DNA from: Lumbricus terrestris
Taxonomy: Eukaryota > Annelida > Clitellata > Crassiclitellata > Lumbricidae
Assembly (NCBI GenBank): GCA_949752735.1
Contig: OX457039.1
Span: 23,600,830 to 23,664,829, forward strand
Length of the DNA: 64,000 nucleotides
Direction: 5' to 3'
Below, piece after piece: positions 1 through 64,000 of the stretch. The notes beneath the pieces are model-generated. The model had not been told where the DNA came from, did not search any database, and saw only the letters and a list, made by a program, of their open reading frames with translations. A program made the position numbers and the translations under genes. Positions within the stretch are counted from its first letter, which is position 1, and each line of letters begins with the position of its first letter.

Positions 1-515
1 AGGTCAGAGTTAGTGGCGGTGTGTTGTGGATGGGTGGTGGAAATTTGGGGGGGGAACTTTTCCCCGAAAACCAAAATTTAACCTGTGGCGTAGCGGTGGA
101 GGTCGGAGTTAGTGGTGGCGTGTTGTGGAGTGGGATAAGGTAGAGGGTGGGTGTAAATTTGGAGGGGGGATTTTTTCCCAGAAAACCAAAATTTCACGTG
201 TGGCGTATCGGTGGAGGTGGAGTTAGTGGTGGCGTGTTGTGAAGGGGGGTGGGAAGAGGGAAATTGGGGGGGATTTTTTCCCCGAAAACCAAAATTTCAC
301 GGGTGGCGTACCGGTGGAGGTCGAAGTTATTGATGGCGTGTTGTGGAGGGGTGGGGGAGGGAAATTTTTCCCCCCAAAGAAAAATTTCACGGGTGGCGTA
401 CCGGCGGAGGTCGGAGTAAGTGGTGGCGTGCTGTGGAGGGGGTGGCGGTGGGGATGAGGGGAAATTTGGGGGGAAAAATTGACGGAACCCGGGCGAAGCC
501 GGGTATAAAAGCTAG
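1..515 (+). mobile_element. Helitron, 3' part (left end outside window)
   Basis: The segment is made of imperfect tandem units with the shared core AAATTTCACGGGTGGCGTA followed by GGTGGAGGTCGGAGTTAGTG and a run of T and C. It ends in a GC-rich hairpin (ACCCGGGCGAAGCCGGGT, 487-504), a short AT spacer and CTAG (512-515) before a T. A subterminal hairpin followed by CTRR and a host T is the classic Helitron 3' end. The same end and units recur in the complete copy at 4331-5742. There is no coding capacity, so this is a non-autonomous copy. Confidence 0.75.
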
Positions 516-639
516 TTCTTTTATAAAACCAAATATTGTTCATGTTTTAAAAAGAATGGGAAAGGAGGAATTTACATTTTAAAATCTAACAATCCGCAAT
601 CTAACAGTTGACCCATAGCAAAAGTATAAGTAGGCCTAA

Positions 640-791
640 ATATTTATGTTCAGTTGTTTTAGTGCAGTGGATAGCGTTGAAATTGGTTTTAGACCAACAT
701 CTTTTACAAATTTCTGACGGTCCCAGGCGACCCCTGGCAAATCGTCAGGCGACCCCCGCGGGGGTTGCAACCCACAGGTTGAGAACCGCTG
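640..791 (-). mobile_element. hAT-type terminal fragment
   Basis: The block ends in CCCACAGGTTGAGAACCGCTG (771-791). Its reverse complement begins CAGCGGTTCTCAACC, a terminal inverted repeat widely seen in Charlie-like hAT elements. The neighbouring GGCGACCCCTGGCAAATCGT also resembles the inner part of such ends. No matching opposite end or 8-bp TSD was found, so I treat it as a truncated relic; the left edge is approximate. Confidence 0.4.
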
Positions 792-1379
792 ATCTAACTG
801 GAGACAAGCATCATTTGTCAGATCAACAATATTAAAACAGTCAGGCTCAGCCAACCGTTCAGCCTACTTACGTTATCGGATAATATACGAAATGATGTAG
901 GCCTACAGCCTGTGGCACCGCTTGAGACCTCATAATTGTGTCCCACATTAAACGTAGCCTTTATGCAACATTATCCCCTTCCCAGCATCACCAATCAAAA
1001 AGATTATCTCCATCAAACCCGTCTCTGAAACACATTTTAGTTCTCATGCATGATTGACACCCTGCATGGTTTGCAGTATATATTCTGGAATTTGTAGCTG
1101 CCCCCACAAAAACCCTGGACCTCCCTTTCCCGGGCCCAATTAATGGGTGTGAGAATAAATCGCCAAAAATCATAGAAAAATCACAGATTAAGATGTTCTA
1201 CTTGAAAAAGACTTATGCAAAAGAAAAGTAGTAGAAAGTTGAGTGGGAAGTATACTTCCCAGTGCCCGGGAAGTGAATTGTACTGTAACAAGAGTTATAT
1301 TGTACTGAAACATAAAATTTTACAATGCAGTCACTGTATAACAGCAATATCTACACAAAACATAGCCTGTTTGTATGCA
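792..1379. other. No gene recognised
   Basis: No convincing coding or RNA gene is visible. It holds a GTAGGCCTAC palindrome near 897 and a perfect 16-bp palindrome, GGGAAGTATACTTCCC, at 1245-1260, followed by a CCCGGGAAG motif that recurs in the hairpin repeats at 3738-3770 and 4144-4206. Confidence 0.5.
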
Positions 1380-1900
1380 CGTACATTATGTATATACATC
1401 ATGTATATATGCATGTATCATTGTATGTACGTATGTATTTTTTAAACATTCATGGAAGCAAGTAAGAATGTATAAATGTATGTATGTATAGAGGGATATG
1501 TAAATGCATGCGTGCATGGTTGTATGTATGTTTGTATGTATATGTACATGTACATTTACACGCATATCTGTATGCGCATTAGAATAGACATATATACATA
1601 CATACATAATTACATATATATATGCATATGTAGGCCTATACATAACCTGCCTGACGGCAGAGAACTAAAGAAGAAAGAAGAAGGCCTATACATGCATGTC
1701 TATGTATATTCGTTTGTCCATGTAAGTGTGTATGTATGTTTTATTGTATATATGAAGCCATGTTTAAACGCATGTATGTTTGGTTTCATGTATACATCCG
1801 TCTATAATTATATGCATATATGTGAATATGCTTTTATGGAATGTATGTATGTATGTATGTATGTATGTATGTATGTATGTATGTATGTATGTATGTATGC
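1380..1900. repeat. Diverged ATGT microsatellite tract
   Basis: The sequence is dominated by degenerate TATG/ATGT runs and contains a pure (ATGT)n block at about 1842-1898. Open frames through it only reflect the repeat, which reads as Tyr-Val-Cys-Met in every frame. A similar degenerate tract lies at 3623-4080 beyond the transposon that now separates them. Confidence 0.85.
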
Positions 1901-1948
1901 ATTATAGAGTATTTATGTATACATTATATGTGTCTATGTATGAGTAGA

Positions 1949-3124
1949 CAGTGTTTAATCTAGTCCCCCTCCTCTGGGGGGGGAATTCAGGTTTCTGGGG
2001 GGGGGAGACAATTGAGCGTCCGAAGGATGCTCGTGAGACGCGTATCCCCATACCCCTCCCCTTTAGGGGGAGAGGTATGGGGAGGGGGGTGTGCCCCCTC
2101 CCATCAGAAACTTTTTGAATTTCCACATTGCAATGGCAGCATTTTAAGGGGTCATCTTAACAAAATAGCTGTACCTTTTCAGTGGTCCATTAGAAATTTT
2201 TTTAATTTCCACATTGCAATGGCAGCATTTTAAGGGGTCATCTTAACAAAATAGCTGTACTTTTTCAGTGGTCCATTAGAAATGTTTTTAATTTCCACAT
2301 TGCAATGGCAGCATTTTAAGGGGTCATCTTAACAAAATAGCTGTACTTTTTCAGAGCCTCATCAGAAACTTTTTGAATTTCCACATTGCAATGGCAGCAT
2401 TTTAAGGTGTCATCTTCACAAAATCCTCATCAGAAACTTTTTGAATTTCCACATTGCAATGGCAGCATTTTAAGGTGTCATCTTCACAATATACCTGTTC
2501 TTTTCAAACCCTCATCAGAAACTTTTTGAATTTCCACATTGCAATGGCAGCATTTTAAGGTGTCGTCTTAACAAAATAGCTGTACTTTTTCAGTGGCCCA
2601 TCAGAAAAATTTTGAATTTCCACATTGCAATGGCAGCATTTTAAGGGGTCATCTTAACAAAATAGCTGTACTTTTTCAGTGACCCATTAGAAAAAGTTTC
2701 AATTTCCACATTGCAATGACAGCATTTTAAGGTGTCGTGTTAACAAAATAGCTGTACTTTTTAAGTGGCCCATTAGAAACTTTTTGAATTTCCACCTTGC
2801 AATGGCAGCATTTTAAGGTGTCGTCTTAACAAAATAGCTGTACTTTTTCAGTGACCCATTAGAAACTTTTTGAATTTCCATATTGCAATGGCTGCATTTT
2901 AAGGTGTCATCTTAACATGATAGTATCATATATTATAGTAGTAAATAATGTCATTATAATCATGTAATAATAAATAATATCACGGTATATTATAACACTT
3001 CATGTAAAACAATGATGAAAACAGTAACTAAAAACCAATATCATTTTGTCAAATTTTTCTGGGGGGGAAATGTCAATCCTGGGGGGGAACTTTCCCCCCC
3101 CAGAGACGTCTAGATTAAACACTG
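1949..3124. mobile_element. 9-bp-TSD transposon, copy 1
   Basis: Both ends carry the inverted repeat CAGTGTTTAATCTAG. The flanking nine bases, ATGAGTAGA, are identical at 1940-1948 and 3125-3133, a perfect 9-bp TSD. The interior is about ten tandem ~85-bp units (core ATTGCAATGGCAGCATTTTAAGG) from ~2105 to 2910, then an AT-rich segment. G-runs lie just inside both ends. There is no transposase. A 9-bp TSD suggests a Mutator-like (MULE) or related mobiliser, which is inference. Inverted and diverged copies lie at 34356-35378 and 43768-58322. Confidence 0.85.
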
Positions 3125-3133
3125 ATGAGTAGA

Positions 3134-3622
3134 GTCCTGGGCACGACGTTAAACTGCATCCATCCTCTGCCACAGGGAACCAGCAACTTCTCTGTGCCGG
3201 TCCTAAGCCCGGACAAAATGAGGAAGGTTTGCCAGATGGGTGGAGATACGCTGGCAGTAAAAGACCAAGACCATTGAAATCCGCAAAAACCACGGCACAA
3301 GTGACATAGCGACCCAGATGCTTCAAGGTGTCATGATGTGGACCTGACATGCACAGGCCGGTCAGGACAGACCAGTGGAGAGAGTCGGGGGAGAGAGCGT
3401 GGGACACATACGGGCATTGACCCAGGTTGTCCTTCGTGCCTCTCTCCCAATATTCTCTTCATCAGACAAGGTGGTCTAGCTGGTTCAAGATGTTAATGGT
3501 ATGGACCTGCAGACCGGACAGGTTGAAGATGGGCAACATGACGCGAGACAGGCTCAAACAGAGAGTGGCGCCGGACACCTACGGGCGTTTAGCCCAAGGA
3601 TTTCGATGATGATGATGATGTA
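3134..3622 (+). mobile_element. LINE 3'-end fragment (RTE-like tail)
   Basis: The stretch CTGTGCCGGTCCTAAGCCCG with the following GGACAAAATGAGGAAGG resembles a 3' untranslated motif of many RTE-type LINEs (GGTGCCGGTCCCAAGCCCGG). It ends in a GAT-repeat tail (GATGATGATGATG, ~3607-3619), as expected for a LINE 3' terminus. No reverse transcriptase remains. The assignment rests on remembered motif similarity and the tail, so it is tentative. Confidence 0.4.
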
Positions 3623-4330
3623 TGAGTATGCACATTATAATACATGTATATTGGTATAACTGTATGTATGAATGAATGTGTGTTTCCGTGTGTATATATT
3701 ATGTGTCTGTATCTTTCTGTATGCATGTGTATGCATACTTTCCCGGGCCACTTCCCGTGGCCCGGGAAAGGGTTAAGCCAAATCAAGTTTTACGTGGCAT
3801 GCAGTGTTATATATGCATGTATGCATATATTACACATGTATTGTATGTGTCTATGTATGAGTACGGGCATACATGTATAAATGTATGCATGGAAGCACAT
3901 AATTATTTATAACTATGTATGCATGTATGTGTGTTTCCATGTGAATATGTGTGTATGTCTTTCTGTATGCACGTATGTTATATATCTATGTATGAATTGT
4001 ATATGTATGTATGTGTGTGTATATATGTACATTTATGTACGTACAACGTCGTACAAGTATGTATGTCAATACGTGTTAACCACAAATACAATATGCAAGC
4101 TGTTTCCCATTGAACTGTACACACAAATTAGGTTGTGAAGTACACTTCCCGTGGCCCGGGAAAGGGTTAAGCCAAATCAAGTTTTACGTGGCATGAAGTG
4201 TTATACACATAGGGCCTATACTATGCATTATGGCGATGATGCATGTTGGACTGCTTAAAATTACGTTTCTCTGCAAAGTAAATCTCTTTCAGTATATTAT
4301 TATTTTTGAGTCTAAGATAGATAACTGTTA
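3623..4330. repeat. ATGT-rich tract with duplicated hairpin repeat
   Basis: A degenerate ATGT tract surrounds two direct copies of a ~63-bp repeat at 3750-3812 and 4144-4206, both containing CTTCCCGTGGCCCGGGAAAG and GGTTAAGCCAAATCAAG. The first copy is extended into a perfect 14-bp inverted repeat (CTTTCCCGGGCCAC, five-base loop, GTGGCCCGGGAAAG; 3738-3770). No coding function is visible. Confidence 0.7.
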
Positions 4331-5742
4331 TCTATAATATATTTCTCAAAGTTTGTCCTTCCGTTTGTATGTATGTATGTCCGGATGTATTTTGACACTT
4401 CGTCCCAGAAAATCAAAATTTCACGAGTGGCGTACCGGTGGAGGTCAGAGTTAGTGGTGGAGTGTTGTGGGGAAGGAGGTGGGGTGGGGTGGGGTGGTGG
4501 AAGGTGGGGTGGTGGGGGGGAGAAATTTGGGAGGAAATGTTTTTCCTCGAAAACTAAAATTTCACGGGTGGCGTACAGGTGGAGGTCAAAGTTAGTGGTG
4601 GCGTGTTGTGGGGTGGAGGGTGGGGTGGGGGAGGTGTCGAGTGGGGGTGTAGAGGTGGGCCTGGTGGATGGTGGGGGGGTGGAGAAATTTGGGTGAAACC
4701 AAAATTTCACGTGTGGCGTACCGGTGGACGTTGGAATTAGTGGTGGAGTGGGGGTGGGGGTGGGTGGGGGTGGAGGGGAAGGTGTGTGAAGGGGTTGAGG
4801 TGGTGGATGGTGGGGGGAGAAATTCAGGTGGATTTTTTTCCCCGAAAACCTAAATTTCACGGGTGGCGTACCGGTGAAGGTCGGAGTTTGTGGTGGCGTG
4901 CTGTGGAGGGAGGTATGGGGTAGGGTAAGGGGTGGGTGAAAATTTGGGAGGGATTTTTTCCCCAAAAACCAAAATTTCACGGGTGGCGTACCAGTGGAGG
5001 TCAGAGTTAGTGGTGGTGTGTTGTGGAGGGGTGAGGTAGGGGGTGGGTGGAAATTTGGGGGGGATTTTTTTCCGAAAACCAAAATTTTACGTGTGGCTTA
5101 GGGGTGGAGGTCGGAGTTAGTGGTGGCGTGTTGTGGAGTGGGATGGGGTAGGTGAAAATTTTGAGGGGGGGATTTTTTTCCGAAAACCAAAATTTTACGT
5201 GTGGCTTAGGGGTGGAGGTCGGAGTTAGTGGTGGCGTGTTGTGGAGTGGGATGGGGTAGGTGAAAATTTTGAGGGGGGGATTTTTTCCCGGAAAACCAAA
5301 ATTTCACGTGTGGCGTATCGGTGGAGGTCAGAGTTAGTGGCGGTGTGTTGTGGAGTGGGATGGGGTAGGGGGTGGGTGGAAATTTGGAGGGGGGATTTTT
5401 TCCCAGAAAACCAAAATTTCACGTGTGGCGTATCGGTGGAGGTTGGAGTTAGTGGTGGCGTGTTGTGAAGGGGTGGGGAGAGGGAAATTGGGGGTGAATT
5501 TTTTCCCCGAAAACCAAAATTTCACGGGTGGCGTACCGGTGGAGGTCGAAGTTAGTGATGGCGTGTTGTGGAGGGGTGGGGGAGGAAAATGTTTTCCCCC
5601 CAAAAAAAAATTTCACGGGTGGCGTACCGGCGGAGGTCGGAGTAAGTGGTGGCGTGCTGTGGATGGGGTGGCGGTGGGGATGAGGGGAATTTTGGGGGGA
5701 AAAATTGACGGAACCCGGGCGAAGCCGGGTATGAAAACTAGT
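4331..5742 (+). mobile_element. Complete non-autonomous Helitron with internal minisatellite
   Basis: The 5' end is TCTATAATATATTTCTCAAA, directly after an A, followed by the GTTTGTCCTTCCGTTTGTAT-type stretch common in animal Helitron 5' ends. The 3' end is a hairpin (ACCCGGGCGAAGCCGGGT, ~5714-5731), an AT spacer and CTAG (5739-5742) before a T. The A|TC...CTAG|T arrangement matches Helitron insertion between A and T without duplication. Between the ends lie about a dozen GT-rich units, two of them (from ~5065 and ~5175) nearly identical neighbours. No Rep/helicase gene is present; movement would need a partner element. Confidence 0.8.
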
Positions 5743-6052
5743 AGGATATAATTATAGTTTAGAACTAAAGAAGATCATAAACTGAACTTGTGGCTCGAGG
5801 TAAGTTTGTTTTCCTGTTCTTCAGTCTTACGTAATGGATATTATTTTGCACCCGAAGGTTTTCTATTTTATGCATGTCTTACTGAAATGATGTAAACAAA
5901 GTGTAAACAACAATAAAGCTGAATTTATGGAGAAAGTAACCGACATCTTTGGAAGAGATGCACGCCGATTACAGTTCCTTTTCAGAGATTGACGCTCAAA
6001 AACTAGGGTTGTTAATCGATCATCAATAAGAAATTTAGCCGTTAACTAAGTA
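5743..6052. other. No gene recognised
   Basis: About 300 bases of AT-rich sequence between the Helitron end and the mariner-like element. No coding signal, repeat boundary or RNA gene was seen. Confidence 0.5.
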
Positions 6053-6358
6053 TACAGGGTGCGGCCGAAAAAAATAACCCATTACGAAAATCGCGATTTC
6101 TCAAAAACCGCTGAATATTTTGTTATAAAACTTCGCCAGTCTATTTGACACATATCTATCTACAACTTGGCTAAATATAATGAAATTCGATTCATTAACA
6201 CTAAAGTGGTGCAACCCTGAAGTGAAACAATGTTATTTTCGTTTCAACAGACATTTAGTGGCAGCATTAGCAGCAATAAATAACAAAGTAGCGACGCAAA
6301 CAGAAATGTAACAAAGCGCAAGGTTACTTATTGTTACTGACAAGATTAGGCCAAACTG

Positions 6359-6994
6359 TTAAGTTTTGTACAATGAATGTTCGAAGTGACCACCGTTTGC
6401 TTTTACGCAAGCTTGCAGACGTTTTCGAAAGCCCAGAACAGACCTCTGACTGGTCTCAAGTGGCAAGTCATTCCAGATGATTTGCAGCGTAGTTTTCAGT
6501 TCAGAAATGTTCTTTTGCTTTGTGGGAAGTTTGTTGTAAGTCTCAAGCATTGCACCCCAGACAGCATAGTCGAATGGGTTCATATCTGGGAAATTTGGCG
6601 GCCATGAATCCTTGTCTGAAGTCCGGAAAGTGACTTGTTAACCAATCTTGGGCCAGCTTGACGCCGTGAGCGGTCGCTCCATCTTGTTGAAAGTGAACTG
6701 ATTTCACAAGACAGTGTGACAGTCATCGACAAGCTTAGGCAAAAGATTCTCCACGTAGTACTTAGCATTGAATTTGGCCTTATCGTCAATGAAATGCAAG
6801 CGTCCTTTGTCCTCATAGCTGACACCTGCAGAAACCCTGATGTTGGGAGAGAACTTGGCTCTCTCGACCAACAGGAGGCTTGGATGGATATAGGCTTGTT
6901 TCTTCTTCGACCAGACGCGGTTGTTTTGAGTATTAATAGGTGGATTGATGTAAAAGATATTTTCATCGGTGAAGAAAATCATATTATGGCACAC
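6359..6994 (-). pseudogene. mariner-type transposase, catalytic part, frameshifted
   Basis: Reading on the minus strand, the first fragment (6994 downwards) contains IFFTDEN, matching the first catalytic Asp of mariner transposases, followed by NRVWSKKK and VSAGVSYEDKG-type sequence. Next, in a different frame, comes a QQDGATAH-like block (second Asp). The last fragment (6583-6359) begins NPFDYAVWGAM, as in the third-acidic-residue region, and ends with KANGGHFEH near the C-terminus. At least one frameshift and stops separate the pieces, and the DNA-binding N-terminus is missing. Not functional. Confidence 0.75.
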
Positions 6995-7037
6995 TGAGGC
7001 TACTTTATGTAAAATTATGATTTCCCAATTCGTGACT

Positions 7038-8560
7038 TGACTTATGGCCGTCAGGCGATGCCGTCAGCACGCGTCAGCCGCTTTCCCATGGTAGCTCTCC
7101 ACTTTTGTCTATCCTGCGCCACATGCGTCGCCTCCTGTATCGTCATTCCTATTGCTTCGCAGTCATCTCTTATTGTGTCGATCCATCTTTTCTTTGGTCT
7201 CCCCCTTGATCTTTTCCCATGTACATATCCGTTGAGCGCTATCTTTGGATATCTTTCGTTCCCCATTCTTGACACATGTCCAAAGTATCGCATTCTTCTA
7301 TTCCGCACTTTGTCAACTATATCCTGTTTGATGTTCAATCTATCATAAATTACTGTGTTTCTTATTCTATCTTTCCGTGTGACACCTTCAATCTCCGCAG
7401 ACAAGTCATTTCGAAGACTCTCAGCCGTCGTTTCTGCTCTTCTCTCAGCGTCCATGTTTCTGCGTTGTATAACAACACGCTCTGCACCAGTGTTTCGTAC
7501 ATCTGCACTTTTGTTGCTCTCCCTATTTCCCTTGAACTCCACACATTTCCCATTGCCTGCAGTATCCCTCTTGCCAGCCCTATTCTTCTCACTACATCCT
7601 CCGTTGAGTCTTTTTGTGTACTCATGCTTCCCCCCCCAGATACACGAAATTCTCTGTTTGTCCCAGTTGGTGACCGTTTACCTCTATCTGAAATTTCGTA
7701 TTCCCTTTTCCAATATACTGGCATTCAGTTTTTTGCTCATCTATTCTCATACCCATTTCCATGCTCTTCTCTGTGACCTTGTTTAATGCTTTTTGTAACC
7801 CCTCTGCTCGTTCTGCCATGAGGGCAATGTCATCTGCAAATCTGAGATCTTTTATCACCTCTCCTCCAATTACAGCTCCCTCTTCAGATCCATTCAGCGC
7901 CCTTGCCATAACTAGCTCCAGAAATATGCTAAACAGCAATGGTGACAGAACACATTCTTATACCCCAAGTATTGTCTCAAACCAGTCCGTCAGCTGCCCG
8001 TCCACCCTTACCGCACTGAAGGTGTCCTTATATGCCTTTTCCAGTATTCTTACAATTTTTTCCGAATATCCATACTGTCGCATGACTCTCCACAATCCTC
8101 TTCTCCATATACTATCAAAAGCTTTTCTGGAATCTATATAGCATATATATAGTTCCTTTCCAAATTCTTCATACTTCTCCGCCAATTGTCTCAGTGTGAA
8201 AATCTGATCAATTGTACTCCTATTTACTCTGAATCCTGCCTGCGCCTCAGATAGTATTTCTTCTGTCCTTTTTTTGATTCCCTGCAAGATGACAGTTGAG
8301 AACACTTTGCTACTATGACATAGTAGGCTTATCCCTCTGTAGTTTGTGCACTCCAGCCTGTCTTTTTTCTTGTAAATAGGTATGACAATTGATCTTTTCC
8401 ACTCCTCCGGTATCTCCTCACTGCCCCATATACTCTGGCAGAGTCTATGCATGACCTTGATTCCCAACCCATCCGTTCCTGCCTGCAATTCTTCTGCAGT
8501 AATGTTGTCTATTCCCGGTGCTTTGCCACTCTTTATTTTATTAATTGCAGCCTTTATCAT
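7038..8560 (-). mobile_element. 5'-truncated LINE with broken reverse transcriptase
   Basis: On the minus strand from 8560 the fragments read KIKSGKAPGIDNITAEELQ, SEAQAGFRVNRSTIDQIF, CYIDSRKAFDSIW, then LRFADDIALMAE (catalytic F-A-D-D) and a C-terminal RNRRMRYFGHVSRMG with RGRPKKRWIDTIRDD. This is a non-LTR reverse transcriptase; the YFGHV/GRPKKRW tail is typical of RTE-group relatives, but the clade is not certain. The frame shifts at least three times. A 7-bp TSD, TTCGTGA, flanks the copy (7031-7037, 8561-8567), so it inserted into the mariner element. No endonuclease domain remains. Confidence 0.85.
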
Positions 8561-8793
8561 TTCGTGAATGCCGTGTTAAATTGAAAAAATGCAGTTCTTT
8601 CTTCTGCCTGATGTCATGATCGCAAATATAAAGATACTGACATAAAATTTTCAAATAATATGCAGAAATATGTTACGAATAAGAATGAAAATATTTGTAA
8701 GAAAATATTCAGCGGTTTTCGAGAAATCGCAATTTTCGTAATGGGTTTTTTTTGTGGGCCACACCCTGTAGGCCTACTTGGATATCATATTAT

Positions 8794-8942
8794 CATGGGC
8801 GGAGTTGATCAGGGGCTAGAGGGGCTAAGATTCCCAGGAAGACCCAGATGAATTTTTCACCGTGGAAATGGTATCTTTTCTCGGGCTTAGCCCCCCAAAA
8901 GACTGTAGCCCCTCCAAGAACGGAAACCAAACTCCGCCCATG
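8794..8942. mobile_element. 149-bp hAT-type MITE
   Basis: The element starts CATGGGCGGAGTT and ends AACTCCGCCCATG, a perfect 13-bp inverted repeat. CATATTAT occurs directly on both sides (8786-8793, 8943-8950), a perfect 8-bp TSD as made by hAT transposases. No coding capacity. Its ends resemble those of 36979-37312 and 59637-61687. Confidence 0.85.
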
Positions 8943-8950
8943 CATATTAT

Positions 8951-9336
8951 AGACCTACCCGACTAAAAGTCGGTTTAAGCCTCACGGCTTTGACTGACCC
9001 CCTGCAAAAAATCCTGCGGGCGCCCATGCTCGCCACTGACTAATTGCTGAATTAATTACAGCTTGACGAAATTCGTCCCATGTCTGTACTTTTACACTGT
9101 TATGTCACAGTTCTCCGACATCGCTTTTCTTGTAAACCATTTCTTGCATCGAAGACCAGATTTTATATTCCACGGGATAAAGGTCTAGGTTATTTAGATA
9201 TGTGCCAAGTTGGCAGGATAGCACATCAGCAAATTCCTTGATCGCTCAAGCCGTGCCTGCATCTTGACCTCCGTTAGTGCAGTCGCAATATACGCTTCTT
9301 GAAACGTTTTAATAGACTTTATGTTTTAACTGGAAT
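8951..9336. other. No gene recognised
   Basis: No coding frame, terminal repeats or RNA gene is apparent between the MITE and the 3' tail of the outer LINE. Confidence 0.45.
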
Positions 9337-9756
9337 GCAATACAATACAATACAATTAGTCATTTATACAGTGCTTTCACAAAACAAGTCTTGCACAAGA
9401 GCGCGCTTCACTACAAATCTAGTTATAATACAATGAAAATAAATGAGTTTTTAACTTTGATTTAACAGATGAGCACTGGCGAATGGAGGTTGGTAGACTG
9501 TTCTATTCTTTAGGTCCTGATGCTGAGAAGGCACGACTTCCAAGCTTCCGGTATGTGCGAAGTGTAGCAAAATCACTTCGCGAGGACGAACGAAGTCCTC
9601 TGGACTTAGAGGCGGAACATGGCGTGACCATCGATGCCATGTAGGATGGAGAGGTTCCGTAGTGGATATGAAACATCACGAGGGAAATTTTGAAAGCAAT
9701 ACGAGCCAATAGGAAGCCTGTGTACTGTAGTTGTTTCAGAGTTGAAGTGATGTAGT
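9337..9756 (-). pseudogene. CR1/L2-group LINE: RT C-terminus and 3' tail
   Basis: Minus-strand reading gives ARIAFKISLVMFHIHYGTS, then SDFATLRTYRKLGSRAFSAS, the usual C-terminal block of CR1/L2 proteins, followed by stops and an A/T-rich 3' region. The copy ends in tandem TTGTA units (9337-9358), the short-repeat tail typical of this LINE group. It joins the next piece at 14458 across the hAT insertion. Confidence 0.75.
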
Positions 9757-10613
9757 CAGGGGCTTCTATCCCCCCTAAGCAACCGGGCGCAATCCATTTT
9801 CTTCCCCCCCCTTTCTGGACCGGACTTCCTCTATGTATTCAATATAATGCAATCTAGCGCATGCCCTCCTCTAGTGTGGGAATGAAGGTTTGTTTGGAGA
9901 GGGACAAACGAGCATCCAGCAGACGATCGCCGAAGCATGTGTAGCGCCGAGAAGGGACCTGGTATGGGGAGGGAATGAGCCCTCCCCATAAGAGATTTTT
10001 GCGATTTCCGCATTGCAATTTCAACATTTTAAGCTGTCCTCTTAGCGAAACTACTCTACTGTTTCAGTGGAGGAATTGTTGCCAAAATTGGGCAGCCATA
10101 TGTTTTGCGCCTCTGATCAGTGTGCCCTCGAGAGGCGTTACATAAATTTTTAGAGCACAGTGCAATACAATAAAATACAATGTAGGTCCTACATTGTAAG
10201 CCCACGTAATAATGATGTTGCTTTACTAAGTGTTCAAGGGCCAAATTTGACTGTCTGAAATTCGAAAGATAACATTGGAGAGAAGCCATTTAGTTGTGCA
10301 AAATAGTATTTGTATTAACATTATTTTTTTCAAATATAGGCCTAATATGATTGTATTATTTATTAAAATAGTAAAAACATAATTATAATCATGTAATAGG
10401 AAATTGTTATAGTATATTATAGCTGTTAGGCTATAGCAGTTCATGTAATTCAAAAATGCAGATAGTAGCCTAACTAAAAGCTCAAAGTGTATAAAGTGTA
10501 TACATTTTGCTAAAAACTATTAGGCCTACCATTTTATCTAAATTTATATGGAGGGGAAAGTATTTTCTGGGGGATCTTCCTTTAATATCTTTCTTTAGTG
10601 ATGCCTAGATTGA

Positions 10614-13600
10614 GCTCTATTTCCAATGCCCTAGCTTATCTTTTAATTGTGCAACGTACGATTCTAATGACACATGCTTTGCGTTTCAGTAAATATGACT
10701 GTTTATACATGCAATGATTGTCAATGGGCTGTGTCCTGAAGACTTGCTGAAAATATATATCAGAGGAAATTTGGATTTTACTTGCAATCAATATAATGTT
10801 GCTTTAAGCAGAGCTGTAACTGCTACACAGCGGGTCGCAGGTGGCGGATAGCGAAAAGACCATTAGTACGATGGTCAGCTGCGAAATAAGCAGGCTTGCC
10901 TGACGAATAAGCAGTCCCGGACCAAACAGCGGTGGCTCTCATCAGGGCGTGGGTGGGATGTGGTGTGACGGCCGCATCCCTATAAAATACCCAGTTGTGC
11001 CCAAAGACGAGACCATGTCGAGCGAGGGAAGACCGCTATAAGTCTTCGTGTCACCAGGGGCGCTGGGCAGCAGCAGTGCGGGAGAATTGGTCATCGGCGG
11101 AGGAATCTCAACAAGGAGATCAACGGCTTTGACTGACAAAATCAGTTTTCTGTACTGCGGTCAGAAGAGGATTTGGGGCCCACTGACTATTACATCCCCA
11201 ATGTGAACCATGAGAAAACGACAAATGCGAAAGAAAACTATGGGTGGTGGTTTTGATCCCTCCAGGGAACCGACCACCTTTTGTGCTACTGGAGGAGTGG
11301 TGAACACGATCCCGGAGAACTCGACAAGTGATGATACCTCAGACCTAAAACCAGACTCTGGAGGGCAGGGGGTGGATGGTAGTCGGAGGAAGAACCGGGG
11401 TCGGACGAACCTACGGCGGGAATTCCGCATGGCTACGTGGAATGTACAGACACTGTTTCAGCCTGGGAAACTGGCGAATGTCATCGATGAAATGAACAGA
11501 GGAAAGGTGTCTGTACTGGGTGTTGCGGAGGCCAGATGGACGGGCAGTGGTTTTTTTGTGGGATCCACTGGAGAGCTGGTGCTGTACTCGGGTGGAGAAA
11601 GTCATCAGAGGGGAGTGGCTATCATACTCTCTAAAAGCACCAAGAATGGACTCATGGCCTACAAACCTGTATCAGAAAGGATTATATATGCAAGATTAAG
11701 GGCATCACCTTTCAATGTCTCAGTTTTTCAGGTCTATGCGCCGACATCGGAGGCTGAGGAGTCGATAAGGGAGAGCTTCTACTTGCAGCTGGAACAAGAA
11801 ATAAGGAAGGCGCCTGGACAGGATATATTATTGGTAACTTTAACGCCAAGGTTGGTAGAGGTTGGATAAATGAGGATGTGGGCGGTTGTTTCGGACTGGG
11901 TGACACAAATGAGGCCGGTGAGGCGCTGATCGACTTCTGCTTGGACAACAATTTGGTTATCACAAACACGCTATTCAAACACCATAAGCGGAGAATATAC
12001 ACGTGGTGTTCACCGGACGGGCTCACTAAAAACCAGATTGACTACATCATGGTGTCGAGAAGATTCCGGAAGTGTGTCCTGAATTCGAGAGCGTACCCTG
12101 GGGCTGACTGTGGCTCAGACCATAATTTAGTGGGAATCAACCTGCGACTGCGGATCCGTAGAGACAACGACACCAAAGAACCCAAGACTTTCTATAACCT
12201 CGACAAACTCCAAGACCAGGGTATCAAGGAAGAATATCTGATCGAGATAAACAACAGGTTTGAGACACTGCTGGCGTGTGAAGAGGAGAAGACACCAGAT
12301 GAGATGTGGGAGAGCATCAAAGGAGCGACGACAGAGGTGGCTGAGGGATGGTTGGGAAGGAATAAAAGGAAAAGGAGCAAGCCATGGATATCCCGCGAAA
12401 CGCTGGGACTTATTGAGACGAGGAGATCACTAAAAACAGCAAAGAACAGGACAGAGGAGGACCGAAGAGCATATGCTGAGGCGAAAGGAATAGTGCAGAA
12501 ACAGCTGAGGGAGGACAAAAAGAAATGGCTTCAAGAACAATGCGCTGATATTGAGGAAAATATGAGAACAGGAAACACCAAGAGAGCTTTCGACACGATA
12601 AAGAAGCTGCGCAGACAGAACCGTGTAACAAGGCAACGGAATATAAAAGATGAAGAAGGCAGATTGCTGACGGATATGGAAAGCATCAAAAAGAGATGGA
12701 GCCAGTACACCGAAGGACTGTATAAGAACGACGAGACCGAGGTGGAGGAGGATGATGACAGCGCAGCAGTAGATGGTGGAAACACGGAGAAGTTTGCACC
12801 TATACTTGCTGATGAGATCAGAGATGCAATCAAAAGGCTACCGAAGGGGAAAGCAACAGGAATTGATAACTTACCAGCGGAATTATGGAAGATAGACAGC
12901 GATGCGGTGGCTGAAGCCTTCTGCAGACTATGTAATCAAATAATTGAGACGGGCGCATGGCCTGTAGAATGGGCTAAGTCCATCTTTGTAACCATCCCAA
13001 AAGTCAAGGGTACTGAAAAATGCGACGAACATCGAACAATTGCTCTCATTAGTCATGCAAGCAAGATATTACTTAGAGTCCTACTTAACAGGATACAGGG
13101 AACGGCGGAGGAGGAACTGGCGGATGTGCAGATGGGTTTTCGTCGAGGGGTGGGCACTAGAGATCAAATTTTCAACTTGCGAATCATTATGGAGAAAGCG
13201 CGGGAAGCTTCGGTCCCCCTGTACATGGCCTTCATTGACTACAAGAAAGCGTTTGATTCGGTAAGCCATCGTAAGTTATGGTCGTGCTGAAAAGGATGGG
13301 CATGAGTAGTCACACGGTGGATGCAATCAAGAACCTATACAGCAATCAACAAGCTGCGGTTCGTGTGGACAAAGAATTAACGGAATGGTTTAGGATAGGA
13401 AAAGGTGTGAGGCAGGGCTGTCTGGTGTCGCCGCTGTCTTTCAACTGCTACTCAGAGTACGTGATGCGGGAGTCGGCGGACGAGCTGGGATGGATAGGAG
13501 TTACCATGAATGGACGCACAATAAACAACCTGCGTTATGCGGATGACATTGTTCTAATTGCGACGTCAGCAGCAGGACTTCAACAACTGATAGATAGGAT

Positions 13601-14325
13601 AAATGAGGTCTCAAAGGAATACGGTTTGGAAATAAGTATAAAAAAGACAAAAGTTATGGTAGTATCCAAAACGAGAGAAACAATTCAGATCACCTGCAAT
13701 GGGGAACCTCTAGAACAGGTTGAGGCTTTCCGCTACCTGGGAGCATTGATAGATGACACTGGAGACGGAAGCCGAGAAATCAGGGCTAGATTGGGGATGG
13801 CTCGGACGGCGATGGGGTCACTGGACTGCCTGTGGAAAGATCGTTCGGTCGGAAATGCGCTGAAGAGGAGGGTTATGGAGGCGATGGTGTGGTCAGTGGC
13901 GTTGTATGGAAGTGAGGCATGGACTCTGAAGGCGGCGGATAGAAGAAGATTGACGGCATTTGAGATGATGACGTATAGAAGAATGATGCAGGTCGACTGG
14001 AGGGAACACAGAACAAATGCCTCGATTTTGGCGGAGCTGCGGCCGAAACAGAGACTGCTAGAGAGGGTGCAAAAAAGGAAACTGCGATACTTCGGACACC
14101 TGATGAGGGCAGACAACATATCGACACTGCTAATACAAGGACGAATTGAGGGTGCCAGAGCACGGGGAAGACCAAGGAGGCGTTGGATGGACGATGTCTG
14201 TGACTGGACCGGATTACCACCTGTGGACTGTGTCAGACGGGCGCAGGACAGAGAGGAATGGAGGAAGCTGCTGTCGTTGTCTCTGGTCTCCGACCATCAG
14301 AAATGAGGATGGACAGCATCATCAT
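10614..14325 (+). mobile_element. Near-full-length LINE (endonuclease plus RT)
   Basis: AGATTGA is duplicated at 10607-10613 and 14326-14332, and the element ends in an ATC-repeat tail (CATCATCATC, 14316-14325), both normal for target-primed insertion. The length, about 3.7 kb with a ~600-bp leader, and the single endonuclease-RT protein fit RTE-group LINEs. It sits within hAT copy A and is younger than it. Coding is damaged by two frameshifts, described in the coding entry. Confidence 0.85.
11210..14306 (+). pseudogene. LINE endonuclease-reverse transcriptase with two frameshifts
   Basis: The first frame from ATG 11210 carries an APE-type endonuclease: MATWNVQTLFQPGKL, VAEARWTGSG, FQVYAPTSEAEES. 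The frame breaks near 11830-11840, just before NFNAKVG, and continues from ~11840 with endonuclease C-terminal motifs (NQIDYIMVSRR, GSDHNLVGINL). The RT follows: LPKGKATGIDNLPAELWK, MGFRRGVGTRDQIFNLR, FIDYKKAFDSVSH. A second break at ~13270-13290 precedes the last frame, which has GVRQGCLVSPLSFN, NLRYADDIVLIA (intact Y-A-D-D) and the C-terminal RKLRYFGHLMRAD with RGRPRRRWMDDV. Expected length is about 1,000 residues. Two lesions make it non-functional as written. Confidence 0.85.
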
Positions 14326-14457
14326 CAGATTGAACGCTGCCCTCCATGTCCGACCTTCCCCCCCAACCGACGTGAATCTTGGCTGTCTTCTGATGCCCCC
14401 CCCTATTTTTCACTGGGCGCAAGCTGCGCCCGCCATGTATAGGGATAGAAGCCCCTG

Positions 14458-14679
14458 GATGTAGTCTCTGGGACCAAGACCTTTTATCAGGCGAGCAGCC
14501 GTATGAAGAACTGAGGACAGGGGTTGAAGTGACCAGATAGAACAGAGTTGCAGTAATCGAGGCGAGAGATGACGAGAGCTTGAGTGAGAATACGAAGGCA
14601 AGTTTCATTCAAGCAACATTTCACTTGTCGAATTCGATGAAGGTGGAAAAAGCATGCTCTGGCTACAGAATATATATAT
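14458..14679 (-). pseudogene. CR1/L2-group LINE: RT thumb/C-terminal piece
   Basis: Minus-strand frames give LTQALVISRLDYCNS-type sequence (intact in one frame near 14590-14550) and LIKGLGPRDYI, matching the region after the RT catalytic core in CR1/L2 LINEs. It is bounded by the Gmr1-like element on the right (TSD ATAT, 14676-14679) and hAT copy A on the left. Confidence 0.7.
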
Positions 14680-15149
14680 TGTAGCCATTAGATGTCTACG
14701 GCCCTTCTTCTCTTCCGTACTCTCTCTTACTTGGTGTGTGGGTGTTGGTAGGAGGGGCCTTGCCTATTTAAGGGACTGCTGTCGTGGGTAGGGTCCCTGC
14801 AGTTGTGGTGTGTGGTGAGCGTGGTTGCTGTCTCTCGTTGAGCGGTCTTGCGGTGCTTCTTCCTCGTTGTTATGCGAGTTAACCTGCGGGTTCTTCTTCT
14901 ACGTCGCCATCTTCGCCCTGTTGGTGGTCTGGCCGGTCATCCGTCTTCCTTGGCTCCGTTAGCCGTTGTCTGCCGTGCTGTCGTTCGTACTGAGTTCTCT
15001 GGTCTGTTTGACTTCGTATCTTCTTGACGGTAACGTTTTGTTAATTTTCGCTGTATATATTGCTCTCTTGAATAAATCTATGTTTATTTCATCCAAATTG
15101 GGACCTTATTCTATTAATCATACCCCGTAGACGGCCATTGAACCCAACA
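14680..15149 (+). repeat. LTR A (outer 5' LTR)
   Basis: Starts TGTAGCCATTAG and ends GAACCCAACA. It contains a TATTTAAG TATA-like box (14765-14772) and an AATAAA polyadenylation signal (15071-15076). Diagnostic bases are T at 14737, T at 15009 and T at 15025 (LTR positions 58, 330, 346). Directly downstream, TATGGGGGCC may contain the primer-binding site, which would begin TGG two bases after the LTR. Confidence 0.85.
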
Positions 15150-15437
15150 TATGGGGGCCCTCCGTTCTTTTGACCGGTCTTTTGCGTAATTCCGTTGGAA
15201 AATTTCGGAAATTTTGGTCCGTATGGTTCGCAGGAATTTTGGTGAATTTTGCCGTTATTTTTTCGGAAATTTTGCGAAGTCGCATTTCGTTTTGTGGGGG
15301 CCTGGGCTATTGTTTTGAGTTTGAAGCGGTAATTTTGTGCGTTTCGCACGTGTGACGGTCTTGCAGTGGACTGTCGTTCGCCTTTTTTGTGGAATTTGGG
15401 AAAATTTTGGTCCGTTGGTCTGCGCAGTTAGACTATT

Positions 15438-17000
15438 ATGGCGTCGACCGCGGAAGGTAATCTTCTTGACTGGGACGAGATAGTGGATTTGCCGGTTGAG
15501 GAATTGAGACAATATTGTGCGACGTTGGGTGAGGACGTTAAAGGTTTATCGAAACCTCAATTACAGAAGTTGGCTAGAAAAGCGTTGTCGCCTAAACAGG
15601 GAAGTGAGGAGTGGAAACTTCGGGCACAAGCGAAGCGAGAGGCCGTCGAAATGGAGCGCCTGAAATTTAAAGAGGACAGAGACTTTGAGTGGCAAGTCGA
15701 GAAAGAGAAAATGAGAATGGCAGCTGAAATCGAGAAAGAGAAAATGAGAATGGCAGCTGAGGCGGAGGAGAAGAAAATGGCAGCCGAGGAGAAGAAAATG
15801 GCAGCTGAGACAGAGAAAATGAGAATGGCAGCTGAGGCCGAGGAGAAGAAAATGAAGATGGAAGCTGAGGCTGAGGAGACGAAAAGGAGATTTGACATGG
15901 AGGAGAAAAGGATGAATTTGGATGTCGAAAGACAGAAATTGGATATGGAAATGAGGAAAATGGAATTAGGAGGTGTGACAGAACGCCCTGTGCAGAACAA
16001 GGAGGATTTTCGTTTTGGGGCGGCGATGAAATTTGTTCCTAAATTTGATCCCTCAGATATTGAACATTATTTTGCGGCATTCGAACAGGCGATGGCATTG
16101 CATAAAATTCCGATGGAAAAATGGTCATCCCTTTTACAGCCACAACTGTCGGGAAAGGCGGCAAAAGTATTTGCGTCTTTGTCTATGGATGATTGTGTGG
16201 ATTATGCTATTGTTAAAACTGCGCTCCTCACTGCTTATGAACGGATACCTGAGTTCTATCGGAAGAAATTTAGGGAGATGAGAAAAGAACCACGGGAGAC
16301 TTTTGGAAATTATGCCTATCGTCTGCAGATCCCTTTTCAGCGTTGGATAGAGGGTACAAATTCGTGGGATGATTTGGCTAAATTTAAAGAGGTTGTACAG
16401 ATGGAGCAATTTGTACAAGCGTTACCGCTAGAGGTCCACAGGTGACTTTTGGACAAAAGTCCTGAGAGTGTAGCGAGTGCTGCACGAATGGCAGATGAAT
16501 ACGCTGTTTTGTATAAACAGGGGCCGAGTAATTATGCTGGGGGATTCCAAAGGAATTTTTCTGAGCGTACAAACCGATTCTCATCTGAAGATAGTGAGAA
16601 GAAAGATGTGTGGGAGCGTCGGGGCTCTGGGCACAAGGAAGGTGTGCGCCATGATTCAAAATGGAGTAAGCGTTCGCCTCAAAGAGGGACGTATGGGTTT
16701 AAACAGCCTAGTCGTCAATATGATGACCTTGATGGGTTTGGGGAGCAGGTCACGTGCTCGTACTGCAGAATTCCTGGGCACGTGAAGGCCCAATGTTTGA
16801 AATTAAAACGAAAGGAGGGGCCTGAAATTGAAAATTGGAGGGGTCCGAAACCAGTGGGTTTGGTACAAACTATGTCGGCACCTGTTAAGGAACAGAGTTT
16901 TCAGAAGCCTATTGAAAATGTCGATAAAATGTATGCTCCTTTCTGTGTGAATGGGTGTGTCATTAATGATGTGAATGAACGAAAGATGGTATTTTTCTGA
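15438..17000 (+). pseudogene. Gmr1-like gag, copy 1 (one in-frame stop)
   Basis: ATG at 15438 begins MASTAEGNLLDWDEIV. Residues ~65-180 form a charged coiled coil of EKMRMAAEAEEKKM-type repeats. Residues ~195-335 (FVPKFDPSDIEHYFAAFEQA onward, with FRKKFREMRK-like segments) match the SCAN-like capsid fold of Gmr1-type gags. An in-frame TGA at 16443-16445 interrupts the frame, which resumes immediately and carries one CCHC knuckle (CSYCRIPGHVKAQC). Gag ends with TGA at 16998-17000 and the protease continues in the -1 frame, with a T-run (GTATTTTTCTGA, 16989-17000) at the overlap. The internal stop is shared by both copies and so predates the tandem duplication. Confidence 0.8.
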
Positions 17001-19024
17001 GGGACTCAGGTGCACTTCAATCTTTAGTCTCTGCTGAATGGTTGGATGAACATGATTTTGTGCAGTTGAATGAACCTAGACTTCTGCGCGGTATATCTGG
17101 TCAAGTTATGGAGCGCCCGCTTGTTAAATTGAGTGTTGACTGTGCATTTGTGAAAGGCGAAATTCTTTGCTGTATGATGAATTCCCTTCCTATGAACGGT
17201 GTACAAGTGGTAATTGGCAATGATGTAGCGCTTGCTGGTGATATTGTTGATGTTGCTATTACGACCAGGGCTAGAGCTCGACAATATGCAGAGGAACGAA
17301 GTGAGACAGTGAGCGCTGTGTGCAGTGAACCGACGCGTGGAGAGACGCCGAGTCTGGGTCATAGTGCAGAGTCGGTCGATCGGGCATTAATGACAGGTGA
17401 TTTAATGGGTGTGTCAAATGACCCAGCGCTTTTAGAGCCCGGTGATTTAGCAGCATTATTTGCAGCGACTGAAAGTATTGACGACGACTGGACAGAGATC
17501 TGTGTTCCGAGATCTGAATTTATAATGAGGCAAAGAAATTGTCCAGATTTGGTTCCATTGTTTGCGCTGGCGGAAAATAAATCGACAGGCGATGGCAGTG
17601 TACAACCGTATGCGTTGGTTGAAGGTGTGTTGGTGCGTCGGTGGGACGATAAATTAACTCCATTTGGTTTGGGTGTGTCACAAATTGTGGTTCCACGCCA
17701 GTTGAGAAGGAAATTGTTGCACGTTGCACATGATATACCAGCTTCGGGTCATCTGGGAACACAGAAGACATTGGACAGACTGTTAAAACATTTCTGGTGG
17801 CCACTTGTGAATAAGGATGTACGTGAGTACTGTCGTTCATGTGATGTTTGTCAGAGGTTGGGTAAAGGTTCCAGGAATTATAGAGCGCCGATGGTCAGTG
17901 TGCCTGTTATGCAAGAAGTGTTTGAACGTCTCGCAATGGACATCGTTGGTCCCCTAAGTGTTTGTGCCTTAACGGGTAACAGATTTATACTTACAGTGAT
18001 TGATTTGGCGTCGCATTTCCCATTTGCTTTTCCTTTGAAGACTCATACGGCACAAGATGTGGCGAAATGTTTGTGTGATGATGAGGTTGCATCTTCAAGG
18101 ATGTTTAATCATGTGACGATGTGTAGTTGTGATGTTGCATCTTCAAGGATGTTTAATCATGTGATGATGTGTGATGATGATGGTGCATCTTCAAGGATGT
18201 TTAATCATGTGATGATGTGTGGTTATGATGTTGCATCTTCCAGGATGTGTAATCATGTGATGATGTGTGATGATGATGTTGCATCTTCAAGGATGTTGAA
18301 TGATGTGATGGTACGTGATTGTGGTGTTGCCTCGTTAGGGATGTTAGATCAGCTGATGCTACTTGATGGTGTTGTTGCATCTGGGATGTTGTTGCATACC
18401 AAGCTGTTACTTGATGAGGTTGTTCATTCAGGGATACTGGTTGCATACTTGAGGGTGTGTAGTCATGTGGTTACTGGGTTGACAGTGAATAACATTGTGC
18501 TGGGTGCTATTGTTGTTGCATCGGTTGAGTGCATTGTTAACATGGTGTTAGTTTGCGTTGATGTTGCATTATGGTTGTGGTGTGAATCTGTGGTTGTGCA
18601 GATGTTACAAACTCTGGTGAAGGTGTTGTTCTGGCAATTGAGGTGTTACAGTGGTGATGTACAAGTTGTATGGACTGTTGTGTGGTGTCACATGGTGGTG
18701 CGATGCATTGTGTTTGCATTTGGTCGTGTCTTGGTGATGCGTTATGGCAGTGTGTTGCATGGTTGCCATGTTTTGAGTTTCATGAAGTCTCAGACTGGTG
18801 TGCAAGTTTCTTTGCCGTGTATTGTTGCTGTGGAGTCGAGGACTGATGATGGTGCTTGCATCCGAGTGAAATCGTGGAAACGTGGACGGCGACAAGTAGT
18901 GTTCATGCTGCTGATTCTACTGACAGGGGTCGTGCTGTCATTGATGGATGACTCGTTGGGCACTGATCGTGATGTGTCTGGTCGATTGGGCCGTTCTTCA
19001 GGTCGATCGTTGATCGTGGCGTAG
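17001..19024 (+). pseudogene. Protease plus partial integrase fused to repeats, copy 1 (no RT)
   Basis: The frame is open from before 16990, where FLRDSGALQSLVS gives the aspartic protease active site (D-S-G). After a ~200-residue linker comes an integrase zinc-binding module: H and H in HVAHDIPASGHLG, C and C in CRSCDVCQR (~17715-17860). The catalytic core starts with AMDIVGPL (first Asp) and FILTVIDLASHFPFAFP but stops at TAQDVAKCL (~18072), before the second Asp and the Glu. The frame then runs into 18-residue tandem repeats and a Val-rich tail. Only ~700 bases separate protease from integrase, too little for RT-RNase H. Integrase and polymerase functions are therefore absent. Confidence 0.75.
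18070..18335 (+). repeat. 54-bp tandem repeat within the Gmr1-like interior, copy 1
   Basis: About five 54-bp units share TTGCATCTTCAAGGATGTTT and AATCATGTGATGATGTG. Because 54 is a multiple of three, the integrase frame stays open through them (unit DVASSRMFNHVMMC). They lie exactly where the integrase core breaks off, which suggests that repeat expansion or a captured segment replaced the missing pol domains. Confidence 0.8.
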
Positions 19025-20024
19025 TGGTGTCTGGCTACTGTGGCGGCGCCATGTCTTCAAATGGACTGCGAGTCTTCACCTGGAAGAGGTCGTTGCTCAT
19101 GTTGGGCAATGACTTGGACGTTTGGAGTCCTGGAGAGTGACAGAGACGTTCTGTTACTTCCGGCGTCTTCAATCATCGCGTGTCTTGGAGATGTCACATA
19201 CGTTGCGGAGGAACTGTTGAGTTGCAGAGGCGATGCTCTGTGCTTGATGGCTGTTCTTCGCTTCGGGTCCTTGAACTTCCAGGGCAGTCATAACGTTTGT
19301 CAAAGGGATTCTGACCTTGGCGTCCTCGAGCGTGACAGAGACGCTCTCTGTTGCGTTCTTCGTCAGTCATTTGTCATCGTCAGAAAAATGGAAATTCTTG
19401 CAATGAACACTTCAGTGAGTGTCTTGCGCGCGTCTGTCAGACACTTTCCAGAAAAAGTGGTGGAAGCGTCAGTCCGTAGAAACTTCTGTCAGTACATTCG
19501 TCAGGAAAATGGAACTTCTCGCATTGAACACTTCAGTGGGTGTCATGCGAGCGTCTGTCAGTCACTTTCCAGAAAAAGTGTGAAAATCTTCAAAGTCTTG
19601 TTCCAGAACTGTTCAAGAGTTGGGGGTTCTTGTTTGTTGACTCGGTTCTGTGATGAACTGATGGGGTTCACTCTGTTAGCTTTAGTCTTATATGGCTTTG
19701 GCCAAAGATACTTTCAATTTTGGTTCATTTTTGATACACAGCGTGTGTCCAAATTTTTTCTTGCTTTTCAGGTTTATATGATTCGAACTTTGTATTTAGC
19801 TTTGAATTGTATGAACTCTTAGTTGGTGGTTTATGATGATGCAGTAGTTTAGTGTTTTGTGCTGCGTTACTTGTTGCGATGCATTGTGCGATGAATTGCT
19901 TAGTACGTTAACTTGTAATGATATAGTGCTTGGCGATTCTTTCTGTTGCGGACTTGTAGGCGTAGCGTTTGCTGTTCTATTTCGTCGTCCCCTCAGGACT
20001 CCTCAAGCTTTTGGGAGGGGGATA
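18336..20024 (+). other. Gmr1-like interior, non-pol 3' region, copy 1
   Basis: This occupies the place where RT-RNase H would be expected in a Gmr1-type element, yet no YxDD, RNase H or other pol motif is seen in any frame. Near-direct repeats with the core CACTTTCCAGAAAAAGTG occur at ~19441-19458 and ~19562-19579. The frame at 19040-19822 has no recognisable domain. The region ends in a polypurine tract, GGGAGGGGGATA, just before LTR B. Confidence 0.6.
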
Positions 20025-20494
20025 TGTAGCCATTAGATGTCTACGGCCCTTCTTCTCTTCCGTACTCTCTCTTACTTGGTGCGTGGGTGTTGGTAGGAGG
20101 GGCCTTGCCTATTTAAGGGACTGCTGTCGTGGGTAGGGTCCCTGCAGTTGTGGTGTGTGGTGAGCGTGGTTGCTGTCTCTCGTTGAGCGGTCTTGCGGTG
20201 CTTCTTCCTCGTTGTTATGCGAGTTAACCTGCGGGTTCTTCTTCTACGTCGCCATCTTCGCCCTGTTGGTGGTCTGGCCGGTCATCCGTCTTCCTTGGCT
20301 CCGTTAGCCGTTGTCTGCCGTGCTGTCGTTCGTACTGAGTTCTCTGGTCTGTTTGACTTCGTATCTTCTTGACGGTAACGTTTTGTTAATTTTCGCTGTA
20401 TATATTGCTCTCTTGAATAAATCTATGTTTATTTCATCCAAATTGGGACCTTATTCTATTAATCATACCCCGTAGACGGCCATTGAACCCAACA
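20025..20494 (+). repeat. LTR B (middle, chimeric LTR)
   Basis: Same termini as LTR A. It has C at LTR position 58 (20082), as in LTR C, but T at positions 330 and 346 (20354, 20370), as in LTR A. The pattern places a switch between LTR positions 58 and 330, as expected from crossing over between a 3' LTR and a 5' LTR. Confidence 0.85.
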
Positions 20495-20782
20495 TATGGG
20501 GGCCCTCCGTTCTTTTGACCGGTCTTTTGCGTAATTCCGTTGGAAAATTTCGGAAATTTTGGTCCGTATGGTTCGCAGGAATTTTGGTGAATTTTGCCGT
20601 TATTTTTTCGGAAATTTTGCGAAGTCGCATTTCGTTTTGTGGGGGCCTGGGCTATTGTTTTGAGTTTGAAGCGGTAATTTTGTGCGTTTCGCACGTGTGA
20701 CGGTCTTGCAGTGGACTGTCGTTCGCCTTTTTTGTGGAATTTGGGAAAATTTTGGTCCGTTGGTCTGCGCAGTTAGACTATT

Positions 20783-22345
20783 ATGGCGTCGACCGCGGAA
20801 GGTAATCTTCTTGACTGGGACGAGATAGTGGATTTGCCGGTTGAGGAATTGAGACAATATTGTGCGACGTTGGGTGAGGACGTTAAAGGTTTATCGAAAC
20901 CTCAATTACAGAAGTTGGCTAGAAAAGCGTTGTCGCCTAAACAGGGAAGTGAGGAGTGGAAACTTCGGGCACAAGCGAAGCGAGAGGCCGTCGAAATGGA
21001 GCGCCTGAAATTTAAAGAGGACAGAGACTTTGAGTGGCAAGTCGAGAAAGAGAAAATGAGAATGGCAGCTGAAATCGAGAAAGAGAAAATGAGAATGGCA
21101 GCTGAGGCGGAGGAGAAGAAAATGGCAGCCGAGGAGAAGAAAATGGCAGCTGAGACAGAGAAAATGAGAATGGCAGCTGAGGCCGAGGAGAAGAAAATGA
21201 AGATGGAAGCTGAGGCTGAGGAGACGAAAAGGAGATTTGACATGGAGGAGAAAAGGATGAATTTGGATGTCGAAAGACAGAAATTGGATATGGAAATGAG
21301 GAAAATGGAATTAGGAGGTGTGACAGAACGCCCTGTGCAGAACAAGGAGGATTTTCGTTTTGGGGCGGCGATGAAATTTGTTCCTAAATTTGATCCCTCA
21401 GATATTGAACATTATTTTGCGGCATTCGAACAGGCGATGGCATTGCATAAAATTCCGATGGAAAAATGGTCATCCCTTTTACAGCCACAACTGTCGGGAA
21501 AGGCGGCAAAAGTATTTGCGTCTTTGTCTATGGATGATTGTGTGGATTATGCTATTGTTAAAACTGCGCTCCTCACTGCTTATGAACGGATACCTGAGTT
21601 CTATCGGAAGAAATTTAGGGAGATGAGAAAAGAACCACGGGAGACTTTTGGAAATTATGCCTATCGTCTGCAGATCCCTTTTCAGCGTTGGATAGAGGGT
21701 ACAAATTCGTGGGATGATTTGGCTAAATTTAAAGAGGTTGTACAGATGGAGCAATTTGTACAAGCGTTACCGCTAGAGGTCCACAGGTGACTTTTGGACA
21801 AAAGTCCTGAGAGTGTAGCGAGTGCTGCACGAATGGCAGATGAATACGCTGTTTTGTATAAACAGGGGCCGAGTAATTATGCTGGGGGATTCCAAAGGAA
21901 TTTTTCTGAGCGTACAAACCGATTCTCATCTGAAGATAGTGAGAAGAAAGATGTGTGGGAGCGTCGGGGCTCTGGGCACAAGGAAGGTGTGCGCCATGAT
22001 TCAAAATGGAGTAAGCGTTCGCCTCAAAGAGGGACGTATGGGTTTAAACAGCCTAGTCGTCAATATGATGACCTTGATGGGTTTGGGGAGCAGGTCACGT
22101 GCTCGTACTGCAGAATTCCTGGGCACGTGAAGGCCCAATGTTTGAAATTAAAACGAAAGGAGGGGCCTGAAATTGAAAATTGGAGGGGTCCGAAACCAGT
22201 GGGTTTGGTACAAACTATGTCGGCACCTGTTAAGGAACAGAGTTTTCAGAAGCCTATTGAAAATGTCGATAAAATGTATGCTCCTTTCTGTGTGAATGGG
22301 TGTGTCATTAATGATGTGAATGAACGAAAGATGGTATTTTTCTGA
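20783..22345 (+). pseudogene. Gmr1-like gag, copy 2
   Basis: Predicted protein identical to copy 1 at 15438-17000: coiled coil, SCAN-like domain, the same in-frame TGA (at 21788-21790) and one CCHC knuckle, then the -1 step into protease. Identity including the defect shows it arose by duplication of the inserted copy, not by a second insertion. Confidence 0.8.
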
Positions 22346-24369
22346 GGGACTCAGGTGCACTTCAATCTTTAGTCTCTGCTGAATGGTTGGATGAACATGA
22401 TTTTGTGCAGTTGAATGAACCTAGACTTCTGCGCGGTATATCTGGTCAAGTTATGGAGCGCCCGCTTGTTAAATTGAGTGTTGACTGTGCATTTGTGAAA
22501 GGCGAAATTCTTTGCTGTATGATGAATTCCCTTCCTATGAACGGTGTACAAGTGGTAATTGGCAATGATGTAGCGCTTGCTGGTGATATTGTTGATGTTG
22601 CTATTACGACCAGGGCTAGAGCTCGACAATATGCAGAGGAACGAAGTGAGACAGTGAGCGCTGTGTGCAGTGAACCGACGCGTGGAGAGACGCCGAGTCT
22701 GGGTCATAGTGCAGAGTCGGTCGATCGGGCATTAATGACAGGTGATTTAATGGGTGTGTCAAATGACCCAGCGCTTTTAGAGCCCGGTGATTTAGCAGCA
22801 TTATTTGCAGCGACTGAAAGTATTGACGACGACTGGACAGAGATCTGTGTTCCGAGATCTGAATTTATAATGAGGCAAAGAAATTGTCCAGATTTGGTTC
22901 CATTGTTTGCGCTGGCGGAAAATAAATCGACAGGCGATGGCAGTGTACAACCGTATGCGTTGGTTGAAGGTGTGTTGGTGCGTCGGTGGGACGATAAATT
23001 AACTCCATTTGGTTTGGGTGTGTCACAAATTGTGGTTCCACGCCAGTTGAGAAGGAAATTGTTGCACGTTGCACATGATATACCAGCTTCGGGTCATCTG
23101 GGAACACAGAAGACATTGGACAGACTGTTAAAACATTTCTGGTGGCCACTTGTGAATAAGGATGTACGTGAGTACTGTCGTTCATGTGATGTTTGTCAGA
23201 GGTTGGGTAAAGGTTCCAGGAATTATAGAGCGCCGATGGTCAGTGTGCCTGTTATGCAAGAAGTGTTTGAACGTCTCGCAATGGACATCGTTGGTCCCCT
23301 AAGTGTTTGTGCCTTAACGGGTAACAGATTTATACTTACAGTGATTGATTTGGCGTCGCATTTCCCATTTGCTTTTCCTTTGAAGACTCATACGGCACAA
23401 GATGTGGCGAAATGTTTGTGTGATGATGAGGTTGCATCTTCAAGGATGTTTAATCATGTGACGATGTGTAGTTGTGATGTTGCATCTTCAAGGATGTTTA
23501 ATCATGTGATGATGTGTGATGATGATGGTGCATCTTCAAGGATGTTTAATCATGTGATGATGTGTGGTTATGATGTTGCATCTTCCAGGATGTGTAATCA
23601 TGTGATGATGTGTGATGATGATGTTGCATCTTCAAGGATGTTGAATGATGTGATGGTACGTGATTGTGGTGTTGCCTCGTTAGGGATGTTAGATCAGCTG
23701 ATGCTACTTGATGGTGTTGTTGCATCTGGGATGTTGTTGCATACCAAGCTGTTACTTGATGAGGTTGTTCATTCAGGGATACTGGTTGCATACTTGAGGG
23801 TGTGTAGTCATGTGGTTACTGGGTTGACAGTGAATAACATTGTGCTGGGTGCTATTGTTGTTGCATCGGTTGAGTGCATTGTTAACATGGTGTTAGTTTG
23901 CGTTGATGTTGCATTATGGTTGTGGTGTGAATCTGTGGTTGTGCAGATGTTACAAACTCTGGTGAAGGTGTTGTTCTGGCAATTGAGGTGTTACAGTGGT
24001 GATGTACAAGTTGTATGGACTGTTGTGTGGTGTCACATGGTGGTGCGATGCATTGTGTTTGCATTTGGTCGTGTCTTGGTGATGCGTTATGGCAGTGTGT
24101 TGCATGGTTGCCATGTTTTGAGTTTCATGAAGTCTCAGACTGGTGTGCAAGTTTCTTTGCCGTGTATTGTTGCTGTGGAGTCGAGGACTGATGATGGTGC
24201 TTGCATCCGAGTGAAATCGTGGAAACGTGGACGGCGACAAGTAGTGTTCATGCTGCTGATTCTACTGACAGGGGTCGTGCTGTCATTGATGGATGACTCG
24301 TTGGGCACTGATCGTGATGTGTCTGGTCGATTGGGCCGTTCTTCAGGTCGATCGTTGATCGTGGCGTAG
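22346..24369 (+). pseudogene. Protease plus partial integrase fused to repeats, copy 2
   Basis: Same sequence as 17001-19024: D-S-G protease site, HHCC module, truncated integrase core ending near 23417, 54-bp repeats and Val-rich tail. No RT or complete DDE triad. Confidence 0.75.
23415..23680 (+). repeat. 54-bp tandem repeat, copy 2
   Basis: Duplicate of the array at 18070-18335 with the same number and order of unit variants as far as can be read. Confidence 0.8.
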
Positions 24370-25369
24370 TGGTGTCTGGCTACTGTGGCGGCGCCATGTC
24401 TTCAAATGGACTGCGAGTCTTCACCTGGAAGAGGTCGTTGCTCATGTTGGGCAATGACTTGGACGTTTGGAGTCCTGGAGAGTGACAGAGACGTTCTGTT
24501 ACTTCCGGCGTCTTCAATCATCGCGTGTCTTGGAGATGTCACATACGTTGCGGAGGAACTGTTGAGTTGCAGAGGCGATGCTCTGTGCTTGATGGCTGTT
24601 CTTCGCTTCGGGTCCTTGAACTTCCAGGGCAGTCATAACGTTTGTCAAAGGGATTCTGACCTTGGCGTCCTCGAGCGTGACAGAGACGCTCTCTGTTGCG
24701 TTCTTCGTCAGTCATTTGTCATCGTCAGAAAAATGGAAATTCTTGCAATGAACACTTCAGTGAGTGTCTTGCGCGCGTCTGTCAGACACTTTCCAGAAAA
24801 AGTGGTGGAAGCGTCAGTCCGTAGAAACTTCTGTCAGTACATTCGTCAGGAAAATGGAACTTCTCGCATTGAACACTTCAGTGGGTGTCATGCGAGCGTC
24901 TGTCAGTCACTTTCCAGAAAAAGTGTGAAAATCTTCAAAGTCTTGTTCCAGAACTGTTCAAGAGTTGGGGGTTCTTGTTTGTTGACTCGGTTCTGTGATG
25001 AACTGATGGGGTTCACTCTGTTAGCTTTAGTCTTATATGGCTTTGGCCAAAGATACTTTCAATTTTGGTTCATTTTTGATACACAGCGTGTGTCCAAATT
25101 TTTTCTTGCTTTTCAGGTTTATATGATTCGAACTTTGTATTTAGCTTTGAATTGTATGAACTCTTAGTTGGTGGTTTATGATGATGCAGTAGTTTAGTGT
25201 TTTGTGCTGCGTTACTTGTTGCGATGCATTGTGCGATGAATTGCTTAGTACGTTAACTTGTAATGATATAGTGCTTGGCGATTCTTTCTGTTGCGGACTT
25301 GTAGGCGTAGCGTTTGCTGTTCTATTTCGTCGTCCCCTCAGGACTCCTCAAGCTTTTGGGAGGGGGATA
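23681..25369 (+). other. Gmr1-like interior, non-pol 3' region, copy 2
   Basis: Duplicate of 18336-20024. No RT, RNase H or other recognised domain; ends in the polypurine tract before LTR C. Confidence 0.6.
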
Positions 25370-25839
25370 TGTAGCCATTAGATGTCTACGGCCCTTCTTC
25401 TCTTCCGTACTCTCTCTTACTTGGTGCGTGGGTGTTGGTAGGAGGGGCCTTGCCTATTTAAGGGACTGCTGTCGTGGGTAGGGTCCCTGCAGTTGTGGTG
25501 TGTGGTGAGCGTGGTTGCTGTCTCTCGTTGAGCGGTCTTGCGGTGCTTCTTCCTCGTTGTTATGCGAGTTAACCTGCGGGTTCTTCTTCTACGTCGCCAT
25601 CTTCGCCCTGTTGGTGGTCTGGCCGGTCATCCGTCTTCCTTGGCTCCGTTAGCCGTTGTCTGCCGTGCTGTCGTTCGTACTGAGTTCTCTGGTCTGTTCG
25701 ACTTCGTATCTTCTAGACGGTAACGTTTTGTTAATTTTCGCTGTATATATTGCTCTCTTGAATAAATCTATGTTTATTTCATCCAAATTGGGACCTTATT
25801 CTATTAATCATACCCCGTAGACGGCCATTGAACCCAACA
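25370..25839 (+). repeat. LTR C (outer 3' LTR)
   Basis: Carries C at 25427, C at 25699 and A at 25715 (LTR positions 58, 330, 346), so it differs from LTR A at all three sites noted. Followed by the ATAT TSD and LINE sequence. Confidence 0.85.
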
Positions 25840-26323
25840 ATATGTTGATTCATCTTTAAACTGCAGTCCAGTAGCACACCGAGATCACGGATCACATCAG
25901 ATGGTGGAATAGAGCAGTTGGAGTCGAGGTCAAGAGTTTTCATTAATTTATTATCGTTTCGTCCACTTTGACGGTCAAACGAAACGAGTTCTGTCTTGGT
26001 GGCATTTAACTTCAAACGCATAGATGCACACCAAAACTGAATATCACGGAAACAGGCTGCAATTTTGACTTTGATTTTACGAATGTACTGTACGGATAGC
26101 TTTATGTAGAGTTGTGTGTCATCGGCATATGAGTGAATCATGAGACCATGTTGCAAGGCGATATTAACAATGTTGGAGGTGTATAGAATAAAGAGGAGTG
26201 GGCCAAGAATCGAGCCTTGGGGGACGCCGAAAAAGACAAAAAACATTTTAGAAGAGGACCCACCAAGTGATACTGTAAGATCTTGAGGAAAGGAAAGAGG
26301 CAATCCACTGAATAGCTGAAGCA
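25840..26323 (-). pseudogene. CR1/L2-group LINE: RT palm piece
   Basis: The minus strand gives GVPQGSILGPLLFILYTSN, then HSYADDTQLYIKL with the catalytic Y-A-D-D, MRLKLNATKTELVSF and VIRDLGVLLDCSLKMNQHI. This is an uninterrupted RT core of the CR1/L2 group. It is bounded by the Gmr1-like array on the left and the RTE LINE on the right. Confidence 0.85.
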
Positions 26324-26328
26324 CCTGG

Positions 26329-27860
26329 TCACCTGGTGCCGTCAGTTCTTGGAGCTCTGGCGACAGTCGTGATGTATCCTCTCCAGTGTCTCCTCTCTCT
26401 TGTCGCCTCTCTTAGCTCCTCCAGGCTCATGCCAGACTTTTCCTGTATTTCATCCAACCATCTCTTCCTCGGTTTTCCACATCTTCTCCTTCCCTCACCG
26501 CATGCCGTCATCAGCCCCTTTTCCAAACCGTTTGATCTCATCACGTGGCCGAAGTAGCTCAATTTCCTCCTATTTGCTGTTTGCTGCAGTGTCTCCTCCC
26601 TCTCTACTCCGAGCTCCCCGTGCACCGATTCGTTAGTTCTCTTCTCCGTCCATGAAATCCTTAGCATCTTTCTCCAAATCCACATCTCGCACGCATTGAT
26701 TTTCATTTCCATATCCCATGTCTTTGTCCATGTCTCGCATCCATATAGGACCACTGGGAAGTGCTCTTACCAGTCTTTTCTTTGTTTCCCTGCTCACGTA
26801 TTTATCCTTCCAAATCCTTCCCAGACCGTTCATTGCCGTTTTCCCCATGGTTACCCTCCGCCTTATTTCCATATCACTTCTTCCCTCTTTCTCTATCATA
26901 GATCCCAGGAATGTGAAGCTCGATACTACCTCTATCGTTTCTCCATCCACCTCAAAGTTTTCCCATGTTGCAATTGTCATAACCTTTGTTTTCTTTACAT
27001 TGAAGTATAGTCCCGCCTTTTCGCTTTCCTTCCTGACTCTTCTTATTAACTCGGCCAGGTCGTCCCTCTTCCCCGCCAATAATGTCGTATCATCAAGGTA
27101 CCTCAAATTATTCAGTATATTTCCCGCTATCCTTACCCACTCTGTTGCCTCATCCAATCCAGCCTCCACATAATTCTCTCGGCATACAGATTGAACAGGA
27201 AAGGGGACAAAATGCACCCCTGCCTCACTCCTTTCCTTATTTTAAATTCCCTGTGTCTCCATATATATTCAGTTCTTATTACCGCCTCCTGATCCACATA
27301 AAGGCCTTTCAATAGTTTAACCAGATGCTTCGGAATCCCCACCTCGATCAGCGTCCTCCACAGTAGTGTATGGCCTTTGCAGTCAAACGCCTTGCTGTAG
27401 TCTATAAAACACATATCCACCTCTTGCCTGTACTCCCTCTGTCTCTCCATAATCCACCTTATATTGGCTATGTGATTGCGCGTTCCTCGCGCCTTCCTGA
27501 ATCCCGCTTGATTGGGTTGGTAATTCCATTTCAATTGTCTTCTCCATTCTTTTGTGGATTATTTTGAGGAGTATTTTGCTCGTGTGCGATATCATCGCTA
27601 TCGTTCGATAATTTCCACACTCTCTCGCGTCTCCTTTCTTGAATATTGGTATGAACACTGACCTTTTCCAGTCCTCCGGCCACTCCCCAGTTCTCCAGAT
27701 TTGATTGCATAGTTTTGTAATAGTCCTCACCACTGCTTCATCTCCCGCTTTTACCAGTTCTATAGGTATTCCGTCATGTCCTGGCGCTTTGTTGCCCTTG
27801 AGCTGTTTTATCGCCCACTCCACCTCTGCCTCCAATATCTCTGGTTCGTTTTCAACTTCC
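26329..27860 (-). pseudogene. RTE LINE reverse transcriptase region, frameshifted
   Basis: Minus-strand pieces are AIKQLKGNKAPGHDGIPIEL, NQAGFRKARGTRNHIANIRW, CFIDYSKAFDCKGH, RKGVRQGCILSPFLFNLYAE, LNNLRYLDDTTLLAGKRDD and a C-terminal YFGHVMRSNG with GKPRKRWLDEIQEKSG. The catalytic box reads Y-L-D-D instead of the usual Y-A-D-D seen in the sister copy at 39540-40289. Several frameshifts are present, so it is dead. Confidence 0.85.
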
Positions 27861-28162
27861 TCTATTTTGATGTTTTCCTTCTCGACACATTCGTCCTCCG
27901 TATACTATCTCCACCTTTCCTTCATCACCTCATATTATCTTCCCATCCTTCGAGGCTTCGTCTTGAGTGAGCATATTTTAGGGCCTGCTGTCTTCGTTAT
28001 TTCCTTTATCTTTGCAAACAGTTCTTTAGTTCTTCCTTTCTTCCCTTCTTCATCCAGCTCCCTGCACATTTCCTTGAGATGGTTTTCCTTATCCTCTCTT
28101 GCCTTCCTTTGGAAGGCCTTATTCAATGTTATTACCCTATCCCTGTTCCCTTCCTTCTTTGC

Positions 28163-29422
28163 TTATCTCCTTTCCATTGCCACCTCAATGGCCTCTTTGG
28201 ATAGCCACGGGGTAATTTTCCTTGACGTTTTCTTTGGCACCTGTTTCTCCGCCGCCTCCTGGATCGCAGTTTTCATCTTTGTCCATAACTTGTTTGCATC
28301 CTCCTGTTCCGTTGTATCGTCTCTCTCTAAGATATCAAACCTATTCTTTAGCTCCACTCTGTATTCTGGTGTTATGCCTTTGCAATCGAAACTGGTCAGT
28401 CTTTTGCCTCTCTTCATCTTCTTCAACTTTAGCTGCACTGTAGCCACTATTATCTCGTGGTCTGTTCCGCAATCCGCCCCCGGTCTTGTTCTTACATCTT
28501 CTATTGTGCTCTTCCATATTTTGTTCACCACCACGTAGTCGATCTGATTCCTGTGTTTTCCATCCCGCGTCGTCCATGTATAAAGTCTTCTTTTCGGTTG
28601 TTCGAACCATGTGTTCGTAGCTCATTGGAATCGCATAACTCCACCATTCTCTCCCCCGCCTCATTCCGTACACCCAATCCGTACTTACCCACTACTTTCC
28701 CCCTCCATTTCTGTCCTCACCAACTTTCGCGTTGAAGTCATCCATAATCACCAGTATGTCTCCTATCGGTGTTGTGTCAATTGTTCCTTGCAGGTCTATG
28801 TAGAAAGCTTCTTGTTCCTCCTCCGCCGCCATCGCTGTAGGCGCATATACCTGTATGATTGTCGTATTGATCCTTCCTCCCCTAAATCTTACACTCAGTA
28901 CTCTGTCACTCACTGTATTATACCCCATTATCGCATCAGCGCTCTTCCTATCGCACATGATTGCTACTCCGTTCCTCCCCCTCTCCTCCTGCCCCGACAT
29001 TACTATCTTAAAACCGTTCCATCTGAAATGTCCTTTCCCCTTCCATCTGGTCTCACATAATCCCAGTATCGCTATATCCATCCTTCCCATCTCTTTTTGG
29101 ATGATGTCCATCTTCCCGCTCTGCATGCTTCTAACATTCCATGTTCCGACCTTCATAGATTTTTTGCAGCTCATGTCAAGTCTTTGCTTCATGGCCATAT
29201 CCGCCGCTGAACGTCCTTCCGGCTTTGGTCCTGTGGCTTCATTCGGACCCGAAGCTCCCGACTCGTCAATGTACTCTTCCTCAGTAGCCATTAAGTCACC
29301 CTCAGGACTGAGGGTCTCACCTTTGGCGACTATCGTTGTTTTACTCCTTGGACTCCATGACTGTTTTCTTGGCAGAAGATAAGGGGTGGTTTGCCACTGC
29401 CTTCCTCCAACGCAATCTGGAT
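28163..29422 (-). pseudogene. RTE LINE endonuclease region, frameshifted
   Basis: From the right, the minus strand reads MKVGTWNVRSMQSGKMDII, LGLCETRWKGKGHF, IIQVYAPTAMAAEEEQEAF and DDFNAKVGEDRNG, the APE-type endonuclease of RTE LINEs. It continues in other frames with RTRPGADCGTDHEIIVAT (28534-28163). At least two frame changes separate the pieces. Upstream, the 29422-29200 leader is probably the 5' UTR or N-terminus. Confidence 0.8.
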
Positions 29423-29726
29423 TAGCTGAAGCAGTCACGCCAAATTGAGTTTGTAGGAGTTTAAGGAGAAAGGTGTGAAGCACACAGTCGAAGGCCGCAG
29501 AGAAATCCAGAAGTAGCAGGTCTGCAATGAGTCCTGAGTCAAGGGCCAGAACAATGTCGTTGTAGACTTTAATGACTGCAGCTTAGGTAGAGTGATGACG
29601 ACGAAATCCAGATTGCGTTGGTGGAAGCGTTGATTTGATTCAATGTAAAAAGATAGTTGTTTATGAATAGGCCTAACACGTTTGAGGAGTTTCGAGAGGA
29701 AGGACAAATTCCAGATGGGCCGGTAG
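29423..29726 (-). pseudogene. CR1/L2-group LINE: RT fingers piece
   Basis: Minus-strand frames give YRPIWNLSFLSKLLKRVRP, then ESNQRFHQRNLDF and LLLLDFSAAFDCVLHTFLLK with LQTQFGVTAS, which are RT blocks 1-3 of CR1/L2 LINEs. Lies between the RTE LINE and the hAT element at 29727. Confidence 0.75.
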
Positions 29727-31025
29727 TAGTGTTGTTTTCGTTGACGAAACCGAAAACGAAAATGGCAATTAACGAAAATTCGAAAACTGAAACTAAAGCT
29801 AAAATGCGCTGACAACGAAAACCAAAACTAAGTCGACATTTGCAGCAATCAAAACTACAACTAAGCGAAAATTGATCAAACGAAAACTAAAACGACATCT
29901 GGTCAAACGAAAACCAAATAATTTGTTGGTAATTTTACCTTAATTGCCCTGTTTATTCGTATTTTGCAAATGTCGAGCCAAAGGTTTACGACACGCTGGA
30001 GGAACGAGGATGCCAGACTGGTAAGGAGATGCTCCTGCTTTGTTTATCTACTCTCGCTAATAATTTGCTTCATTTTTTTCAATTTTAGCAAAACTGTTGT
30101 ATTTAACTGCGACAAATCCTCGTGACGCATAGCAGTGGTCGGCTGAATGTGTAAAGGAAGTCCTTTTGGGGATTATTTTAACTAGTCTATTACAGGCCTA
30201 CATGTATTTCAGCTTTATTCCGCAATGTTCGGTGCTGTGTTTCAATTGACTGGTGGACCTGAGGGGCTGGGTCAGGCAAAGCCTGTGAACAATTTCTTAT
30301 AGGGAAAAATACCACCAACATGAAAGTCCACTTGTCACCAGCGTACAAGCTGGAGTAGGCCTACGCTGAATTTTTTAAAGTGTGCTAGAAAATAAAACAA
30401 CAGGTTGCTACAAGATGATCTTCAATATTTTTCTTGGTAAAGGTAATGCATGCACTATTTCTAACTGTGGCAGTTTTACAAAGACTTCAAATAATAGCTT
30501 TTAGTAAATGAGCTGAAAAGCATTATAATATGATCTGGGTTGATACGTAGGCTAATTTTAACTAACTGTCCTGCTGTGAGCAACTATAGGGCCAAATAAC
30601 TCAATCATAATTTTATTAACTTACAAACAATAATTAACTATATGCCGAGGTATTAATTGCACAGATTAAACGCATATGACATTTCACATAATCATTTTTT
30701 TTATTCAACACACTCTGGTTTTGCTTTGTATTAATTTAGGTCCTTCGAAAAAATTAAATGGCATAATTTTCTATCAAGTGAATCCCTAGCTTACTAAAAC
30801 TAAAACTAAAATTGCATTACTAAAACTAAAACTTAAACTAAAAATTGCATTACTAAAGGTGAAACTAAAATTGCATTACTAAAACTAAACTGAAACTAAA
30901 ATTGGTCCCTAAAAACTAAAACGAAAACTAATATTCAGCAACAATTAAGAGTAAAACTAAAACTAAATATTAAGACTAACAATCAAAACTAAAACTAAAA
31001 TTGAGACATTATTAAAAGAACACTA
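29727..31025. mobile_element. Non-autonomous hAT element, A/C-rich ends
   Basis: Left end TAGTGTTGTTTTCG and right end AAAAGAACACTA form a short imperfect inverted repeat. Flanks GCCGGTAG (29719-29726) and GCGGGTAG (31026-31033) match at 7 of 8, an aged hAT TSD. Both subterminal regions are rich in repeated GAAAACGAAAAC or CTAAAACTAAAA motifs (29740-29910, 30795-31000). No transposase is visible. It interrupts the outer LINE exactly between two RT blocks. Confidence 0.7.
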
Positions 31026-31600
31026 GCGGGTAGCTGGCCGTATCTGTCGGGTCAATCCTGACTTCTTTAGGCCTACACGAGGTCGAATGATGGCGCGTTT
31101 GTGTTTAGATGGTAGACAAACTTGGGCTATGGAAACATTGATGAGGAGTGCAAGGATCGGAGCGACAAGGACGTAGGCCTATAGAGATTTGAGGAGCCAA
31201 ATGGGCGCGGAATGCAATTCGCACTGCTTTGATTACGAATCATTTATAAGTCTTTCAACTTCACCAACTGTGACTTCATCAAAGTTGCATAGCGAATGTG
31301 AAATCGGAGATAGATTTGAAAAATCCGGAGTCGGAGTGCATCTTTAGTCGAATCACGGATCATTTCTATTTTATTTTCAAAATAATCAAGGAGTGTATCT
31401 GGAGAAATGCGTGAGGAGGTGTCTTGATGCGGTGTAAGTAGCGTGTTCAAGGATTTCCAGAGTGTTCGGCCTTGAGCACTCTCGATGCTGTGACGAAGAT
31501 AATTTGAACGTTTTTGCTGAAACAAGATTCGTTGTGCTTTAGCCTGGGTTCTCCAGCGGAGCTCTCTGTCTTTAGAAGGCTGTCTTTGGAATAGCGTTTA
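31026..31600 (-). pseudogene. CR1/L2-group LINE: 5'-most surviving piece
   Basis: Minus-strand frame FQQKRSNYLRHSIESAQGR, TLWKSLNTLLTPHQ and DYFENKIEMIRDSTKDA is the conserved linker before the RT domain in CR1/L2 proteins. The copy fades out near 31600 without an endonuclease domain, so it is 5'-truncated. Confidence 0.65.
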
Positions 31601-32131
31601 GTTATAAGAACTAATTAAGTTTATAGTGTGGAATGAAAGAGTTTAATTCTCAATGATATTTTGACATGTTTGGTGTTATTTTCTATAGTTATTGTAAAGG
31701 TTTGTTTTTTACGTTCACCGTGTAGACCTATAATTTATATACCCGATTACCGTATCCCGATAACCTGTGTGACCGAAAGACTCGCTGTTTGGAAGACGCC
31801 TGGACTTTACGTAGGCCTATAACTATGTGAGCAACGAACGGGACCCGTAGTGCCCAGTAGGCCTATGCAGCCTAGAGATAACCACAAGGTATAGGCCTAC
31901 AGCTAAGTTGGTGAGGCAAGAGAACACAATGACTGTTGGGCATCCATGCAGTCCCGTTTAACCAATAAAATTCTACCCAGAAAGTGCTATTATCAGTATT
32001 GTGTCATGATTTCCAGGGGGTCACGCGATCCCTTGACCTTGCTGAGGGATAGATGTGCTTAGTGGGCCTATAGGCTTAGGCTTGACCTTCCCAGATTTTG
32101 ACCTAGCACCGAAACAAAAAGGCAGCTCTGG
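31601..32131. other. No gene recognised
   Basis: AT-rich sequence with several TAGGCCTA palindromes (for example ~31812, ~31857, ~31894). No coding or RNA signal seen. CTAT at 32132-32135 is the TSD of the following solo LTR. Confidence 0.5.
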
Positions 32132-32135
32132 CTAT

Positions 32136-33634
32136 TGTAGCGATTTAGGAAATCGCTATTTATTCCTACTTACTCACTTACGTGCCGCATCTTTTGCTAT
32201 AGCTAGATCGTGGTAGTTATTCTTAGCACTGCAGGCTGCAACGCGCTATTAATAGCTTATACGTCGCAAATTACCCTATGCAAATGCGTAGTATTCCGCA
32301 GTATCGGCACGTGAAGGCTTTTGATTGGTTATAAATTGCCCCACGCATTTTTAGCGCCTAGTAGGTGGCCTGTGATTGGCTACAGCAATTCTCTTGGCGC
32401 AAATTTAGCTGTCGATCCGCAGTTGCCGCTTAGATTTGGACAGAGAAGGGCCTGTCGGCAGCCGTGTAGCGAAGGTGATGATTTCAAATGTAGAAATATT
32501 CGAGAAATTCATGCCCTCTGATCGAATTTATGGGAAGAATTTATTCCCCGATAACTGGGCAACTCATCGCTACAATCTGTGTCACCGTTTCGCCCGAGAA
32601 ACGTGCAATTGATGTCTGTTTGGTGACAAATATTTCCGGAGGAAGAAATTGTCAGAAATACATTGGGCCAAATTATCCCAAGGGAGGAACCGCAATTCTT
32701 AAGACAGGGAAGTATTAACTTACGCTAATACCGGATCGAATCTGATAGTGATAATTATTGAAATGCGATAAAGGCTATATATTGTGTTTATTCGATGATC
32801 GGAAATAGAGCAGAATTCGAACACTGATTTAGTTATTGGCTATGTGTCAAATGCGAATGACTAAGGTTAAATTGAAACAGGTTAACCTTAATTCAGGAGA
32901 GTGTTCTCCTTAGTCAGTGAAGTAATTTGGCTGATTGTGATAATTTGTATTCTAGATAAGGCTGTTGATGTTTATAATTAAATTGCATAACGAAACAGTC
33001 TAGTAATTTAAATACAACAATTATGTCTGCACCTAAATCTGAGGAGGTGAGGGAAATGACGCAGATAGAAGAGGATAGAAATCCTTTACTAGTATCTTCT
33101 GAGAGTGAGGCAATTGATTGCTCAGGAGCGCCGCCTATTGTGGTAGAAAGGCTCCTGAATACTATTGAACTAAATCAGAAGCGATATGCGGAATTGGAGG
33201 ATAATACCGAGAGAGTATTAGAGCAGCAGTCCAGACAGATAAGACAATTAGGGGATAGGATAGCAGAGCTCACTGTAGGTATTTCGCCTGACAAACCTGT
33301 TGTGTGGGAGTCGAATCCTAATGAGTACCAGAGTATTGGTACTGTTGCTTCCCTAACGGGAGCCGCTGACATATGTCCTGACTCGGCCCTGGTAGAAGTG
33401 AGAGAAGGACGGAAATACCCGATGACAGAGAGCTATGGTGAAACCGAATCCCTGTTGAGCCGATCAAGGCCCTTTAACTATGATACCTCTGATCCATTAG
33501 ACCATAGGTTAGGCCCACACAACAGTGCGGAGGCTTTCGCAGGGTGGTCACGGAGGCTGTTTCTCCCTCGGCCCTGGTAAGTGATAGTGAGTAGGCAGAC
33601 ACGTGACTCCCAGCTGAAAGGCCAGTCCGTTACA
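32136..33634 (+). mobile_element. Solo LTR (family X) with an ORF inside
   Basis: The 1,499-bp unit starts TGTAGCGATTTAGG, ends CAGTCCGTTACA and is flanked by CTAT on both sides (32132-32135, 33635-33638), an LTR-type 4-bp TSD. The first bases form a 7-bp hairpin, GCGATTT-AGG-AAATCGC. There is no second LTR, so it is a solo LTR left by LTR-LTR recombination. It contains a 185-codon ORF at 33023-33580. The end CGTTACA resembles the 3' end of the Ty3/gypsy LTR at 44279, which supports a related family. Confidence 0.75.
33023..33580 (+). CDS. Coiled-coil gag-like ORF inside solo LTR
   Basis: An ATG-started frame of 185 residues lies wholly inside the LTR. It begins MSAPKSEEVREMTQIEEDRN. Residues ~50-90 (VERLLNTIELNQKRYAELED onward) look like a coiled coil. 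No known domain is recognised. Its position and character resemble the N-terminal gag-like ORFs in the LTRs at 41661 and 44279/55241. The stop overlaps a strong splice-donor match (CCTG|GTAAGT, ~33573-33582), so in a full element this could be a leader exon spliced to downstream gag; this is inference. In a solo LTR it is orphaned. Confidence 0.5.
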   Translation: MSAPKSEEVREMTQIEEDRNPLLVSSESEAIDCSGAPPIVVERLLNTIELNQKRYAELEDNTERVLEQQSRQIRQLGDRIAELTVGISPDKPVVWESNPNEYQSIGTVASLTGAADICPDSALVEVREGRKYPMTESYGETESLLSRSRPFNYDTSDPLDHRLGPHNSAEAFAGWSRRLFLPRPW

Positions 33635-33638
33635 CTAT

Positions 33639-33960
33639 TATGGACTTGATTTGATATAGCGCCGGTGAATAAACTGGTCTCCCTGACGTGGCTTTTGTGG
33701 GTGCTGGGAAATTCTCAAAGATTTGCATTACACTAGCATACATTACATTGTAGGCTGGTGTTGGCACAGTGAATTGCAGGTTGACTGTTTTTTTAGTAGT
33801 TAAGATTGATATTAATTAAGATAACTGCATAATATGTAGGCCTACACGTATAGCCGCTATAGCTGTGGGTAATATTTGCTTTTAGTTTCAATGGTAGCAT
33901 CCCAAGGATTCTGTATAAGAGTCCTTGGTAGCATCCTATATTATATACTCCGGGTTTAAC
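33639..33960. other. No gene recognised
   Basis: AT-rich sequence after the solo LTR with one TAGGCCTAC palindrome near 33837. No coding signal before the LINE fragment that begins around 33961. Confidence 0.45.
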
Positions 33961-34355
33961 TGATAGTTTCACATCAACTTCTATTTAGATATGCTTATTG
34001 ACAACAAAGTTATTCCTCAAGTTTACACGACAAAATTCCTTGGCGTTCATATTGATCAGCACCTAAAATGGAAAGTCCATATAGACGAAATAAGTTTAAA
34101 AAAATCAAAAAGTATAGGCATTATTAAGAGAGTCTCTTACATGCTTCTCTCTCATGTGCTGATCAATCTATATTTCACCCATGGTGTAAGAAGAGATGGT
34201 GTGCGCACTTCTTATACTGGCCATACATTGTTTTTGGCATTTCAGCAGGTGGCGCTGCTGTCCCCAGTTGATGGTTGGCAGCATATACAATAGAGAGCAA
34301 GAAGTACAAGAAACGTTCGAAACATGGAACATATGGACAAGGAGAGGGCAGGAAC

Positions 34356-35378
34356 CAGTGTTTAATCTAGACGTCTCTGGGGGGGGGGGAAGTTCCCCCC
34401 CCAGGATTGACATTTCCCCCCCCAGAAAAATTTGACAAAATGATATTGGTTTTTAGTTACTGTTTTCATCATTGTTTTACATGAAGTGTTATAATATACC
34501 GTGATATTATTTATTATTACATGATTATAATGACATTATTTACTACTATAATATATGATACTATCATGTTAAGATGACACCTTAAAATGCAGCCATTGCA
34601 ATATGGAAATTCAAAAAGTTTCTAATGGGTCACTGAAAAAGTACAGCTATTTTGTTAAGACGACACCTTAAAATGCTGCCATTGCAAGGTGGAAATTCAA
34701 AAAGTTTCTAATGGGCCACTTAAAAAGTACAGCTATTTTGTTAACACGACACCTTAAAATGCTGTCATTGCAATGTGGAAATTGAAACTTTTTCTAATGG
34801 GTCACTGAAAAAGTACAGCTATTTTGTTAAGATGACCCCTTAAAATGCTGCCATTGCAATGTGGAAATTCAAAAAGTTTCTGATGAGGGTCTGAAAAGAA
34901 CAGGTATATTGTGAAGATGACACCTTAAAATGCTGCCATTGCAATGTGGAAATTCAAAAAGTTTCTGATGAGGCTCTGAAAAAGTACAGCTATTTTGTTA
35001 AGATGACCCCTTAAAATGCTGCCATTGCAATGTGGAAATTAAAAACATTTCTAATGGACCACTGAAAAAGTACAGCTATTTTGTTAAGATGACCCCTTAA
35101 AATGCTGCCATTGCAATGTGGAAATTAAAAAAATTTCTAATGGACCACTGAAAAGGTACAGCTATTTTGTTAAGATGACCCCTTAAAATGCTGCCATTGC
35201 AATGTGGAAATTCAAAAAGTTTCTGATGGGAGGGGCACATCCTTCTCCCCATACCCCTCCCCCTAAAGGGGAGGGGTATGGGGATACGCGTCTCACGAGC
35301 ATCCTTCGGACGCTCAATTGTCTCCCCCCCAGAAACCTGAATTCCCCCCCCAGAGGAGGGGGACTAGATTAAACACTG
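34356..35378. mobile_element. 9-bp-TSD transposon, copy 2 (inverted relative to copy 1)
   Basis: Ends are CAGTGTTTAATCTAG and its reverse complement. GGCAGGAAC flanks both sides (34347-34355, 35379-35387), a perfect 9-bp TSD. The interior matches copy 1 in reverse, including the AT-rich segment, but has about eight ~85-bp units instead of about ten. No coding capacity. Confidence 0.88.
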
Positions 35379-35387
35379 GGCAGGAAC

Positions 35388-36860
35388 ATAGCAGGGAGTA
35401 TCACTTGGAACATATAAGGGGCGATGAGGATCAGGTAACATTGCAGGGAACATGGAACGTCATACGGAACACCAGAGAACATAGGCCTAAGCGAATATAC
35501 AACAAAGATCGTGGAACGTAAAGAACATGAAGCATCACAGAGAACATTGTTCAGAGAATATATTGGACGAGGAAGACGGAACATGCATGCATTACGGAAC
35601 ATGCCACAAGGACTGCAGAACGTAAGGAGCATGGAACATCAGGGGAAACATCGGAAACATTAAGGAACATGGAATATGGAAAGTGCAACAAGGAATTGGA
35701 ACACAAGGAACATGGACCATCAGGTGACATAAGGAACATGGAACTTCAGGGAAAATCAGAATCAGTGAAGAACAAGGAATGCGGAACACAAAGAACAGGG
35801 AACATCACGTAACATAAGGAACATGAAACATCACATGGAACACCAGAGACATCAGAAAACAAAAGACGCGGAACAAACAACAAGGGCCGTGGAACATAGG
35901 CAATATACAACAAGGACAATGGAACACAAGGAACTTGGAACATCACGGGAGAATGAGAAACATATAAGAACACGGAATGTGGAACATGCAACAGGGTCTG
36001 TGGAACGTAAGGAACATGGAACATAAGAGGGAAGATCAGAACCATTAAGATACATGGAACACGGAATGTGGAACAAGGATTGTGGAACACAAGGAACATG
36101 GAACATCAGGGAACGTAAGAAACATGGATCATCACTGGGAAACAGAACACGGAAAGTGGAGCACGCAACAAGGTCCGTGGAACGCAGGGAACAAGGAACA
36201 TAAGAGAGAACACAAGAAACATTAAGGAACAAGGAGCCCGTAATGTTCAACAAGGAATGAGGAACTCAAGGAACATCAGGGAACATAAGAAACAAGGAAC
36301 ATCGCGGGAGCTTCAGAGGTATTAAAAATACGAAACGCGGAACACGCAACAGAGACCGTGGAGCACAAGAAACATGGAACACCTGAGGGAACATCAGAAA
36401 CATTAAGGAACAAGGAACGCGAAACATAATTGAGGAACATGAATCATCAGGATAAACATCAGAAATATTAAGGAACATATGGAACGCGGAATATGTAGCA
36501 AGGGCTGTGGGACATAAGAAACAGGGAACACCAGGGAACATGGAACATCACATTGAACGCCTGCGACATTAGAAAACAAAGGGCGCGAAATAACAACAAG
36601 GTCCGTGGAACATAAGGGATATAAATAATTAAGGCCCATGGAACATAAGGTACCTGGTATATCACAGGGAACATCAGGGAACAAGGAACACAGGGAACAC
36701 GGAACATCAATTAACAGGGAACAGAAGGCGCATCACAGAGAACAAGAGAACACGGAACATCGATAGAAACATCAGGGTCAGAGGACATGGAGAACATTGG
36801 AACACAGGGAACACAGCATCACATGGAACAGAGAACACGAAACACAGGAGAAAAGGAGAC
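35388..36860. repeat. GGAACAT-based minisatellite, ~1.4 kb
   Basis: The tract is built from variants of GGAACAT joined by short linkers such as CAGGGAACATAAG, GGAACACGGAAC and GTGGAACATAAGG. Higher-order spacing is irregular. Long minus-strand frames rich in Val-Pro-Cys-Ser and Met-Phe are by-products of the repeat. It lies inside the hAT element next to 9-bp-TSD copy 2. Confidence 0.9.
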
Positions 36861-36978
36861 AAAGAGCAAATGAAACAGAACATAGCAAAGATAATTTGTG
36901 TCGCCCTCCTCCTTCGTCCAGACATGAGACTGGCATTAGGGAACGGACGTGCAGTGAAGGAGTATAAGTATGTATGCC

Positions 36979-37312
36979 CATGGGTGGAGACCTAGGGGGG
37001 ACGGTCCCCCCCAATGAAAGTGTTGGGGGGGACGGCCCATGCATTTGTCCCCCCAATGTTTGAGCGTCAAGACCTTTTTGGGCGGCGAAAATAGACAATT
37101 TCGTTGAGATTTTGGCCGGATGACTAAAAAAAAAAAGGTCATCACCTTTTTAAATTTCGTTGAGATTTTGGCCGGATGACTAAAAAAAAAAAAAAGTCAT
37201 CAACTTTTTGGGCGACGAAAATAATTTTTTTGTCCTGAGATCGTCAGAAATTTTTCTGCAAATCTCGCGTCTTTCCGTCCCCCTCAATTCTCGGCCCAGG
37301 TCTCCGCCTATG
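36979..37312. mobile_element. 334-bp hAT-type MITE
   Basis: Starts CATGGGTGGAGACCT and ends AGGTCTCCGCCTATG, inverted repeats with two differences. TGTATGCC flanks both sides (36971-36978, 37313-37320), a perfect 8-bp TSD. The interior holds two copies of TTTCGTTGAGATTTTGGCCG followed by GATGACTAAAAAAA (~37098 and ~37156). Same terminal family as 8794-8942 and 59637-61687. Confidence 0.85.
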
Positions 37313-38551
37313 TGTATGCCATACAATATCATGAAATTCCATTAGGTTTGTGGGCGAAGTCCGTCAACTACGAACGCCATCGCCATCTAGCGACTTTAGC
37401 CACAAATTTCAGCCAAGTGCGCACACCATCCCTTCTTACACCATGATTTCACCCTAGTCTATCCATACCTTACTTACTCTAATTTAATTTGGACTTCAAC
37501 CTATGATACCCATCTCCATGTTTTAAGGACCTCGCAAAAAAAGCCATACGAGTTATCACTAAATCCACTGTTAACTGTCATACTGGTCCCCTATTTGCTG
37601 AGCATAAACTCCTAAATATTAAGCAGATTAGATTTGAACAGACATCTCAATTTATGTATCAATACGTCAATAACCTCCTCCCTTCTTCCTTTGCATCTTA
37701 CTTCTCTCCTGCATGGCATCCTGGACTCACTAGAGGTAATAGAGTTTCAGTATTATTTTTGCAAAAACAAATGTTCGGAAATTTTCCATTAAATTCCAAG
37801 GCCCTGTCATATGGAATAAAATTCCGATTCACATTCGTAAGGCTACTAACTTAACTCACTTTAAACACCTGTTACGTGTGTATACATTATGTAATGTTTT
37901 CTGTTAATAGCATGAGGGGTTACCCATGCTAATGCTGATTCATTTGATTGTTTGATTGCTTTTGCTTTTATTTTGTTCTTTCTCTGAGTTTTTCATGTAG
38001 TGTTAACTACATTAGTTGTTTTTTTATAATAATTTTTTTCTTTCCCTAGTTAAGTAATATCTCTGCATTCCAATACTCCCTTCAGCTCTCACTTTCTCAC
38101 TTCACTTTAATTAGGCCCCTGCTTAGCGGGACTTGCCCCTTTTGGTGTGCCTATTTGCTCCCTCACTCTTATAATACCTATTCACTTTGAGTATTTTCTT
38201 ATTGCGAATTATGTCTATACTTTGTTAAACATACATGTACAATTGAATTGATGGGATCAATAAAAATATGTCTATGTCTATGTCTATGATAACCATTACT
38301 TTTGTGAATCCTGCTCCAATTGAAGCAAGAACATTTTCACTAACCCAGCTCCGATTTAAGCAAGAGCAATTTCATCAATACAGCTCCAACTAGGCATGAA
38401 TATTTTCATAAATCCAGCTTCCATTTAAGTAAATTTCTGCAAACATCCGTCAGTGAACGCGTTATTTTGAAACGGCGAGACGGTTAAGACCTGGAGTATA
38501 GAACATCGGACGCTACCTAGAAATAATTTCGGACGCTAAAAGCAAACAAAG

Positions 38552-39539
38552 TAGGGAAGTCGGGGCGAGATGGACTTTGGGGCATGATGGATCCCGTCAA
38601 TATAAGGTATATATGATGTCGCCACCTATCGAATGAACTTTAATTATTGTAATACTGTTGGCGCTTTGGTGATTTGACCAAATTAAACGACCGAAACGAC
38701 ATTTGTCGGTTTTTTATGATGAAAAGTTGATTATTGACCTGTTCGATCCTATTTTCAAGAAACAGTTATATGCTAAGTATTCAATTGCACATTGTCACAG
38801 GCTTTTGATGCAAGTATATTTGGTTAAACACCCTTTTCTGCCGTATTAACGAATTCAGTATTGGCAGGATACACAGTAGATTAAATTTTTAATTGATAAA
38901 AAGTTTATACCTTACGCATGGGGGTGAGTTGGATCAGTCACCGACGAGGCAAGACGGACCTTGTGATCCATCTTGCCCCGTTTGTGTGAATTTTTCCTGT
39001 GGTTTGAATATTTTCATCCGATTTCACATGTTAATTAATTATTATGTTATTATTACTCTAAGAATAACTGTTGGATACAATAAAAATGACAATTAACGCG
39101 AAAGACATGATTGCAGTGGCCTATCTTGTTCCACCATGGGGGCAAGATGGACCACTAAAATCACATGAAATTGATAAAAGTAATCCAAAGTAATTTCTGC
39201 GTTATTCTCACTTTTGCATTATAGACGATCACATTTATGCATAAAAGAGTATTCTGCATGTGATCAGAACATGCTATGATGAAAGACTAGTGCGTGGGGC
39301 ATGATTTGTTAGATTGGTCCATCTTGCCCCATAGTGGGGGCAAGACGGACCATTACGACTAAATTTTTAAATTTTAAAAATCTTATTATCAAAAAGGGAT
39401 GCAATTAAATTTGTGTTGCCCTTAGCTATGGTACTGAATAAGCTACGAGTAGCAAAAAATTTGTGCCCGTGAAGCATGTTTATGGTGTCTCAAAACCAAA
39501 AATCCGTTACGGGGTCCGTCTAGCCCCTACTTATCCCTA
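38552..39539. mobile_element. Non-autonomous DNA transposon with 3-bp TSD
   Basis: Left end TAGGGAAGTCGGGGCGAGAT and right end, read inverted, TAGGGATAAGTAGGGGCTAG share a terminal TAGGGA and a GGGGC-A-GA-GGAC core. AAG lies on both sides (38549-38551, 39540-39542). Inside, the motif GGGGCAAGATGGACC recurs in several forms (~38950, ~39146, ~39310, ~39340). No coding capacity. A 3-bp TSD fits several superfamilies (CACTA, Harbinger, Zator), so none is assigned. Confidence 0.6.
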
Positions 39540-40289
39540 AAGGAGACGCGAGAGAGTGTGGAAATTATCGAACGATAGCGATGATATCACACACGAGCAA
39601 AATACTCCTCAAAATAATCCACAAAAGAATGGAGAAGACAATTGAAAGGGAATTACCAGCCAACCAAGCGGGATTCAGGAAGGCGCGAGGAACGCGCGAT
39701 CACATCGCCAATATAAGGTGGATTATGGAGAGACAGAGGGAGTACGGGCAAGAGGTGCATATGTGTTTTATAGACTATAGTAAGGCGTTTGATTGCATTG
39801 ACCATACACTACTGTGGAGGACGCTGATTGAGATGGGAATTGAGAAGCATCTGGTTAAACTACTGAAAGGCCTTTATGTGGATCAGGAGGCGGTGATAAG
39901 AACGGAATATGGAGACACAGAGAAATTTAAAATAAGGAAAGGAGTGAGACAGGGATGCATTTTGTCCCCTTTCCTGTTCAATCTGTATGCGGAGAGAATT
40001 ATGAGGAGGGCTGGATTGGAGGAGGCAACAGAGGGGGTAAGGATAGCGGTGAAAATACTGAATAACTTGAGATACGCCGATGATACGACATTATTGGCGG
40101 GGAAGAGGGACGACCTGGCCGAGTTAATAAGAAGAGTCAGGAAGGAAAGCGAAAAGGCGGGACTATACTTCAATGTAAAGAAAACAAAGGTTATGACAAC
40201 TGCAACATGGGAAAACTTTGAGGTGGATGGAGAAGTGATAGAGGTGGTTTCGAGCTTCACATTCCTGGGATCTATGATAGAGAAGGAGG
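39540..40289 (+). pseudogene. RTE LINE reverse transcriptase core
   Basis: The open frame reads ISHTSKILLKIIHKRMEKTI, NQAGFRKARGTRDHIANIRW, CFIDYSKAFDCIDH, GVRQGCILSPFLFNLYAE and NLRYADDTTLLAGKR, with the catalytic Y-A-D-D intact. It stops at the hAT copy B insertion after SFTFLGSMIEKE. It is unbroken over ~240 codons but lacks both the N-terminus and a connected C-terminus. Confidence 0.85.
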
Positions 40290-41272
40290 CAGGGGCTTCT
40301 ATCCCCCCTGAGCAACCGGGCGCAATCCATTTTCTTTCCCCCCTTTTCTGGACCGGCCTTCCTCTATGTATGCAATGTAATGCAATCTAGCGCATGCCCT
40401 CCTCTAGTGTGGGAATGAAGGTTTGTTTGGAGAGGGACAAACGAGCATCCAGCAGACGATCGCCGAAGCATGTGTAGCGCCGAGAAGGGACCTGGTATGG
40501 GGAGAGAATGTGCCCCTCCCCATAAGAAATTTTTGCGATTTCCGCATTGCAATTTCAGCATTTTAAGCTGTCCTCTTAGCAAAATTAGCCTACTCTAGGC
40601 TACTGTTTCAGTGGAGGAATTTCTGCCAAAATTGGGCAGCCATATGTTTTGCGCCTCTGATCAGTGTGCACTAGAGGGGCGTTACATAAATATTTAGAGC
40701 ACAATGCAATACAATAAAATACAATGTAGGTCCTACATTGTAAGCCCACGTAATAATGATGTTGCTTTACTAAGTGTTCAAGGACCAAATTTGACTGTCT
40801 GATATTTGAAAGATAACATTTGAGAGAAGCCATTTAGTTGTGCAAAATAGTATTTGTATTAACACTATTTTTTTCAATTATAATATGATTGTATTATTTT
40901 TTAAATAGTAAAAACATAATTATAATCATGTAATAGAAAATTTGTATAGTATATTATAGCTTTATAGCAGTTCATGTAATTCAAAAATGCAGATAGTAGC
41001 CTAACTAAAAACTCAAAGTGCATAAAGTGTATACATTATGCTAAAAACTATTACGCCTAAGCCTACCATTTTGTCAAACTTTATATGGAGGGGAAGTATT
41101 TTCTGGGGTGATTTTCCTTTACTATCTTTCTTTAGTGGTGCGTAGATTGAACGCTGCCCTCTATGTCCGACCTTCCCTCCCAACCGACGTGAATTTTGGC
41201 TGTCTTATGATTCCCCCCTATTTTTCACTGGGCGCAAGCTGCGCCCGCCATGTATAGGGATAGAAGCCCTTG
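40290..41272. mobile_element. hAT element, copy B
   Basis: Left end CAGGGGCTTCTATCCC, right end (inverted) CAAGGGCTTCTATCCC. GAAGGAGG flanks both sides (40282-40289, 41273-41280), a perfect 8-bp TSD. The 983-bp interior matches copy A (9757-14457) without its LINE. It also contains a degenerate 9-bp-TSD-type core: a single CGCATTGCAATTTCAGCATT unit and a TAGATTGAACGCTG end resembling TAGATTAAACACTG. Non-coding. Confidence 0.87.
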
Positions 41273-41660
41273 GAAGGAGGGAAGAAGTGACATGGAAATA
41301 AGGCGAAGGGTAACAATGGGAAAAACGGCAATGAACGGTCTGGGAAGAATTTGGAAGGATAAATATGTGAGCAGGGAAACAAAGAAAAGATTGGTGAGAG
41401 CATTGATCTTTCCAGTGGTCCTTTATAGATGCGAGACATGGACGAAGACTCAAGATATGGAAAAGAAAATCAACGCGTGCGAGATGTGGATTTGGAGGAA
41501 GTTGCTAAAGATCTCATGGATGGAAAGGAGAACTAACGAGTCGGTGCGTGAGGAGCTCGGAATAGAGAGGAGGAGACACTGCAACAAACCGCAACCAGGC
41601 GGAAATTCAGCTACTTCAGCCACGTTATGAGATCAAACGGTTTGGAAAAGGAGATGATGA
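41273..41660 (+). pseudogene. RTE LINE: post-RT region
   Basis: The frame continues RSDMEIRRRVTMGKTAMNGL, RIWKDKYVSRETKKRLVRAL and CETWTKTQDMEKKINACEM, the usual C-terminal half of RTE proteins, and breaks shortly before the solo LTR. ATGA at 41657-41660 is the LTR's TSD. Confidence 0.8.
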
Positions 41661-42335
41661 TGTCGCGAAGTCCCCCACTCGTCCGAAAGTAACCTGTACT
41701 TCCGGCCTCATGGGTAACTCGCCTCGCTGTAGAGCCCTAGGGTCTTTCCCACGATTAAGGCCACCTTTTAGCGCCGGGTCCATAATCCGTGCGATCTCGT
41801 AAGACCGGTTTCCCCTTTTATCATATTCATGATAATTAACCCGGGGCTGTGTAACCAATCGTTCACTTCTTCTTAGTCCGCTCGTATCTGCATTCTGTGG
41901 TACCAAAGGATGGCTCGAGTGTATCGGCACGGCAACTGTATTAGTTGCAACTACAGACCTAGTGTAGTCAGGGTTCGGTGGGGATTCTACAGCGAGTTGT
42001 CCTTCAAGTGTATCAAGGCGACACATAATTTCCCCTACTTGAGATCTTACTTCGCCGGCTTGTGACCTCATTTCCCCATGAAGGGCACCTACTTGTGATT
42101 CAATCTGTCCATGAAGCGCACCGACTTGTGATCTCACTTCACCCACTTGAGATTCGATCTGTCCATGAAGTGCACCGACTTGTGATCCAATCTTGGAGAA
42201 CTTATTATCCATCCGGTCCATCATCAACTCAAGGATCGAACTGACTCGTGACCTATCAGAGGCACGTGACCTTCTACCGTCGTCTTCGTTCGGGCGCTCC
42301 ATAAATACCGGAGAGGTAGGTCGACTCACGCTCAT
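41661..42335 (-). CDS. N-terminal gag-like ORF inside solo LTR (cut off by LTR end)
   Basis: The ATG at 42335 starts MSVSRPTSPVFMERPNEDD. Residues ~25-110 form heptad-like repeats with the unit SQVGALHGQIESQVGEVRSQ, probably coiled coil. Later come GLRRSERLVTQPRVNYHEY and QVTFGRVGDFAT at the LTR end. The RRSERL block is shared with the gag of the element at 44279-57773 (LRRSERLAHKDPISY), linking the two families. The frame enters host LINE DNA after 41661, so the protein is a fragment. Confidence 0.6.
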
Positions 42336-43329
42336 GATCAGAATGACAACTCACTTTGTTTCTTAATTAATCTAATTTATTCACAACTAAGGTACAGATC
42401 TAAACTACAGAAGTCTTAGCTTTAACAACCGACAATCGTTCACAACTTGGAAAAATTATCATAAAGTCCCAAATTCACTTAATGGCGATTAATTCCCGTT
42501 TTCCCCATTTTACCTTAATTTCCACATACCTTAACTTGGGCACGGAAGCTGGGAAGACAAGGTTTTAATCCACCGAAATGACGCAAGTATATGTGTAATC
42601 CACGCGATGATTTGCTGACGGTGCAACTTATACTCCACGATTGCGCTAAGATAATTTCTCGGTAATCCAGTGAAATAGGTATTCCAAATGATATATCCAA
42701 GCTTCGCGTAGTTGCCGCAATCGAATTAATCCAATTTGACTTAATATTCCCCGATTCAGACCGATTTTCTTACATAAATCGCAAATTCACCAGAGCTCTT
42801 GTCAAATCGACTTATCGCCTCCGTGGCCAGGACAAGACTGAATTTCAGACACGCGCTGACGCGAGATTGGCGCCGAAACCCGCGATCCAGACAAAGGCCT
42901 GCTTAAGGTATAGGGCTTGGGTTTTTCCGCTAACGTTAAAGTATACAAACCACTTTATCATTAAGCCTCGCTTTGGTCTAGAAAGCCAGACAACCTATGT
43001 TTTAACATGGACCACTTTATCATACAGCCTCATTTCAGTTCAGACTAGGCGGCAAATTTTACTGCTTACGTCAGCCTGTTCGGGCGGTCCCTGCCTTAGC
43101 GCACGGCCTATGTCTAAATGTCCTGCTGCGTATCGCTGCGTATCTCTGATTATTATTAGATATTACTGCGTGTTTAGTGTCAACAGGTCCTTGAGTGCAT
43201 TTCACGGCGAAAACATTATATTAATAAATTTAGCGTTGCGGGCCCTCCCGGTGTATTTTAATCAGTGTAATCGCCATTAATATTAATATAATAATCGCAA
43301 TTAAATCGTAAAATGTAACATTCGTTACA
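41661..43329 (-). mobile_element. Solo LTR (family Y) containing the start of gag
   Basis: A 1,669-bp unit bounded by TG...CA (TGTCGCGAAG at the left, TTCGTTACA at the right) with ATGA on both sides (41657-41660, 43330-43333). On its coding (minus) strand it starts TGTAACGAATG and ends CTTCGCGACA. No second LTR is present, so it is a solo LTR inside the RTE LINE. An ORF starts at 42335 and runs leftwards straight through the LTR end into LINE sequence; in the full element it would have entered the interior. Confidence 0.75.
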
Positions 43330-43442
43330 ATGACGGCATGCGGTGAAGGAAGGAGAAGACGCGGAAGACCAAGGAAGAGGTGGATGGATGAAGTACAGGA
43401 AAAGTCTGGAATGAGCTTGGAAGAGCTAAGAGAGGCGACAAT
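43330..43442 (+). pseudogene. RTE LINE: C-terminal piece
   Basis: Reads MTACGEGRRRRGRPRKRWMD and EVQEKSGMSLEELREAT, the RTE C-terminus. It is interrupted by the large hAT element at GCGACAAT (43435-43442) and resumes at 58382-58466, which holds the remaining ~25 codons and the 3' end. Confidence 0.85.
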
Positions 43443-44278
43443 CAGAGCCGTTTTAAGGCACAGGCCCGCGAGGCCCGGGCCTAGGGCCCCGCGCAACAGG
43501 GGGGCCCCGCGGCGACCCAAAATGCTACATTGCATAACAAATTAGCAACATGTTATACGAACTTTAACGTGTGCTAAGCTTAAATTTATTTTACACAGTA
43601 CACTCTTAATACAAAGATTGCTGTGCTCTAGCTGTGTATAGGCCTAGGTTCTTCTATCAATATTAATAAACGTAACAAAATGACACACATGCCCATAGAA
43701 GGCATGAATAGAGTACCGGCACTCTATATCTGAGACTGAGAGTTTGAGACGGGAATCGGGTTACGTTCAGTGTTTAATCTAAGCATCTCCCAGTGTGGAA
43801 GGAACTTCACCCAGAAATGACTACCCAAAACATTTGACCAAATTATAAGTTTGAATTGCTGCTTACATTATTGTATAATACACGAACTCTAGTAATATAC
43901 CGTGATATTATTTACTATTGTATGATATTACGACGATAAAATCTATTAATGTAATAATATGATACAATCATCTTACAATGAGTATAATTTACTGTTAATA
44001 TTTGTACAAGTACTATTTTTGTAAAACCAATTTTCGACTTTTTAGTGCTACCTTTCAAATTTAAAACTGTCGAAATTTAAAAAGGTTTTGTTACTTGAAC
44101 ACTTAGTAACAGCATCATTAGGCCTACTACATGACTTCCAGATTTTGGCGGTTCTTCCTTGGTTTGTGTAACATTTGTGGCAATTCCGAGAACTGTAGGC
44201 CTATCCTCCATGGTCAACAATACAAGCCTTTTTAGCAACGCGCGGGAATAAGCCAATTCCAATGCAAGAAAGTAGGTC

Positions 44279-46811
44279 TGTAACGCCCGCCCCCACCGTC
44301 ATCCCCGGAGTCGCCACTCCCGGATCATCGTACGGTAAGGGGGCCGCGTGCTGTTGTGGGTCATGGTCCTGAGATATGGATCGAGGATAAGAGGAGGTGA
44401 CTCTCGGGTTCAAATCCAACCGATGAAATGATTGCCAACCATCTCGGCTGCCCAGTTCTCTATATGAGATTGGATCCTTGTGGGCCAGACGCTCACTTTT
44501 GCGCAGCGTGCCCAGGTGGGTGAAGTCTTTAGGCCTAGCGCCTAAAGACTCTGCCAGACTGATGGTCGACTGGTGAGGCACGTCCGCGAAGGTAATAGCG
44601 GTGGACGTCCGTTCAGGGTTCAAACCCACAACAGATCTGGGACTGGCGATGCCTCGAGCCGCTCTAAGCGTGTCACAACCTCCGTTAGCACCTCTCTAAC
44701 ATTAGAGTGGACGGCCGAAATTTCGTCTCTTACATTTGATTGTACTGCAGAGATTTCTTCTCTGACATTTGATTGTACTGCAGAGATTTCTTCTGTGATA
44801 TTTGATTGTACTACAGAGATCGCTTCTTGTGTTTCCCTAGCGTGCATCTGCATAGCTTCTTGTGAGGACCTAGCGTTGAGCTGGATAGCCTCTAAAACAA
44901 TTTCCATCGAGGAAGGCGGTCTTGAAGGCTGTGCCGGGGTCGCAGCTCTGGAGTCCTCCATAGTGTTTCACAAATTATTCCTATTTGTATTTCTATCACT
45001 AGCAGTGAACAAAGTCAGTAATTCCAGTAATGTTTCTTATTATTGTCATTCAGTTAACTCTTCAAACAACAATAGTTACAACTTATGCAATCATCAAAAA
45101 CAACTTAAGCAATCAAGAAATACTACTATGGCAAACAACACATAGACCAGAGTATCATCTATTGTTATTCCCGTTTCTTCCCAGGCCAATTTCGTCAATA
45201 GCCCAAATTTCTATCATCGATCGCTTTTTAAACTAAACGTACCTCGATGTCAGTGGCGGGACATAAGGCTGAGAGAGGATGCGCGGAAACCGGAGACATA
45301 CGGAGTTCCCGGATAGGCGTCGAGGAAGTATAGCGCCGAAAGGAGTCCGAAAAAGATTGACTCCCGTAGATTGGCGACGATATCCGCCGAACGAAAAACA
45401 ACTCGTCGAACTATATATTTATATATCGATCAATTGACGCCCATGTGCAAACAACTTTCAGGCTATCGCCCAAGACACAACCGAACTTCAAGACGACGAT
45501 AAATTCGCTCAGCAGTAACAAATCGACGCAAAACTGATACATATTATATTCCTCCGATCGCAGAAAGAATCGCCGACAGAATCCGAAAGACTTTCAATAT
45601 AAATCGCAACGGCGCATTTTAACTTCAACGTCGAATTAAAGCAACTCCTCACTGAACGCTTCTCCACTCTGTCAAGATCCACATTGTCGTCTGCGCCTTC
45701 ACGATCCGGCACGGTCTTCTGCGCCTAATACGTCTTCAGGATCCGGCACGGTCTTCTGCGCAACTATCAACAGTGCGCGGGTCTTATATAGAGCCAACGC
45801 CCTGACGTCATGAAACTGCGCATTTAAAACTGCGCAGTTTAAATATTACGCAGCAAGAAATACGGCCAACATCCGCCCAGCTGTGTCTTCTACGCAGCAA
45901 AAATTGCTGCCAAGATCACTCCTACGTGTCTTTGTAACTACCATCCTGTCGGTCTGAGAGGATCGGTCTTTCTCTGTCTCTATCTCTCTCTCTCTCTATG
46001 CCCATTAAAACGCGCCCTCTGACGACACACTGTGTCTTCTCTTTCCTTTCCAGGCGTCGATTCGAACGTCGCAATTTCAACTCTTGCTAGCCGTACGAAA
46101 CAATCGACATGGTTGACGACGGCCGCCTCTACAGCGTATCTTCTTCTCCGTCCGTCTTTGTATCCATCTTGGTATCTCTCTTTGTGATAGCGACTTCGCC
46201 TGGTGCCATCGCGTATATACAACTATAGTATCGGTCCCAGCGGTCGATTGTATCAGCGTCTATGTCTGTTACTACAGAGCCTGTCTGTGCGACTATGTCT
46301 GATGTCGCTCCCTTTCTCTCGCTGGCCGATTCCCGACTATGGTAAGCGTGTGAAAATTTAGCGACTCAAAGACGACGGATTGCTGATCGCTCAGATAGCG
46401 ATCACCGCGAACGATTAAAATCCGACAATTGCAGCAGCAACGTAGGCCTATCACCGCGTCGACACCAGACGTCGCGAACGATTAAAATTCGATACGGCGA
46501 AAGGCTTATCTCGTCGCGACACGCGACTATAGCAGAAGTATCGATGACCGCTCATGCAAGCCATTAAAACCCGGCGACAGTCTTATCTCGTCGCGAAACG
46601 CGACTATAGCAGAAATGCCGATAACCGCTCACTTAAGCCATTAAAACGCGCTGGCTGCGATCCAAAATATATTAGTCGCCGACCGCCGACGCACCGATCG
46701 TCGCAAGATGGCGCGCCGCTACGTAGGCCTACCGCGTCGAACGGCAATGCATTACCGACCGGAAGTAATTAAAACCCGATGGCAGAAACCCAAATTATAT
46801 AAGTCGTTTCA
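44279..46811 (-). repeat. 3' LTR of the Ty3/gypsy element
   Basis: Same length as the 5' LTR. It carries a complete copy of the short coiled-coil ORF (44961-44620) and the first ~117 codons of the long gag-pol frame (from 44629), which then runs out into flanking DNA at 44278. Confidence 0.9.
45782..45810 (-). promoter_or_regulatory. TATA box and CRE-like site in 3' LTR
   Basis: On the minus strand TATATAAGA (45790-45782) lies 12 bases downstream of TGACGTCA (45803-45810), the palindromic CREB/ATF site. Spacing and orientation fit a core promoter for minus-strand transcription about 0.8 kb upstream of the first ORF. The same arrangement is in the 5' LTR. Function is inferred. Confidence 0.55.
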
Positions 46812-46832
46812 CTATCCTCCCCCCAGCCTTAT
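46812..46832 (-). promoter_or_regulatory. Polypurine tract beside 3' LTR
   Basis: Minus-strand sequence GGCTGGGGGGAGGATAG ends directly at the LTR, the expected position of the plus-strand priming site in LTR retrotransposons. Confidence 0.7.
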
Positions 46833-49510
46833 TTCGGAATTTATTTAAGTGGAAAAATACATTCAGAAATGCGGGAATAGGTCGATACTCTGGTTTTTAC
46901 ATCAAGAGTTCAAAATTAAATGCAAGGATTAAAAATATACAAAGAACAGACTTAACAACGATAGCGCACAAAGTTAAGCAATAACAGTCCAGCACTGATC
47001 ATAGATCATCGCACAACTATCATTTCAAGCAAGACAAACACTAATTGTTACTGAATTTATATAGCTCCTCTCTTCAAACGTCCAGACAGCGATGTAAACA
47101 TTATTACATGTTACAAGCTTATTTTAGTTCAGTTACGCACTAAGAATCCGACGGCAAACATTGACTCAGGAACCTACGACACAGCTACAAAATCCATAAG
47201 TCTATATTACCGTTACAACGGGTCATCTTAACAATAGGCCACCTATGGCAATTATCATCGAGACTCCTTTAGGCGTTTCACTGTAGGAAAAAGTCTACAT
47301 TTAAAGACACTCTAAGCAGTTGAACCTAATTCTCGGATCCCATTAATCTCAACATAGCACTGCTATCACATCCAAACAGATTTCCGGTAAATTATCAGAG
47401 ACTGTGCACACAGCTTAAATCTCTACATAGCTTATGATTATTATAACTATCTCATAGGCCTTCATCAATGTTTAACCGTAAAAGACAAAGCCTAACTTTA
47501 TCTTAATAATAATTATGCAATTATACCTAGGCCTGCTTTCAACATAGCATATTTCGGTAAGCCTACTAGTATGGCTATGCAATCCTAAATTAAAATGCAG
47601 CCGATTATGCACATCAAAATTAAAATAGACAGCAATTACATATTTACACTCCTCACATAACCGTGTATAAACTTAGGCCTATATTCCTACATAGACATGA
47701 CTGAGTCCAGTAAACCGTATATTATTTAATAGGCTTCATTGTCCAATGCAAAATATAATATAACTACGATAACAAGGCTTAACTGAATCAACTAAATATA
47801 CTGCAAAACGGTCGTTGGTTACATATGGTCTTGCGCTGTGTAACTGTCTGTAACAGTAGTGTACAGCTTGACCCATAAATCATGAATCATAGACCATTAT
47901 AATAAGCGATCACCATGATTTTAATAGGAGATCTTAGCCTAAAGCAAATCAACAGTTAGGCCACTTTAGTCTACTATTAGTCCTATGCATTAACTTAGCA
48001 TCATCGCATCATCATTCATTCATTCATTCTTGTAATCCAATGTTAATCCTCTGCACAGGGAAACCACACAGTGATAACTAACATCCGGGAAACAATCATG
48101 TGCCAATGATAATTAGACGAGACCCTCGTTACATGGCTCCTCCCTCCACTCTTCCATCATATCTGAAGTCGGGAAGCGAGGTCTGCCAAGAATCTTTCGT
48201 ACATGTACGCCCACGTGCAAGATAAACGAAATCGTAAAATTACTAGGTCAGTAAATAAGTCGTAGCAAAACTTTACTAAGCTAAGATTCTTGAAAAACCT
48301 TACATGGCACGTTTAGACTACATCCACCGTAGTTAAAATAGCAAATTAAATAGCCAGTCTTATTCATCATACACACAGAAATCCTAATTATTATTATTAT
48401 TATTATGCCTAGCCCTAATTAATATTATTAGGCCACCAGTTTAACAATGGCCGACACTGCAAAATTATTACAGGAATTACATGGACTAATCATTATTCTT
48501 AGCAGCAATGTATCAACAGCAAAATTACATTATCGATTATGCCTAAGTTTAAGCTACTAGCACAAGTAGTGTAGGCCTACACGGCAAAACCTTATATAAT
48601 ATATAGTCCCGACAGAACCTAGAAAATACAATTAAGCACCATATGGGTCTCAGGGCATTCATTTAGCGCCTCTTTTAAAACAATGAATAATATTATTATA
48701 CATACATATCTCTGCGTCAGATTTAAACTAAACGAAGCTTCTTATAACACTTATACCTTATTATTAAAGGGAGACAAATAATATTATATATATCCTGTCA
48801 CTTATTAAACCAGCGCTTTAGCAGAAGCTTAATCATGCCTTGGAACATTATGGGGCCTACAAAATATTTATTTAGCGCCTCTTTAACTAATTAATTGTGA
48901 GTTTATGTACTTAATATATATATATAAATGCTATACGGCCTCAACTAATATGCACCTATTCACTGCTGAACATAATATTATTTCAGTAATACAAACTGCT
49001 AATCATGTAGAGCCTTACACGGAACTTAAGAGCATCAAAAATTAACTTTATAAATCTCTTAATATTATTTTCAAACGATATATAGTAGGCTACGAAACAT
49101 AGGCCTAAGGCTTAAGGCTACTATTGCCTCACAGCATTACCTTACCTAGCCTCCGAACAGGTCATCACTTAATTAGAAAAGGTAAGGCTCGTTAATCTAT
49201 CATCAGGTCAGGTTTAATTATTTATATAGCGCAATGCAAAAATACTGACAATCAACATTCTGTCTATAGCAAGGCAATAGTAAAAGTGTCTATCGCGTGA
49301 ATGCAATTCAATACGAATGCAAATCTCAATCACAGCTGCAAATGTTCATCAGGCAATCTGCCATACTACTATTAATGCACAATTTAAGCAGTCACAAGCA
49401 GGCATGAAAATTCTTTCATATGTTAACTAAATCGTTTTCATCAATATCAAACTAAAGAAGTGTTAAACAGGCAGTCTCCTGTCATTTTCAACTTACGGCC
49501 GCAACGATCT
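46833..49510 (-). other. Non-coding interior between pol and 3' LTR
   Basis: About 2.7 kb of AT-rich sequence without any frame of note on either strand. There is no envelope-like signal peptide or transmembrane ORF. It contains scattered TAGGCCTA palindromes and short AT repeats (ATTATTATTATTATTATT near 48388). Confidence 0.65.
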
Positions 49511-51469
49511 TTACGGACAGTACCGGGCCGGCTTCTTAATGGTGCGGCGTGGTCTCGATAATTCCACCGGGGCGTCGTTGGTGTCCTCGGTTCCCGGAAA
49601 CTCGATCGGATCCTGCGGTTGAGAGTCAGGTTCGGCCCAACCTGACGGAGGTTCTCCCAGATACGGTTTCAGTTTATCCACGTAGACAAGCAGCGCTTGT
49701 GATCTAGCGGACTTCTGGATCCGGAATAAGACCGGACTCACTTGCTCCAGGACCTTGTACGGTCCACAGAACCAACTGGCCCACTTGTCCTTGACGTGAA
49801 CGCGCTTGCGGGGCCAGTAATACCAGACCCACTGTCCTTTTGTGAACGATGGCTTCCTGACTCGAAGATCGTACCGGAAAGCCCTACGAACGGCTTGTTT
49901 CTGCATGCATTCTCGAGCTAACCGAAACGCCTCTCGCATCTCATCTGTCCTTCGTTGGATGTAGTCATCCACTGATAACGGATGACGGTTCTGGTTGCAG
50001 TCCCCGAGTACCAGATCGATTGGTAGGCAGTTCTCGCGCCCAAGGCAGAGCCGATTCGGCGTGAATCCAGTACTTTCGTGTTGGCTTGCCCTGTAGGCTC
50101 CCATCACCCACGGCACATGAACGTCCCAGTCTTTCTGATTTTGGGAAACTACTTTCCCCAGCATTGAATTTAAAGTTCTGTGCAGTCGTTCAACCATTCC
50201 GTTCGTGCTCGGCTTGTATGGTGTTGTCCGGATTTTATCAATTTGCATAAGTCGACAAAGATCACGGAACAAGGCGGCCTCAAAGCATGGGCCCTGGTCG
50301 GTCAGAATCTGTTTTGGACAGCCTAGTCTAGGAATCCACTGATCCATCAACATCCGGGCCACAGTCGCTGCTTCTTGGTTGCGGATCGGATAAGCCTCCG
50401 CCCATCTACTAAAGTGGTCGATCACCGTCATAATAAAGCGATATCCACGACTGGATACCGGATGAGGTCCTGTAATGTCGATTCCGAGACATTCCATTGG
50501 CTCACCGACGGCCATGTCCTGTAGTTGTCCCTGCCTGGGTGGTTTTCCTCTGATATACCGTGCGCAGTTATTGCAACGCCTCAGTTGTTGATATACCTGA
50601 TCTCTCCATCCAGGCCAGTACGCTCTCTGTTGAACTTGCGCCGATGTGCGTCGGACACCAAGATGTCCCCCTGACATTCCTTCATGCGCAAGTCGGATTA
50701 TCGTTAGCCGTCTTCCGACTGGTGGTATCAGTTGGTACCGAGCAGGTTCACCATCGGAGTTCAACCATTCCCTGTGTAACAGTCCGTTTCTAATCAGCAA
50801 CTGCGGCCACTGATGGACTAACGTCTTGATCATGGCACTGCAACTCCGTAGTTCATCTCCGGCTGGAATCTCGGTCGATTTCACCATTCGTTGCACAACC
50901 CAGTTCAAATCAGGATCTTGTCGTTGCTCTTCTGCGATGACGACCGGGTCCCAATCCGCAATTTCAGACAGGCCAGGTTGAGCTGGTTGACGGCGTTCTT
51001 GAATGGCACCGACAAGGTTCGGCCTCCGAGACAGGGCGTCAGCATTTTGGTGTGCCGTTCCAGCTCGATGTTGTATCTCGAACTCGAATTCTTCCATTAC
51101 CGACAGCCAACGAGCTTGTTGTCCAATCGGTAGGGGTGTCCTTCGTAGCCATTGGAGTGCTGAGTGATCAGTTCGTAGGATGAATTTCCGGCCCAGAAGA
51201 TAAGGTCTGTACGCTTTGAGAAAATGTATCACCGCCAGAAGTTCTCTTCTAGTTACGTCATAGTTTTGTTCAGCCTCCGAGCATACTCGGCTTCCGTAGC
51301 AAATCACCCGTTCTTGTGAATCCTGAACCTGTGAAAGCACTCCACCAATTGATTGGCCTGATGCGTCAGTATCCAGTATATATGTCCCGGTATCGTTTGG
51401 AAGCGCTAAAATAGGCGATTCCGTGAGGCATTCCTTGAGTCTCTGAAAGGCGCTCTCACATGGGTTGCT
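49511..51469 (-). pseudogene. Pol downstream of the stop: RNase H and integrase
   Basis: This part is in the same frame as the upstream gag-pol and is separated from it only by the stop codon at 51470-51472. RNase H motifs come first (LLAVIHFLKAYRPYL, ILRTDHSALQWL). Then the integrase zinc module (HEGMSGGHLGVRR, CNNCARY), the catalytic core with all three acidic residues (CLGIDITGP, LTDQGPCFEA, NGMVERLHRTL) and a C-terminal GPY/F-like segment (WFCGPYKVLEQV). It ends RRTIKKPARYCP. The ORF is ~609 residues from the first methionine at 51340. Apart from the upstream stop it appears undamaged. Confidence 0.85.
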
Positions 51470-54400
51470 CTAGTCAAATTTATAGCCCTTCCTGGTCATT
51501 TGGTGTAGCGGCCGTGCTATCTGAGCGAAACTCGGTACAAATTTACGATAGTAGGAGCATAACCCGAGAAATGCTCTCACATCTTTGACTTTCCGCGGCG
51601 TAGGCCAGTCGCGGACAGCTTGAATTTTTTCCGGATCTGTATTTACTCCATGTTCACTAACCACGTGACCTAGGAACAACACCTTTTTCTGTAGTAGCTT
51701 ACACTTTGATGGCTTCAGTTTTAGATTAACCCCCTCCAGGCGAACTAGAACTTGTTCCAAACGAGCCAAATGGGTTTCCAGATCGCTAGCGAAGACAATG
51801 ATATCGTCGAGGTAGATTAAACAGATCTCAAAGTTTAACCCTGCCATGACCAGATTCATCATCCGTCCAAACGAAGCCGGAGAATTGCAGAGCCCGAACG
51901 GAAGTACTTTAAATTGAAAACTCCCGCGTCGGGTGACGAAGGCGGTCTTGTGTTTATCCCGAGGATGAACAGCCAACTGATGATAACCGGCCCGGAGATC
52001 GAAGGTGCTGAACCACTTTGCTTCGCCGAGTGCGTCCAGGCTCTCGCTAATCAGTGGAAGTGGGTAGGCGTCCTTGCGCGTCTTGGCGTTCACCGCTCTG
52101 TAATCAATGCAAAAGCGGGGGGTCCCGTCTCGTTTTTGAACCATGACCACGTTGCTTGCCCACGGCGATAGTGACGGTTCAATCAATCCTTGATCCAGCA
52201 TCGCCTGAACTTGCTCGTCAATAATTGGGAGCAATGAGAGCGGTTGTCGTCGCAGCGGCTGACGAACAGGTGCTTCATTGCCCGTGTCGATCTCATGTCG
52301 TAGAATGTCGGTGAAACCTAGATCCCATTCACCGAGAGAAAAGGCGGCGCGACGATTCATCAGAACTTCCCGTAGCCGACACTGTACTTCTGGTGGAACC
52401 TCCTCCGCAATGTTCAACCATAGTGGACTCAGCACTACCTCTGCATCTTCAGCGGTAATACGGTCTTTCACTTCAGTCACCATGGCACACCCTGCAGCGG
52501 CACTATCGTCTTGATGGACCTCGGCTACTGTCACTTCTTCCAAAGGGCATTGCACCCCTTTCGGCAATTTAATCACCCTGTCAGTCGGATTCAACACTCT
52601 GATGGTGATATCGATCGCTCTTTCCGGTAGAAGCGTACTGGCGATTACGAGACCCGATGTCAATACATGTGGTGGTGTAGCCCATTGACTCTTGGTCGGT
52701 TTCAAGTCTGGAAGTATTGCATACACCTCTACGTTCATTTCTGACAATGCCGGGATATTCACGTGCTGTGCAGCTGCGATCTTCCGGCAAATTGCCCTCC
52801 GCCCTTGACTGACTAAAGGAAATGTGCGGCCTTGTAGTACGATAGTTCCATTCGAAAGACTCACCAGAGCTTGCTGTTCATTCAACCACCCGAGTCCTAG
52901 GATCATTTCACTGACTTGAGCGGTTACTAAACAAGGAACTTCGAACCTGTAGTCGGCCGCACGACATCGTAGGACAGTTTCTCCAAGTACTTGTATAGCT
53001 GTACCATTCGCCGCGGTTAACAGTTGTGTCGATGCCTCTAGGTCCTTCTGTTTCACCAGAGATGCAGGTACTAGCGACAACTCGCTCCCAGTATCTACCA
53101 AGGCCAACACGTCTTTACCATGGACCTTCAGAGCCAAATATGCATTCGTACCACCTTGCACATGGTATACGTTAGCTGTTTCATTCGGGGCCTCATTTGC
53201 TCGTACTTCCGCGGCTTGTCGCTGGGGGCAATTGCGCACAAGGTGATCGGTCGCGGAACATTCAAAGCACCGGCGCGCGGCAGTTCCAGCTTCCACTTCC
53301 ATCTCCATTCGTGGCCGACGTCTGCACTCCGAGCTGAAATGTCCGAGCTGATGACATAGGAAACACCGTAGAGTTCCCCGTCCGTTACCTCTATTGTTAT
53401 TCGTCCCTTCGTTTCTAGTTGACTCGTTCTGGCCTCTCCATGGCCCACTATTGTTGTATCTGACCTGTGGCGCCGACCATGGTTGTCGCTCTTTCTTCTG
53501 TAATTGCTCCACTTGTTTCCTCATTTGCTCCATCTGCCGTTCCAGAACCTTCACTTTCGAATCTTCTTCCTCCTTGATTGCATTGACTCGTCCATGACGT
53601 CGGTCGTTCTGTTCATGGCCACCAGCTTCGGCTTTCTGATAACCGTCCAGTCGCATCGCCACCTTGTAAGCTTCATCCAATGATTTTGCCTCTCGCTCAC
53701 GGATCTTAAGAGCGAGAGTTCGATCTCTGAGGGCATCCAAGAATGCTCGAACGGCAATTGCCTCGCTGTGGACAGTCGAGGAGCCCGGATACGCTCGTGA
53801 TGTCAACCGGCGAATGTCATCCACCACCGATCCCATATCTTCATCAGGCTTCTGTTTTCTGGTGCTGAGCTGTGTCTGGAACAAAGCTTGTTGCTCGGCA
53901 TTTCCATAACGCTCGCGGAGTCGCTGGACCAGAGCCGTCCAAGTATCCAAACTGTCTGCGTTTGTCTCACTTAGCAAATGGGTCGCCGGTTCAACCAGGG
54001 AAACCACTAGTTGGTTCAACCTCTCATCGTCCGTCCAGTCATTGTTCTTTGCGCAAACGGAGAACCTGCGTAAGAATGTCTCGACATCAGTCCTTCCGCT
54101 ATAAGAACCAAGTTTCAGCCATTGCTTTGGCTTGTGAGGAGAAGCCGATGACTGTTTCACCTCGCCAACTTTAGGTGTTGCAGACGCGGTCGGTTCAGGC
54201 TCCTTCGCGGTTCCACCTAAGCTGGTAGACGGTAATTCCAAGTCGCCGGTCGTTTGTGTCGCAACGGTGGTCATCGGGACAGTTCGGATCAGGCCAGCGG
54301 AAACATTGGTAGACGCAGATGTTTTATCGACGCCAGTTGTTTCAACTCTCACCGGAAGTGTCGACTTCAGTAGGGCTGAACGAGGCACTTCGATGTCACG

Positions 54401-55591
54401 GCCGAATCCAAAACTCTGCGCACCGAGGCAGGAGCTCATTCTCGCCGATTCCACGATGGGTGGCCACCGAGGAAAGATGTCGTCGCTTGGTCGAAGCGGG
54501 TCGGGGAAGCGGAGCGGGTCGAGCCAAACCCGGTTGTCGATGTTTTCGTAGAACGCGCTCGGAGCGTGGGTCGGAGCAGGCATCCGCGAAAGATATGAAT
54601 GGTCGGGAAGAGCGTACGGTTGCATTCGGTCGACTGTCGCCATCACCACAGGTGCGGGTCGGAGATCGGGTCGAGCGTAGCCTCGACTGACCAAGGTTGA
54701 AGTTGTTCGGCCGTCGAAAGCGCTGTCGGCCATTGACCGGTAGGTGGGTCTTCCAGACGTGGATTGCAAAATGTCGCCCAGGTTCGTCGTCATTTCCGCT
54801 CGCGGTTGGTCGACGTAGGCGAGCGACGCTGGCATCCTCCATTGCGGATTAGGTCGAGGATGCTCGACGTGAGGAAGCGACGAGGAGGTCAAAGGCATGG
54901 GATTGACCCTATCACCCCCCTCCCGTGGCAATCTATTAGCGATCGGTTTGGTTGTTTCTACATGTCGAACCTCTGGTTGCTGTGCTGTTTGCATTCTTTT
55001 ATCAATTATTCTAACAGTCTTGGGTCTAGAGTCCATTATTTTACTGATCTCAATGTCTACACTGCCATCATCAGACATAAACTCTATGTTATCATCAAAT
55101 TTCGTTAGTTTCCTCACACTTTCCTCCATTCTTTCAAAAGACATTGCCATTTCACCTCTTCCAGCATAATCAGCTTCCTCCTCCAACCTATCATCACCAA
55201 AATCTCGAAAACCAATTCGTACCTCACTTCTAGTACCAATTGTAACGCCCGCCCCCACCGTCATCCCCGGAGTCGCCACTTCCGGATCATCGTACGGTAA
55301 GGGGGCCGCGTGCTGTTGTGGGTCATGGTCCTGAGATATGGATCGAGGATAAGAGGAGGTGACTCTCGGGTTCAAATCCAACCGATGAAATGATTGCCAA
55401 CCATCTCGGCTGCCCAGTTCTCTATATGAGATTGGATCCTTGTGGGCCAGACGCTCACTTCTGCGCAGCGTGCCCAGGTGGGTGAAGTCTTTAGGCCTAG
55501 CGCCTAAAGACTCTGCCAGACTGATGGTCGACTGGTGAGGCACGTCCGCGAAGGTAATAGCGGTGGACGTCCGTTCAGGGTTCAAACCCAC
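51470..55591 (-). pseudogene. Gag-protease-RT frame, ending in an in-frame stop
   Basis: A 1,373-codon frame. Its first ~117 codons lie in the 5' LTR (GTG at 55591 is only the first listed start; it overlaps the upstream ORF in the -1 frame). Order: RRSERL block (~44-50), long low-similarity region, capsid-like domain (~495-660, GSYSGRTDVETFLRRFSVC), two zinc knuckles (CFLCHQLGHFSSEC ~740, CFECSATDHLVRNC ~775), protease (ALVDTGSELSLVP ~829) and RT (RFCIDYRAVNAKT ~1158, CLIYLDDIIVFA ~1259). The frame stops at TAG (51470-51472) just before RNase H. All motifs seen are intact. Confidence 0.88.
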
Positions 55592-55923
55592 AACAGATCT
55601 GGGACTGGCGATGCCTCGAGCCGCTCTAAGCGTGTCACAACCTCCGTTAGCACCTCTCTAACATTAGAGTGGACGGCCGAAATTTCGTCTCTTACATTTG
55701 ATTGTACTGCAGAGATTTCTTCTCTGACATTTGATTGTACTGCAGAGATTTCTTCTGTGATATTTGATTGTACTACAGAGATCGCTTCTTGTGTTTCCCT
55801 AGCGTGCATCTGCATAGCTTCTTGTGAGGACCTAGCGTTGAGCTGGATAGCCTCTAAAACAATTTCCATCGAGGAAGGCGGTCTTGAAGGCTGTGCCGGG
55901 GTCGCAGCTCTGGAGTCCTCCAT
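55582..55923 (-). CDS. Short coiled-coil gag-like ORF within 5' LTR
   Basis: ATG at 55923 starts MEDSRAATPAQPSRPPSS. Residues ~25-105 repeat AISVVQSNITEEISAVQSNV-type heptads and are probably a coiled coil. The frame ends with TGA at 55582-55584, overlapping the long gag-pol frame by about 10 bases in the -1 direction, so gag may be reached by frameshifting or the two may be separate proteins. A complete copy exists in the 3' LTR (44961-44620). No known domain recognised. Confidence 0.6.
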   Translation of the reverse strand: MEDSRAATPAQPSRPPSSMEIVLEAIQLNARSSQEAMQMHARETQEAISVVQSNITEEISAVQSNVREEISAVQSNVRDEISAVHSNVREVLTEVVTRLERLEASPVPDLLWV

Positions 55924-56743
55924 AGTGTTTCACAAATTATTCCTATTTGTATTTCTATCACTAGCAGTGAACAAAGTCAGTAATTCCAGTAATGTTTCTT
56001 ATTATTGTCATTCAGTTAACTCTTCAAACAACAATAGTTACAACTTATGCAATCATCAAAAACAACTTAAGCAATCAAGAAATACTACTATGGCAAACAA
56101 CACATAGACCAGAGTATCATCTATTGTTATTCCCGTTTCTTCCCAGGCCAATTTCGTCAATAGCCCAAATTTCTATCATCGATCGCTTTTTAAACTAAAC
56201 GTACCTCGATGTCAGTGGCGGGACATAAGGCTGAGAGAGGATGCGCGGAAACCGGAGACATACGGAGTTCCCGGATAGGCGTCGAGGAAGTATAGCGCCG
56301 AAAGGAGTCCGAAAAAGATTGACTCCCGTAGATTGGCGACGATATCCGCCGAACGAAAAACAACTCGTCGAACTATATATTTATATATCGATCAATTGAC
56401 GCCCATGTGCAAACAACTTTCAGGCTATCGCCCAAGACACAACCGAACTTCAAGACGACGATAAATTCGCTCAGCAGTAACAAATCGACGCAAAACTGAT
56501 ACATATTATATTCCTCCGATCGCAGAAAGAATCGCCGACAGAATCCGAAAGACTTTCAATATAAATCGCAACGGCGCATTTTAACTTCAACGTCGAATTA
56601 AAGCAACTCCTCACTGAACGCTTCTCCACTCTGTCAAGATCCACATTGTCGTCTGCGCCTTCACAATCCGGCACGGTCTTCTGCGCCTAATACGTCTTCA
56701 GGATCCGGCACGGTCTTCTGCGCAACTATCAACAGTGCGCGGG

Positions 56744-56772
56744 TCTTATATAGAGCCAACGCCCTGACGTCA
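56744..56772 (-). promoter_or_regulatory. TATA box and CRE-like site in 5' LTR
   Basis: Same as in the 3' LTR: TATATAAGA on the minus strand with TGACGTCA (56765-56772) just upstream. This copy would drive the element's own transcript, with the short ORF starting about 0.8 kb downstream. Confidence 0.55.
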
Positions 56773-58381
56773 TGAAACTGCGCATTTAAAACTGCGCAGT
56801 TTAAATATTACGCAGCAAGAAATACGGCCAACATCCGCCCAGCTGTGTCTTCTACGCAGCAAAAATTGCTGCCAAGATCACTCCTACGTGTCTTTGTAAC
56901 TACCATCCTGTCGGTCTGAGAGGATCGGTCTTTCTCTGTCTCTATCTCTCTCTCTCTCTATGCCCATTAAAACGCGCCCTCTGACGACACACTGTGTCTT
57001 CTCTTTCCTTTCCAGGCGTCGATTCGAACGTCGCAATTTCAACTCTTGCTAGCCGTACGAAACAATCGACATGGTTGACGACGGCCGCCTCTACAGCGTA
57101 TCTTCTTCTCCGTCCGTCTTTGTATCCATCTCGGTATCTCTCTTTGTGATAGCGACTTCGCCTGGTGCCATCGCGTATATACAACTATAGTATCGGTCCC
57201 AGCGGTCGATTGTATCAGCGTCTATGTCTGTTACTACAGAGCCTGTCTGTGCGACTATGTCTGATGTCGCTCCCTTTCTCTCGCTGGCCGATTCCCGACT
57301 ATGGTAAGCGTGTGAAAATTTAGCGACTCAAAGACGACGGATTGCTGATCGCTCAGATAGCGATCACCGCGAACGATTAAAATCCGACAATTGCAGCAGC
57401 AACGTAGGCCTATCACCGCGTCGACACCAGACGTCGCGAACGATTAAAATTCGATACGGCGAAAGGCTTATCTCGTCGCGACACGCGACTATAGCAGAAG
57501 TATCGATGACCGCTCATGCAAGCCATTAAAACCCGGCGACAGTCTTATCTCGTCGCGAAACGCGACTATAGCAGAAATGCCGATAACCGCTCACTTAAGC
57601 CATTAAAACGCGCTGGCTGCGATCCAAAATATATTAGTCGCCGACCGCCGACGCACCGATCGTCGCAAGATGGCGCGCCGCTACGTAGGCCTACCGCGTC
57701 GAACGGCAATGCATTACCGACCGGAAGTAATTAAAACCCGATGGCAGAAACCCAAATTATATAAGTCGTTTCAGGTCTTATATAATTATAGCCTAGATCT
57801 GTCTGCAGTTATTCGTTAGGATACTAGGCCTATTATGCTGTTGGCCTAATGGTCCAGAAGCAGCAGAACTGAGTTGCTGAATTTGATACGTCAAGAAATT
57901 ATGATTGTAATAATAATTATATTCATTTTATTGAAACTTTCAACCACTCTTGTAATCAGCACTGAAATAATAATCTGTAATTTTGCTTAGATCCCAGCTT
58001 ACAATGCTGCATGTGGCCTATCATTACAATGTGGAAACTGAATAAGGAATTATTATAATTGCAAGAACAATCATAGAAGTCTTAGACTAGGCATGTCATC
58101 ACTGCGAATGTTGAGCAATTTTGTAAAGATGGCAGCTTAAAATGCAATGTGAAAATTCAACAATTTCTGACTTCATGGAGGGACACATTCGGACATTCCT
58201 TTCCCATAGCCCTCCCGTCTCGGCGCTACACGTCTCGAGCAATCGACCGACAAAAATGTGTGTGTAAATACTTGTTCTCCGTCCCCAGAAACCTTGATTT
58301 GGCTAGAGTAGATTAGACTCGTGGATATGTTTAGGATTAGGGTTTGTGCCTAGGGCCCCAAAACTCCTTAAAACGGCCCTG

Positions 58382-58466
58382 GCGACAATAAACAGGAGAC
58401 AATGGAGAGGATACATCATGACTGTCGCCAGAGCTCCAAGAGCTGACGGCACCAGGTGACCAGATG
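58382..58466 (+). pseudogene. RTE LINE: C-terminal end and 3' terminus
   Basis: After the hAT element the LINE resumes with GGAGACAATGGAGAGGATAC and ends AGCTGACGGCACCAGGTGAC then CAGATG. The same ending is seen inverted at 26324-26370. Followed by the 11-bp TSD AAAAGCAAACA. Confidence 0.8.
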
Positions 58467-58477
58467 AAAAGCAAACA

Positions 58478-58847
58478 TTACCGCGCTGTGCGCTTGCAGA
58501 CTTTCCATTAAAGACAACAGTTTATTATTATTATTAAATAACAATATACTATACACGTGGTTATAATGCGAAACACTTTGATTGAAAAATTCGTAACGCG
58601 TTCAATGGAACGCGCCCAGGATGGAAAACTATTTTTAGTAACGAAACTTTGTACCATAGACTGTACCAGTGGACAACTAATATAAATGTTGTTATGTGTC
58701 GATTCGGTAACAGCTTTTAATCAGCGTTTTGCCAGATAGGTGATTTTTGCATTTTCTTGTGTCGTAAATGGCTGCTAATGTACTATTCAGCACGGACACG
58801 GTTTTGCACAGCTGCATCTAGTCGTTTGATTGCAACAGACGTAAATT
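58478..58847 (+). promoter_or_regulatory. Upstream region / 5' UTR of the SLC25A35-like gene
   Basis: The 370 bases between the LINE TSD and the carrier start codon contain an ATTATT run (~58525-58535) and no obvious TATA box at a fixed distance. Promoter and transcription start probably lie here or further left, but nothing specific marks them. Confidence 0.3.
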
Positions 58848-59222
58848 ATGGAATTCCTAATCGGCGGTGTGGCAGCGTGTGGTGCTGGCCTTTTCACGAA
58901 CCCTTTGGAGGTGGCCAAGACAAGAATGCAGCTTCAAGGTGAATTGGCTCGGAGGTGTCAGTATACTATTCACTACAAAAACGTTCTGCACGCCTTCTAC
59001 ACGATTGCAAAGGTGGATGGATTGTTGGCACTTCAGAAGGGTCTGATGCCAGCCTTATGGTACCAGTTTGTCATGAACGGAATTCGGCTTGGCGCCTATC
59101 AGTGGCTAGATAGTAGAGGCTTCACCAGGGACAATCAAGACCGGGTGTCCCTTCCTTTTGCAGTGGCAGCCGGAGCCATAACAGGCTGTCTCGGTGCTTC
59201 TGCTGGCAGTCCTTTTTACATG
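58848..59222 (+). CDS. SLC25A35: SLC25A35-like mitochondrial carrier, first coding exon
   Basis: The exon encodes 125 residues starting MEFLIGGVAACGAGLFTNP. It has the first carrier signature P-x-E-x-x-K (NPLEVAKTRMQLQGEL, ~19-34), the conserved HYKNVLHAFYTIAKVDGL and LQKGLMPALWYQFVMNGIRL segments, and the start of the third helix (AVAAGAITGCLGASAGSPFYM). These match the opening part of SLC25A35, an inner-mitochondrial-membrane carrier of uncertain substrate. The exon is exactly 125 codons and ends ...TTTTACATG before GTAAGT (59223-59228), so it is in phase 0. Carriers are ~300 residues; the remaining two thirds were not found to the right edge. SLC25A34 is the main alternative. Confidence 0.85.
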
Positions 59223-59789
59223 GTAAGTCTTCCTCTTCAAGCTTGTTTTGGTAAAGCCGTTGTTTACTTTGCTAAACCAATTTGGTAGATGTTACCGACG
59301 GTTCGGTAGCACTTAAACAGTATGGCCGTCACAGTTGGAGGCAGAATAGAGCGGTCTTATCAATAGCCCAATGTTTTCGCGAGTCCACTGACCTACGGCA
59401 ATCGATAGCACAATGTTTACATGAAAGTAAGTTGATCATTGATCAGAACAATAATATTTTCTTTATTGAACAATCCGCGGTTACCACGTACAGTTATGCA
59501 ATTGAAACAATTTGCAAGAACGCAAATTACAGAACTTACGTTCCCTCTAAGCTGCGCGGCCGCGCACCTCACTTTAAAATCCCGCGCAGCAGTTTCAAAT
59601 TTCCGCGCACAAATTTTGGTAGGATGTGCATTTAAACATAGGCGTAGGAGACGGGGGTCCAGAGGGGGCAAATGCCCTCCCAAATTTCGGGCAAGTCTGT
59701 TTTTTCGGGCAAGTAGACCCCGGAAAATATTAACCAAACTTCTTGAAGTTCAACGTTCATTAGTACACCACATTATCTCCCAGTTCCAT

Positions 59790-60290
59790 CTTGCCCGAAT
59801 CGAGTTAGATATTAGATCACAACCACCATGGTTAGCAGAAATTCCCGAAAAAGGTCTGAATTCACGGTAGCATTTTGAAAATAATGGCGAGGATCGCAGC
59901 AAATTCAAGAGCCGAAATTTGCCCGAATCGAGTTAGATATTAAATGATAACAACCATTGATAGCAGAAATTCCCGAAAAATTCTGAATTCACGGTTGCAT
60001 TTTTTAAATAATAGCCAGAATCGAAACAAATTCAAGATCCGAAATTTGCCTGAAAATCTTGCCCGAATCGAGTTAGATATTAGCATCTATCTGTTCAGGA
60101 ACATTTGCAGAGGCGAAAATTTCTATAACTTTGAGACTTAGAGGTGAACCGTGGACAGATTTTTACTTGAGTGGATATAGATGCTAATATAACTCGAAAC
60201 AACAACTATGGATGGCAGAAATTCCTGAAAAAGTTCTGACTTCACGGTAAATAATGGCTAGAGCTGCAGCAAATTCAAGAGCGGAAATTT
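59790..60290. repeat. ~140-bp tandem repeat with GAATCGAGTTAGATATTA core
   Basis: Units contain TGCCCGAATCGAGTTAGATA followed by AGCAGAAATTCCCGAAAAA and GAATTCACGGT. About three and a half copies begin near 59793, 59920 and 60060, with a diverged last copy near 60190. Confidence 0.75.
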
Positions 60291-60609
60291 GACTGAAAAT
60301 TGCGACTATTCGTGGCATTTGGGGAAATTCACAGACTGGTGCAACAGAACACGGAATTCACTGCCTGAATGACATCGAAATTTCTACTGGTCATGAGGCA
60401 AAATAGACACGATAATCTTGCGATCATCAACATTGAACGTGCAAATCTTGGTCTGCCCCTCTGAAAAATTAACAATTTTTCCCTTGCTGTCAAGTGTGCG
60501 AGATCAGGATGTTGCGCTTGATAGCTCACTAACATTACGGGTAGGATAATACCTGAACTGAGCACATTTCCAAATGCACACGTTTCTCTTATTTTCATTT
60601 AGGGTGTCT

Positions 60610-61240
60610 CAGGGTCTTTCACCGTTCTGTCTCCACTCATTGACTTCCTCTTCCTCTCACATATACAATCTAAATTCCTCACTCTGATCTTCAAGGCTCA
60701 GAGGATTTTGCCCCAAATATCTGACCGACGTTATTGTAAGGCCTCACTCAACTTCCTCCAACTGTCAACTTCGTTCATCCCACAGACTTGACCCTTGCTT
60801 TCTCCTCCTAGAACTGCTATGTCTCAGTCTTGATCATTTGCAACAATTGATCCTTGTCTTTGTACTGAGCTTTCAGCTTGCGTTCGCTATACTTATATAT
60901 ATTTATATATATTTAAATCATGTACTCCGTAGCCTATTTCCACCTATTGTTAAAAGGCCTTATGCTCTGCGTTCGCGACCACACAACTTTGAACTGCCTA
61001 GAAAAGATGACTTTAATTTCATCTCTCGTGTTCTTTTTAAGACTGTTCGCAGTGTTAACTCTAGGAACTAGAAATTAATCTATCTTTGATCTTTCGCATG
61101 CTTCCAGCCTGAATTCTGCGGACAATCGTTACTTCAGCCTATTTACTTCTTTAAAATACTTTTTTGTTTTGTTTCATGTAATAAGTTGCGGTGTGTCAAC
61201 TTAGTTTTTCTTGAATAAACGAAGTATATATACACTTTCT
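60610..61240 (+). mobile_element. LINE 3'-end fragment (CR1/Jockey-like)
   Basis: Frames near 60840-61070 end RPYALRSRPHNFELPRKDDF NFISRVLFKTV-like, the standard C-terminal block of CR1/Jockey-type LINE proteins (compare RPRPHNLTLPRVDSF at 63630-63680). AATAAA near 61214 may be its polyadenylation signal. The RT core is absent; the left edge is approximate. Confidence 0.55.
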
Positions 61241-63005
61241 GTGGAAGTCTCTCTTCTTCATTCTCTCATCTTAAAACCTGCCTCTTCGAACGCGGTTTTG
61301 TGCACTATTAGCCCCTCTGAACGGTTCACCCTTCTGAGGCGCTTTCTAGATGATTAGATACAATGAAAAACAATCTACAATTATGAATTTAATCAGTTGC
61401 TCGTGTGAAGTTTGAACTGGTTAAGCGTCAGGAATATATACATAGGCTACATAATAAATTTGCATAGGCCTATAATTATGCCTAAAATTACCCAGCCTGG
61501 CCCCTATAATTTGGCCGGGTCCCGGGGTATTTGCTCCTTGTTCACGGGTGTGGTTGCAAGAACAGAGATGGCTATTTTTACAGAGGTATATATCTATGTG
61601 TGCACGACGTCAATTATTCCGGGTTTAATTTTTCGGGCAAAAGTAAAATTTTTGCCCCCCACTGCTGAAATGTCTCCTACGTCTATGCATATAAACTTGG
61701 ACGTCTTGGCGACTCCTGCTTTGACCCGAAGCCAGAAGACTGGCTTGGCACCAAGCAATTTAGAGGGGATGCTCGCCGATTCTTATCAGCTGCTTTGCCG
61801 TCAAGGCTGTAAGTTAGTTCCAACAGGTGGAGCCAAAGAACCCTCCAGTCATCCACTATAGGTGAGTGGAAAACCCTAGGCCGTATATTGCAGGCCTGTC
61901 TGTCAAATGGCAAACAGATCACCAGAGTTGGATTTCACTTTGGAAGTCGGTTTAGTACAGGGTTATTTCTTAGTGAGTGAAATTTGTAAGCTGTGTCGAA
62001 ACGTAAAGCGAATTAGAGTATATGAAACAGATTTTTCAAAGAAAAGGTAACGTATACTTCTAATTTTAAAACTGATTTTCTTAGCGAGGTCGTAAAGACG
62101 GAGCTTTCAGCGTCAGTAGAACACAAACAACGAGACTTGGCCTGGCAGTCAATATTGACAGGATTAATTTTATCAACAATTAAAGATCGGAGGCATCAAA
62201 ATTTAAGCGCTGAACATTATTTTGATGCTAGATTAAAAACTACATGTATCCTCCATCATAATTATAATAGTCTCAGGTAGTAGGTCTAGTTCAGATTTTG
62301 CTTGGTATTATTCATCGTATCATTAATATTTTTGTTTGCGATAGGAAGTATTAAAACCATATACGTGATCTATGCGAAATAGCCTACATCATCTTTAATC
62401 TAAAAATGGACATTATCACAGACGTGTAGGCCTAATTAGTGTAATTTGGCCTGTAGATTTTTCAAACACAAATTTGATGTTTCTGAAAATATGGTGCCCA
62501 TGCGGAAATTTGGGTTGCTCAAGCAACCGTCAGCTCCGCGCACACAGGAAAAATATTAGAGGGAACGTTGTGTAACAGAAGGCGTAAATCTTAACTACTA
62601 ACAGAATAGGCAGCCTGGAATACATGGCGCTAATAGCAGCCTACAAAGCACATCCGCTCTACAGTGCGCGATCTCGGTAGGCTTTCCAGCGATTTAACCA
62701 AAGTGCTACCGGGCCCCCCTCGAAGACCATGGAAATGTATATTTTAGAAATATCAGCAAGCTTAAGTAGGCTAAAGAACAAAATAAAATTGTCCGATTAC
62801 ACTTGGTAAGCCTAAATAAGCTGTTGTGTAAAGTAAGTAAGTAATAGAGTAGGCTAACAGTAGCATATAGGCTACATTACAGTATTGCTTCAGCGTTGGA
62901 AATTAATCCATTGGAGCAGCTTCATTGTTTTATTTATCCGACCAGATTTTCAACAGGCAATAAGGCAACTTAAAGAATAATAATAAGAATAATACTAACA
63001 GAATA

Positions 63006-63823
63006 CCTAAATTCAGTGGAAACCGTCTCCCTAAATATGCTGATGATAGCTACTTGCTGATCCCAGCTTCTTGCATTGACACCACTCTTTCTGAACTTGA
63101 CCATATATCTAAGTGGGCATCCATTAGCAATCTAAAACTAAATCAAGCTAAGACCAGTGAAATGATCATCAGGCGACCTCGGTCTAAAGCTATTACTCTT
63201 CCTCCTCCCATCTCGGGCATCCAAAGGGTCCAGCAGATGGTCGTTTTGGGTGTCACCATCTCTGACCGGATTGGCTTTGAGGCTCACATTAGCAGAATAT
63301 GCTGTAAAGCCCGGCAATCCATGTTTGCTCTGCGTGTTTTAGTCGCCCACGGCCTTCATGGTCAACGTCTGTTTGACGTTGTTAGAGCTACTACCATTGC
63401 TAGATTACTTTATGCCTCCCCTGTATGGTGGGGATTTGCCAACGCAATGGAACGTAAACGTCTTAACGGTCTTTTAAGAAAATTGACCCGTTTAAGCTTT
63501 CTTCCTATCGATTTTCCTAGTTTTGATGCTCTCTGTTCTAGAGCTGACTCTGCTCTTTTCCGGTCAATCCTCTTAAATCCTTGTCACATTCTTCACGACC
63601 TCCTCCCTCCCATTAAGGTCACTCCATACAATACTCGACCAAGGCCACATAATCTAACCCTTCCTAGAGTTGATTCTTTTGCCAGAAACAGTTTTATTAT
63701 GCGAATGTTATATAACTTTGCATAAATGTTTTCTATTTTTCTATTATTTATTTCCTCTGTAAACTACTGTGCGTTTGCTGGTGGTATAATAAAGAATATT
63801 CTTACTTACTTACTTACTTACTA
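63006..63823 (+). mobile_element. 5'-truncated LINE with RT C-terminal part
   Basis: The open frame starts around the RT catalytic box (LPKYADDSYLLIP, 63036-63047 for Y-A-D-D) and runs to a stop at 63723-63725: ISNLKLNQAKTSEMIIRRPR, VVLGVTISDRIGFEAHISRI, LLYASPVWWGFANAMERKRL, NTRPRPHNLTLPRVDSF. This is a CR1/Jockey-like non-LTR RT from the palm to the C-terminus, with no stops. A short 3' region has AATAAA (63788-63793) and a TTAC-repeat tail (63802-63822). The earlier RT blocks and endonuclease are missing. Confidence 0.8.
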
Positions 63824-64000
63824 ACGACAATTTATATGGCACAGTACATTGGGTTGCAAGGGCGCCTCAACAAATTATAATATAATAATAAATATTTATG
63901 AAAATATACCTTTTCATGGTCTTTTGACCACTGACTATTAAGCAGAATAATTGGGCTATTGATCGCCATAGGTCAGACCACTCTTTTCTGCCTCTATCTG

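What the first reader, a model, noticed from the sequence alone, without database searches (positions are those of the whole stretch)
32136..57773. Three LTR families carry an N-terminal gag-like coiled-coil ORF inside the LTR
Seen directly: the solo LTR at 32136-33634, the solo LTR at 41661-43329 and both LTRs of the element at 44279-57773 each contain an ATG-started ORF with coiled-coil-like heptads. In the last two the gag frame crosses the LTR end, so the first ~117 codons of the long frame and the presumed primer-binding site are coding. The RRSERL block is shared between the 41661 and 44279 families. In typical Ty3/gypsy elements gag starts downstream of the primer site. This may be a distinct lineage in which each new 3' LTR or solo LTR re-exports a short ORF.
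Basis: partly seen in the sequence, partly recalled or inferred. Interest (0 to 1): 0.78.

Follow-up and report, generated by a model that had tools for sequence, protein, structure and literature searches.

The report
Retrotransposon gag gene starts inside LTR

Summary
All three LTRs are real (TG..CA, perfect 4-bp target duplications). In copies from the window's own genome the LTR frame from ATG to LTR end is open in 25 of 30 B, 19 of 20 C and 9 of 22 analysable A loci (28 fetched). In all 11 C and 10 B loci fetched with internal sequence it reads on through the primer-binding site (IGTRSG or similar); four of those B loci stop within 36 codons. The site matches the 3' end of a host tRNA-Leu(UAA) gene 17/17 in intact copies. 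One B copy stays open for 1,887 codons after its LTR. dN/dS of the LTR-encoded part is 0.27 (B) and 0.36 (C), off-frame about 1-1.9; A is weak (0.70). So this is the N-terminus of one gag-pol frame (long helix of 11-residue repeats, then RRSERL), not an extra ORF; metagenomic relatives share it. Two A solo LTRs end 60 and 63 nt beyond an old LTR end plus old primer site, in frame: evidence that a displaced primer site extends the LTR into gag. The window C copy is broken (frame change, in-frame stop). Expression from solo LTRs is untested.

The parts
32136..33634 (+). Family A solo LTR, TG..CA, TSD CTAT at 32132-32135 and 33635-33638
   Evidence: 48 match rows in own genome
33023..33580 (+). 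LTR-encoded gag N-terminal ORF of family A (this copy disrupted near its end; open copies run to the LTR end)
41661..43329 (-). Family B solo LTR, TSD TCAT (minus strand)
41661..42335 (-). LTR-encoded gag N-terminal frame of family B, 225 codons, open to the last base of the LTR
   Evidence: dN/dS 0.27
44279..57773 (-). Family C full-length element, TSD GACC
55241..57773 (-). 5' LTR of C, 2533 bp
44279..46811 (-). 3' LTR of C, 2533 bp, 4 differences from the 5' LTR
55582..55923 (-). Coiled-coil part of the LTR-encoded gag N-terminus, 113 aa, 5' LTR (frame changes before the RRSERL part in this copy)
44620..44961 (-). Same ORF in the 3' LTR
51470..55591 (-). Frame with RRSERL block, crossing the LTR end and primer site into capsid-like gag, CCHC knuckle, protease and RT
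55222..55238 (-). Primer-binding site, inside the gag frame; 15/17 to host tRNA-Leu(UAA); C copy L061 17/17
49511..51469 (-). RNase H and integrase frame, same frame as RT after one in-frame stop
46812..46824 (-). Polypurine tract before the 3' LTR
   Evidence: read directly
56746..56752 (-). TATA-like box in the 5' LTR of C (putative promoter)
   Evidence: inference only
14680..25844 (+). Contrast: another gypsy-like element in the window (three LTRs, two internal regions); gag ATG at 15438 lies about 285 nt downstream of the LTR

Best explanation
A, B and C are related Ty3/gypsy-type LTR retrotransposons whose gag-pol frame starts inside the LTR, upstream of the primer-binding site. Shown: real LTR ends, an open frame through LTR end and primer site in B and C, tRNA-Leu complementarity, codon-level constraint in B and C, and one 1,887-codon frame continuing from the LTR into pol. 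Inferred: genomic RNA starts in the LTR upstream of this ATG and is translated through the primer site. Minus-strand strong-stop DNA primed by tRNA-Leu necessarily includes the gag N-terminus and carries it into both new LTRs, so every 3' and solo LTR inherits it, ending at a fixed codon phase. Likely origin (my odds 0.6): the 3' end of an LTR is set by where the primer binds, so a primer site displaced into gag pulls the gag start into the LTR; two A solo LTRs show such a step directly. The module probably serves Gag multimerisation (inference).
For: TSDs on all three window LTRs and on 8 of 8 full-length B elements tested. Frame open ATG to LTR end in 25/30 B, 19/20 C, 9/22 A. Frame continues through the primer site in 11/11 C loci with internal sequence (open at least 70 codons) and 10/10 B (5 with intact LTR frame and over 200 further codons). 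Primer site 17/17 to host tRNA-Leu(UAA) in L061 (C) and L012 (B), 30/30 in L037. 1,887-codon open frame from the first internal base of a B copy. dN/dS B 0.27 (0.21-0.34), C 0.36 (0.28-0.45) against off-frame 0.99/1.89 and 1.15/1.61. Indels over all 30 B LTRs: multiples of 3 in 16/21 in the ORF part, 3/28 upstream. GTRSGV 3 times in 22,587 gag-N residues of 88 relatives, 0 in 131,287 other residues. L079, DNA of relative P0007, has a different tRNA-like primer site also in the gag frame. Displacement: L054 and L056 end (TSDs GTAC, AGTA) 60 and 63 nt beyond an inner GTTACA end followed by a primer-site remnant, with the frame kept over both steps.
Against: No transcript or protein data. 11, 3 and 11 upstream ATGs lie between assumed starts and the gag ATG in A, B, C, so leader translation is unexplained. 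The window C copy is frame-broken and has an in-frame stop. Family A constraint is weak (0.70, 0.55-0.93; off-frame 0.85/0.90); no intact A pol was found, its L081 internal region is degenerate, and of A only L043 and L047 show sequence beyond the junction that is not a flank, neither fully intact. B primer sites vary: only 4 of 10 keep all 17 bases, and L016 and L019 match 13 and 14 of 17. Three B copies stop 7 codons after the primer site.
Confidence: 0.9

Rival explanations
1. The LTR frame is an independent accessory protein (for example a self-restriction factor or RNA-export factor) that happens to abut gag and is the main product of solo LTRs.
For: The module stays open in 8 of 9 TSD-flanked solo LTRs of B; coiled coil plus basic block could act in trans. 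Ty1 restriction by a Gag-derived factor is a precedent in kind (abstract start of PMC7055915 in the listing).
Against: No stop between module and gag in intact copies; frame fused through the primer site in the B and C loci with internal sequence; relatives P0001 and P0006-P0009 have one frame. Open solo LTRs may simply be young, and in A only 3 of 12 TSD-flanked solo LTRs are open.
Confidence: 0.12
2. The LTR ends are misplaced and part of the internal region is a chance duplication.
For: Unusually long LTRs (1.5-2.5 kb); in L054 and L056 my first end assignment was indeed 60-63 nt short.
Against: 4-bp TSDs at three window LTRs and eight full-length B elements, TG..CA ends, primer site 2 nt after the end, polypurine tract before the 3' LTR.
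Confidence: 0.01
3. The ORFs are chance frames in LTR DNA.
For: The 113-codon ORF of the window C copy alone is within chance (178 of 2,000 shuffles); A constraint is weak.
Against: A and B frames exceed all 2,000 shuffles each; low dN/dS in B and C; in-frame indels in B; profile match between B, C and metagenomic gag.
Confidence: 0.01
4. The LTR part is a spliced first exon of gag, joined to the rest by splicing rather than read through the primer site.
For: Many upstream ATGs suggest leader splicing; a GTAAGT stands near the A ORF end in the window copy and in L007 and L043.
Against: The frame is continuous without splicing in intact copies; in other A copies the same place reads GTAACT, GCAAGT or the like.
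Confidence: 0.04

Closest known systems
Ty1 of Saccharomyces cerevisiae (Ty1/copia)
   Same: GAG AUG lies in the LTR and the primer-binding site is coding: R starts at nt 241, 5' UTR is 53 nt, LTR 334 bp, and primer-site changes were made so as to keep the GAG amino acids (passages of PMC5454406).
   Different: Only about 14 codons in the LTR (my arithmetic from those numbers), initiator tRNA-Met primer, Ty1/copia domain order (recalled); here 193-257 codons in C, tRNA-Leu and Ty3/gypsy order.
Ty3/gypsy (Metaviridae), Ty3 of yeast as nearest solved RT
   Same: Protease-RT-RNase H-integrase order, RT best match Ty3 RT (4ol8, E 1.1e-62), TG..CA, short TSD.
Diaspora, soybean Ty3-gypsy (PMC1142308, passages)
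   Same: 2,524-bp LTR and a single 1,892-codon gag-pol frame.
   Different: gag starts 873 bp downstream of the LTR, primer tRNA-Asp; LTR not described as coding in the passages seen.
Cer1 of C. elegans (PMC10309623, passages)
   Same: Animal Ty3/gypsy element with unusual coding use of its genome (CERV).
   Different: Changes at nt 957 and 1175 are called 5' UTR and lie beyond its 492-bp LTR, so its gag seems to start outside the LTR (inferred from passages).

Membership tests
Ty3/gypsy (Metaviridae) | Domain order protease, RT, RNase H, integrase | tested here: met
   Pfam order in window C frames; same order by tblastn in B copy L080
Ty3/gypsy (Metaviridae) | RT closest to Ty3-type RT | tested here: met
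   4ol8 and Ty3 Gag-Pol are the top two of 178 matched sequences
Ty3/gypsy (Metaviridae) | LTRs TG..CA, short TSD, tRNA primer site, polypurine tract | tested here: met
Ty3/gypsy (Metaviridae) | gag start downstream of the primer site (typical, not strictly defining) | tested here: not met
Ty1/copia | Integrase before RT | tested here: not met
   integrase frame lies after RT
Retrovirus / errantivirus | env gene between pol and 3' LTR | tested here: not met
   longest sense frame between pol and 3' LTR of the window copy is 73 aa, stop to stop; B copy L080 has about 960 nt after pol
A named Ty3/gypsy clade | RT tree placement with named references | tested here: inconclusive
   RT tree of 119 rows lacks named clade references; C and B fall in a 27-row clade, support 0.98
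Ty1-like coding primer site | gag ATG in LTR and primer site in gag frame | tested here: met
   works like Ty1 in this respect but is not a Ty1/copia member

The most novel reading that the evidence does not exclude
Because each LTR holds a leader, a start codon and a coiled-coil Gag N-terminus ending at a fixed codon phase, solo LTRs act as mobile promoter-plus-exon cassettes: they make truncated Gag that restrains related elements by co-assembly, and sometimes fuse in frame to host genes. L024 shows a possible case: a solo LTR whose frame runs on for 120 codons through C2H2 zinc fingers of the interrupted gene. The LTR itself grows stepwise, a ratchet in which each displaced primer site takes more of gag into the repeat (L054, L056, L043).
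Probability: 0.2. Interest if true: 0.82.

Novelty: new variant of a known kind. Interest (0 to 1): 0.64.

Why it matters
In this Ty3/gypsy lineage the LTR is coding: annotation that assumes non-coding LTRs and gag after the primer site would truncate its Gag, and repeat masking would hide it. It gives a natural case in which tRNA priming and protein coding constrain the same bases, apparently with two primer choices across relatives, and shows an intermediate of LTR growth into a gene. It makes testable whether the many solo LTRs of such families express truncated Gag, in the manner of known Gag-derived restriction.

Tried and rejected
Splice-donor idea for A (GTAAGT near 33577): dropped; it is also in L007 and L043 but altered in other A copies, and open A copies read on to the LTR end without splicing. 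Programmed frameshift in C: dropped, since 19 of 20 fetched copies are one frame. Poly(A) signal just before the ATG (AATAAA in B, ATTAAA in A, 46 nt upstream in the window copies) would make U5 equal the coding part; AATAAA is kept in the 25 open B copies but no such signal is in C, so it is left as a hint. Search with the N-terminal part of the window C frame gave no hit, as did three of five viral-contig scans; one search found only P0008 and P0006. Literature: ten searches listed no Ty3/gypsy element that I recognised as starting gag in the LTR; I opened passages of four papers, the rest were seen as listings; open-licence PMC only, so this is weak evidence of absence. A fourth family, L084, has an RCSERL block and a possible primer site TGGCGACGAG inside an open frame, but the search to map its LTR end did not complete, so it is not counted. 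The indel count was biased (open copies only) and was redone on all 30 B LTRs.
Full report
1. The observation. Each begins TG and ends CA and is flanked by a perfect 4-bp duplication: A CTAT, B TCAT, C GACC. The two LTRs of C are 2,533 bp and differ at four positions. Each LTR has an ATG 612 (A), 675 (B) or 683 nt (C) before its end. In A and B the LTR end coincides with a codon boundary of that frame; in C with a boundary of the RRSERL frame. The ATG frames of A and B are longer than in any of 2,000 dinucleotide shuffles each; the 113-codon ORF of the window C copy is not exceptional by itself, 178 of 2,000.

2. Relatives in the same genome. The window's own assembly is held (1.056 Gb, 331 contigs, unnamed). 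Searches gave 48 match rows for A, 42 for B and 166 for C. Only the best 40 candidates were scored each time and one copy can give several rows, so these are not copy numbers. I fetched 28 A, 30 B and 20 C loci. Six A loci had no recognisable LTR end and were left out of counts. The frame from ATG to LTR end is open in 25 of 30 B, 19 of 20 C and 9 of 22 A loci. The loci are the best-scoring or chosen ones, which favours young copies.

3. The frame crosses the LTR end. In all 11 C loci with internal sequence the frame runs ...GVT|IGTRSG... and stays open for at least 70 codons (L059-L069). In all 10 B loci with internal sequence it reads through the primer site: L012, L016, L019, L022 and L038 have an intact LTR frame and more than 200 further codons; L014, L025 and L026 stop 7 codons on; L034 has a broken LTR frame but 386 open codons downstream; L037 is broken on both sides. 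Of A, L043 and L047 show VT|IDTRSEV and VT|IGTRVSG; L047 leads into a degenerate gag-pol (L081), and L043 meets stops after 23 codons. In one B copy the internal region is open for 1,887 codons from its first base (L080); with 218 LTR codons (L012) that is a single frame of about 2,105 codons, close to metagenomic relatives of 1,977-2,123 (P0001, P0007-P0009). The LTR ends of eight full-length B elements are fixed by matching TSDs, 8 of 8 tested.

4. The primer site. In 10 of 11 C and 4 of 10 B loci the bases after the LTR are AT then TGGTACCAGAAGTGGGG; the rest differ at one to four of these 17. ARAGORN finds a tRNA-Leu(TAA) gene in this genome with that 3' end (L082). The match is 17/17 in L061 (C) and L012 (B), 15/17 in the window C copy, 13/17 and 14/17 in L016 and L019 (B), and 30/30 in L037. 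So the bases that pair with the primer also encode IGTRSG.

5. A displaced primer site. While rechecking the A loci I found that L054 and L056 are solo LTRs whose TSDs (GTAC, AGTA) stand 60 and 63 nt beyond an inner GTTACA end. The inserted stretch begins ACTGGTACCAGTGAGTGGGG or ACTGGCACCAGTGAGTGGGG, a primer-site remnant, and itself ends in GTTACA. Both steps are multiples of three and carry no stop. L043 has at least six units of the kind GTTACA plus primer-like site in a row after its first LTR end. I read these as successive downstream moves of the primer site, each taking more of the gag frame into the LTR. This fits the rule that the primer site sets the LTR's 3' end; that it explains B and C too is inference.

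6. Constraint. Pooled dN/dS for the LTR-encoded part is 0.27 for B (25 sequences, bootstrap 0.21-0.34), 0.36 for C (19 sequences, 0.28-0.45) and 0.70 for A (9 sequences, 0.55-0.93). Off-frame readings give 0.99 and 1.89 for B, 1.15 and 1.61 for C, 0.85 and 0.90 for A. Only pairs with at least 15 differences were used (36 of A, 287 of B, 165 of C) and pairs are not independent. Over all 30 B LTRs, gaps are multiples of three in 16 of 21 cases in the coding part and 3 of 28 upstream. A is thus weakly constrained or older.

7. The module. In C the repeat unit is 33 nt, 11 residues. AlphaFold2 on an alignment of 14 of the 53 open copies (10 C, 4 B) predicts one helix, residues 18-122, with block pLDDT 93-97 for residues 21-110, then a low-confidence tail holding RRSERL (mean pLDDT 64.8). 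RRSERL is invariant in that alignment. Profile comparison links B and C (94.5%, E 7.6e-8), B and C to four metagenomic relatives (95% each); A gives no match to B or C (0.1% each) and a weak one to those relatives (19%, E 0.0012). Coiled coils can inflate such scores. A's kinship rests on its junction and on capsid, protease and integrase matches of L081 to C at 45-51% identity.

8. Outside this genome. Pol of C finds 1,638 proteins among 7,992 scored candidates, 120 listed, best 56% over the whole region. P0006-P0009 begin with a coiled coil after an acidic stretch and have RRSxRL in one frame with the capsid. GTRSGV, the translated tRNA-Leu primer site, occurs three times (P0002, P0039, P0044) in 22,587 residues before the capsid of the 88 listed proteins with a capsid match and never in 131,287 others; shuffles average 0.006. 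P0006-P0009 share GDEDG instead. DNA for P0007 (L079, an IMG/VR contig that closes on itself with a 123-nt overlap) reads ATCACA|AT|TGGCGACGAAGATGGGATTCGAA there, a site with a T-loop-like end, in the gag frame. I recall this as near the 3' end of tRNA-Ser(GCU); the check did not complete. The contig does not show separate LTRs, so its LTR end is inferred. In an RT tree of 119 rows C and B sit in a 27-row clade (support 0.98) with P0001, P0002 and P0006-P0009; P0039 and P0044 lie outside it. A search with P0006 scored 26 places in this genome, each with an open frame of 1,536-2,164 aa, so the wider lineage is well represented here.

9. Type of element. Window C has capsid-like gag (Retrotrans_gag E 9e-4, below its curated cut-off), a CCHC knuckle, protease, RT, RNase H and integrase in that order; RT is closest to Ty3. 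There is no env-like frame. The window C copy has a frame change between the coiled coil and RRSERL, present in both LTRs, and an in-frame stop between RT and RNase H. A second gypsy-like element in the window (14680-25844) starts gag about 285 nt after its LTR, so the layout is not shared by all such elements here.

10. Mechanism. Strong-stop DNA primed downstream of the gag start copies the gag N-terminus to both ends. This is established retrotransposon biology (recalled) applied by inference. Transcription start, poly(A) site and translation are not known: putative TATA boxes leave 3-11 upstream ATGs before the gag ATG.

11. Precedent and novelty. Ty1 has the same layout over about 14 codons (PMC5454406 passages). 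Ten literature searches listed no Ty3/gypsy case that I recognised, in an open-licence library only. I rate this a new variant of a known kind. B solo LTRs keep the frame in 8 of 9 TSD-flanked cases, A in 3 of 12; whether they make protein is open.

Noticed in passing
L024 (own genome C8:52078418-52080118, family B solo LTR, TSD AATG): The LTR sits in a C2H2 zinc-finger gene; its gag-N frame runs on in frame for 120 codons through zinc fingers, an accidental or real fusion frame. The flanking zinc-finger frames do not match each other across the empty site.
   Followed up: partly
L054, L056, L043 (own genome, family A): LTRs that contain an older LTR end and primer-site remnant (60 and 63 nt steps), and an array of at least six such units after the first LTR end of L043.
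   Followed up: partly
14680-25844: Gypsy-like element with three near-identical LTRs (about 475 bp) and two internal regions 99.9% alike in tandem; gag with long charged coiled coil and an integrase frame; no RT frame noticed in the ORF list, integrase frame running into short repeats.
   Followed up: partly
L025, L026, L021 (own genome C7:29194139-29207219): Family B also shows an LTR-internal-LTR-internal-LTR arrangement with outer TSD ACTC.
   Followed up: partly
[quoted passage not shown] function unknown.
   Followed up: no
L037 / L083 (own genome C47:32378-32404): Primer site of 30 bases identical to the tRNA-Leu complement, as if freshly copied from the tRNA.
   Followed up: partly
B LTR pairs spaced about 5.7 kb: A short B variant (internal region about 4 kb) coexists with the 6.6-kb one; possibly non-autonomous. 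Some stop 7 codons after the primer site.
   Followed up: no
58848-59288: Exon-like ORF resembling a mitochondrial carrier (SLC25-like, recalled, not searched) next to the element.
   Followed up: no
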